The notes below the pieces were generated by a model, which searched no databases, was not told where the DNA came from, and saw only the letters and a list, made by a program, of their open reading frames with translations. The position numbers were made by a program, and so were the translations under genes. Positions 1 through 39,167 of a stretch of DNA of 39,167 nucleotides are shown one piece after another. The first letter of the stretch is position 1, and each line of letters starts with the position of its first letter. This DNA is from Rhodobacter sp. (GTDB taxonomy: Bacteria > Pseudomonadota > Alphaproteobacteria > Rhodobacterales > Rhodobacteraceae): assembly GCA_013821825.1 (NCBI GenBank), contig PNJK01000031.1, forward strand, positions 1 to 39,167, written 5' to 3'.

Positions 1-69
1 TCGACGCCGCTGTCGGTGGACGACCTGAAGCGCGAGCCGGCCCCGCTGGAGCTGGGTGTTGCCGAGTGA
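1..69 (+). CDS. C-terminal end of a truncated upstream gene
   Basis: Frame 1 is open from the first base and reads 22 residues, ending PLELGVAE before TGA at 67-69. The codons have the G/C-rich third positions of the neighbouring genes, so this is probably the real 3' end of a gene lying outside the window. Nothing in the fragment identifies the product. It lies 57 bases upstream of the next gene on the same strand, so the two could be cotranscribed. Confidence 0.5.
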   Translation, partial: STPLSVDDLKREPAPLELGVAE

Positions 70-126
70 GGCTTTTCCTTGGCTTCCCGCCGGGCTAGGG
101 TGATGGCGAATGAGGGAGACAGTCCG

Positions 127-363
127 ATGGCCTTGGTGTTCGTCCAGTTCCGCTGCACGCCCGGCACGACCTATGAGGTTGCCAATGCGATCTGGGACCG
201 CGAGGTGGTCAGCGAGATGTATTCGACCAGCGGCGATTACGACCTGATCGCCAAGGTCTATATCCCCGACGATCAGGACGTGGGGCATTACCTGTCGTCG
301 AAACTGTTCGACATCCCCGGCATTCAGCGCACGCTGACGACCATGACATTCAAGGCGTTCTGA
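127..363 (+). CDS. Stand-alone Lrp/AsnC ligand-binding (RAM) domain protein
   Basis: This 78-residue protein matches the C-terminal effector-binding domain of Lrp/AsnC regulators. It has an alternating beta-strand pattern, a central SGDYDLIAKV stretch and a closing strand around TLTTMTFKAF. There is no helix-turn-helix part, so it is a single-domain member. Such proteins form ring-like oligomers and bind amino acids or similar small ligands; some are thought to pair with full-length Lrp proteins. The start at 127 is preferred over an in-frame ATG at 79 because GAGGGAGA at 112-119 is a well-spaced ribosome binding site and homology begins there. No particular ligand can be named. Confidence 0.8.
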   Translation: MALVFVQFRCTPGTTYEVANAIWDREVVSEMYSTSGDYDLIAKVYIPDDQDVGHYLSSKLFDIPGIQRTLTTMTFKAF

Positions 364-435
364 CAGGGTGCCGCCGCGCGCCTTTGGCGCTGCGGGAAGA
401 CAAGAGCCTGGCGGCAGCGTAATCCAATCCCGGAG

Positions 436-1500
436 TCAGAGCCAGTCGCTGCGGCCGGTGCCGACGGCGTCCGCGACCGTTGCAAACCCGTCGCGGGACA
501 AGAGGGCATCAAGGCCCTTCGCAATGCGGGGGATCAGCGAGAGGCCCTGAAACACCATGGCGGTGTAAAGCTGCACCGCCTGTGCGCCTGCGCGGATCTT
601 GGCATAGGCGTCTTCGGGCGAAGAAATGCCGCCGACACCGATCAGCGGCAGCTTGCCGCCGGTCAGCTGCGACAGCTGCGCAAGGACCCAGGTGGATTTT
701 TCGAACAATGGAGCGCCGGAAAGGCCGCCCTGTTCGCCCCGATGTGCAGATTTCAAACCTTCGCGCGAGAGCGTCGTGTTGGTGGCAATGATCCCCGCCA
801 GCCCGGAGGCCATCGCCACCTCGGCGATCTCTGCCAGTTCATCCGGGGTGAGGTCGGGGGCGATCTTGAGGAAGATCGGGATCGGGTTCGGCAGGGCCGC
901 ACGCGCCTCCATCACCCCGGCGAGAAGGGCGGCAAGTGCGGCACGGCCTTGCAGGTCGCGCAGCTTTTCCGTGTTGGGAGAGCTGACATTCACCGTCGCG
1001 AAATCGACATGCGGGCCGCAGGTGGCCAGCACGCGGGCGAAATCGGCGGCGCGGTTGTCCGAAGTCTTGTTCGCGCCAAGGTTCAGGCCCACGGGCACCT
1101 CCCCACGGGTGCGAAGGGCAAGGCGGGCGGAAATCGCGGCCATTCCGTCGTTGTTGAAACCAAAGCGGTTGATCGCAGCGCGGTCTTCGGTCAGCCGGAA
1201 AAGGCGGGGCTTTGCATTGCCGGGCTGGGGCAGCGGGGTTGCGGCGCCGACCTCGATGAACCCGAAACCGGCGCGGCTGAGGGGGGCGATCACGGTGGCG
1301 TTCTTGTCATAACCCGCCGCCAAGCCAACCGGGTTCAGAAGCGGCATCCCTGCAAGAGTGCTGGCAAGGCGCGGCAGGGCGACAGGGCCGGGCAGGGGTG
1401 CTAGGCCGGATTGCAGCGCAAGCAGCGACAGGGCATGGGCGCGTTCAGGGTCGGCTCGCCGAAGAAGCGCGAGGCCGGCGCGTTCCAGCAGGCTCACCAC
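436..1500 (-). CDS. pyrD: Dihydroorotate dehydrogenase (quinone), class 2
   Basis: PyrD oxidises dihydroorotate to orotate, the fourth step of pyrimidine synthesis, and passes electrons to membrane quinone. The roughly 354-residue length and the N-terminal helix ([19 protein letters not shown]) that docks class 2 enzymes on the membrane support this. FMN-barrel motifs follow: [45 protein letters not shown], the catalytic-serine loop [25 protein letters not shown], and the phosphate-binding [14 protein letters not shown]. The frame is open much further upstream, but the gene begins at GTG 1500 or the adjacent GTG 1497, overlapping the stop of the DUF952 gene by a few bases. The two are probably translationally coupled. 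Confidence 0.93.
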
Positions 1501-1832
1501 ATGCCCTCGGGGAAGATGTGCCCCGAGGCGCCAAGGGGGAGGGATTTGTCCCACACGACCTCGGACAGCAGAAGCGGGCGATAGAGGTGCGGGAAAAGCG
1601 CTCCGTTCCGCGCCGGCTCCCATCTCAGGGCCGGACCCAGCCGGTCGGACTCGAACGCCACCAGCACAAGGTCGCTTTCCGTGGCGAACCACTTTGCCGC
1701 CGTCTCGGCCACCTGAGCGGCGGTGGAAAAGTGGATGTAGCCATCCGCAAGATCGACCGGCGCGCCAAGGGTTTCCCTTGCGGCGCGGAAAGCATCCCAT
1801 TCGGGGCGGCGAAGGATCTTGTAGATCAGCAT
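1494..1832 (-). CDS. DUF952 family protein
   Basis: This 112-residue protein begins [17 protein letters not shown] and carries the family hallmarks [23 protein letters not shown] and [22 protein letters not shown]952 proteins are small cytosolic proteins with a conserved histidine-rich pocket; their biochemical role is not established. The stop codon overlaps the GTG start of pyrD, and the two genes are commonly neighbours in Rhodobacterales, so a shared transcript is likely. The start at 1832 is the only plausible ATG and gives the usual family length. Confidence 0.85.
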
Positions 1833-1933
1833 GGCGCGCTTTTGCCTTGGGACGGGCGCTGGGTCAATCCGTCAGCGCTGTCGGGTGGATGTTGCGTTCT
1901 GCGGCCGTGGCAGTGCCGTAGGGCTTTGACTCG

Positions 1934-1949
1934 GACCCCTCGCGGGGTC
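1934..1949. other. GC-rich hairpin upstream of the nucleotidase remnant
   Basis: GACCCC at 1934-1939 pairs with GGGGTC at 1944-1949 around a TCGC loop. There is no T-tract. It lies in the 5' flank of both the DUF952 gene (minus strand) and the nucleotidase remnant (plus strand), so it may be a relic leader structure. The rest of 1833-2010 shows no gene. Confidence 0.3.
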
Positions 1950-2010
1950 AGGCTGGTCGGATCAACCAACAACGGAGCCTTCGACGCGGGCACTTTTCCA
2001 TTCCAGCGCA

Positions 2011-2240
2011 GCATTTGCATTGACGGCTGGGGTGGCCCAGGCGGATTACACGCTGCATGTCATCCACATCAATGACCTGCACAGCCGGATCGAGGCGGTG
2101 TGCTATCGACAGCACCATGTACGTCGATGCGGCCAATGCCTATGACTTCGGGCCGGGCCTTGCCGACGTGGCTGCCGAATACAGGGCCAAGATCGCGCAA
2201 AGCACCGCGATGACCGACGGTCGAATTACCCGGAAGCTAG
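2011..2240 (+). pseudogene. 5'-nucleotidase/UDP-sugar hydrolase pseudogene, both ends joined by a large deletion
   Basis: Frame 1 from about 2011 reads the end of a signal peptide (AFALTAGVAQA) and then the mature N-terminus ADYTLHVIHINDLHSRIEA, the first metal-binding motif of the periplasmic 5'-nucleotidase family. After about 2097 the similarity moves to frame 2. There VDAANAYDFGPGLADV and a terminal DGRITRK match the extreme C-terminus of the same family. Intact proteins are about 500 residues or more, so some 400 or more internal residues are gone and the two ends are out of frame. The ATG is also missing. A TAG at 2238-2240 in the shifted frame probably marks the old stop. No function is expected. 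Confidence 0.75.
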
Positions 2241-2317
2241 GCGCGTTTTCCTCTGGCCCACCCCCGGAGTTGTGGGAGGGTCCTTGCCCTTCACCGACCG
2301 TCGGCTAGACTTCGATC

Positions 2318-2974
2318 ATGTGCGGGCGTTTCACCATCACCCATCCGAACGAGGCACTTGCGGCCCTCTTCGATGCCGTTCCGGGCAATGATCTGCCGCC
2401 GGTGCCGAATTTCAACGTCTGCCCGACAAACCCGGTCGCGGTGGTGACCTCGGACGGCGGGCAGCGGCGGCTGCGCGCAATGCGCTGGGGGTTCATTCCA
2501 TCCTGGTACAAGGCGCCGAACGACGGGCCGCTGATCATCAACGCGCGGTCGGATACGGTGGCTGGCAAACCCGCCTTCCGCGATGCGGTGCGGAGCCGGC
2601 GCTGCATCGTGCCGGCCAGCGGGTTCTACGAATGGAGCACGGGTGAAAAGGGTGAAAAGCTGCCCTGGTATTTCACCCGCGCGGATGGCAACCCGATGGC
2701 CTTGGCGGCGATCTGGCAGCGCTGGCAGGATTTCGACACCGTGGCCATTGTCTCCACCGAGGCCGGACCGGGAATGGCGGACCTGCATCACCGCGAGGCT
2801 GTGGTGCTGGAGCGCGGGGACTGGCCGCTGTGGCTGGGCGAGGCGGGGCACGGGGCAGCGGTGTTGATGAAAGCCTCGGCCGAGGGGGTGCTGACGCGCC
2901 CGGTGCGGGTTTCGACGGCGGTGAATTCCAACCGCGCCTCCGGTCCGGAGCTGATCCAGCCGATTGCCGCCTGA
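2318..2974 (+). CDS. yedK: SRAP-domain abasic-site crosslinking protein (YedK/HMCES family)
   Basis: YedK/HMCES proteins shield abasic sites in single-stranded DNA by forming a thiazolidine link between the N-terminal cysteine and the sugar aldehyde. All key parts are visible in this 218-residue protein. The start MCGRF exposes Cys2 after Met removal, NFNVCPTN is at 31-38, INARSDT includes Asn75, SGFYEW includes Glu105, and a histidine pair (157-158) precedes AVVLE. Length and residue spacing match the E. coli protein. It is a single gene with no LexA box that I could identify upstream; the preceding 78 bases are the tail of the nucleotidase remnant. Confidence 0.93.
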   Translation: MCGRFTITHPNEALAALFDAVPGNDLPPVPNFNVCPTNPVAVVTSDGGQRRLRAMRWGFIPSWYKAPNDGPLIINARSDTVAGKPAFRDAVRSRRCIVPASGFYEWSTGEKGEKLPWYFTRADGNPMALAAIWQRWQDFDTVAIVSTEAGPGMADLHHREAVVLERGDWPLWLGEAGHGAAVLMKASAEGVLTRPVRVSTAVNSNRASGPELIQPIAA

Positions 2975-3156
2975 CCGGGTTGCACGGCGGTCGGACATCA
3001 AGGGGCCGCAACCTCTGGTTGGCCGGAATGGCGCGCGGGCGTAGTCTTGGCCCACCCGCATGATCCCATGGCCTGTGGGGGATGATCTTGATCCGCGCCG
3101 ACGCCCGGCATTGCCATGACACCCGGTCTTGGCATTCGACCGAAAGGACGTAGCCC

Positions 3157-4926
3157 ATGACCGATAGCCCCGTGTTTGATCCGCCGACGCATCGCTGCGA
3201 TCTGGTGATGAAGGGGGGCATCACTTCCGGCGTGGTCTATCCCCGCGCGGTGGTTGCTCTGTCGCGGAAGTATCGCTTCGAGAACATTGGCGGCACCTCG
3301 GCCGGGGCCATCGCGGCGGTGGTCACGGCGGCGGCGGAATATGGTCGCGCCTCGGGTGGGTTTGCCAAGGTCGATGCGCTGCCGGACGAACTGTCGGCGA
3401 CATTGCTGGAGAAGTTCCAGCCGACGCCGAAGCTTGCCCCACTGTTCGATCTTGCGCTGGCAGCGCTTTCAGGTCGGCCTGCCGCCATGTTTCGCGCGCT
3501 GCTGGCGGGGTATCCACTCGCGGCGATGATGGCGGCGGGGCCGGGGGCGTTGGTCGCGGGATTGGCCGCCTTCATCGGCGCAGCGCCGAGTTGGGGGTTC
3601 CTGACGCTTGGGGCTGTCATGATCTTTGCGGGGCTGTTGCTTGGCCCGCTTCTGGCGGCCAAACGGCAAGCGCAGCGCGATCTTCCGGCGCAGGATTATG
3701 GCCTTTGCACCGGAATGACCCAGCCCGGCCAGCCCGGGCCAGCCCTGACGGACTGGCTGACTGCCACGATCGACAGTGTTGCGGGTCTGGCTCCCGGTCA
3801 GGGGCCGCTGACCATCGCCCAGCTGAAAGGCCGCGGGATCAATGTGCAGACCGTCACCACGGACCTGACCACGCATCGCCCCTATGCCCTGCCGATGGGC
3901 AACAACCTGCACGCCTTCGACGAGGCCGAGTTTCGCAAGCTGTTCCCCACTGCGGTCGTCGACCACATGATCGCGCATTCCAGCCCGGTCGCCGCGACGT
4001 GGAAGGACCCCACCGGGCGGCTTCACTATTTCCAGTCTGCGGACCTGCCCGTCGTCGTGCTGGCACGGATGAGCCTGTCCTTCCCCGGCCTGATCTCGGC
4101 GGTGCCGCTTTACCGGGTCGATCACACGCTGGAGCGGCTGGAAGCCCCGAAGACCATCCGCCGCTGCCTGTTTTCCGATGGGGGCATATCGTCGAACTTT
4201 CCGGTGCATTTCTTTGACCGGTTCCTGCCGCAGGCCCCAACCTTCGGCATTTCGCTTTCGCAATACGACCCGGCCCGGGTTGCCGAGGGCAAGGAAGACC
4301 GGCGGATCACCCTGCCCATTGCGGCGGATGGGACCGGGCGCATGCTTCCAACCCAGCCCTTCCAGGGCCTTGGCGGCTTCGTGATGGCAATTTTCGACAG
4401 CGCCAAGGATTGGCAGGATTCGCTGCAATCGGTGCTGACCGGATACCGCGAGCGCATCGTGACGGTAGCGCTGCGCGCGGACGAGGGCGGGTTGAACCTG
4501 CAGATGCCTGCCTCCACGATCACCGCGCTGACCGGTTACGGTGCCGAAGCCGGACAGGAGCTGGTCAAGGCCTTCAGCCTTAAGGAACACCGTTGGCGGC
4601 GCTTTCTGACCGAGCTTCCGGCGATCGAGGACATGTTGACCGGTTTCGCCGAACATTGGGATGCCGTCGAGCCCGGTCCCGGCGATCTTGCCTATCCGGC
4701 GCTGGTGGCCGAACGGGGCCGGGCGGCCTATGACCTGACTGCGGCGGAGCGCAGGATTCTAGCCGAACGGGCCGAGCTTGTTGCGGGCTTGGGGCGGGCC
4801 CTGGCGGCCAAGCCGCTGCCCGCCAAGCTGGAGGCTGCCTTGCCGATCCGCCGTGCCGGGTTGCGGATCACCGCCAACATGGATGACAGTTCCCCCCTCC
4901 AGCCGCAGGGGAAAAGCGGGGAATGA
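3157..4926 (+). CDS. Patatin-like phospholipase with an internal membrane segment
   Basis: This 589-residue protein has the patatin Ser/Asp dyad. An oxyanion-hole strand VMKGGITSGVVYP lies at 17-29, the nucleophile motif GTSAG at 46-50 (Ser48), and DGG with Asp341 in FSDGGISSNFPV. Patatins hydrolyse acyl esters of lipids. Between the halves, residues about 118-168 are strongly hydrophobic (LAAMMAAGPGALVAGLAAF, then LTLGAVMIFAGLLLGPLLA) and look like two membrane helices, so the enzyme is probably anchored in the inner membrane. AAAGGACG before the ATG is a good ribosome binding site. It stands alone and converges with the operon ending at 4990. The lipid substrate is unknown. Confidence 0.85.
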   Translation: MTDSPVFDPPTHRCDLVMKGGITSGVVYPRAVVALSRKYRFENIGGTSAGAIAAVVTAAAEYGRASGGFAKVDALPDELSATLLEKFQPTPKLAPLFDLALAALSGRPAAMFRALLAGYPLAAMMAAGPGALVAGLAAFIGAAPSWGFLTLGAVMIFAGLLLGPLLAAKRQAQRDLPAQDYGLCTGMTQPGQPGPALTDWLTATIDSVAGLAPGQGPLTIAQLKGRGINVQTVTTDLTTHRPYALPMGNNLHAFDEAEFRKLFPTAVVDHMIAHSSPVAATWKDPTGRLHYFQSADLPVVVLARMSLSFPGLISAVPLYRVDHTLERLEAPKTIRRCLFSDGGISSNFPVHFFDRFLPQAPTFGISLSQYDPARVAEGKEDRRITLPIAADGTGRMLPTQPFQGLGGFVMAIFDSAKDWQDSLQSVLTGYRERIVTVALRADEGGLNLQMPASTITALTGYGAEAGQELVKAFSLKEHRWRRFLTELPAIEDMLTGFAEHWDAVEPGPGDLAYPALVAERGRAAYDLTAAERRILAERAELVAGLGRALAAKPLPAKLEAALPIRRAGLRITANMDDSSPLQPQGKSGE

Positions 4927-4989
4927 CTTCTGCGTGGATGGCATCGGCCTTACCGGCAATCTGCGGCCAGAGTTCAGGTTTTGGCAGTG

Positions 4990-5406
4990 TCAGACCGGCA
5001 GGGTAAGTTCGATCCCCCAGAACTGCACCAGCTGATCGCGGCAGGCATCCCGCATGGCAGCGGTTTCCCCGACTATGCGCTCTGTGCGAAAGCCGAAACG
5101 TTCCATGCCGGAATAGTCGAGCGAACTGAGCACGATCACCTCGACATCCTGCTCGATGGCCAGGGCGCAAAGGCGAAAGGCTGCGTCGGCGGGGTCCTTG
5201 ATTGGGCCAGAGATGCTTACCCCGACCGCGATGGCGTCTGTCTGGGCCAGTTTCAGCGGCGGCAGCTGGCCCGGACCGGGGCAAGGCGCCAGATCCTTCC
5301 CGGGCGTGCGGCTGCGCCGGTCAAATCCGGAGACAAGGTCGTCCAGATCATCCGGTTCTGCCTGGGTCAGGCGATTGATCAGGGCGAACCGGTTAGTGGT
5401 GCTCAT
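4990..5406 (-). CDS. Uncharacterised 138-residue protein, last gene of the glycosyltransferase operon
   Basis: The start MSTTNRFALINRLTQAEP at 5406 overlaps the stop of the preceding glycosyltransferase as ATGA, so translation is probably coupled. The N-terminal third is polar (DDLDDLVSGFDRRSRTP). The rest suggests a small alpha/beta fold, with VGVSISG, CALAIEQDVEVIVLSSL and a closing VQFWGIELTLPV. There is no signal peptide or membrane helix. I do not recognise the family. Its fixed place behind two glycosyltransferases suggests a partner or regulator of the same glycan pathway, but that is inferred from context only. Confidence 0.65.
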   Translation of the reverse strand: MSTTNRFALINRLTQAEPDDLDDLVSGFDRRSRTPGKDLAPCPGPGQLPPLKLAQTDAIAVGVSISGPIKDPADAAFRLCALAIEQDVEVIVLSSLDYSGMERFGFRTERIVGETAAMRDACRDQLVQFWGIELTLPV

Positions 5407-7562
5407 GCGATCCTCCGCACGGGTTCGTCGGTCGGGACGGCGGCGCCCAGCTTGGCAAGATCCGCGATGCATGCTGCTGCGGCGGCAGCCCCGGACGCGG
5501 GCAGGTCGATCTGGTGCAGCCTGCTTCGCATCGCCTCGGCCTCGCCCGCGTCAAGCATGCGGGCAATCGTGCGATCCAGCGTCAGGAGGTCCTGAGGTTC
5601 GACCAGACGGGCCAAATCACGTTCGACGGCGGCGGCGGCCCGGCTGCGCTGGTCGTCCATGTACTGAGCCATCTGGGGCACGAAGATCGTCGGGATCCGG
5701 TTGTACATCGCCTCGTGAAAGGAATTGTAGCCGACGGCGCTGATGTACAGGTCGGCGGCGGCAGCAAGGACGCTGGCATGGTGGGTGCGCACGACGCGGG
5801 TGTTCGGCCAGGAATAGAGCCCGGGGTCGATTGTGGCCGTCGGCCAGACGACAACCAGATGCAATGCATCGCTGCGCCGCGCCAGCGAGGCCGCGACGGC
5901 AATGGTCTGGGCACTGCGATCGGCGGCAACACCGCCACCCAGCATCGTGACCACTAGATGCTCGAAGGAGCGACCATAGCGCGCGGCAAGGCCCTGCCGG
6001 ATGGCGCCCCGTTCCGATTGCGACAGGTCGATCTGCTGCACGATCGGCCCGACCCGCACGATATGCGCGCCGTGCGAATAGTCCTCGTTCAACTCGCTGA
6101 AGGCCTCAAGCGGGACGATCACGCGGTCAAATGCCTTCTCGCGGTCAAGCGCCACCGAGTTGTCCTGGCCGGATTGCCACAGCCCGCGCCGGATCCAGAC
6201 ACTTGGCACGCGCCATTCCAGAATGTTGCGGAACACCGAGGTGAAGACATGGCCGCCGTCGAAAACGAAGGCAGCGGCCGTGCCGAGAAGGTGGTCCAGC
6301 CGGACTGTGTTCACGACATCGTTCGCGAATGGTTCGGCATGCAGCCCGGATTTCGGAACGAGGGGCATCACGTCAAAGCCGTAGGACTTTATCAGGCGCA
6401 TGCAGGACGGAAAGGCCGCAAAGGCGGGCGTCACCGGACCTTGCGCAAGCTTGTCTGCCACCAGCGCGCAGCGTTGGGCGTGGCCAAGTCCGACCCCGTT
6501 GGTGGGCATGAACACCACGCGCGATTCGGGTGCTGTGGCTTCGTGACTTGCGGGTACGCGTGGCCTTGCGAGGGTGGCATTGCCGTCCGCTGAGAGATCG
6601 GCGATGCCGGTCAGACGTTCGCCCAATGCCCTTCGCAAGGCCGCAAGGGTTTCCTGCGACTGTCTGGCCAGGGCCGAACCGCGCGAGATCCGGGCAAGGT
6701 CGCCGACATCGGGGCGAACCTCGGCCACAAGAAAGCCCGCAAGGGCGGCCGGATCGGATGGGGCCGGGATGAATGCCGGATCGCGCTTGCGGTTCAGAAA
6801 GCCGGTGGAGGCATCCAGCAGGGCCACACCCGACAGGGCGCAGTCGGCCAGCATCATCCGCATCGCGTAAGATCGCGCGACGGGTTGGCAGAAGACGGCG
6901 ACATCGGTTCTGGCGACCAGCGCCCGCAACGGAACTTCGCCGTAATGGTAGACGGGAAGCGGAACACCGGACCCGCGCAATGTGGTCTTCCCGGCGCCAT
7001 CGGTCAGGATAGTCACCTGCAGCTTGCGCGATACCGAAAGCGCCTGAAACGCGGCGTTGCCCTTGCCCGCCTCAAGCGAGGGGGCAATGAGAAGCACACG
7101 CAACCGGCCATCTGCATCAGGGGCACGGGCGCGGTCGACCCCGAACACCGGGGCAATGCTGCTTGCCAGAAGCGTTTCGTCCTCATCAAGCAGGGCGAGA
7201 ACTTCGGGTTCCTTCCCAAGCACATAGCCGAATTTCGCGCGGATACCGATCTCAGCCTGTCGGATGTCGAAGCGTCCCGACACCACGCAACCGCCAATCC
7301 CGCTGCCGGCAAGTCGGCGGAGGCTGGCGAAATGAGTGTCGGTTGCGGTCTGGCCAGAGAGGACAAGCAGGCGGTCCGGCCCGGAGATCGCGGCAGGCGA
7401 GATCACGCGCGCGGCTTCGCAGATGAGGTTCTGGGAAAGCCCCCCGGGAATCGAGGTGGCGACAAGGCCGGAAGGCAGGCCCGCTGCGCGGAGGCTGGCC
7501 ACAAGAACGGTGGCTGCGTCCAGCCCGACCATCGGATCGCAAGCCCAATCAACATGGATCAC
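5403..7562 (-). CDS. Two-module glycosyltransferase (C-terminal MurG/GT28-like)
   Basis: This 719-residue protein has no signal peptide. The C-terminal half resembles GT-B enzymes of the MurG/GT28 type: GVGLGHAQR at 356-364 is the glycine-rich acceptor-side loop, VVTMLGGG (about 537-544) opens the second Rossmann domain, and SAVGYNSFHEAMYNRIPTIF (608-627) is the nucleotide-sugar-binding helix. The N-terminal half (1-300), with RLRVLLIAPSLEAGKGNAAF, looks like a second, divergent GT-B module that may be inactive. The GTG start at 7562 overlaps the previous stop as GTGA, and the next gene overlaps as ATGA. Donor and acceptor sugars cannot be deduced; surface polysaccharide or protein glycosylation is possible. 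Confidence 0.75.
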   Translation of the reverse strand: MIHVDWACDPMVGLDAATVLVASLRAAGLPSGLVATSIPGGLSQNLICEAARVISPAAISGPDRLLVLSGQTATDTHFASLRRLAGSGIGGCVVSGRFDIRQAEIGIRAKFGYVLGKEPEVLALLDEDETLLASSIAPVFGVDRARAPDADGRLRVLLIAPSLEAGKGNAAFQALSVSRKLQVTILTDGAGKTTLRGSGVPLPVYHYGEVPLRALVARTDVAVFCQPVARSYAMRMMLADCALSGVALLDASTGFLNRKRDPAFIPAPSDPAALAGFLVAEVRPDVGDLARISRGSALARQSQETLAALRRALGERLTGIADLSADGNATLARPRVPASHEATAPESRVVFMPTNGVGLGHAQRCALVADKLAQGPVTPAFAAFPSCMRLIKSYGFDVMPLVPKSGLHAEPFANDVVNTVRLDHLLGTAAAFVFDGGHVFTSVFRNILEWRVPSVWIRRGLWQSGQDNSVALDREKAFDRVIVPLEAFSELNEDYSHGAHIVRVGPIVQQIDLSQSERGAIRQGLAARYGRSFEHLVVTMLGGGVAADRSAQTIAVAASLARRSDALHLVVVWPTATIDPGLYSWPNTRVVRTHHASVLAAAADLYISAVGYNSFHEAMYNRIPTIFVPQMAQYMDDQRSRAAAAVERDLARLVEPQDLLTLDRTIARMLDAGEAEAMRSRLHQIDLPASGAAAAAACIADLAKLGAAVPTDEPVRRIA

Positions 7563-8629
7563 GTCAGCTCTCCCACACGGGTTTCGACTTGAAGATAGCG
7601 GCAGACCATCGTTCGAAAGGCGTCGGCCGAGAAGGCAGCCAGCCCCTGCTGTGCTGCCGTCACGAAGGCCCGGTAGCGATCAGGCGCGGCGATGAAGCCT
7701 GCGATGATCTGGTCAAGGTCGTGCCCATCACTGGGAATGACCGCATTGCCGAAGGTTTCGGCAGTGCCCGGGTCGGTAATGACGATCTTGCCGGATGCAA
7801 TTGCTTCGGCGACGACGCGGCCAAAGCTTTCGCGCAGGTTCGGGTGGGTGAAATAGACAAAGAAATCAATGGCCGTGAGAAACGTTGCGACCTCTGCACC
7901 GCCAAACGGAACCAGCGCCCAATGCGGGGGCGGTTTCACGCCGGGCAGAAGGAAGGTGTCGGCGCCAAGGATAGCGCAATGATCGGCATGTGGGGGGAAA
8001 TGGCGCAGCATCGTGGCCATGTCGGGGAATTTCTCGAACCCGGCGCGTGACACCCGGCCGCGCCGATCCCGTGGCGAGGCGGTCGGAGGGAGCAGCGCGA
8101 AGTCGCAGATGTTGAACCATTCGACCGGCGCGATATCCCAGCCTTCGGTGCCAGCCCCAGGGCCGGAGAGCCAGGCCGCGACTGTACGGCGGTTGTAGCG
8201 CGAGACCGGGGCAATGGTTCTGGGGCAAGGGGGCAGTCGAGCCGCGATGATGGCAAGCGTCTTGCCGACGTCAAACCCTTCTGTCCCGTCTGGCTTGAGG
8301 AAGTTCTCATGTGCGACCACGACCGCGCGGGCGCAGTTGAGGCGTGACTTCAAGGATGTGTCGAATTTCAGGAAGCTTGGGTTGTGAAGAACGATTGTCT
8401 CTGCCTGGATCACTGGAGGATCCCAGGCCGCGCCGATTCCGGTCTCTTCCAGCGCGTCAACGATGCGCGGATGGACCGCGCGCCCGCCGCGGAACATGCC
8501 GGATTCGATGAAAGCGACGCGCAGGTCGAAGTCGGGAGCCAGCGCCAAGATCTCGCGTGCGACCGCCGAGGAGGTGCCGCCACCAAAGCGCGGGTCAAGT
8601 ACGAGGGCAAGACTGGGGCGTCGGGTCAT
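7559..8629 (-). CDS. Glycosyltransferase, GT4-like
   Basis: This 356-residue protein is a GT-B-type glycosyltransferase. The N-terminal RPSLALVLDPRFGGGTSSAV is the usual first strand and glycine loop. THPNLRESFGRVVAEAIASG at about 261-280 is the diagnostic C-terminal segment, with the EXXXXXXXE arrangement in ESFGRVVAE. Enzymes of this group move a sugar from a nucleotide donor to an acceptor in the cytoplasm. It is the first gene of a three-gene operon with 4-base overlaps. GAAGG before the ATG is an acceptable ribosome binding site. The gene starts 92 bases after the small exported protein gene, so the promoter may lie further upstream. Confidence 0.82.
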   Translation of the reverse strand: MTRRPSLALVLDPRFGGGTSSAVAREILALAPDFDLRVAFIESGMFRGGRAVHPRIVDALEETGIGAAWDPPVIQAETIVLHNPSFLKFDTSLKSRLNCARAVVVAHENFLKPDGTEGFDVGKTLAIIAARLPPCPRTIAPVSRYNRRTVAAWLSGPGAGTEGWDIAPVEWFNICDFALLPPTASPRDRRGRVSRAGFEKFPDMATMLRHFPPHADHCAILGADTFLLPGVKPPPHWALVPFGGAEVATFLTAIDFFVYFTHPNLRESFGRVVAEAIASGKIVITDPGTAETFGNAVIPSDGHDLDQIIAGFIAAPDRYRAFVTAAQQGLAAFSADAFRTMVCRYLQVETRVGELT

Positions 8630-8721
8630 CGGGGCCTTCGGGCAAAGTTGGGCCAGCCGACCCGACGCCAGATCATCGGGCCGTTCTCACGGGGATTTTC
8701 GCGGCAAGCGGGTTCTGCGGG

Positions 8722-9069
8722 TCAGTAGATGGCCGGGAGGCAAGCGGGCGGAAGGATTTGACCCGCCGTTACGGTCAGAGCGGCTTCCAGTTCGGCGATC
8801 GCCGCCGGTGAAAATGCGGTAATGCAGCCTTCGTCGGCGTAAGCAGAGTGAAGCTGGAGCAGAGGGCCGGCAAGAGGTGAACCTTCACCAACGAGGTCAG
8901 GGTTGCCTTCGACGAAGGCGACAAGGCCCCTGAAGTCGCCCGCGGCAAGATAGTCCTGAAGTGATTGTGCCAGGTCTGGCGTGACCGCGGCAAACGATGA
9001 CCCCCCGCCGATTTGTCCCGCGACAACCAATGCGGCAAGAGTCACGGACAGTTTTCTTCTGGTTTCCAT
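8722..9069 (-). CDS. Small exported protein of unknown function
   Basis: The 115-residue product begins METRRKLSVTLAALVVAGQI, a typical signal peptide with a likely cleavage site near SSFAA. The mature part of about 85 residues is acidic, contains helical segments (DLAQSLQDYLAAGDF, SPAAIAELEAAL) and has two cysteines (EGCITAF and PPACLPAIY) that could form a disulfide in the periplasm. The start at 9069 is chosen over an upstream in-frame ATG at 9144 because GGAG lies about 7 bases before it and the signal peptide begins there. The glycosyltransferase operon follows on the same strand, so it could be an exported partner. No family was recognised. Confidence 0.65.
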   Translation of the reverse strand: METRRKLSVTLAALVVAGQIGGGSSFAAVTPDLAQSLQDYLAAGDFRGLVAFVEGNPDLVGEGSPLAGPLLQLHSAYADEGCITAFSPAAIAELEAALTVTAGQILPPACLPAIY

Positions 9070-9427
9070 TTCACACTCCAAACTGAGACCCGGTTGTTCC
9101 AACGGCGTTGGCATTTGCGCGAAATCGCAGGGTCCGAACGCCACATGAACGAATCTGTAACGGGAATTCCCAACGACTGGTTTCTATCCAAAGCTGAAAG
9201 GCTTGCGGTCCGCAAGAGGGGTTTCTCGCTTGTTGCGGTCTGATCCCTGGACTTCGATGGGGCCTTCCGCCATCGGAAAGCTGGGACAGTGGGCCCGGCC
9301 CGGCACCATTGGACGAACCTGCCCCTGCGCCTTGATCGGGTCGCAGGAAGGCGCCATCGGTCCGAGTCCGCGCCTTTGTCGGTTTCCCGTGGTCGTGGCG
9401 TCCGTTCCGTTCCGCCGGAAACCGGCT
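9070..9427. other. Gene-free stretch with dyad-symmetric sites
   Basis: No gene is supported in these 358 bases. They hold a perfect 10-base palindrome GGGAATTCCC (9162-9171) and a perfect dyad CTTGCGG-T-CCGCAAG (9202-9216). The octamer TTGCGGTC recurs at 9203-9210 and 9233-9240. A short hairpin GCCGG-AAA-CCGGC (9414-9426) sits directly behind the LuxR gene stop. The stretch should contain the promoter of the exported-protein gene and the terminator of the LuxR gene. The dyads are plausible operators, but no regulator can be assigned. Confidence 0.45.
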
Positions 9428-10222
9428 TCAGGTCAGGTCCACCAGCGTGTCCAGAAACCGCGAGAAGAGCTCTCCCTGGGAATTGATCCGGAGTTTGGAA
9501 TAGATGTTGCGCCGGTGGATCCGGACTGTTCCGGGCGAAATGCCAAGAATCTGGCCGGTCGACTCGGCGGAATGGCCCTTCAGGGTGAATTCCGCGACCT
9601 CACGTTCGCGCGGGGTCAGGATACCCGCGCCAAAGCTGCCAAGGTTGTCGGACAGGGCGCGCCGCTGCCGTTGCGGACTGCTGGCCTTGCGATCCTTGCC
9701 GAATTGCTGACTGAGGCCCGTCCAGTGGCGGTGTGCGACAGAGGCCACAAAAGGAAACACCGCCTCCAACGCCAGAAACTCCTTCTGCGAGAATGACTTT
9801 TCAGCCCGCATCAGCGACAGAACCAGTGTCGATTGCCCGGGCAGGCCGACGAAAAAGGCGATCTCCTCGGCCAGACCGGTCTGGGCGTAGTAGTTGCGGT
9901 AGTATTCGCCCTGGTAGAACCGGTCGGGGGCCATGTCGCGCAACCGGTAAAGGCCGGGCGCGACAGGCCGCACTGCGGCAAGATAGAAGGGATCCAGCAG
10001 GTAGGGTCCGGCCAGATAATCGGTAACGAAAATCTTGCGTTTGGCCTGCGGAAAATCGTCATAGAGGTCGATCGGCCGCGCCGTCCCGCTATAGCCGAAC
10101 ATCACTGTATAGGTGAAAGGTGCTACCTGCCGCAAAAGCCCTGCCAGGGCCTGAGGCAAAGCCGGAGTTTCCAGAGCGGCGACGACCGCCCCGGCCAGCG
10201 GTGCCCAGGTCGTCTGGCTCAT
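9428..10222 (-). CDS. LuxR-family transcriptional regulator
   Basis: The C-terminal part of this 264-residue protein is a LuxR-type helix-turn-helix: LTPREREVAEFTLKGHSAES, then TGQILGISPGTVRIHRRNIY, then SKLRINSQGELFSRFL. The N-terminal 190 residues form a sensor-like domain rich in Tyr, Phe and Pro (FYLAAVRPVAPGLYRL, YYRNYYAQTGLAEEIAFFVG). It lacks the clear autoinducer-binding signature, so it is probably not an acyl-homoserine-lactone receptor. It is divergent from the polyamine-type transporter operon with only 87 bases between, and most likely regulates that operon in response to the transported compound or a product of it. AGGTGG precedes the ATG. Confidence 0.85.
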   Translation of the reverse strand: MSQTTWAPLAGAVVAALETPALPQALAGLLRQVAPFTYTVMFGYSGTARPIDLYDDFPQAKRKIFVTDYLAGPYLLDPFYLAAVRPVAPGLYRLRDMAPDRFYQGEYYRNYYAQTGLAEEIAFFVGLPGQSTLVLSLMRAEKSFSQKEFLALEAVFPFVASVAHRHWTGLSQQFGKDRKASSPQRQRRALSDNLGSFGAGILTPREREVAEFTLKGHSAESTGQILGISPGTVRIHRRNIYSKLRINSQGELFSRFLDTLVDLT

Positions 10223-10309
10223 CGGGCCACCTGAGCGTCCGGAGATACCCCATTTGTGATATATACAGCCAATTGGTCTTCTCCTACGCTTTGTCGCAGT
10301 TCATAGGAT
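10223..10309. promoter_or_regulatory. Divergent promoter region between the LuxR gene and the ABC operon
   Basis: These 87 bases separate two divergent starts. They are AT-rich compared with the surroundings (TGTGATATATACAG) and contain a perfect palindrome CCAATTGG at 10269-10276, a candidate operator for the LuxR-type protein. Exact -35 and -10 boxes cannot be fixed by eye. Confidence 0.5.
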
Positions 10310-11443
10310 ATGTCCGGCCGCATGCAAAGCCCTTCCGCCAATACCGAAACTGCCCCCCGCCCGCTGATCGCCGAGTTTCGGGCGGCAACCAGGCGGTATG
10401 GCGATGTGCTGGCGGCCGATGCGCTTAGCATCGGGATCGGGCGGGGCGAATTCCTTTCGTTCCTTGGCCCCTCGGGCTGTGGCAAGACCACTGCGCTGCG
10501 GATGCTGGCCGGGTTCGAGACGCCGACCTCGGGCGAGGTCTATCTGGATGGCGAAAGGGTCACCGAGGTGCCCGCCTACAGGCGCCCGGTGAACATGGTG
10601 TTTCAGCACTATGCCCTCTTTCCGCATCTGAGCGTGGCCGACAATATCTCGTACGGGTTGCGGCAGCGCCGGCCACGCCCCGACCGGGCAGAGGTGGCGC
10701 AGAAGGTGGATCGCGCGCTGGCGATGGTGCGCCTGTCGGGCTTTGGCCCGCGCCGGATCTGGGAGATGTCGGGCGGCCAGCAGCAGCGCGTGGCGCTGGC
10801 GCGCGCCATCGTGAACGAGCCGAAGCTGCTGCTGTTGGACGAACCGCTGGCGGCGCTTGACCGCAAGCTGCGGCGCGAGATGCAGATCGAGTTGCAGACA
10901 TTGCAGCGGCAGCTTGGGATCACCTTCGTGCTGGTCACGCATGACCAGGAAGAGGCGCTGTCGATGTCGGACCGCATCTGCATCATGCGGGGGGGGCGGA
11001 TCGTGCAGTCGGGCTCGCCAAATGCGCTCTATGATCAACCCGTCAGCCGCTATGTCGCGGATTTCGTGGGAAAGTCCAACTTCATCGACGGGATCGTGAC
11101 CGCCCAGTCCGGCAAGGACGGGCAGGTCGAGACGGCTTTGGGCCAGCGTTTTGCCGGGCGGCTTTCGGGATCGCTTGAACAGGGGACGAAGGCCTCGCTC
11201 AGCATCCGGCCCGAGCAGATCGGGCTGACCCATGCTCCGCGCGGCGGCGCGGAGCCGGTGAGCGTCATCAACCGCATCTTTCTGGGCGAGCATACCGAAT
11301 ACCTCGTCCGCCATGCCACCCTGGGCGATCTTCTGGTGCTTGTCGCGCGCCAGGCCGAGGCAAGCGAGGGCGGCTTTGCGCCGGGCGATGCCGGGTTCAT
11401 TTCATGGGCCCCGGAGACGGGCCTGATACTGGGACAGGATTGA
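10310..11443 (+). CDS. ABC transporter ATP-binding protein, PotA type
   Basis: This 377-residue ATPase would power the spermidine/putrescine-type importer encoded behind it. It shows Walker A GPSGCGKT (53-60), Q-loop in NMVFQHYALFPHLSV, ABC signature SGGQ (154-157), Walker B LLLLDEPLAALD and the switch histidine in VLVTHDQEEAL. A C-terminal TOBE-like beta domain (ASLSIRPEQIGLTH) follows, as in PotA/MalK proteins. The start could be ATG 10310, or ATG 10322 which removes four residues; neither has a strong Shine-Dalgarno sequence. It is the first gene of a five-gene operon divergent from the LuxR regulator. Substrate is probably a polyamine or related cation. Confidence 0.92.
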   Translation: MSGRMQSPSANTETAPRPLIAEFRAATRRYGDVLAADALSIGIGRGEFLSFLGPSGCGKTTALRMLAGFETPTSGEVYLDGERVTEVPAYRRPVNMVFQHYALFPHLSVADNISYGLRQRRPRPDRAEVAQKVDRALAMVRLSGFGPRRIWEMSGGQQQRVALARAIVNEPKLLLLDEPLAALDRKLRREMQIELQTLQRQLGITFVLVTHDQEEALSMSDRICIMRGGRIVQSGSPNALYDQPVSRYVADFVGKSNFIDGIVTAQSGKDGQVETALGQRFAGRLSGSLEQGTKASLSIRPEQIGLTHAPRGGAEPVSVINRIFLGEHTEYLVRHATLGDLLVLVARQAEASEGGFAPGDAGFISWAPETGLILGQD

Positions 11444-11490
11444 TACTGAGACATAACTGACCGCAACCAACCAATGGGGAGACTTCAGCA

Positions 11491-12648
11491 GTGACCGACA
11501 AGATCGACCATATCTCGCGCCGGAAGTTCATGGAGGAACTGCGGCGCTATCAGAAAGGCTCGGTGACGCGCCGGCATTTTCTTGGCGTGACCGGGCTTGG
11601 CGCCGCCAGCGCCGCGCTTGGGGCCGCGATGCCGGGGCTGATGCCGCGGCCTGCCTTTGCGCAAGGCATCGGTGACAGGGTGATCCTGGCCACCTGGCCC
11701 AACTATCATGACCCTGCCAACTTTGACGCCTTTGCAGCCGAAACCGGTGCTGCAGTGCAGGTGAACGTCTTCGGGTCGAACGAAGAGATGCTGGCCAAGC
11801 TTCAGGCGGGCGGCAGCGGCTGGGATGTGTTCGTGCCGACGAACTATACCATCACCACCTATGTCGAGCAGGACCTGATCGAGGAACTGGACCTGACGCT
11901 GGTGCCGAACTACGACCCGGCCAGCTTTGACCAGCGGTTTGCCGGGCCGGGAACGGTGGACGGCAAGATCTATGCGGTGCCGAAGAACTGGGGCACGACG
12001 GGCTTTGCGGTGAACACCAACTACACCGGCGGCACAACGCCCACGACCTGGAAGGAGTTTTTCGACCTCACCCAGACCACGTTCAGTGGGCGCACCATGG
12101 TGCATGACTATCAGCTGACCACCATCGGCGCCGCGCTGAAATACTACGGCTATTCGTTCAACTCGATCGACCCGGCAGAACTCGCCAAGGCCGAGGAGTT
12201 GCTCTTGGCCACCAAGCCGCATCTCTTTGCGATCAGCTCGGACTACCAGCCGTCGATGCGGTCGGGCGATGCCTGGATGACGATCGCCTGGACCGGCGAC
12301 GGCAAGCAGTTGAACCGCGACATGCCGGAAATCGTTTATGTGCTTGGCAAGGAGGGGGGCGAGCTCTGGTCCGACTTCTACGCCATCCCCAAGGGGGCGC
12401 CGCACCGCGACGCGGCCTATGCGCTGATCAACTTCCTGCTGAAGCCCGAAGTGAACGCGAAAGAGGTTCTCTTCCATGGCTACCCTGTGGCCGATGCCCG
12501 AGTGAACGCGCTGCTGCCACCCGAGATGCTGAACGACCCGATCCTCTACCCGGCGGCCGAGCTTCTCAGCGCGCTGGAGTTCGGGGCGGCGGCGACCCTG
12601 ACCGACGCGAACCGGGCCGAGCTGATGGCTCGGTTCAAGTCGGCCTGA
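11491..12648 (+). CDS. Tat-exported substrate-binding protein, PotD/PotF type
   Basis: This 385-residue protein should bind the substrate in the periplasm. The N-terminus carries a twin-arginine signal (TRRHFLG with Arg27-Arg28, then LGVTGLGAASAALGAAMPGL) and a likely cleavage after AFA near residue 57, so it is probably exported folded. The mature part has bacterial type 1/6 binding-protein features such as VILATWPNYHDPANFDAF, DVFVPTNYTITTYVEQDLIE, YAVPKNWGTTGFAVN and the C-terminal YALINFLLKPE. Translation starts at GTG 11491, with GGGGAGA ideally spaced before it. Binding residues cannot be assigned to spermidine or putrescine with certainty. Confidence 0.9.
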   Translation: MTDKIDHISRRKFMEELRRYQKGSVTRRHFLGVTGLGAASAALGAAMPGLMPRPAFAQGIGDRVILATWPNYHDPANFDAFAAETGAAVQVNVFGSNEEMLAKLQAGGSGWDVFVPTNYTITTYVEQDLIEELDLTLVPNYDPASFDQRFAGPGTVDGKIYAVPKNWGTTGFAVNTNYTGGTTPTTWKEFFDLTQTTFSGRTMVHDYQLTTIGAALKYYGYSFNSIDPAELAKAEELLLATKPHLFAISSDYQPSMRSGDAWMTIAWTGDGKQLNRDMPEIVYVLGKEGGELWSDFYAIPKGAPHRDAAYALINFLLKPEVNAKEVLFHGYPVADARVNALLPPEMLNDPILYPAAELLSALEFGAAATLTDANRAELMARFKSA

Positions 12649-12652
12649 AGAC

Positions 12653-13504
12653 ATGCAGCGGCGGCTTTCCACATGGCTTCTCCTCGCCCCAGCCGGGGTG
12701 TGGTTTGCGGTCATGCTGGTGCTGCCGCTGTGTTTCGTTCTGGTATTTTCATTCGGCGAGAGGGAGGCGGCGGGCGGCTACGTCCCCGCCTTCACTCTTG
12801 AGCAATATGCCAACCTTCCCACCCGCGGGAAGGCGTTTCTCAATACGCTGATTCTGGCGCCGCTGGGCACCCTTCTGTCGCTGTTGATCGCCTATCCGCT
12901 GGCGTATTTCCTGGCGATGCGCGCCAATCCGAAGTGGCGCACGATGCTGTTGATCCTGGTCATCGTGCCGTTCTGGACCTCGATCCTGATCCGCAGCTAT
13001 GCGTGGATATTCATTCTGGGCGGGCAGGGTCTGCCTGCGCTGATCGAGTGGCTGGGCTTTGGTGAAGTCCGGCTGATCAACACGCCATTCGCAGTGCTGA
13101 CCGGCATCGTCTACGGCTATCTGCCGCTGATGGTGCTGCCGGTCTACGTGAGCCTTGAACGGCTGGACAAGCGGCTCCTGGAGGCGTCGGCCGACCTTGG
13201 TGCGCCACCCTTGCAGGGTTTCCTGCAGGTCACGCTGCCGCTGTCGTTGCCGGGCGTGGCTACGGGCTGCATGCTGGTCTTCATTCTGCTGATGGGGGAA
13301 TTCCTGATCCCTGCCATGCTGGGCGGTGGCAAGGTCTTTTTCATCGGCAATGCGCTGGTCGACCTGTTCCTGCAATCGCGCAACTGGGCCTTCGGGGCTG
13401 CTGTCGCGGTCACGCTGGTCCTGATCATGCTGGTCACCGACACGCTTTACATGTGGCTGATGCGCCGTCTGGGCGGCGCGCGCGAAGACGTGTCGTTGAT
13501 GTAA
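12653..13504 (+). CDS. ABC transporter permease, PotB type
   Basis: This 283-residue inner-membrane protein has about six hydrophobic segments, beginning WLLLAPAGVWFAVMLVLPLC. The cytoplasmic EAA loop (LLEASADLGAPPLQGFLQVT, then LPLSLPG) docks on the ATPase. SILIRSYAWIFILGGQGLP matches PotB/PotH permeases. The start is 4 bases after the binding-protein stop, so the genes are cotranscribed. Confidence 0.9.
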   Translation: MQRRLSTWLLLAPAGVWFAVMLVLPLCFVLVFSFGEREAAGGYVPAFTLEQYANLPTRGKAFLNTLILAPLGTLLSLLIAYPLAYFLAMRANPKWRTMLLILVIVPFWTSILIRSYAWIFILGGQGLPALIEWLGFGEVRLINTPFAVLTGIVYGYLPLMVLPVYVSLERLDKRLLEASADLGAPPLQGFLQVTLPLSLPGVATGCMLVFILLMGEFLIPAMLGGGKVFFIGNALVDLFLQSRNWAFGAAVAVTLVLIMLVTDTLYMWLMRRLGGAREDVSLM

Positions 13505-13514
13505 GGGGACCCGG

Positions 13515-14333
13515 ATGCGCCTTTACGCCCTAGCGGTGTACCTGTTTTTGTACCTGCCGATCGCGGTGATCGCGCTGTTCAGCTTCAATGCGGGCCGGCA
13601 TGCCAGCCAGTTCACCGGGTTTTCGGTGCAATGGTATGGCAAGGCGCTGTCCAACCCCTTCGTGATGGAGGCGCTATGGACCAGTTTCGTGGTCGCCCTG
13701 TCCTCGGCGCTGATTGCGTCCGTCTTCGGCACCATGGCAGCGCTTGCCCTGCAAGGGGTGCGGGGGCGGGTGCGGGCCGTAGCCGATGCGCTGATCTATG
13801 TCGCGGTGATGGTGCCCGGCATCGTCATCGGCATCGCGACCTTGATCGCACTGGTCACGCTCTTTGGCTGGATCAATCCGCTGCTGGCACGGCTTGCGCC
13901 CGAGGGGCAGGCGCCGCAGTTGTCGATGGGGTATGGCTCGCTTATCGCCGCGCATGCGTTGTTTTCGATGGCGCTGGTCATCATCATCCTGCGGGCGCGG
14001 CTGGCGGGGATGGACCGCAGCCTGATGGAAGCCTCTGCCGATCTTTACGCGCCACCCTTCGCAACATTCCGGCAGGTCACGCTGCCCCTGATCTTTCCAG
14101 GTATCCTTGCCGGGTTCCTGCTGAGCTTCACCTTCAGCTTTGACGACTTCATCATCGCGTTCTTCGTCGCGGGGTCCGAGACGACGCTGCCGATCTACGT
14201 CTTCTCCTCGATCCGCCGGGGGGTAACGCCCGAGATCAATGCCATCGGCACCATGGTGCTTGCGGTGTCACTGCTGTTGCTGGTCGCAGCACAGATCATC
14301 CTGCGCAGCGGTGCCAGGCGGGGAGAGAGCTGA
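13515..14333 (+). CDS. ABC transporter permease, PotC type
   Basis: This 272-residue permease pairs with the preceding PotB-type subunit. It opens with YALAVYLFLYLPIAVIALFS followed by FNAGRHASQFTGFSVQWYGK, a combination typical of PotC/PotI. The EAA loop is LMEASADLYAPPFATFRQVT-LPLIFPG and SFDDFIIAFFVAG is the conserved C-terminal transmembrane motif. The start is 10 bases behind the previous stop. Its own stop overlaps the next start as TGATG, showing that the dehydrogenase belongs to the same transcript. Confidence 0.9.
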   Translation: MRLYALAVYLFLYLPIAVIALFSFNAGRHASQFTGFSVQWYGKALSNPFVMEALWTSFVVALSSALIASVFGTMAALALQGVRGRVRAVADALIYVAVMVPGIVIGIATLIALVTLFGWINPLLARLAPEGQAPQLSMGYGSLIAAHALFSMALVIIILRARLAGMDRSLMEASADLYAPPFATFRQVTLPLIFPGILAGFLLSFTFSFDDFIIAFFVAGSETTLPIYVFSSIRRGVTPEINAIGTMVLAVSLLLLVAAQIILRSGARRGES

Positions 14334-15088
14334 TGCTGCTTGCGGGACGCGTGGCCTTTCTGACCGGGGCTGGGTCCGGCATCGGCCGGGCCGGGGCGCT
14401 GGCGCTGGCGCGGGAAGGGGCGGAGGTCATCGTCACCGATCTGGAAGGTTCCCGCGCCGAGGGGGTAGCGGCCGAGATTGTTGCCGCCGGGGGCCGGGCC
14501 GAAGGCATGGCGCTGGATGCAGGCGATGCTGCCGCCGTCACCGCCGCCATCGACCGGATCGCCGCGAAGGGCCGGCTGGATATCCTGCATTCGCATGCGG
14601 GGATTCAGATTCCGGGGCGATTGACCGAGGTCGGCACCGAAGGGATGGACGCCTCGTGGCGGCTGAACGTGCGTGCACATTTCGTGGCGGCGCGGGCGGC
14701 GATGCCGCACATGCAACGGCAGCGAAAGGGGTCGATCATCATCACCGCATCGAATTCGGGGGTGCAGTATGACCGGGGCATGATCGCCTATTGCACGACC
14801 AAGCACGCGGTCGTCGCGATGGCCCGCCAGATCGCAGTTGACTACGCCGCCGACAACATCCGCTGCAATGCACTTTGCCCGGGTTTCGTGGATACGCCGT
14901 TCAACGAGGGCTTCGAGCTGCAGATGGGCGGGCGGCAGGCGCTTGAAAGCTATGTGGAGCGGTCGATTCCGATGCGGCGCTGGGCCACGATCGAAGAGAT
15001 TGCCGATAGCATCGTCTATCTTGCGTCGGACCAGTCCGCGTTCATGACCGGCCATGCGCTTGTCATCGACGGCGGCGAAAGCCTTTAG
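14333..15088 (+). CDS. Short-chain dehydrogenase/reductase linked to the ABC importer
   Basis: This 251-residue classical SDR binds NAD(P)H through TGAGSGIG (11-18). The catalytic tetrad is visible: Asn112 in LNV, Ser140 or Ser142 in TASNSG, Tyr153 and Lys157 in YCTTK. The usual NNAG motif is replaced by HSHAG (86-90). Asp36 at the end of the second strand (IVTDLEG) suggests a preference for NAD. The start overlaps the permease stop (TGATG), which strongly suggests it acts on the imported compound or a metabolite of it. It could oxidise a hydroxyl group of an amino alcohol or polyamine derivative; this is inferred from context only. Confidence 0.88.
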   Translation: MLLAGRVAFLTGAGSGIGRAGALALAREGAEVIVTDLEGSRAEGVAAEIVAAGGRAEGMALDAGDAAAVTAAIDRIAAKGRLDILHSHAGIQIPGRLTEVGTEGMDASWRLNVRAHFVAARAAMPHMQRQRKGSIIITASNSGVQYDRGMIAYCTTKHAVVAMARQIAVDYAADNIRCNALCPGFVDTPFNEGFELQMGGRQALESYVERSIPMRRWATIEEIADSIVYLASDQSAFMTGHALVIDGGESL

Positions 15089-15092
15089 CCCG

Positions 15093-17489
15093 TCAACGCT
15101 TTGCCGGCACGGAGGCTTCGGCGGCAGCCACATGGGTTTTCACCGCAAGGAAGCTGTCAGGCGTGATCGAGATGGAATCGATCCCCGCAGCGACCAGCAG
15201 CCTTGCGAAAGCCGGATCGTTGCTGGGTGCCTGCCCGCAAAGCCCGACCTTTGCACCCGCTGCATGGGCCTTTTCGATCACCGTCTCGATCATCCAGCGC
15301 ACGGCCGGATCGCGTTCGTCGAAAACTCCGGCCAGTTCCGCGGAATCGCGGTCCACCCCCAGCGTCAGTTGCGTCAGGTCGTTCGAGCCGATGGAAAAGC
15401 CATCGAAGCGCCGGGCGAATTCGGTGGCAAGAATGACGTTCGACGGAATTTCGCACATCACATAGACCTGCAACCCCGAGCGCCCCCTCTCCAGCCCGGC
15501 TTCGGCCATGACCTCCAGCACGCGGTCAGCCTCGTCCAGGGTGCGGCAGAAGGGGATCATCACGATGACATTGGTGAAGCCCATCTCTTCGCGCAGCTTG
15601 TGGATCGCGCGGCATTCCAGCGCAAAGCCGTCGCGATAGGCGGGCGAATAATAGCGCGAGGCGCCGCGGAACCCGATCATCGGGTTTTCCTCCTCCGGTT
15701 CGAACTGGCGCCCGCCCAGAAGCCCCGCATATTCGTTGGTCTTGAAATCGCTCATCCGGACGATGACCGGCTTCGGGAAGCAGAAGGCCGCGATGCGCGA
15801 CAGGCCCTGCGCCAGCCGGTCGACGAAGTAGTCGCCCTTTTCGGCATAGCCGCGGGTCAGTTCGACGATGGCGGCCTTTTCGGTCTCGTTCTTCAGCTGA
15901 TCAAAGCGGGACAGGGCCAAGGGATGCACCTTGATCGCGTTTGAAACGACGAATTCCATCCGCGCCAGCCCGACGCCATCGACCGGCAGGCGCCACCAGC
16001 GGAAGGCGGCTGCGGGGTTTGCCAGGTTCAGCATGATCTTTGTGCGGGTTTCGGGCACCGTTTCGGGGTGCAACTCCTCGACCTCGAATTTGGCCGGGCC
16101 AGCGTAGACGATGCCTTCGTCACCCTCGGCGCAGGACACCGTCACCTCTTGTTCGTCATGCAGAAGTTCGGTCGCGTTGCCAGCCCCCACGATCGCCGGC
16201 AGGCCCAGTTCGCGGCTGACGATGGCGGCATGCGACGTTCGCCCGCCGTGATCGGTGATGATGGCCCGCGCCCGCTTCATGATCGGCACCCAGTCGGGGT
16301 CGGTCGTGGGGGTCACCAGGATCGAGCCGTCGACAAAGCGGTCGATGTCGCGGGCGCTTTCAATCAGGCAGACCGGTCCCGAGACGACGGCCTGCCCGAC
16401 GCTGAGGCCGCGCAAGAGTTCTTCCCCGTGCGACAGGATCCGATAGGACAGCAGCGCTCCGCCCTTGCGCGACTGCACCGTTTCCGGCCTTGCCTGCACG
16501 ATGTAGATCAGGCCGGTTTCGCCGTCCTTGGCCCATTCCATGTCCATCGCCTGACCATAGTGCCTCTCGATCACCACCGCCTGACGGGCAAGGTCGAGAA
16601 TCTCGGCATCCGACAGCACCAGCCGCGCTCTTTCGGCCTTGGAGCAGGGCACGGTGCGGGTTTCGCCGCCGCGCGTGCCGGCGTAGATCATCTTGCGTTC
16701 TTTCGATCCGCATTTGCGTTCGAGGATCGGCGCCAGCTTGGCGTCATCCAGCAGCGGCTTGAAGACCTGATATTCGTCCGGGCTGACCGAGCCTTGCACG
16801 ACGGTTTCGCCAAGGCCCCAGGCGGCATTGATCAGCACCACCTTGTCAAAGCCCGACTCGGTGTCGATCGAGAACATCACGCCCGCGCCGCCGATATCGG
16901 ACCGCACCATCTGCTGCACCCCGATCGACAGGGCGATCTTCTGGTGGTCAAACCCTTTCAGCCGCCGGTAGGTGATGGCCCGGTCGGTAAAAAGCGACGC
17001 ATAGCAGCGGCGGCAGGTTTCCAGCAGCGCCGCCTCGCCCCGGACGTTCAGGAAGGTCTCCTGCTGGCCGGCAAAGCTGGCATCCGGCAGATCCTCGGCC
17101 GTGGCGCTGGAGCGGACTGCGACCGCCACTTCGTCCCCGCCGGCGCGCGCCGAGAGGTCGCGATAGGCGGCAAGTATCGCCTGGCGCGTTGCCTCGGGAA
17201 ACTCGCCCGCGATAATCGCGCTGCGGATTGCCTTGCCCGCTTCCGACAGCGCGATGCGCCCGTCGCCAAGCTTGGCCAGAGTATCGTCGATGGTGGCGTC
17301 CAACTTGTTCGCCTTGAGATAATTGCGAAACGCCCCGGCAGTGGTGGCAAACCCCGGCGGAACCCGAATGCCTTTGGCCCCGAGGTTGGCGATCATCTCG
17401 CCCAGCGAGGCATTCTTGCCGCCGACCAGGGCGACATCGCCGCGCCCCAGATCCTCGAACCAGATGACAGGGTGTTTCTCACGGCTCAT
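15093..17489 (-). CDS. ppsA: Phosphoenolpyruvate synthase
   Basis: PpsA converts pyruvate and ATP into phosphoenolpyruvate, AMP and phosphate for gluconeogenesis. The 798-residue length matches the family. The N-terminal pyruvate/ATP domain starts WFEDLGRGDVALVGGKNASL. The phosphohistidine motif GGRTSHAAIVSREL has its catalytic His at 420. The C-terminal PEP domain has SIGSNDLTQLTLGVDRDS and VGLCGQAPSNDP with the catalytic cysteine. The frame is open for another 220 codons upstream, but the start is set at 17489 by AAGGAGG eight bases before the ATG and by homology. An FNR-like dyad lies 59 bases upstream, pointing to redox control. Confidence 0.95.
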   Translation of the reverse strand: MSREKHPVIWFEDLGRGDVALVGGKNASLGEMIANLGAKGIRVPPGFATTAGAFRNYLKANKLDATIDDTLAKLGDGRIALSEAGKAIRSAIIAGEFPEATRQAILAAYRDLSARAGGDEVAVAVRSSATAEDLPDASFAGQQETFLNVRGEAALLETCRRCYASLFTDRAITYRRLKGFDHQKIALSIGVQQMVRSDIGGAGVMFSIDTESGFDKVVLINAAWGLGETVVQGSVSPDEYQVFKPLLDDAKLAPILERKCGSKERKMIYAGTRGGETRTVPCSKAERARLVLSDAEILDLARQAVVIERHYGQAMDMEWAKDGETGLIYIVQARPETVQSRKGGALLSYRILSHGEELLRGLSVGQAVVSGPVCLIESARDIDRFVDGSILVTPTTDPDWVPIMKRARAIITDHGGRTSHAAIVSRELGLPAIVGAGNATELLHDEQEVTVSCAEGDEGIVYAGPAKFEVEELHPETVPETRTKIMLNLANPAAAFRWWRLPVDGVGLARMEFVVSNAIKVHPLALSRFDQLKNETEKAAIVELTRGYAEKGDYFVDRLAQGLSRIAAFCFPKPVIVRMSDFKTNEYAGLLGGRQFEPEEENPMIGFRGASRYYSPAYRDGFALECRAIHKLREEMGFTNVIVMIPFCRTLDEADRVLEVMAEAGLERGRSGLQVYVMCEIPSNVILATEFARRFDGFSIGSNDLTQLTLGVDRDSAELAGVFDERDPAVRWMIETVIEKAHAAGAKVGLCGQAPSNDPAFARLLVAAGIDSISITPDSFLAVKTHVAAAEASVPAKR

Positions 17490-17547
17490 TTTGGCGGCCC
17501 TCCTTGGCGTGACCCGTGCAGATTGGTCGCGTCCGGTGCGCGTGGCA

Positions 17548-17561
17548 TTGACCTGCATCAA
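17548..17561. promoter_or_regulatory. FNR/CRP-like dyad between ppsA and the divergent gene
   Basis: TTGAC-CTGC-ATCAA differs at one position from the FNR/FixK consensus TTGAT-N4-ATCAA. It lies 59 bases upstream of the ppsA start and 95 bases upstream of the divergent 17656 start, so it could serve both. For the plus-strand gene, a centre at -41.5 would place a -10 box around TAGCCT (17583-17588). Confidence 0.5.
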
Positions 17562-17655
17562 GGTGCGGAGACCGCAGGCCTGTAGCCTTTGACCAGTGGC
17601 GGTGCGGCCCGCGTTGACCCGGGCCTGCCGAAAGCGGACAGGAAAGGGATGGCAG

Positions 17656-18021
17656 ATGGAATACGAGGCAATCGAGGCGCTTGCCCGGACGGTTGAGACC
17701 GGACCGGCGGGTAATCCTGCTTGGGAGCGCGAAGTGCTGGGCGGTCTCAAATCCGTCTTTGCTGGGGTCCAGATCGACCCGGCCATGTTGACATCCACCG
17801 AGGCGGCATTCGCCTTGGCCTGCACGGTGTTTCCGGCGTGGAAGATCGAGCTGCACGGGCCGGCCACTGCGACTGCAGGCATCTGGGATTGCACGATCCG
17901 CGAAGGCGGCACCCGTGACGACGACGAGGTGATCGGCATTGGCCGGGGCGCAACTATCCCGCTTGCGCTGACCGCCGCCATGGTCCTGGCCGCAGCCCGC
18001 CGCGCCCAGGGATATGTCTGA
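17656..18021 (+). CDS. Uncharacterised 121-residue protein divergent from ppsA
   Basis: The product begins MEYEAIEALARTVETGPAGN and is probably cytosolic. The middle (TSTEAAFALACTVFPAWKIE) and the end (TIPLALTAAMVLAAARRA) recall the layout of small phage 'ABA sandwich' proteins, with a conserved aromatic Pro-Trp strand and a C-terminal Ala-rich helix, but I cannot confirm that. The start at 17656 follows AGGAAAGGG; an in-frame ATG at 17596 is further from any ribosome binding site. The gene shares an FNR-like dyad with ppsA and is followed by a good terminator, so it is likely a single-gene unit. Confidence 0.6.
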   Translation: MEYEAIEALARTVETGPAGNPAWEREVLGGLKSVFAGVQIDPAMLTSTEAAFALACTVFPAWKIELHGPATATAGIWDCTIREGGTRDDDEVIGIGRGATIPLALTAAMVLAAARRAQGYV

Positions 18022-18076
18022 ACCCGCGCTGGAGGTGACGGGCTGGCCATTCTTCCCGCACCGTTGGTGAAGCGCC

Positions 18077-18105
18077 GCGTCGCAACTGTTATCCAGTGGC
18101 GACGC
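18077..18105. terminator. Bidirectional terminator-like stem-loop
   Basis: GCGTCGC (18077-18083) pairs with GCGACGC (18099-18105), and ACTG (18085-18088) with CAGT (18094-18097), with one A/G mismatch between and a 5-base TTATC loop. It is followed by CTTTG. It lies between the convergent ends of the 17656 gene and the RND permease gene. Confidence 0.6.
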
Positions 18106-18189
18106 CTTTGTGCCTCCTGACCCAAGGGGGGGAAGGGCAAACCGCAGGCCGGGGGCATTATTTCCGGGCGGGGTGATCCTTGCAGCCGC

Positions 18190-21100
18190 TCAGGTCTTCA
18201 GAACGCGGTAGATCGCCGGGATCACCAGCACGGTCAGCAAGGTCGAGGACAGCAGCCCGAACAGCAGCGAGATCGCCAGACCCTGGAAGATCGGGTCCGA
18301 CAGGATCACCACTGCCCCGATCATCGCGGCAATCGCGGTCAGCAGGATCGGCTTGAACCGGATGGCGCCGGCCTCGAGCAGGATATCGACCGGGGTCTTG
18401 CCCGCCGGGTCGGCATTGCGGATGAAATCGACCAGCAGGATCGAGTTGCGCACGATGATCCCCGCCAGCGCGATGAAGCCGATCATCGAGGTTGCGGAGA
18501 ACGGCGCACTGAACAGCCAGTGTCCGGCCATGATGCCAAGGAAGGTCAGAGGGATCGGCGTCAGGATCACCAGAGGCAGGCGGAACGATCCGAACTGCGC
18601 CACCACGAGGATATAGATGCCAAGGAGGGCCACTGCGAAGGCTGCGCCCATGTCGCGGAAGGTGACATAGGTTACCTCCCATTCGCCGTCCCACAGAATC
18701 GTGGTGCGGCTTTCATCCTCGGGCTGGCCGTAAAGGCTGATCATGGGTTTGGTGCCGGGGGCCCAGTCCATCGCGTCCAGTGCCTGTCCGACCGCGATCA
18801 TGCCGTAAAGCGGGGCTTCGAAGCTGCCGGCCATTTCGGCGGTCACCATTTCCGCGTCGCGTCCGTTGTGGCGGAACACCGGGAACGACGCCCGTTCTTC
18901 GGCAATGCGGATCACGTCACCGAGTTCGACCACCCCGCGCGCGCCGGGCAGGACGTTTGCGGGGATCGGCGTCGAAAGGAACCGTTCGTCCAGAACCCTG
19001 TCGCCGTTGGCGCGGGCGATGCGGATCGGGATCGGCTGGCGGCCTTCCGCCCGATGCGAATAACCCACCGTCCGCCCGCCGTTCAGGATTGTCAGCGTGT
19101 CGAACACATCGCTTTCCTCGACGCTGAAGAATTCCAGATCGTCGGTGCTGATCGTGGCGCGCAGGCGGCGTGGCTGGGTGCCGAAGCTGTCGTCGACATC
19201 GACGACAAAGGGCACCGATTCAAAGGCCTCGCGCAACTTGGCCGCGGCGGCCCGCCTTGCCTCGGCGGTGGGGCCGTAGACTTCGGCCAGAAGGGTGGCG
19301 ATTACCGGCGGTCCGGGCGGCGGCTCAACGGTTTTCAGGCTGGTGCCTTCGGGCAGCGTCAGGGACCCGAGCCGGGCGCGGATATCCAGTGCAATCTCGT
19401 GGCTGGGCCGGTCGCGATCGGCCTTGGGCGAGAGGGTGATCTGCACTTCGCCCATTTGCGGCTCGCCGCGCTGGTAGTAATGCCGCACCAGCCCGTTGAA
19501 GTTGAACGGGGCGGCGGTGCCGGCATGGGTCTGAACCGCCACGACTTCGGGCAGTTGCAGGACCGTGCGGGCTACATCCTGCGCCACCCGGTCGGTCGCC
19601 TCGACCGATGCTCCTTCGGGCAGGTCGATCACCACGGAAAGCTCGGACTTGTTGTCGAAGGGCAGCAGCTTGACGGTCACATCCTTGGTGAAAAGCAGCG
19701 AAAGCGAGCCAAAGGACAAGACAGCCGTGATCAGAAGGAACGTCAGGCTGCGGGTCTTGGTGCGCAGCAGAGGCCGCGCCACCATACTGTAGGCCCGGCC
19801 TAGGAACCCGCCGGGATGGCCACCGGAGGTGCCGGCATGGGAATGCGCGGCCATTGGCGCGCGACCGGCAATCTTGACCATCAGCCAGGGCGTGATGATC
19901 ACCGCCACGAAGAAGGAAAAGATCATTGCCGCGCTGGCATTGGCGGGGATCGGACTCATGTAGGGACCCATCAGGCCCGACACGAAGAGCATCGGCAAAA
20001 GCGCGGCCACCACCGTCAGTGTCGCGACGATGGTGGGGTTGCCTACCTCGGCCACTGCCTCGACGGCGGCGGTCAGGCGGCTGCGGCTATCGCGCATCGC
20101 CCAGTGCCGGGCGATGTTCTCGATTACCACGATCGCATCATCAACCAGAATCCCGATCGAGAAGATCAGTGCGAAAAGCGATACCCGGTTCAGCGTATAG
20201 CCCATGACCCAGGCCGCGAAGAGCGTCAGCAGGATCGTGACGGGGATCACCACCGCCACCACCAGCGCCTCGCGCCAGCCAATTGCAAGCCAGACCAGCG
20301 CCACGATGGAAATGGTGGCCAGGCCCAGGTGGAACAGCAGTTCGTTGGCCTTGTCATTCGCCGTTTCGCCGTAGTCGCGGGTGATGATGACGGCGACGGT
20401 TTCCGGGATAAGGCTGCCTTCAAGCGCCTCGACCCGGCGCAGTACAGCCTCGGCCACGATCACCGCATTGGCCCCGGCGCGTTTGGCCACGGCAAGTGTG
20501 ACGGCGGGCGTGCGGGTGATGCTGCCGTCTTCGGCGCGGCTGACATTGGCAACGATCACGTCCGAGGCTTCGGACACGAAGCTGACATCTGCCACGTCGG
20601 CCACATAGACCGGCCGGGCGTCGCGCGTGGTCAGAAGCAGGTTGGCGATTTCGGCCGGGGCCACCAGCGTTTCCCCCGCCACCAGATCGATCTGTTCGCC
20701 GTCATCGCGCAGTCGTCCGGTGTTCAGCGAGCGGTTGGCATTGGCCACCTTGTCCGCCAGTTGCTGCAGGGTCACGCCGTAGAGCGCCAACCGTTCGGGG
20801 TCTGGCGCGATGCGGATCTGTTCGGGCACTTCGCCGACCAGATAGGTCAGACCGACGTCTTCGGTCTTGGCGACCTCGGTCCGCAGCTCGCGGGCGATGC
20901 GCGTCAGGTCGTTGGCGGTGATGCCTTCGACGCCCGGTTTGGGGGCGAGGGTCAGCGAAACGATCGCCACATCGTCGATGCCGCGACTGACGATCAGCGG
21001 CTGCGGGATGCCGACCGGAATCCTGTCGGAATTGGCGCTCAGCTTGTCGCGCACCCGCAGCACAGCAGCATCCGCCGAGGTACCGACCTTGAAGCGCACC

Positions 21101-21423
21101 GTGACCATTGCGTAGTCGTCGCGGGTCGAGGAGTAGACATGATCGACCCCGTCGATGCCCTTGACGATGCCTTCCAGCGGCTCGGTTACCAGCTTGACCG
21201 CGTCCTCGGCGCGCAGCCCGGGTGCCTGCAGATGGATATCCACCAGAGGAACGGAAATCTGCGGTTCCTCTTCGCGCGGCAGCGAAGTCAGGGCCACCAG
21301 CCCCATCGCCACCGCAGCAAGTATGAACAGTGGCGTCAGGGACGAGGCGATGAAGGCACGCGTCAGTCGCCCGGCAATTCCCAGATCGGGGCCCGGGCCG
21401 GGCGTTTCGGGGGCCTTATTCAT
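18190..21423 (-). CDS. RND efflux transporter permease (AcrB-like)
   Basis: This 1077-residue inner-membrane pump uses the proton gradient to expel substrates. The first membrane helix (SSLTPLFILAAVAMGLVAL) is followed by the PREEEPQISVPLVDI start of the periplasmic porter domain. The paired acidic residues of the proton relay are Asp428-Asp429 in GILVDDAIVVIENI. Further helices lie around 370-600 and 890-1075, with the symmetry-related GIIVRNSILLVDFIRNADPA near the C-terminus. It overlaps the adaptor gene by 8 bases. No outer-membrane channel gene is present nearby. Related pumps with this PREEEP start are common in sulfur-oxidising and phototrophic proteobacteria; the substrate is unknown. 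Confidence 0.93.
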   Translation of the reverse strand: MNKAPETPGPGPDLGIAGRLTRAFIASSLTPLFILAAVAMGLVALTSLPREEEPQISVPLVDIHLQAPGLRAEDAVKLVTEPLEGIVKGIDGVDHVYSSTRDDYAMVTVRFKVGTSADAAVLRVRDKLSANSDRIPVGIPQPLIVSRGIDDVAIVSLTLAPKPGVEGITANDLTRIARELRTEVAKTEDVGLTYLVGEVPEQIRIAPDPERLALYGVTLQQLADKVANANRSLNTGRLRDDGEQIDLVAGETLVAPAEIANLLLTTRDARPVYVADVADVSFVSEASDVIVANVSRAEDGSITRTPAVTLAVAKRAGANAVIVAEAVLRRVEALEGSLIPETVAVIITRDYGETANDKANELLFHLGLATISIVALVWLAIGWREALVVAVVIPVTILLTLFAAWVMGYTLNRVSLFALIFSIGILVDDAIVVIENIARHWAMRDSRSRLTAAVEAVAEVGNPTIVATLTVVAALLPMLFVSGLMGPYMSPIPANASAAMIFSFFVAVIITPWLMVKIAGRAPMAAHSHAGTSGGHPGGFLGRAYSMVARPLLRTKTRSLTFLLITAVLSFGSLSLLFTKDVTVKLLPFDNKSELSVVIDLPEGASVEATDRVAQDVARTVLQLPEVVAVQTHAGTAAPFNFNGLVRHYYQRGEPQMGEVQITLSPKADRDRPSHEIALDIRARLGSLTLPEGTSLKTVEPPPGPPVIATLLAEVYGPTAEARRAAAAKLREAFESVPFVVDVDDSFGTQPRRLRATISTDDLEFFSVEESDVFDTLTILNGGRTVGYSHRAEGRQPIPIRIARANGDRVLDERFLSTPIPANVLPGARGVVELGDVIRIAEERASFPVFRHNGRDAEMVTAEMAGSFEAPLYGMIAVGQALDAMDWAPGTKPMISLYGQPEDESRTTILWDGEWEVTYVTFRDMGAAFAVALLGIYILVVAQFGSFRLPLVILTPIPLTFLGIMAGHWLFSAPFSATSMIGFIALAGIIVRNSILLVDFIRNADPAGKTPVDILLEAGAIRFKPILLTAIAAMIGAVVILSDPIFQGLAISLLFGLLSSTLLTVLVIPAIYRVLKT

Positions 21424-22390
21424 TTCCAGTCACCACGCGGTCGCCGACGATCAGACCGGAGAGCACCTCGATCATTGGCGCACCGTCAAGCGTCTGGCGC
21501 TGCCCAAGAACGACGGCGCGCAGGATCGAACCTTCGGGGCCGGCGACCTCGACGAAATCGAGGCCGGAGCGGGTGACTACCGCCGCTTCCGGGACCATCA
21601 GCGCAGAGCGGGTCCCGATCGGCAGGCGCACCAGGACCCGGGCGTCGATAAAGCTGTCCGGCAGGTCCGGCACGTCCACATCCGCGATCACACGGCCATT
21701 CTCGATCAGCGGAAAGATCCGCGCAAGACTGCCCTGCGTTGGCCCGGCAGCGGTCTCGATCTCGATCGCGGCACCCTCCTGCAAGTTGGCGGCATGCCGT
21801 TCCGGAACCGCGATGCGCAGGAATATCCCGCCGCCGCCGATCATCGCCACCGCCTCGCCAGGCTGCACGACGGCACCAGCCGCTGCCGGCACGGCCAGCA
21901 CCCGGCCCGCGATCGGGGCGAGGACCGCCCCCTCAAGCGCCTGCTGTTCCACCACTTTTCGGTCGGCGGCGACAGCCGCGATCTGGCCGGTAAGGACATC
22001 GACCTGGGTTCGCAGGGCATCCAGCCTTTGCGCCGTCGTCACGCCGCGCGTCAGGAGGTCCTCGCCGCGGGCCAGCTCGGCCTTGGCATTGTCCAGCTGC
22101 GCAGAGAGCGCCTGCAGCTGCGCGTCGATGGCGGCAAGCTGGAAGTCGATCTTCGCATCGACCACCCGGGCCAGGACCTGCCCGGCCGTCACCATGTCAC
22201 CTTCGGAGACGTCAAGCGACACCAGTGTTCCACCCAGCCTTGCGCGGGCCGGAATGCGGCTGCGCGCCTCGATCCGGCCATAGACCGCCTTCCATTCCGT
22301 CACCGACACCGGGGCCAGGGGGACCTCCTCTGCCAGGGACGAAAGGGGGAATGCCGCCAACATGGCGACTATGGCAATCAAGGTTCGCAT
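21416..22390 (-). CDS. RND efflux periplasmic adaptor (HlyD/AcrA family)
   Basis: This 324-residue protein has a signal peptide (MRTLIAIVAMLAAFPLSSLA) and no lipobox cysteine, so it is periplasmic rather than a lipoprotein. The order is typical: a first lipoyl half (SLDVSEGDMVTAGQVLARV), an alpha-hairpin (IDAQLQALSAQLDNAKAELA to VAADRKVVEQQAL), a second lipoyl half (APIAGRVLAVPAAAGAVVQP), then beta-barrel and membrane-proximal parts (ALMVPEAAVVTRSGLDFVEV). It starts the two-gene operon with the permease, whose ATG lies inside the last codons of this gene. The Shine-Dalgarno sequence is weak (GTGGACC). Confidence 0.9.
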   Translation of the reverse strand: MRTLIAIVAMLAAFPLSSLAEEVPLAPVSVTEWKAVYGRIEARSRIPARARLGGTLVSLDVSEGDMVTAGQVLARVVDAKIDFQLAAIDAQLQALSAQLDNAKAELARGEDLLTRGVTTAQRLDALRTQVDVLTGQIAAVAADRKVVEQQALEGAVLAPIAGRVLAVPAAAGAVVQPGEAVAMIGGGGIFLRIAVPERHAANLQEGAAIEIETAAGPTQGSLARIFPLIENGRVIADVDVPDLPDSFIDARVLVRLPIGTRSALMVPEAAVVTRSGLDFVEVAGPEGSILRAVVLGQRQTLDGAPMIEVLSGLIVGDRVVTGNE

Positions 22391-22448
22391 GATCGGTCCA
22401 CTTCATGTGCTGAAAGACAGGCGTTGGCGCAGGCGGCCCGCAGAGTCG

Positions 22449-22464
22449 GGCGCCAAAGGGCGCC
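22449..22464. terminator. Hairpin behind the DUF2892 gene
   Basis: Two copies of the self-complementary GGCGCC (22449-22454 and 22459-22464) flank AAAG and can fold into a 6-base stem. It begins 3 bases after the DUF2892 stop on the minus strand. There is no T-tract, so termination is uncertain, but it separates sqr/DUF2892 from the pump genes. Confidence 0.4.
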
Positions 22465-22467
22465 GGG

Positions 22468-22668
22468 TCAGAACGCGGTGCCGGGTTTTACGCCAAGCCA
22501 CTTGAAGGCCATGGCCGCCGGGCACCACCCGGTAAAGGCGGACTGCATCTGGTTGACACCGACAAAGACCGTCAGCCAGACGAAATAGGGCGAGACCCAG
22601 ACGGTCAGCGCCACCGACAAAAGCACCATGAAGCCTGCGAAGGCCATGACGATACGATCAAGTGACAT
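22468..22668 (-). CDS. DUF2892 (YgaP-like) membrane protein
   Basis: This 66-residue protein has two membrane helices (IVMAFAGFMVLLSVALTVWV and YFVWLTVFVGVNQMQSAFTG) and ends in the signature GWCPAAMAFKWLGVKPGTAF, including the conserved Cys-Pro. DUF2892 proteins occur alone or fused to rhodanese domains, usually next to sulfur-handling genes. Here it lies 79 bases downstream of sqr on the same strand, which fits a role in sulfide or sulfane-sulfur metabolism. AAAGGAG before the ATG is a strong ribosome binding site. Confidence 0.9.
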   Translation of the reverse strand: MSLDRIVMAFAGFMVLLSVALTVWVSPYFVWLTVFVGVNQMQSAFTGWCPAAMAFKWLGVKPGTAF

Positions 22669-22747
22669 ATGATTCTCCTTTCCTGTCCCATGGCGCGATT
22701 GCCAAGGGGATTCGTTGACGACAGAACGTGCGCGATGATGCAGCCCA

Positions 22748-24034
22748 TCAAGTATCTAGCTTGATTTCCTTCAGTTTTTCGATCCCCAGCGCCTGCAACG
22801 CCAACCGCTCGTAGAAGGGCTCGGATTTGCCGCTCCGGATCTTGTAGAGGAAGTATTTCTCAAAGGCTATCTTGGCCAGATGGACCCATTTGCCCGAAGA
22901 CGACCAGTTCACGTTGCGCGGTGGAATCTGCGGCTGCGCGATGAAGGCGATGCCGCTGTCGCCGAAATCGGCAAGACAGACGGCGTTCCAGGTGGCCACG
23001 GCGTCGGGTGCCAGCCCATGGATCAGCCGGTCGATGTTCTGCACGGTGGCGGTGACCATGGATTCGATCATGAAGCCGGTCTTCGGCACCCCCACCGGAA
23101 GCGGCGTCTTGCCGACGGGCGGGATAGCCACGCAGACGCCCACGGCAAACACCTCTGGGAAGGCTGGATTGCGCTGGTGCTTGTCGGCAAGGATGAAGCC
23201 GCGCGGATTGGTCAGCCCTTCGATGCCGCGTACCGCTTCGATGCCGCGAAAGGCGGGAAGCATCATGGTAAAGACCTGCGGCACTTCATGCGAGGTCAGC
23301 ACCGAGCCGTCCTCGGCGATCTCGGAAACCAGAAGCTTGTCCTTCTCCACCTTGTCGAGTCGGGCGTTGCAGATCCACTTGATGTGATGCTGGCGCATTT
23401 CGCCTTCCAGCAGGCCCTTGGTGTTGCCCACCCCGTCCAGCCCGAGATGCCCGATATAGGGTTCGGAGGTGACAAAGGTCATCGGCACCCGGTCGCGCAC
23501 TTTCGCGTCGCGCAGCGCCTTGTCGAGGATGAAGGCGAATTCATAGGCCGGGCCGAAGCATGAAGCCCCCTGCACCGCCCCGATCACCACCGGGCCGGGC
23601 TTTGCGATCAAGGCATCCACCGCCTGCTTGGCTTGCAGCGCATGATCGACATGGCAGATGGACTGGGTGTGCGCCCCGGGGCCAAAGCCCTCGATCTCGT
23701 CAAAGGCAAGATCGGGGCCAGTGGCGATTACAAGATAGTCGTAGCTGACCGATCCGCCGTCGTTCAGTTCGATCCGGCGGTCGGCCGGGTGCAGGCGTTT
23801 TGCGCCCTGTGGATGCAGCGTGATGCGGCGTTTGGCAAAGACAGCCGCAAGATCGACCTCGATCGCCGCACGGTCGCGCCAGCCCACGCCAACCCATGGG
23901 TTCGAAGGCACGAAATGGAAGTGGCTGCCGTTGGAGATCACCGAAACGGAATGATCCGCTGCAAGCTTTTCACGCAGTTCATAGGCCGCGATCGTGCCGC
24001 CAAGGCCAGCGCCGAGTACCACGACATGCGCCAT
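22748..24034 (-). CDS. sqr: Sulfide:quinone oxidoreductase
   Basis: SQR oxidises sulfide to sulfane sulfur and passes electrons to quinone at the membrane surface. The 428-residue protein has an FAD motif GAGLGG (8-13) and a second flavin motif in ATGPD. The redox cysteines are Cys127 (SICHVDH), Cys159 (GASCFGP) and Cys353. His131, His196 and Val300 also match residues studied in the Rhodobacter capsulatus enzyme, in the same numbering. The C-terminal FEKYFLYKIRSGKSEPFYER is the amphipathic membrane-binding region. The start at 24034 follows GAGGGAG; in-frame ATGs at 24049 and 24124 are less likely. A perfect FNR-type site lies upstream. Confidence 0.93.
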   Translation of the reverse strand: MAHVVVLGAGLGGTIAAYELREKLAADHSVSVISNGSHFHFVPSNPWVGVGWRDRAAIEVDLAAVFAKRRITLHPQGAKRLHPADRRIELNDGGSVSYDYLVIATGPDLAFDEIEGFGPGAHTQSICHVDHALQAKQAVDALIAKPGPVVIGAVQGASCFGPAYEFAFILDKALRDAKVRDRVPMTFVTSEPYIGHLGLDGVGNTKGLLEGEMRQHHIKWICNARLDKVEKDKLLVSEIAEDGSVLTSHEVPQVFTMMLPAFRGIEAVRGIEGLTNPRGFILADKHQRNPAFPEVFAVGVCVAIPPVGKTPLPVGVPKTGFMIESMVTATVQNIDRLIHGLAPDAVATWNAVCLADFGDSGIAFIAQPQIPPRNVNWSSSGKWVHLAKIAFEKYFLYKIRSGKSEPFYERLALQALGIEKLKEIKLDT

Positions 24035-24114
24035 CCGGGTCTCCCTCATATTGTCCAAGCAGGGGCTACCAGAACCGGAAGGCTGACACCGCACCGCTGC
24101 CGCAGATCGCTGGA

Positions 24115-24120
24115 AATCTA
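24115..24120 (-). promoter_or_regulatory. Candidate -10 box of sqr
   Basis: Read on the minus strand this is TAGATT. It lies where a -10 element is expected if the FNR-type dyad centred at 24148.5 sits at -41.5 (class II activation), with transcription starting near 24107. Confidence 0.4.
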
Positions 24121-24130
24121 TCAAACGTAG

Positions 24131-24166
24131 CGGTGCGGGCGTTGATGTGGATCAACGCCCGCACCG
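24131..24166. promoter_or_regulatory. 36-base perfect palindrome with an FNR box at its centre, upstream of sqr
   Basis: The 16-base arms 24131-24146 and 24151-24166 are perfect reverse complements around GTGG. The centre (24142-24155) is TTGAT-GTGG-ATCAA, the exact FNR/FnrL/FixK consensus. It lies 108 bases upstream of the sqr start and also upstream of the CBS-domain remnant on the other strand, so it may once have served both directions. The long GC-rich arms could also form a cruciform or RNA hairpin. The following bases 24167-24324 hold no gene I can support. Confidence 0.75.
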
Positions 24167-24324
24167 GGCGTCCCTTGAGGCAGGTGCAAGATCTGCCCTC
24201 GCGGTTGGCTGCCGCCGGTTGGCACAGGTCAATGCCCCAAGGGTTCAGACGTCCGGGGATGCAAAGCTGCGACCAACTTAGGAGGCCCTGGCAACTGGAT
24301 TTCTTGGACAGGCTGAGCGGCGCC

Positions 24325-24456
24325 TTTTTGGATAGATTCGGAAAGGGCGTTCGCGATTGTGACGAGCTTTCCGGCGACTGCTGCGATGACAACCTTGTGT
24401 GGTTTTCCGGCGGCACGAAGACGATCAGCGAAGACCTTCAAGACCGGGTTGTGATG
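24325..24456 (-). mobile_element. IS110-family transposase fragment
   Basis: On the minus strand about 43 residues, NPVLKVFADRLRAAGKPHKV followed by VIAAVAGKLVTIANAL, match the C-terminal end of IS110/IS1111-type transposases (typical pattern: NPVLKAFYxRLxAxGKPxKVALxAxxRKLLxxLNA). The fragment ends abruptly where the CBS-domain remnant begins on the other strand. The rest of the transposase and both element ends are missing, so it is an inactive relic that probably removed the N-terminus of the CBS gene. Confidence 0.65.
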
Positions 24457-24804
24457 GTTGGCGACGAGGGCCGCCTTGTCGACGTGCTGTCCAAGAAGGA
24501 CTGCCTGCGCGCCGCGTTGCACGGCGCGTATTATTAGGAAAGGGGCGGTCAGGCTGCCGCCCTCATGACCAGGGCTGTGGCAACGCCTGGCGTCGATCTT
24601 GACCTTGTCGGCGCGGCGGAACGCTTCCTTGCCAGTCAATACCGCCGGTTCCCGGTACCGCTTGACGGAAAGCTGGTCGGCCAGATCAGTCACACTGACG
24701 TCTTGCGGGCGCTGATCGAGAACTGTTCGGCTTGGGGCAATGTCCGGGCAGGGGGCACTCGTGATGGCCAACAGGCCCCAAGCCAACGGATTTCGGCATC
24801 GTAA
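24446..24804 (+). pseudogene. CBS-domain protein pseudogene with an internal stop
   Basis: The frame reads VMVGDEGRLVDVLSKKDCLR-AALHGAYY, then TAG at 24535-24537. In the same frame it continues ERGGQAAALMTRAVATPGVD, AAERFLASQYRRFPV, and DGKLVGQISHTDVLRALIE. These are the end of a first CBS motif and most of a second, as in two-CBS-domain proteins that sense adenine nucleotides. The first about 40 residues are missing where the IS110 fragment abuts. Truncation plus an amber codon means no complete product. An intact gene would have been near the FNR-type palindrome at 24131-24166. Confidence 0.7.
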
Positions 24805-25434
24805 TTCGGCAGCCGATTGAAGAACGCCCCTGCCTGACAAAGCGGATCAGGCCACTTCGGGTCAGCTGGCACCAGACCCGTGTCGCGGTGCCTGTGCCCA
24901 AGGTTCATCTGCCTTGCTGCTCGCCTTGCGATCAAAGGAGCGGCAGCAGACCACGACAGGCCCATGTTACGGAAGCCGGGGGATGAGTCCGTCCGGGAAA
25001 GAGCGAGGCCTGAGGTCAAGCCATAATTGCTGCAGGGCCGTGCTGCCGCTGCAGATCAGCCAGGGAAAGTGTCGTCGGGTCGCGAGGGCATTGCGCATAC
25101 CCCTGCGCGATTTGCGGATGTGACGACAGCCTCGGCTGACAGCCCGGAGGCGGCCCGTTGGGCGACAAGGCTGCGTTCCGGAATGCAATGCCGGGTGAAG
25201 AGCAGGTCATCAAGACGCAAGAGGCCTTTGTCGCTCTGGCAGCCGATCTTGCCTTCTGGTTGAAGATACCCGTCAGCTTTGGACGCTTCGACCTTCCGAC
25301 CCTGGCCGTCCGCGCGATCACTTGCAGCGAAGATGTGCAGCTGAACCGGGCGCTTGCGGGCGATATCTGCATCGGCGCGGCTCCTTTGGCGGGCTGCCCG
25401 GGAATACCGGTCGGCGGAACCGCAGGCTCAAACG

Positions 25435-25448
25435 TTGACGGTCGTCAA
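25435..25448. promoter_or_regulatory. TTGAC-N4-GTCAA dyad upstream of the sugar ABC operon
   Basis: TTGAC-GGTC-GTCAA is a perfect 5-base dyad with the 4-base spacer of FNR/CRP-type sites, although both half-sites differ from the FNR consensus by one base. It lies 152 bases upstream of the binding-protein start. It could belong to this operon or to the decayed gene before it. Confidence 0.4.
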
Positions 25449-25557
25449 TGCCACTGCCCCGCTTAAAATGTGAAATTGGCAGCAAAAGGCAGCGGAGCCG
25501 CGGTTGAGCCGGAAAAATGGGCGCTGCCGCACTGCGGCCCCGCGATTGTCCGGGGAA

Positions 25558-25573
25558 ACGCGCATTGGCGCGT
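25558..25573. promoter_or_regulatory. Candidate operator of the sugar ABC operon
   Basis: ACGCGC-ATTG-GCGCGT is a perfect inverted repeat ending 26 bases before the first gene, just ahead of its ribosome binding site. The position suits a repressor site or a leader hairpin. No regulator gene is adjacent. Confidence 0.4.
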
Positions 25574-25599
25574 GGGTTCACTTCTGAAGGGAGAGAGCG

Positions 25600-26853
25600 A
25601 TGATCGAGTTTCGGAGACTGACCGCCGTTGCCGCGCTGCTGGGCAGCGTCTACGCAAGCGGCGCCTTTGCCCAGGGCACCGTGGAAGTGTTGCACTGGTG
25701 GACCTCGGGCGGCGAGGCCAAGGCCGTGGGCGAGTTGAAAAGCGCGTTCGAGGCGTTGGGCGGCACCTGGATCGATTCTCCGATTGCCGGTGGCGGCGGC
25801 GACGCAGCGATGACCGCGCTGCGGGCGCGCGTCGTGGCCGGCAATCCGCCGACGGCCGTGCAGCTGAAAGGCCCCGGCATCCAGGAATGGGCGCGCGAAG
25901 GCAGCCTGAACGATGTGCAGGCCGTGGCAACGGCCGAGAACTGGGACAGCGTCCTGCCGCCGGTTCTGGCCGAGATCATGAAGTACGACGGCAAATACGT
26001 TGCCGCGCCAGTAAACATCCACCGCGTGGACTGGATCTGGGCCAGCCCCATAGCGCTGGAGAAAGCCGGCATCACCGAGATGCCGACCACATGGGCGGAG
26101 TTCAACGCCGCCGCCGAGAAGCTGGAGGCGGCCGGGCTGGTGGCGCTGGCTCATGGCGGCCAGCCCTGGCAGGACGCCACCGTCTTTGAGGATGTGGTGC
26201 TGGGTGTCGGCGGCCCTGACTTCTACCGCAAGGCGCTGGTCGAGCTTGACCCAGAGGCGCTGACCTCGGAAACGATGGTCGCCGCGTTCGATCAGCTGCG
26301 CATCCTGCGCGGTTTCGTCGATGACGGCTTTTCCGGGCGTGACTGGAATCTGGCCACCGCCATGGTGATCCGGGGCGAGGCGGGCTTTCAGATCATGGGC
26401 GACTGGGCCAAGGGCGAATTCCTTGCCGCCGGTCTGGTGCCGGGCAAGGACTTCTACTGCATTCCCACCCCCGGCGACGGCTTCGTGCTGAACTCGGACA
26501 GCTTCACCTTCTTCAAGGTCGCGGGGGAGGAGAACCTGAAGGGCCAGCAAGTGCTGGCCAGCCTGATCATGTCGCCCGCGTTCCAGAAGACCTTCAACCT
26601 TGCCAAGGGGTCGATCCCGGCGCGGACCGACGTGCCGCTGGATGACTTCGACGATTGCGCCAAGCGGTCGCAGGCGGACCTCCTGAAGGCGACCGCGGCG
26701 GGTGCGCTGCTGCCGTCGATGGCGCATGAGATGGCCATTCCACGCTCGGTCAGGGGCGAGATCCTCGACGTGGTGACCACGTTCTTCAACTCCGACATGC
26801 CCTCGAAAGACGCGACGACCGCACTGGCCGAAGCGATCCAGCGGGCGATGTGA
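25600..26853 (+). CDS. Sugar ABC transporter substrate-binding protein
   Basis: This 417-residue periplasmic protein begins with a Sec signal peptide (MIEFRRLTAVAALLGSVYAS, cleavage after AFA near residue 24). The mature start VEVLHWWTSGGEAKAVGELK is typical of glucose/mannose-type binding proteins (cluster B, GtsA/GlcS-like). Other matches are AQLKGPGIQEWA-like VQLKGPGIQEWAREG, PVNIHRVDWIWASPIALEKA, and FQIMGDWAKGEF. GGGAGAGA precedes the ATG. It heads an operon with two permeases and an ATPase. Glucose or another hexose is the likeliest substrate, judging from family resemblance only. Confidence 0.9.
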   Translation: MIEFRRLTAVAALLGSVYASGAFAQGTVEVLHWWTSGGEAKAVGELKSAFEALGGTWIDSPIAGGGGDAAMTALRARVVAGNPPTAVQLKGPGIQEWAREGSLNDVQAVATAENWDSVLPPVLAEIMKYDGKYVAAPVNIHRVDWIWASPIALEKAGITEMPTTWAEFNAAAEKLEAAGLVALAHGGQPWQDATVFEDVVLGVGGPDFYRKALVELDPEALTSETMVAAFDQLRILRGFVDDGFSGRDWNLATAMVIRGEAGFQIMGDWAKGEFLAAGLVPGKDFYCIPTPGDGFVLNSDSFTFFKVAGEENLKGQQVLASLIMSPAFQKTFNLAKGSIPARTDVPLDDFDDCAKRSQADLLKATAAGALLPSMAHEMAIPRSVRGEILDVVTTFFNSDMPSKDATTALAEAIQRAM

Positions 26854-26915
26854 CGGCCATGCCCCGGGGCCGTCCACCGGCCCCGGGGCGCGCGCGACGG
26901 GCGGGGGAAGCCGGC

Positions 26916-27794
26916 ATGGGCAGCAACTTCGGGCGTGCATTGGAGCGGCGGCTGCCATTGATCGTGGTTTCGCCGCTGTTCGCGGCAAGCCTTGTCTTCG
27001 TCTACGGCTTCATCCTCTGGACGGTCTGGATTTCCTTCACCCGCTCGCGCGTGCTGCCGAACTATGAGCTTGTCGGGTTCTTGCAGTACGAACGGCTGTG
27101 GAGCACCCCGCGCTGGAACGTGGCGCTGTCCAATCTGGTGATCTTCTGGGTGCTGTTCGTCGCCCTTTGCCTGGTGATCGGCATGGTTCTGGCGATCCTT
27201 CTGGACCAGCGCATCCGCATCGAAGGCGTGATCCGCACGATCTACCTTTACCCGATGGCGCTGTCGTTCGTGGTGACGGGCACGGTTTGGAAATGGATCC
27301 TGAACCCCGGCCTCGGGATCGAGCGGGTGATGCAGCAGGCGGGCTTTGAAAGCTTCCGCTTCGACTGGTTGGTGAACCCCGACTACGCGGTCTACACCGT
27401 GGTGATCGCCGGGGTCTGGCAATCCTCGGGCTACGCGATGGCGCTGTTTCTGGCGGGCCTGAGGTCGGTCGATGACGAGCTTCTGAAGGCCGCCGCGATC
27501 GACGGCGCCGGGCCGATGCGCACCTACATGCGGATCGTGCTGCCAATGATGCGCCCGGTGCTCATGTCGGTGGTGATCATCCTCAGCCACCTTGCGATCA
27601 AGAGCTTCGACCTTGTGGTGGCGCTGACCGGGGGCGGTCCGGGCTATGCCACCGACATGCCCGCGACCTTCATGTATGCCTTCGCCTTCCAGCGCAGCGA
27701 GTTGGGCCTTGCGGCTGCAAGTGCGGTGATGATGCTGATGACGGTGATCGCGATCATCGTGCCCTACCTCTATTCCGAGCTTCGACGCAGATGA
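26916..27794 (+). CDS. Sugar ABC transporter permease (MalF/GtsB type)
   Basis: This 292-residue inner-membrane subunit starts MGSNFGRALERRLPLIVVSP with a first helix (FAASLVFVYGFILWTVWISF). The EAA loop is LLKAAAIDGAGPMRTYMRIV-LPMMRPV, which contacts the ATPase. LTGGGPGYATDMPATFMYAF is the characteristic C-terminal stretch. The frame is open from GTG 26850, overlapping the previous stop, but ATG 26916 is preferred because GGGGGAAG lies before it and family members start there. It overlaps the next gene by 4 bases (ATGA). Confidence 0.88.
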   Translation: MGSNFGRALERRLPLIVVSPLFAASLVFVYGFILWTVWISFTRSRVLPNYELVGFLQYERLWSTPRWNVALSNLVIFWVLFVALCLVIGMVLAILLDQRIRIEGVIRTIYLYPMALSFVVTGTVWKWILNPGLGIERVMQQAGFESFRFDWLVNPDYAVYTVVIAGVWQSSGYAMALFLAGLRSVDDELLKAAAIDGAGPMRTYMRIVLPMMRPVLMSVVIILSHLAIKSFDLVVALTGGGPGYATDMPATFMYAFAFQRSELGLAAASAVMMLMTVIAIIVPYLYSELRRR

Positions 27795-28678
27795 GGCAGG
27801 TATCCGGCATCGTCAGGTCGAAAGGCTGGGGGCAGAACGTGCAGCGGGTGCTGCTCTTCGCTGTGCTCGGCCTTTTCTGCGTCTACTACCTCGTGCCCTT
27901 GTTCGTGATGGTCTCGACCTCGCTGAAGTCGCTGGCGGAGATCCGCGAAGGCACGCTGCTGGCCCCGCCCCGCGCGATCAGCACCGAAGCCTGGGCCAAG
28001 GCGTGGAATGCGGCCTGCGTCGGTGTGCGCTGCAACGGGCTTGCGCCCTATTTCGCGAACTCGGTGCTGATGGTGGTGCCGGCGGTCCTGATCTCGACCT
28101 TCCTTGGCGCGCTGAACGGCTATGCCCTGACCAAGTGGCGCTTTCGCGGTGCGGACGCGATCTTCGCACTGATGCTTTTCGGCGCCTTCATCCCGTTCCA
28201 GGTGATCCTGTTGCCGATGGCCCGCACGCTGGGCGAACTGGGACTGGCCGGCACGATCCCAGGCCTCATATTCGTCCACACCGTCTACGGCCTCGCGTTC
28301 ACCACGCTCTTTTTCCGCAACTTCTTCATCGGCGTGTCGGACGGCATCGTGCAGGCCGCGCAGATCGACGGGGCGGGGTTCTTCGGCATCTTCTTCCGTA
28401 TCGTCCTGCCGATGTCGATCCCGGCGATCGTCGTGACGGTGATCTGGCAGTTCACCCAGATCTGGAACGACTTCCTTTTCGGCATCGCCTTCACCGTGGG
28501 CGAAAGCAACCCGGTGACGGTGGCGCTGAACAACGTGGTCAACACCTCGACCGGGGTGAAGGAATACAACGTCGACATGGCCGCGGCGATCATCGCGGCA
28601 CTGCCGACGCTGGCCGTCTATGTGGTGGCGGGCGCCTGGTTCGTACGCGGCCTCGCCGCTGGCGCGGTGAAGGGATAG
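27791..28678 (+). CDS. Sugar ABC transporter permease (MalG/GtsC type)
   Basis: This 295-residue partner permease has a first helix LLFAVLGLFCVYYLVPLFVM followed by VSTSLKSLAEIREG, typical of MalG-type subunits. The EAA loop is IVQAAQIDGAGFFGIFFRIV-LPMSIPA. FTQIWNDFLFGIAF is the conserved motif near the end. An insertion with two cysteines (ACVGVRCNGLAP) lies in the first periplasmic loop, as in glucose-type systems. The ATGA overlap with the previous gene indicates coupled translation. The ATPase gene starts 4 bases after its stop. Confidence 0.9.
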   Translation: MRQVSGIVRSKGWGQNVQRVLLFAVLGLFCVYYLVPLFVMVSTSLKSLAEIREGTLLAPPRAISTEAWAKAWNAACVGVRCNGLAPYFANSVLMVVPAVLISTFLGALNGYALTKWRFRGADAIFALMLFGAFIPFQVILLPMARTLGELGLAGTIPGLIFVHTVYGLAFTTLFFRNFFIGVSDGIVQAAQIDGAGFFGIFFRIVLPMSIPAIVVTVIWQFTQIWNDFLFGIAFTVGESNPVTVALNNVVNTSTGVKEYNVDMAAAIIAALPTLAVYVVAGAWFVRGLAAGAVKG

Positions 28679-28681
28679 GGC

Positions 28682-29788
28682 ATGGCCGGGATCACGCTCA
28701 AAGGGGTGCGCAAGAACTTCGGGGCGACCGAGGTGATAAAGGGCATCGACCTTCAGATCGAGCCGGGCGAGTTCGTCGTGCTTGTCGGTCCCTCGGGCTG
28801 CGGCAAGTCCACGCTTCTGAACCTGATCGCGGGGCTGGAGACGCTGAGCGCGGGCGACATCCTGATCGGGGATCGCCGCGTCAACGACGTGCCGCCGCGC
28901 GACCGCGACATCGCGATGGTCTTCCAGTCCTACGCGCTTTATCCGACCAAGACCGTGCGCGACAACATCACCTTCGGGATGGAAACGCGCCGGGTGCCGC
29001 AGGCGGCGCAGGCGGCGGCGCTGGCGGAATTCGCGGGGCTTCTGCAGATCGGCCACCTCCTTCACCGCAAGCCCGGCCAGCTTTCGGGCGGGCAGCGCCA
29101 GCGGGTGGCGATGGGCCGCGCGCTGGTCCGCAAGCCCGAGGTCTTCCTCTTCGACGAGCCGCTGTCGAACCTTGACGCCAAGCTGCGCATCGAGATGCGG
29201 ACCGAGATCAAGAAACTGCACCAGCGCCTTGGCAAGACCGTGGTCTATGTCACCCACGACCAGATCGAGGCGATGACGCTCGCCTCCCGCATCGCCGTGA
29301 TGGACGAGGGCCATATCCGCCAGCTTGCCGACCCCGCGACCGTTTACGAAGACCCCACCGATCTTTTCGTCGCGGGCTTCATGGGGTCGCCCCCGATGAA
29401 CATGCTTCCCGGGAGACTGGTTCGCGACGGCGGAATGGCGGTCCTCTGCGGCGAAGGTGCTTCGCAGCTTCGCTTCCCGCTGCCCGAGCGCACAGCCGAC
29501 CGGATGGCCGGATCCGACGGTCGCGCCGTTATTCTTGGCCTCCGCCCCGAGACGATCTTCGCCGCCGGCACGCAACTTCCGGGCCCGGACCGCTTTGTGT
29601 TCGAGCGACCCGTTGTCGTGGAAGAGCCGACCGGCCCTGACACCATGATCGTCTTCGAAATCGGCGGGCAGGACCTGATCGCCCGCGTCCGCCCGCAGGA
29701 CGCGCGCCCGGGTGGTACTGTCTTTCATTTTGAAGTCGAGATGGACCGCGCCAAGCTGTTCGATGCCAAGACCGGCGTCAGGCTCTGA
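28682..29788 (+). CDS. Sugar ABC transporter ATP-binding protein (UgpC/MalK type)
   Basis: This 368-residue ATPase energises the sugar importer. Walker A is GPSGCGKST (36-44), the Q-loop is [15 protein letters not shown], the signature is LSGGQ (134-138), Walker B is VFLFDEP (154-160) and the switch histidine is in [14 protein letters not shown]. The regulatory C-terminal OB-fold/TOBE domain has [11 protein letters not shown] and ends with FDAKTGVRL, typical of the UgpC/MalK group. It closes the four-gene operon. No sugar-catabolic gene follows, so the downstream pathway must be elsewhere. Confidence 0.93.
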
Positions 29789-29814
29789 CTGCGATCGTTT
29801 CGGGCGACAGTGGA

Positions 29815-29837
29815 GGCACGGTTGCCGGATGCGTGCC
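29815..29837. terminator. Weak hairpin behind the sugar ABC operon
   Basis: GGCACG (29815-29820) pairs with CGTGCC (29832-29837) around an 11-base loop, 27 bases after the ATPase stop. It has no T-tract, so it is only a possible terminator. I see no gene between here and 30070. Confidence 0.3.
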
Positions 29838-30069
29838 CAAGCCTCATTGGCGTGAGTTCAGCGCGCTTGTAGAGTTTTCACGTGGCCTGCCTTGTCACAA
29901 AGGCCGATCACCGGTGCAGCGCCAGACGGCCAGAACCTTCGAACAAGCGCAATGTGAGGACGCAGCTCCAGCCGGGCAACCAATGAGGAACCGCTACAGG
30001 CTGGACATCTCGGGTGCCCATCCGTGTGGAACCTCAGGCCAATCAATGAAGCGTCACGTGGCGCAGTCC

Positions 30070-30966
30070 TCAGCTTCCGCTTTGTGCTGATTTGTCGGGA
30101 GGGGACAGCAGGGCCTCGCATTCCGCCTCGCGGCCGCGCACGACACGCTTGCCCGCCAGTGGCCCGCGCGTTTCGGTCACGATCGTGCAGCGCCCCTCGG
30201 GCTGGCCATCCTTTCGGAAATACGCCACCAGCCAGTCGTGGGTCTTGCCCAGTTCATGCGCGCGGGCGGTGTTCGACCACATCAGGGTCAGGTGCCAGTC
30301 GTCGCGCCGGGCATGCATCACGGGCAGCCATGCCGCCCCCCCGGGGTTGAAGCGTTTCGGGGCGATCAGGCGCAATTGACCGGCTGCGGCGCGTTCGCGG
30401 TAAAGCTTGTCTGCGTCCAGCAGCAGGCTGACCGGCGGCGGTGTGACGGCCCCCATGCCGCGCCGGGCTGTTCTGATACGGCCAAGGCGTTCGCTGACCT
30501 GCGACAGGACCAGCTGCCTGCGGCGACGACCAAAGCCGGGGATCGGGCGCCCGCCTGGTTGCAAGGCAATTTCCAGTTCCTCAAGTGTCTCGAGATCCTC
30601 GTCATCGGCAAGACGTCGGGCCAGTGCGGGTCCGATACCGGGGATGGTCATGAACAGCTGCGCTGGTGCCGCATCGCCGCGCAGACGGTGAAGCTGCGAC
30701 CAGCGGCCGGTGGTCAGCATCTCGGCGATCGCGGCCGCGATGCCCCGTCCGATCTTGGGCTGGGCGATCAGGCCGGCAACGCCTTCCTGTGCAAGAATGT
30801 CGCGCAAAGGGATTGGCAATGAGCCGACATGATCGGCCGCTTCCTGATAGGTGCGGACACGAAAACTGTCGTCGCCCTGCTGTTCCAGAAGGGCGGCATA
30901 GTCCTGTAAACACGCCGCGATTTCGGCATTTTCGCTGATCGGCCCTGTTGATCCTCTGTCGTTCAT
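30070..30966 (-). CDS. Helix-hairpin-helix DNA-binding protein (DNA polymerase beta/X N-terminal type)
   Basis: This 298-residue protein begins with a Pol X-like N-terminal domain: ENAEIAACLQDYAALLEQQG, FRVRTYQEAADHVGSL and PKIGRGIAAAIAEMLTTGRW. A second helix-hairpin-helix follows, FMTIPGIGPALARRLADDEDLE. The catalytic nucleotidyltransferase part of Pol X is absent. The second half (PVSLLLDADKLYRERAAAGQ, WHLTLMWSNTARAHELGKTH) is a separate domain of unknown function. It probably binds gapped or damaged DNA, by family resemblance. GTG 30981 would overlap the previous frame as GTGA, but ATG 30966 is the more usual start. It lies behind the broken protease gene and may have been its operon partner. 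Confidence 0.75.
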   Translation of the reverse strand: MNDRGSTGPISENAEIAACLQDYAALLEQQGDDSFRVRTYQEAADHVGSLPIPLRDILAQEGVAGLIAQPKIGRGIAAAIAEMLTTGRWSQLHRLRGDAAPAQLFMTIPGIGPALARRLADDEDLETLEELEIALQPGGRPIPGFGRRRRQLVLSQVSERLGRIRTARRGMGAVTPPPVSLLLDADKLYRERAAAGQLRLIAPKRFNPGGAAWLPVMHARRDDWHLTLMWSNTARAHELGKTHDWLVAYFRKDGQPEGRCTIVTETRGPLAGKRVVRGREAECEALLSPPDKSAQSGS

Positions 30967-30977
30967 ATGGTGTCCGA

Positions 30978-31992
30978 TCACGGGACGATTGGCGGCTGGG
31001 GAAGGGCGATGAAGAATGCGGTGCCCTGCCGCTCGACCTCGATCAGAACCGGATCGTCCGGAGGGGCCGCGACGACGGCGTCGTGGAACTGGTCGATCCG
31101 GTTGACGGGGGTGTTGCCGACGGCAGTGACGCGGTCGCCGACCATCAGGCCCGCGCGGGAGGCACCGCTCACCGGTGCGACGGCCGCGACAGCCAGGCCG
31201 CGTTGAGCTTCAGTCAGCGACATAGCCTGCAGGCGCTGCGGTTGTTCGGCCTCGTCGCTGCCGAGGCGTTGCTGTCTCATCGTCTGGTCCGCTGCTCCCG
31301 CAACCGCCTCCACCGACATCCGCATGCCGTCGCGCATGGTATCCAGCGTGGCCTTCTGCTCTGGCGTCCGCAGGCCGATCAGCCAGCGCCGGGCCGCCGC
31401 ATTGGTGACCGCCTCTTCATCCAGCGCAACAATCACGTCGCGCGGACGCAAGCCCGCCGCTTCAGCAGCGCCCCCCTGCATGATCTGCGCAATCAGCGCG
31501 CCGCCCGAGTTTCCGGGGTTGATCGGGGCATCGGTCCGGATGAAGTTCTCATATCCTTCGATCCCCAGGCCCCGGCGGCCAAGGGCGCTGGCACTATCCA
31601 GCGTGACCGTCTGCTCCGGCCCGAACGGGTTGCCGATCGCCATGACATAATCGCCAACCCGCAGTGAGGACGATTGTCCGATGGGCATCTCAGCCAACCC
31701 CTCAGATGCGGTGCGGTGCGATGCGATGCGCGGCAATGTCGTTTCACCCCGCCGCCAGGAATTCCGGCGGCGGCTGAACCTGGGGAAGTTCTGTCGGGGT
31801 TGCAGGCTCGCTTTCAGGCGGGGGGGCCGAGGGGAATTCAGGCGGGTTGCCAGGGGGTGCCTCGGCAGGGGCTTCGCCGGGCGCTTCGGCAGGGCTATTG
31901 CCCGGCACCTCATCCGGGGGGAGCCCCATCGCTACTATCGCAAGAGGCAGTGACGACCAACGCAACGTTGTTGGGGTGAGGGTGTGGCGCAT
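30978..31992 (-). pseudogene. DegP/HtrA-like serine protease pseudogene
   Basis: From ATG 31992 the frame reads a signal peptide-like start (MRHTLTPTTLRWSSLPLAIV) and a Pro/Glu-rich linker, then stops at 31744. In another frame the protease resumes with [46 protein letters not shown], and the active-site serine motif GNSGGAL. It then jumps straight into PDZ sequence ([20 protein letters not shown]) and a second PDZ ([20 protein letters not shown]). The region holding the catalytic His and Asp is missing, and so is the piece between the serine motif and the first PDZ. With at least two deletions and a frame change it cannot be an active protease. Confidence 0.8.
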
Positions 31993-32051
31993 GGCAGCTT
32001 ATCCAATGGCGGCTTGGAGGCGCACTTTGGAGGTATCGGTGCGGCTACGCA

Positions 32052-32065
32052 TTGACCGCCATCAC
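32052..32065. promoter_or_regulatory. FNR-like dyad between degP-like and pcm-like remnants
   Basis: TTGAC-CGCC-ATCAC differs from TTGAT-N4-ATCAA at two positions. It lies 55 bases before the pcm GTG and 60 bases before the protease ATG on the opposite strand, the distance expected for an activator site serving two divergent genes. Confidence 0.4.
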
Positions 32066-32119
32066 TGCCAGCCTCACGGCCCACGGGCAAATCGGTCTTC
32101 CTGAAGGGGAGCGCCGATT

Positions 32120-33869
32120 GTGGAAGACCCCACAAGACAGCGTTGGGGGATGGTGAGCCGACAGATTGCGGCACGGGGGGTGCGAAATGAGAAAGTCCTG
32201 TCAGCGATGCGTCTGATCCCTCGCCATGAATTCCTGCCCACGTATCTGCGCGCCAGCGCCCAGGCAGACCAGCCAGTTCCGATTGCCGAGGGACTGACAC
32301 TGATCCAACCCCATGTTGTGGCCTGCATGATCGAGGCCCTGGGCCTGAAGGGCGGTGAAAGGGTGCTCGAGATCGGAGCGGGCACGGGATATGTCGCGGC
32401 CGTTCTGTCCATGATCGCGGGTCAGGTGTTCATCATCGAACGGGTCGGCCAACATGCCGAAAGGGCCGCCGCCACTTTGATGGACATAGGATGCCGGAAT
32501 TTTCAGCTGCGCCACGACGACGGCACCCAAGGGTGGATCGAAAAGGCGCCGTTTGACGCGATTCTGGTATCGGGAGGCGCGCCTTTCCTGCCGGAAGTGC
32601 TGAAGAACCAGCTTGCCCCCGGTGGCCGCATGGTGGTGACCGGGGGACTGGACCCCCGGGCACAGGAGCTTGTTCGGGTCACGCGCCAGGAAAAGGGGCA
32701 GTTCTTGCAGGAAGATCTGGCCGATCTGCGGTTCGTGCCGCTGATCGGTTATCAGGGGCGGGAGGGTGTGCCGCCCGCACCCGACATCGGAAGGACGCAG
32801 CCGCTGCCTGCCTCCGCAATGACGCCTGACAGCCTGCCCGACCTGATAGCGCGCAGCCGAGGATTTCCAAAGCGCCGAGACCGCCGATCTGGCACCGCTG
32901 CTGGGCCGCATCGGCGACCGCCGTGTCGTGCTGATTGGCGAGGCGAGTCACGGTCGCGGCCGAGTTCTACCGCTTTCGCGCCCGCCTGACCCAGCGTCTG
33001 ATCAAGGAAAAGGGCTTTACCATCGTCGCAGTCGAGGCTGACTGGCCCGATGCCGCCCGGATCGGCCGCTACCGAGGCTGCGCCGGGGATGTCACGCAAG
33101 TTCTGGTCGATCTGCGCCGCAAGCGGCTGGAGCAGGTCCGCAAGGATGGGGACCGTCTGCTCGATGCCCAGCAGAATGCCTGTCTCGTGACCAATGCCGA
33201 GCGCTATTACCGCGTGATCTATTACGGCTTGCGCGCATCAGGGAACCTTCGCGACGGGCACATGTACGAGACGCTTCAAAACGTCATGCAGCATAATGGC
33301 CCGAAGGCCAAAGCCATGGTCTGGGCGCATAATTCGCACATCGGCGATGCCCGCGCGACCGAGATTTCCCGGCGTGGCAAGTGCAATCTTGGCGAGAAGT
33401 GCGCACGCGGCTTGGGGGAGCAATCCGATCGCAACGGCTTTGGCACCGACCATGGCGCCGTGGCTGACGCCACCGACAGTGGGGCGGCGCGATGGAGGTC
33501 AAGACCGTACGCCCTTCGCACTGCCAAAGCCACGAGCGGCGGTTCCATCTGACCGGCTTGCCGGGTTTGATCCTGCCGATGCGCCCCGGTCATGGGGTTG
33601 AGGTGGTGACAGAACTGTCCACGCCCCGGCTGGAACGCGCCATTGGCGTGATCTACCGCCCCGAATCCGAGCTTGCGAGCCATTGCTTCGAGGCAGAGTT
33701 GCCGCGACAGTTCGATGAATATGTATGGATCGAGAAGACAAGCGCAGTCACGCCGCTGCCGGCCCGGCAGACCGAGGGGCTGCCCGCCACCTTTCCCTTC
33801 GGTGTCGGACGGGGCGCGTCGACCCCCGCTTGGGACGCTCATCACGTGGATTTCCCGGCCAAAGAGTGA
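32120..33869 (+). pseudogene. pcm: Broken fusion gene: protein-L-isoaspartate O-methyltransferase plus erythromycin-esterase-like domain
   Basis: The first part (to about 32858) is an almost complete PIMT, which repairs isoaspartyl residues using S-adenosylmethionine: VLEIGAGTGYVAAVLS (from 82) is the cofactor site. The conserved Ser of the SQP motif is replaced (LIQPHVV). The frame then shifts and an erythromycin-esterase-like domain begins in frame 3 (DLAPLLGRIGDRRVVLIGEA-SHG). It moves to frame 1 (AEFYRFRARLTQRLIKEKGF, VAVEADWPDAARIGRY), loses an internal block before RLLDAQQNACL, keeps AMVWAHNSHIGDARATEI, and shifts again to frame 3 (MEVKTVRPSH, LERAIGVIYRPESELASHCF, RQFDEYVWIEKTSAVTPLPA). 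The PIMT part alone might still be made from GTG 32120. Confidence 0.8.
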
Positions 33870-34006
33870 CGCGGCCGGGAAGGATATGCCGACGCTGAGC
33901 GCCTGGGTTGCCACCACGGCCGCGCGCCGATGTCGTCACGCCCCACCTCAACTCGCCATCCCAAGTCAGGTCTTCACCTGCTGACCCGGGCGAGCCGCTG
34001 TCGCCA

Positions 34007-34465
34007 TTACGGCCTCTCATACAGACCAATCAGCTCTGCCACCGCGATTTCGAGCGGACCGGCCTTGCGTCGTATCTCACCGCAACGCGCTGCAGGGGAA
34101 GCGTCGATGTCACCGGACAGGGCGCTCAGCCGAAAGTGGTAGTGATGCAATCCATGACCCCGGGGCGGACAGGGACCGCCATACCCTGACCTGCCAAAAT
34201 CGTTCACCGCCAGATGCAACTCGATTTCGGGCGAATCCGGCCCAAAGCCAGCCGGCAGGCCAGTCCGTCGGGCAGGGATTCCATAGACTGCCCAGTGATG
34301 GAACGTGCCGCCGGGCGCATCGGGATCATAGCACGCCAGGAGCAGGCTCATCGCGGAGACCGGAACCCCCGTCCAGGCGAAGGCAGGGGAAAGATTGGCA
34401 CCGTCACAGGTGAATTCCGGGGGAATTCTGGAGCCATGCGCGAAGTCTGGGCTGGTCAGCTTCAT
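34007..34465 (-). CDS. YbhB/YbcL family (PEBP/Raf kinase inhibitor-like) protein
   Basis: This 152-residue intact protein matches bacterial phosphatidylethanolamine-binding-like proteins. The start is MKLTSPDFAHGSRIPPEFTC-DGANLSP, followed by the anion-pocket motif DPDAPGGTFHHWAVYGIPA and the second signature GYGGPCPPRGHGLHHYHF. There is no signal peptide, so it is cytosolic. The exact role of these proteins is unknown; ligand binding or modulation of other enzymes is assumed. It is divergent from the broken alcohol dehydrogenase gene, and the gap between them carries two FNR-like dyads. It is one of the few undamaged genes in this part of the window. Confidence 0.9.
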   Translation of the reverse strand: MKLTSPDFAHGSRIPPEFTCDGANLSPAFAWTGVPVSAMSLLLACYDPDAPGGTFHHWAVYGIPARRTGLPAGFGPDSPEIELHLAVNDFGRSGYGGPCPPRGHGLHHYHFRLSALSGDIDASPAARCGEIRRKAGPLEIAVAELIGLYERP

Positions 34466-34588
34466 CCCGGGTCCAACCTTTGTGTCGAGATTTTCATGAT
34501 GCTCTCATTGCGGAGGCCCTGGTGAAGAAGGCGGCTTCCAACCTTGTCAGGCATTGTTCGCTTCTGTGCCCAGTGCAGGGCGATTTCA

Positions 34589-34602
34589 TTGATCGCAGTC
34601 AA
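34589..34602. promoter_or_regulatory. FNR-like dyad upstream of ybhB
   Basis: TTGAT-CGCA-GTCAA has one mismatch to the FNR/FixK consensus. It lies 124 bases upstream of the YbhB-family start and 89 bases upstream of the alcohol dehydrogenase remnant. The gap 34466-34690 holds no gene I can support. Confidence 0.5.
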
Positions 34603-34626
34603 GGATGTCGTCCTTGCGCCCGGAAA

Positions 34627-34640
34627 TTGACGACGATCAT
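34627..34640. promoter_or_regulatory. FNR-like dyad upstream of the alcohol dehydrogenase remnant
   Basis: TTGAC-GACG-ATCAT has two mismatches to TTGAT-N4-ATCAA. It ends 51 bases before the ATG at 34691, nearly the same distance as the site before the pcm-like remnant. Confidence 0.4.
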
Positions 34641-34690
34641 TGTCGTGAAGGTGGCGCGTGCGCTGGCTTGCCTCCGGAATGGACGCTGCA

Positions 34691-35166
34691 ATGAAAGCCA
34701 TGATCCTTGACGCCGTCGGGGGGGGGCCGGTTCTGCGCGATCTGCCGATCCCGGTTCCCGGTCCGGGACCGGTGCGCTTGCGCGTCGAGGTCTGCGGGAG
34801 CTGTCCATATTGCTCGCACGGGGCAGAAAACCTGTGCGATGCGCCGCAGTTCACCGGCTATGACCCGCGACGGCGGATTTGCCGAATATTGCGTGGCGGA
34901 TGCGGTTTATGTCTTCCCGCTGCCTTAAACGGCCGACCCGGTCGCTCTGGCGCCCCTGCTTTGTGCCGGGCTGATCGGCTACCGTGCGCTGCGGATGGCG
35001 GGGCCGGCCAAAAGGCTGGGCATCTGAGGCTTTGGTGCGGCAGCCCACACCCTGTGCCAGATCGCCGTCTGGCAAGGCCGCGCTGATCTTTGCGCCGGTC
35101 GCCAATGCGGCGCTGGATGCCCTTGGTGCCGGGCAACTGCAGGGCGCGGCCGTCTTGGTGCCCTGA
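34691..35166 (+). pseudogene. Zinc-dependent alcohol dehydrogenase pseudogene
   Basis: The ATG at 34691 opens MKAMILDAVGGGPVLRDLPI and reaches RVEVCG. It then jumps over the catalytic-zinc and substrate region to SCPYCSHGAENLCDAPQFTG, part of the structural-zinc loop. After a frame change it reads TRDGGFAEYCVADAVYVFPL, then meets TAA (34926-34928), then PVALAPLLCAGLIGYRALRM, a second in-frame TGA, and GFGAAAHTLCQIAVWQGR, which overlaps the cofactor loop. After a further shift the natural C-terminus appears (NAALDALGAGQLQGAAVLVP, stop 35166). An intact enzyme has about 330-350 residues. Two deletions, frameshifts and stops exclude function. Confidence 0.8.
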
Positions 35167-35235
35167 CTGGAACCGCTCCCTTGTGGCGTTGCGATCCTGC
35201 CGACGACTGGGCGGACAAGTGTCACCGCGCATGTT

Positions 35236-36339
35236 TCAACCGTCGTGACGGATTGCCCCGTCCGCCGTCAGCCGCAGGTCAAGACCGACGGACTGCTGCG
35301 CGAGGGTCTGCGCCAGCCACGCGGCGTCTTCCCGATCAGCTTTTTGCAGGCGGAACCGTCGCCGCTTGAATGGCACCAGTTCAAGCTTTCGAACCGGCCC
35401 GCGATGCCGGTCGAGGTCCAGGAAAATCGCAAGGCCAAGGTCAGGACGAAACACCTCATGCCCCTCGATCCCCTCGTAGTCGTTGATCAGGTCGCCGCAA
35501 CCATAGAAGACGATGCCGCCGTCCGCGATCTCGATGGCCTTGGGATGGTGGGATGAGTGGCCGAAGACCATGTTCACCCCGGCCTCATCAATCAGCGCAT
35601 GGGCAAGTCTGCGTTGCCAGACCGGAACGTCATGACCCCAGTTGCCGCCCCAATGCAGCGACACGATGAGGATATCGCCCGGCCGCCGCAGCCGGGCAAC
35701 CGCGCGTTGCACCGCCGCCACGGGATCGGAGGGCAGAAGATTGACACCCGGCTGCGCTTGCCCTGCTGCCCAATCAGGCGGAACACCGCTGTCGAAGGTG
35801 CAAAAGGCCAGCAGAAGCACCCGCCCTCCGCCCCGCACCGGCAGCACGGCCACGGCCCCGGCGGCCTGAGCATCCCGCCCGGCTCCGGCGCAAGCGATGC
35901 CCGCCCGGTCCAGCGTGTCGAGGGTTTCCGTCACCCCCGCATCGCCCCAATCCTTCACATGGTTGTTCGCCAGAGCGCAGGCATCTATCCGTGCCGCCGT
36001 CAGCACGCTGATATTGGCCGGGTTCATCCGATAGTTGATGCCCTTGGGCGCGGGCTTGTTGGCGGTTGTGATCGCCGTTTCAAGGTTGACTATGCGCAAA
36101 TCGCAGCCGTGCCGGTCCAGATCGGTCAGAAGATCACCCCAGATGTAGTCATCCTTCACTCCGCGCGGGATAGGGCCCGATCGCCCTTCCGCCAGACCCA
36201 CATAATCCGCAGCCGAAGTTGCCCAGGCTTCTTGAAGTTGAGGGTCACCGGGATGGCGCAGGATCTGGTCTATCCCGCGACCGGTCATCACGTCCCCTGC
36301 AAGGAACAGGCGGATGGCGTTGTCCTTACCGGCGGCCAT
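35236..36339 (-). CDS. CapA family protein (PgsA-like metallophosphoesterase fold)
   Basis: This 367-residue protein matches the CapA/poly-gamma-glutamate-synthesis PgsA domain. Metal-site motifs are LFLAGDVMTGRGID (Asp16), VNLETAI (Asn85-Leu-Glu-Thr), LANNHVKDWGDAG (Asn125-Asn126-His127), VSLHWGGNWGH and VFGHSSHHPKAIE. The fold is that of calcineurin-type phosphoesterases. Some relatives take part in capsule synthesis, but most stand-alone members have no proven role. There is no signal peptide, so it is probably cytosolic. The gene overlaps the end of the hydrolase gene by 14 bases, and the two form an operon. Confidence 0.88.
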   Translation of the reverse strand: MAAGKDNAIRLFLAGDVMTGRGIDQILRHPGDPQLQEAWATSAADYVGLAEGRSGPIPRGVKDDYIWGDLLTDLDRHGCDLRIVNLETAITTANKPAPKGINYRMNPANISVLTAARIDACALANNHVKDWGDAGVTETLDTLDRAGIACAGAGRDAQAAGAVAVLPVRGGGRVLLLAFCTFDSGVPPDWAAGQAQPGVNLLPSDPVAAVQRAVARLRRPGDILIVSLHWGGNWGHDVPVWQRRLAHALIDEAGVNMVFGHSSHHPKAIEIADGGIVFYGCGDLINDYEGIEGHEVFRPDLGLAIFLDLDRHRGPVRKLELVPFKRRRFRLQKADREDAAWLAQTLAQQSVGLDLRLTADGAIRHDG

Positions 36340-37009
36340 GATCGGAAGGCCCCTTCAGATGCTGCGTGAACCAGCTTTGCGCCAAAGCCACAACCTGATC
36401 GAGGGTCCCCGCTTCCTCGAACAGATGGGAGGCGCCGGGCACGATCTGCAGCGCCTTCGTGCAGGTCAGCGCAGCGAGGGCTTCACGGTTGAGATCAATC
36501 ACCTGATGATCCTCGCCGCCGACGACAAGCAGCGTGGCTGCACGGACCTGCGCCAGAGCCGCACCCGCCAGATCCGGCCTTCCGCCGCGCGACACCACGG
36601 CGCGGGTAGCATCGGGCATCCGCGCAGCCGCAACCAGCGCGGCGGCGGCACCGGTGCTGGCGCCAAACAGGCCGATGGGCAAACCGGCCAGTCCGGGTTG
36701 GCGGTCGATCCAGCGCAGGGCGGCGCAAACGCGGCCTGCCAGCAGAGGGATGTCGAATATGTTGGCGCGATCGGCGGCTTCTTCGGGCGTCAGAAGGTCG
36801 AAAAGCAACGTCACAAGGCCCGCCGAGCGCAGTGCCCCGGCGACCTGGCGATTGCGCGGACTGTTCCGGCTGCTGCCGCTGCCATGCGCGAAAACCACTG
36901 CGCCGAAAGGATGGGCTGGAGTTCCAAGATCACCGGGCAGGACCGGTCCGGGCGCAGGACCCGCTTCGATCTGCACCGGCACGGTCGTTGTCGGCCCGGG
37001 TGTTGTCAT
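36326..37009 (-). CDS. Dienelactone-hydrolase-like alpha/beta hydrolase
   Basis: This 227-residue cytosolic hydrolase shows the oxyanion-hole and conserved loop AHGSGSSRNSPRN (41-53). The nucleophile elbow GASTG has Ser118, the acid is Asp167 in GGEDHQVI and the base is His195 in GASHLF, so the catalytic triad is complete. Members of this subgroup often sit next to phosphoribosyltransferase, PIMT/erythromycin-esterase and universal-stress genes, which matches this region. Natural substrates are unknown. The ATG at 37009 follows GAGG; the in-frame ATG at 37051 lacks such a signal. An FNR-like dyad lies 88 bases upstream. Confidence 0.87.
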   Translation of the reverse strand: MTTPGPTTTVPVQIEAGPAPGPVLPGDLGTPAHPFGAVVFAHGSGSSRNSPRNRQVAGALRSAGLVTLLFDLLTPEEAADRANIFDIPLLAGRVCAALRWIDRQPGLAGLPIGLFGASTGAAAALVAAARMPDATRAVVSRGGRPDLAGAALAQVRAATLLVVGGEDHQVIDLNREALAALTCTKALQIVPGASHLFEEAGTLDQVVALAQSWFTQHLKGPSDHGRR

Positions 37010-37096
37010 GACTGAACCTCGGCACAGCGTGGGGCACGGTGGATAGCCCACGGCAGAAAGGTGAAGGGACAGTGCCCGTTTTCACGCCAAAGCACA

Positions 37097-37110
37097 TTGT
37101 CGCGCGTCAA
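37097..37110. promoter_or_regulatory. FNR-like dyad between the hydrolase and the UspA remnant
   Basis: TTGTC-GCGC-GTCAA (reverse strand TTGAC-GCGC-GACAA) keeps the TTG-N8-CAA frame and 4-base spacer but has three mismatches to the consensus. It lies 88 bases upstream of the hydrolase start and 139 bases upstream of the UspA remnant. It is the weakest of the set. Confidence 0.3.
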
Positions 37111-37248
37111 TCGCCCCATGCTGTCAGGCAGAAACCGGATTAATAGGCAGCGCGCACCGGTTGGGACATTGATTGATGGCCCGCAATGCGTTCACTTCAA
37201 CGGCCTCCTGAATTCCAACAGCCTGACGGTGATTGGAAGGGGCAAGCA

Positions 37249-37437
37249 CTGACTGAAAAGACCCTGGTTGCGACCGATGGGTCCGAAACTGGAAAACGGG
37301 CGGTAGATACCGGGGCCGAACTCTCGGCGAAGCTTGGCCCCGATTTGTGCTTCGTGCATGTCCTCATGCATGGTCGCCCGGGTGAGGAATTGATGCGGAT
37401 GGCTGAAACCGAGCATCTGATCTTGCACGTTGCGCAA
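37249..37437 (+). pseudogene. Universal stress protein (UspA family) pseudogene
   Basis: The frame reads TEKTLVATDGSETGKRAVDT followed by GAELSAKLGPDLCFVHVLMH and ELMRMAETEHLILHVA, the first half of a UspA domain with its VATDGS start. Full-length proteins have about 140 residues. Here the ATP-binding C-terminal half (the GxxGxxxxxxxGS motif) is missing. The initiator appears to be CTG at 37249-37251, directly after a good ribosome binding site (GGAAGGGG), where homologues have ATG. Start-codon loss plus truncation makes this a relic. Confidence 0.75.
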
Positions 37438-37727
37438 AAGAAGGGGCGCGTCGCAGGCGGGAATCCTTCGTCTCCTGGCGATTACTTCGCCCGGATCGAA
37501 GATGACGTGGAAGCGGCACTGGACGTGCGCATCATCGGTGATGACCGCGCGGTCCGGCAAAGGCACGCAGACGGTCGACACCTTCTCGTTGCGAGGGTTC
37601 ACAGCCGCGATGAAAGACGCCAAGAAGCGCTGCCAGTAAGACTGCCGAGAGACCTGGTGTTTGATCCCGCGGTTTGATGGTGCGATCCTTTCGCAGGAAT
37701 TGAAGGAAGCACTATGGGACAAGTGCG
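37438..37727. other. Decayed DNA with a possible C-terminal fragment of an exported protein
   Basis: No intact gene is present. On the plus strand, about 37560-37639 reads TQTVDTFSLRGFTAAMKDAK ending KRCQ and a stop. This resembles the C-terminal end of invasion-associated locus B (IalB)-type exported proteins, whose last strand often reads FSLxGFTAA. The match is short and the upstream part is unrecognisable, so the assignment is tentative. Confidence 0.3.
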
Positions 37728-38375
37728 TCACCGACAGCGCGGGGGCGACGATGAAAGGCGGGTTCTCGACACCAAGCACAGCGCGGGCACCAACTGCAGC
37801 CATGGCGCGGCCAAGCTCATAGGCCTCGTCTCGACGATCCCCGCCACATTGCCACCTTTGACCATGTCCAGCGCGGCCAGCGCGGTGCAGATGCCCGCCT
37901 TCAGATCGACCGCGCCGCGACCCCACAGCTCGTCCTTGACGACTGCTGCGCCGAACGGGTCCTGCTGGGCCTGTCCGGCCCAATGCTCGCTCCAGTCACG
38001 GGGATGGACCACATCGGTATGTCCAATGAAAAGAAGGTCCGTCAGCCCGATCGCCACAGCTCCGCTGAGAGCCGCATGATCGCCCGGCAGGCTGGGGGCG
38101 ACACGGATCGGGAAGGGAAAACAACGCGACAGTTCGGCTGTGGTCGTCGTGATGATTTCAGGACGGGCGCCGATCGAACCGCCAGGGATCACGGTCTCGG
38201 GCGCAATCACCGCGCCCAACGTGGCGACCGCCCGCGCCAGCTGCCGAGCCACGCCGTCCAGGACCGCCTGAGCCGCAGCGTCCCCTTCGGCCGCTGCGGT
38301 GAAGATCGAGGGTACGTCCAGCGGTCGCCCGGTGGCCGCCTTGCTGGCGGAGCGGATTCCATGAGTGGCGGTCAC
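37728..38375 (-). pseudogene. Chimeric remnant: ROK-family C-terminus joined in frame to an M20 peptidase N-terminus
   Basis: The minus-strand frame of 215 codons is open, but it consists of two unrelated pieces. Residues about 17-111 (GRPLDVPSIFTAAAEGDAAA, QLARAVATLGAVIAPETVIP-GGSIG, GDHAALSGAVAIGLTD) are the C-terminal end of a ROK sugar kinase/repressor. From about 38040 the frame continues LLFIGHTDVVHPRDWSEHWA, DPFGAAVVKDELWGRGAVDL-KAGICTALAALD, which is the metal-binding start of an M20 (ArgE/DapE-type) peptidase. The ROK ATP site and most of the peptidase are missing. Two former neighbours were probably fused by a deletion. Automatic annotation could report it as a genuine hybrid protein. 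Confidence 0.7.
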
Positions 38376-38458
38376 CCGTTCAAAGGCGCCGACATGCAGG
38401 GATTCAGCCTCGAAGGGATAGGCGCCGAAGGGCGTTGTTGCACAAATCTGCCTTCCGA

Positions 38459-38477
38459 GGATTCACATGGTGAATCC
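38459..38477. repeat. Inverted repeat with paired GANTC sites ahead of the transposase
   Basis: GGATTCAC (38459-38466) and GTGAATCC (38470-38477) are perfect reverse complements around ATG. Each arm holds one GANTC, the target of the cell-cycle methylase CcrM of alphaproteobacteria. The repeat lies within the element, 20 bases before the transposase start. Confidence 0.5.
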
Positions 38478-38496
38478 ACGCGGTTAGACGGGGTGG

Positions 38497-39167
38497 ATGA
38501 GCAAACCGACACCCGCCCGCTACCGCACGACGAATTGGTCCGGCTACACGGCTTCCCTCCGCAAGCGCGGGTCACTGCTGATCTGGCTGGACAAGAGCAT
38601 GACGTGGCTTGCGCCGCATGACGGCAGCGCCGGTCGTCCTGCGGTGTTCTGGGATGCAGCGATCCAGTTCTGCCTGACCATCAAGGTCCTGTTCAAGCTT
38701 CCACTGCGGCAAACGACCGGCATGGTGGCGAGCCTGGTGAAGATGGCGGGTCTGAACTGGGCGGTTCCCGATTACACCACCCTGTGCCGACGTCAGAAGG
38801 CGCTAGCCGTCCAGATCCGGTATCGCCGCGCCGATGGGCCGCTGAACCTGCTGGTGGACAGCACCGGGATCAAGTTCCTCGGCGACGGCGAATGGCAGGC
38901 CCGCAAGCACGGTGTTCAGGGTCGGCGCCAATGGCGCAAGGTCCATCTGGCGATGGACACGGCCACTTCGGACATCCGGGCGGTGGAGTTCACCCCGAGC
39001 AGCGATGGCGACAGTCCCGTGCTGCCGGAACTCCTCGGCCAGATCCCCGAATGTGAAGAGATCGGCACGGTGATCGCCGATGGCGCCTACGACACCCGCC
39101 GCTGCCACACCGCCATCATTGAACGCCAAGCCACCGCGATCATCCCGATCCGCAAGAACGGGCGGCC
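38497..39167 (+). CDS. IS5-family transposase, N-terminal 223 residues (cut by window end)
   Basis: From ATG 38497 the frame is open to the last base. MSKPTPARYRTTNWSGYTAS and KSMTWLAPHDGSAGRPAVFW are typical of the DUF4096/IS5 N-terminal domain. The DDE nuclease core begins with Asp121 in LLVDSTGIKF and has its second acidic residue Asp195 in VIADGAYDTRRC. The third (Glu) would lie beyond the window. There are no internal stops, so this copy may still be active. A family-typical length would be about 310 residues or slightly more. The Shine-Dalgarno sequence is weak (GGGGTGG), as often seen in insertion elements. Confidence 0.88.
   Translation, partial: MSKPTPARYRTTNWSGYTASLRKRGSLLIWLDKSMTWLAPHDGSAGRPAVFWDAAIQFCLTIKVLFKLPLRQTTGMVASLVKMAGLNWAVPDYTTLCRRQKALAVQIRYRRADGPLNLLVDSTGIKFLGDGEWQARKHGVQGRRQWRKVHLAMDTATSDIRAVEFTPSSDGDSPVLPELLGQIPECEEIGTVIADGAYDTRRCHTAIIERQATAIIPIRKNGR

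Follow-up and report, generated by a model that had tools for sequence, protein, structure and literature searches.

The window, by which we mean the entire analysed stretch of 39,167 nucleotides from a Rhodobacter sp. (Rhodobacteraceae), contains a series of FNR/CRP-like dyads lying between genes, several of which are decayed. Genes were called with our own codon-usage caller rather than a standard program, and the dyads were scored with a matrix trained only on the ppsA promoters of other genomes (25 sites from 24 ppsA relatives, two relatives having no near dyad being left out). The relevant features are:

15093..17489, minus strand: ppsA, PEP synthase, an intact gene call (Pfam PPDK_N, PEP-utilizers, PEP-utilizers_C)
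17548..17561: dyad TTGACCTGCATCAA in the gap between the divergent ppsA and 121-residue gene, matrix score 20.8
17656..18021, plus strand: 121-residue gene of an uncharacterised family
18190..22390, minus strand: HlyD-type adaptor and RND pump of the AcrB type, both downstream of sqr (Pfam HlyD_D23, ACR_tran)
22748..24049, minus strand: sqr-like FAD/NAD oxidoreductase, a gene call (Pyr_redox_2)
24142..24155: dyad TTGATGTGGATCAA upstream of sqr, matrix score 21.8
24454..24738, plus strand: decayed CBS-domain gene (with a Pfam CBS match in the open stretch 24538-24804)
25167..25397, plus strand: kinase-like gene remnant, named by eye
25435..25448: dyad TTGACGGTCGTCAA, 152 bp before the sugar ABC operon, matrix score 15.5
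25600..29788, plus strand: sugar ABC transporter (binding protein, two permeases, ATPase)
30978..31913, minus strand: degP-like protease, broken
32052..32065: imperfect dyad TTGACCGCCATCAC between the broken degP and the broken pcm-esterase, matrix score 11.6
32120..33869, plus strand: pcm (PIMT)-erythromycin-esterase-like fusion, broken into pieces that lie in different frames
34589..34602: dyad TTGATCGCAGTCAA before the decayed adh, matrix score 18.7
34627..34640: a further dyad, TTGACGACGATCAT, before the decayed adh, matrix score 15.3
34691..35105, plus strand: decayed zinc alcohol dehydrogenase, adh (TIGR02822 type, profile partly matched), with internal stops
35236-36339: PGA_cap gene, which comes after the hydrolase
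36326..37009, minus strand: dienelactone-hydrolase-like gene, intact
37097..37110: imperfect dyad TTGTCGCGCGTCAA between the hydrolase and the decayed usp, matrix score 12.6
37249..37422, plus strand: decayed universal stress protein (usp), approximately its first 57 residues only

All seven dyads had been picked out in an earlier sequence-only reading, and all are indeed present at these positions, outside called genes and within the top eight matrix scores of the window. The motif that it gave for them, TTGAN-N4-NTCAN, holds at every site other than 37097, which starts with TTGT and is thus one base off. Its division of the six gaps into four between divergent genes and two between an intact and a decayed gene does not stand: when decayed genes are counted, five of the six are divergent, the exception being the 25435 gap, since the kinase-like remnant upstream of it lies on the same strand as the transporter. 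The gap between ppsA and the 121-residue gene is the only one flanked by two intact genes.

The dyads are a real feature of the window. The perfect form TTGAN6TCAA occurs four times, each time at one of the seven sites, against an expectation of 0.27, and none of 100 shuffled versions contained at least four copies, while the looser form TTGAN6TCA gives 15 strand matches at 11 distinct places against 2.76 expected. Six of these 11 places are non-coding, all of them among the above sites, and five are coding (11259, 12950, 15742, 22761, 36489); given that only 7,521 of the 39,167 bases are non-coding, such a distribution has P = 0.0095. Both the letters and the spacing are specific, in that TTGA is found four times among 12 arrangements of the half-site letters, with the other 11 giving 0 or 1 each, and a spacer of 6 likewise gives four copies among the lengths 2-14, with every other length giving 0 or 1. 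The dyads thus look like genuine, if predicted, FNR/FixK binding sites.

A comparable picture emerges from the rest of the genome, where 37 of the 49 dyads considered (from a total of 52) are intergenic, though only 14% of the DNA is. The intergenic share is 33 of 38 for TTGAY-N4-RTCAA, 4 of 11 for the remaining TTGAN6TCAA dyads and 0 of 2 for a reversed-motif control. This comparison of intergenic with coding hits had been proposed as a check on the regulon idea, and its outcome favours it: predicted TTGA-N6-TCAA operators are in excess and intergenic, as those of a regulon would be. Among the neighbours of these dyads are ccoN, hemN/fnrL and nitrate-respiration genes, and one cluster, C16, combines dyads of its own with a gene set similar to that of the window (names in both cases assigned by eye).

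Conservation of individual sites in relatives points most clearly to ppsA. Among 26 orthologues in the family (three partial or weak matches, L132-L134, being excluded), 15 have a perfect dyad and 24 have one with at most one mismatch, located at -58 to -110, counted from where the first residue of the window's protein aligns rather than from the start of each gene. By comparison, 1,040 random windows taken inside coding DNA yielded no perfect dyad and 105 with at most one mismatch. The proposed placement of ppsA in the regulon is thereby borne out, with very strong support for it as a predicted member. The 14-mer TTGACCTGCATCAA is itself listed as a putative FnrL site under a ChIP-chip peak at dksA of R. 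sphaeroides (PMC2908626).

The 121-residue gene, which had been suggested as a new member, has homologues in 13 of 148 other genomes of the family. In 8 of these 13 relatives the gene lies divergently to ppsA, as it does across a dyad in Tabrizicola rongguiensis, and in three genomes with another arrangement a dyad still precedes it; the arrangement of the two genes across a single FNR-type dyad is seen in many genera, and on Leisingera plasmids the gene remains within the same module. These observations uphold the suggestion and provide good support for the gene as a likely new member of the predicted regulon. The window's protein has no Pfam match at E<=1, searches of the family against Pfam, PHROGs and NCBIfam gave matches of single members only (best E 0.0013), no PDB sequence was matched with an E below 0.87, and a single-sequence structure model has a mean pLDDT of 59.9. 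The family was not found in five Bradyrhizobium genomes, a set that does not include the FixK2-regulon strain of B. diazoefficiens. Given the divergence across the dyad, the Leisingera module and the retention of the dyad elsewhere, we tentatively suggest that the protein represents a new Rhodobacterales family that might act with PEP synthase at low oxygen, perhaps as a modulator, although this reading is on balance rather doubtful.

The sqr gene is probably the first of an sqr-HlyD-RND operon, and the stretches around 80 sqr relatives contain an HlyD match in 49 cases and an RND match in 50. Excluding one locus that has no upstream sequence (L073), a perfect dyad lies within 300 bp in 18 of 79 relatives, with 61 of 79 having none, and a matrix score of at least 15 is reached in 24 of 79 as against 11 of 1,441 random windows. 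In 13 sqr loci HlyD is divergent upstream, and a dyad intervenes in 8 of them, 71-158 bp from the HlyD match. The window's dyad is shared as the same 14-mer with the closest relative (L025), which may reflect recent descent. The proposed membership of sqr is thus sustained by dyads kept at similar distances, with strong support for a predicted operator that is conserved in part of the relatives. The footprints at ppsA and sqr also bear on the notion that the whole pattern arose by chance in a high-GC genome. A good match does occur in coding DNA (12950, score 17.0), yet the excess of the motif, its half-site and spacer specificity, the intergenic bias in the genome and the conservation at these two genes render chance extremely improbable as a general account, and the footprints refute it for ppsA and sqr.

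As for the regulator, N-terminal cysteines of the FnrL type hold an Fe-S cluster. The genome encodes an FnrL-like protein (L005) with such cysteines, CSECPIRHRAVCARC, for which a cluster is predicted as in the oxygen-sensing FnrL branch, and with an ExxSR recognition helix, LGLTLETVSR, that is identical to the helix of FixK2 (4i2o). By our reading, there are six CRP/FNR-type proteins in this genome, five of them with an ExxSR helix, and the motif is common to FNR, FixK and DNR in the material considered from PMC2908626; FnrL is therefore not separable from FixK or DNR by motif. Of the original proposal of an FnrL/FixK regulon, the core idea of an FNR/FixK-type system holds, while FnrL itself is not singled out. 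These facts, together with the dyads and similar gene set of C16, leave some room for another CRP/FNR protein, for instance one of the C16 pair (L007, L009) or the DNR-like L008 by the nitrate genes, which we nevertheless regard as unlikely. Close relatives of L007 (>125 bits and at least 38% identity), the protein among the C16 and nitrate regulators for which co-occurrence was run, are found in only 9 of 148 other genomes of the family; only four of these nine have ppsA, so 22 of the 26 ppsA genomes have no such relative. On the other hand, 25 of the 26 ppsA genomes, as compared with 128 of 149 genomes overall, match the L007 query at E<=1e-20, with the weaker matches being read as FnrL. A dedicated L007-type regulator of the module is thus unsupported by co-occurrence.

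The remaining sites are less well conserved. Among 14 relatives of the sugar ABC operon examined (43 other genomes have a match), a perfect dyad is found only in the closest, with one-mismatch dyads in two more, and the half-sites of 25435 are preserved before the orthologue with 81% identity. The claimed site exists and is partly retained in the nearest relative, while the other 13 of 14 have no perfect dyad; support for it as an operator is weak and membership of the transporter is uncertain. At degP/pcm, where membership had also been proposed, the best matrix score among five pcm relatives (46-62% identity) is 9.2, in one of them, and no perfect dyad occurs in any of the five 20-kb regions surrounding them; support for a putative operator here is likewise weak. 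Strong dyads lie within 300 bp upstream of adh in two of six relatives, with nothing in the other four, and directly upstream of the hydrolase in one of four, another preceding a fused form in the genome G084. The adh proposal, with its two upstream dyads, and that of the hydrolase as a new member are thus sustained in a minority of relatives, with moderate support for both as predicted members. In ybhB, also put forward as new, a dyad with two or fewer mismatches within 300 bp is present in none of nine relatives scored (L303-L311; the three weakest of 12 matches were left out), and it was rejected. It is fairly possible, if somewhat less than an even prospect, that some of the sites at 25435, 32052 and 37097 are chance matches or belong to other regulators; the sugar ABC site may be the operator of a sugar repressor that uses a similar palindrome. 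Their low conservation, the 152 bp separating 25435 from its gene, and the sharing with the orthologue of CGTTGAC and GTCAATGC, a match that extends beyond the FNR half-sites, favour this view; against it, the three sites, all non-coding, rank 5th, 8th and 7th in the window by matrix score.

The genes beside these sites show extensive decay, which affects adh, usp, CBS, degP and pcm-esterase. Matches to adh cover 34787-35105 (its first part, 34691-34786, was delimited by eye), a relative of 470 aa used for degP has its residues 1-147 and 227-297 unmatched at E<=1e-4, and the pcm-esterase fusion is an open gene of 657-671 aa in four of five pcm relatives. The CBS remnant aligns at 53% identity with residues 41-132 of a protein of 132 aa in G084, whose gene adjoins a homologue of the 121-residue gene, and the kinase-like remnant shares 49% identity across 77 aa with a C16 gene that is intact. 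In one relative a single island unites adh, ppsA, the 121-residue gene, CBS and Usp with six dyads, while 10 of 20 regions around adh, pcm or the hydrolase in relatives, including the five pcm regions, have no perfect dyad.

We consider it highly probable that the window contains an FNR/FixK-type regulon, with operators at ppsA/121-residue gene and sqr and relics at decayed genes of a degenerating island. The 17548 and 24142 dyads would be operators of an activator, most likely the FnrL-like protein, that would induce ppsA and the divergently oriented 121-residue gene, along with sqr and the RND pump, at low oxygen. The dyads at 34589/34627 and 37097 would be operators of the same kind left before module genes (adh and hydrolase/usp) whose partial or complete decay came later. 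Operators standing before both intact and decayed module genes suggest that the window is a degenerating copy of an alphaproteobacterial microoxic stress island.

Regulons of this type are already known, and the target set is less new than first held because much of it has been published. The FixK2 regulon of B. diazoefficiens has the same box as the window (TTGA/C-N6-T/GCAA), and its table gives ppsA a box at -47, TTGACCTGCCTCAA, with lower expression in a fixK2 mutant; units with a FixK2 box that are also lower include Usp, CBS, Hsp20 and an RND adaptor (in the sections considered of PMC9104804). An expression table in a second paper has ppsA, a PIMT, and CBS and Usp proteins (PMC6515984, in part). 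The activator there is FixK2 fed by FixLJ, whereas the window's candidate is FnrL-like with N-terminal cysteines. The core FNR/FixK/DNR regulons (Dufour et al. 2010, PMC2908626) share the motif; in the part of Table 1 covered, the FNR list has cbb3 oxidase, hemN-type oxidase, UspA and DnaK suppressor protein, the FixK list has CBS, zinc ADH, Hsp20, HlyD and a kinase, neither PEP synthase nor SQR appears, and the unnamed hypothetical proteins might overlap the 121-residue family. The FnrL regulons of Dinoroseobacter shibae, Rhodobacter sphaeroides and R. capsulatus include Usp and oxidase targets, and in D. shibae one dyad serves the divergent nirS/nosR2; a term search of the main texts gave no ppsA/pyruvate-synthase or sulfide-oxidoreductase target, nor do the text passages name the 121-residue gene (PMC5398030, PMC4263372, PMC4634722). 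The statement in the R. capsulatus paper that FnrL has no direct role in controlling glycolysis in the two Rhodobacter species (PMC4634722, in the passages considered) counts against FnrL control of ppsA. The view that the target set is typical of FNR/FixK regulons thus agrees with print for ppsA, Usp, CBS and zinc ADH, while ybhB is unsupported and degP/pcm weak; what is new is the small gene family.

These results point to a conserved, predicted FNR-type operator at ppsA in most members of the family that have the gene, beyond the published Bradyrhizobium case, and, for a good share of the sqr relatives, to one at that gene. They also connect PEP synthase and low oxygen with a small, uncharacterised protein family. 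Further, operators of this kind appear to persist after the genes under their control have decayed; this is of importance when regulons are predicted from motifs, as some sites point at pseudogenes.

All seven FNR/FixK-type palindromes (dyads) claimed in the sequence-only reading, at 17548, 24142, 25435, 32052, 34589, 34627 and 37097, were found in the window, which is made up entirely by contig C31 (39,167 b) of a 4.0-Mb genome in 234 contigs. The perfect form, TTGAN6TCAA, is present in four copies where 0.27 would be expected; arranging the half-site letters in the 11 other ways gives 0 or 1 match each. When the spacer is varied from 2 to 14 bp, 6 bp gives the highest count in all three sets: 4 versus 0-1 in the window, 24 versus at most 8 in 20 regions of relatives, and 71 versus at most 23 in the sqr loci. 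Genome-wide, 52 perfect dyads compare with 22 matches of the reversed control, and the four in the window with about 0.5 from the genome rate (P = 0.0018). When the window was scanned with a matrix built from ppsA sites of other genomes only, the seven sites filled seven of the top eight positions, the sole other one being the coding position 12950 at rank 4. At score 10 there were 11 matches, as against 1 in the reversed copy of the window.

The sequence-only reading had named a lack of intergenic excess over coding DNA as the result that would refute it; within the genome itself the dyads are instead concentrated intergenically (37 of 49), in DNA comprising only 58,071 b of the 412,051 b considered. 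This sample, holding 49 of the 52 dyads, consists of the window, 35 stretches around matches and five 20-kb stretches picked without a dyad match, which contain 0 dyads. The FNR-like form TTGAY-N4-RTCAA is intergenic in 33/38 instances and other forms in 4/11 (P = 0.002). Neighboring genes, named by eye from translations, include ccoN and Usp, as well as fnrL and hemN (L245), a DNR-like regulator, Usp and nitrate-respiration genes (L246), and those for 5-aminolevulinate synthase (L260), a CcmE-like protein (L271) and a DksA-like protein (L273). A second dyad-rich stress cluster (C16:14500-30000, L255) carries two CRP/FNR proteins of its own together with BON, CBS, Hsp20-like, kinase-like and cyclopropane-synthase-like genes, likewise named by eye. 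Other dyads adjoin, again by eye, genes such as those of a LacI-like (L263) and a GntR-like (L261) regulator, which are not known to be targets. The core-regulon paper gives cbb3 oxidase, hemN-type oxidase, hemA, Usp and dksA as FnrL targets in R. sphaeroides (PMC2908626).

Upstream of 26 full-length ppsA relatives, drawn from 148 other genomes of the family, a perfect dyad is present in 15 and one with at most one mismatch in 24, at positions -58 to -110; 1,040 windows drawn at random from coding DNA at these loci gave 0 and 105, respectively. For sqr, upstream sequence was available at 79 of 80 loci, 18 of which show a perfect dyad within 300 bp; scores of at least 15 within 250 bp occur in 24/79, versus 11/1,441 random windows. 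Among the first 11 in listing order (L025-L035, 89-74% identity) a perfect dyad is found in seven, at -63 to -119. The closest relative, from Rhizobiales bacterium IMCC20636 (L025, 89% identical), has a 14-mer dyad identical to that of the window, which may reflect recent descent, and horizontal transfer is a possible source of the likeness between the two genes. The 21-kb stretch examined at L025 has neither a HlyD nor an RND match. A HlyD gene lies divergently upstream of sqr in 13 loci, with a dyad between them in eight, all from Bradyrhizobium or Bradyrhizobiaceae (71-158 bp to the edge of the HlyD match). In the window, a called 59-residue gene (22468-22647), membrane-like by eye, lies between sqr (22748-24049) and HlyD and may be part of the sqr operon.

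The 121-residue protein encoded divergently from ppsA matches no Pfam family at E<=1, and 14 members of its family yielded only single-member matches in three libraries (best E 0.0013); its invariant residues include P60, W62, G68, G75, W77, C79 and R82. It is present in 13/148 other genomes of the family, and was found in 3/18 further alphaproteobacterial genomes searched (0/5 for Bradyrhizobium). The gene is divergent from ppsA in eight of the 13 (140-322 bp between matches), with a perfect dyad in six gaps and a one-mismatch dyad in two; elsewhere it is convergent and adjoining (1), convergent 5.7 kb off (1), on a different contig (1) or in genomes lacking full-length ppsA (2). Tabrizicola rongguiensis also shows the divergent pair with a dyad. 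A perfect dyad precedes the small gene without a facing ppsA in L290 (genome G084), L292 (G147) and L330 (Defluviimonas WL0050); none was found before it in L289, L297, L298 and L332 (Defluviimonas WL0075, a partial match). Thirteen plasmid records match the protein, 12 of them from Leisingera, and three were inspected. In two Leisingera plasmids a phosphofructokinase gene lies between the homologue and ppsA, a hydrolase gene adjoins the homologue, perfect dyads stand 59 and 126 bp upstream of ppsA, and a one-mismatch dyad lies upstream of the hydrolase-small gene pair; one has zinc ADH and DnaJ close by. The stretch examined of the third, from Tropicibacter, contains neither ppsA nor a perfect dyad. 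The module on the Leisingera plasmids (L299, L300) comprises ppsA, the small gene, phosphofructokinase, acetate-CoA ligase and a pyruvate-dehydrogenase-like operon, and one of the two is typed mobilizable.

Comparison of genes from the relatives' regions against the window uncovered the following remnants.

Gene remnants in the window, by match to relatives' genes
24454-24738, CBS remnant
25167-25397, remnant of a kinase-like gene
degP remnant
pcm-esterase fusion, in pieces; open at 657-671 aa in 4/5 relatives
34787-35105, adh remnant
usp remnant, about 57 residues left

A transposase (DDE_Tnp_1, 38497-39167) adjoins the decayed genes and runs past the contig end; a relative of the IS5 family, 55% identical to it, is found close to the same module on L300. 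A single 30-kb stretch of G084 unites a Usp-like gene, zinc ADH, an esterase-like fusion, the small gene, ppsA, CBS, DegP and an Hsp20-like gene (the last five assigned by reading), with six perfect dyads and 0 control matches. The 20 regions of relatives hold 24 dyads and 0 control matches, and 10 of them, including all five pcm regions, have no dyad. In 100 genomes searched, six adh relatives exceed the family cut-off; two of them carry a strong dyad no farther than 300 bp away, and a third, in G049, has one ahead of a cytochrome c gene that itself lies upstream of adh. Given the adh remnant and the dyads before adh in relatives, those at 34589 and 34627 most likely served adh. Of four hydrolase relatives, one has a strong dyad; in G084 another precedes the fused form of the hydrolase.

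An HTH_Crp_2 search of the genome gave 20 matches, 11 above the cut-off; reading of these suggests six CRP/FNR-type proteins, five with an ExxSR recognition helix. One, FnrL-like (C1:158882-159115), has the N-terminal cysteines CSECPIRHRAVCARC, which by analogy with known FNR proteins would hold an Fe-S cluster. Its helix, LGLTLETVSR, matches that of FixK2 (solved structure 4i2o) residue for residue and resembles closely the one in the solved FNR. Upstream of the called start of this protein's gene there is a dyad at 97 bp, by count 16 bp before the ATG that takes in the cysteines. As the motif is common to the family, either FnrL or some other member may be the regulator.

Searches in which subscription papers lay mostly outside reach found no paper on FnrL with phosphoenolpyruvate synthase or PEP synthase, nor on FnrL or FixK with sulfide quinone (oxidoreductase). 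An R. capsulatus paper assigns FnrL no direct role in glycolysis in the two Rhodobacter species (PMC4634722), which counts against general FnrL control of ppsA. In the FixK2 table of B. diazoefficiens, ppsA appears with its box at -47, together with Usp, CBS, Hsp20 and an RND adaptor (PMC9104804), and the core-regulon paper lists zinc ADH, CBS, Hsp20, HlyD and UspA (PMC2908626). The proposed low-oxygen FNR/FixK regulon draws support from the motif excess, intergenic bias and footprints; FnrL is not singled out by the motif. Since the dyad motif is already published, as is much of the gene set, the window is read as a fresh instance of an already known kind of regulon.
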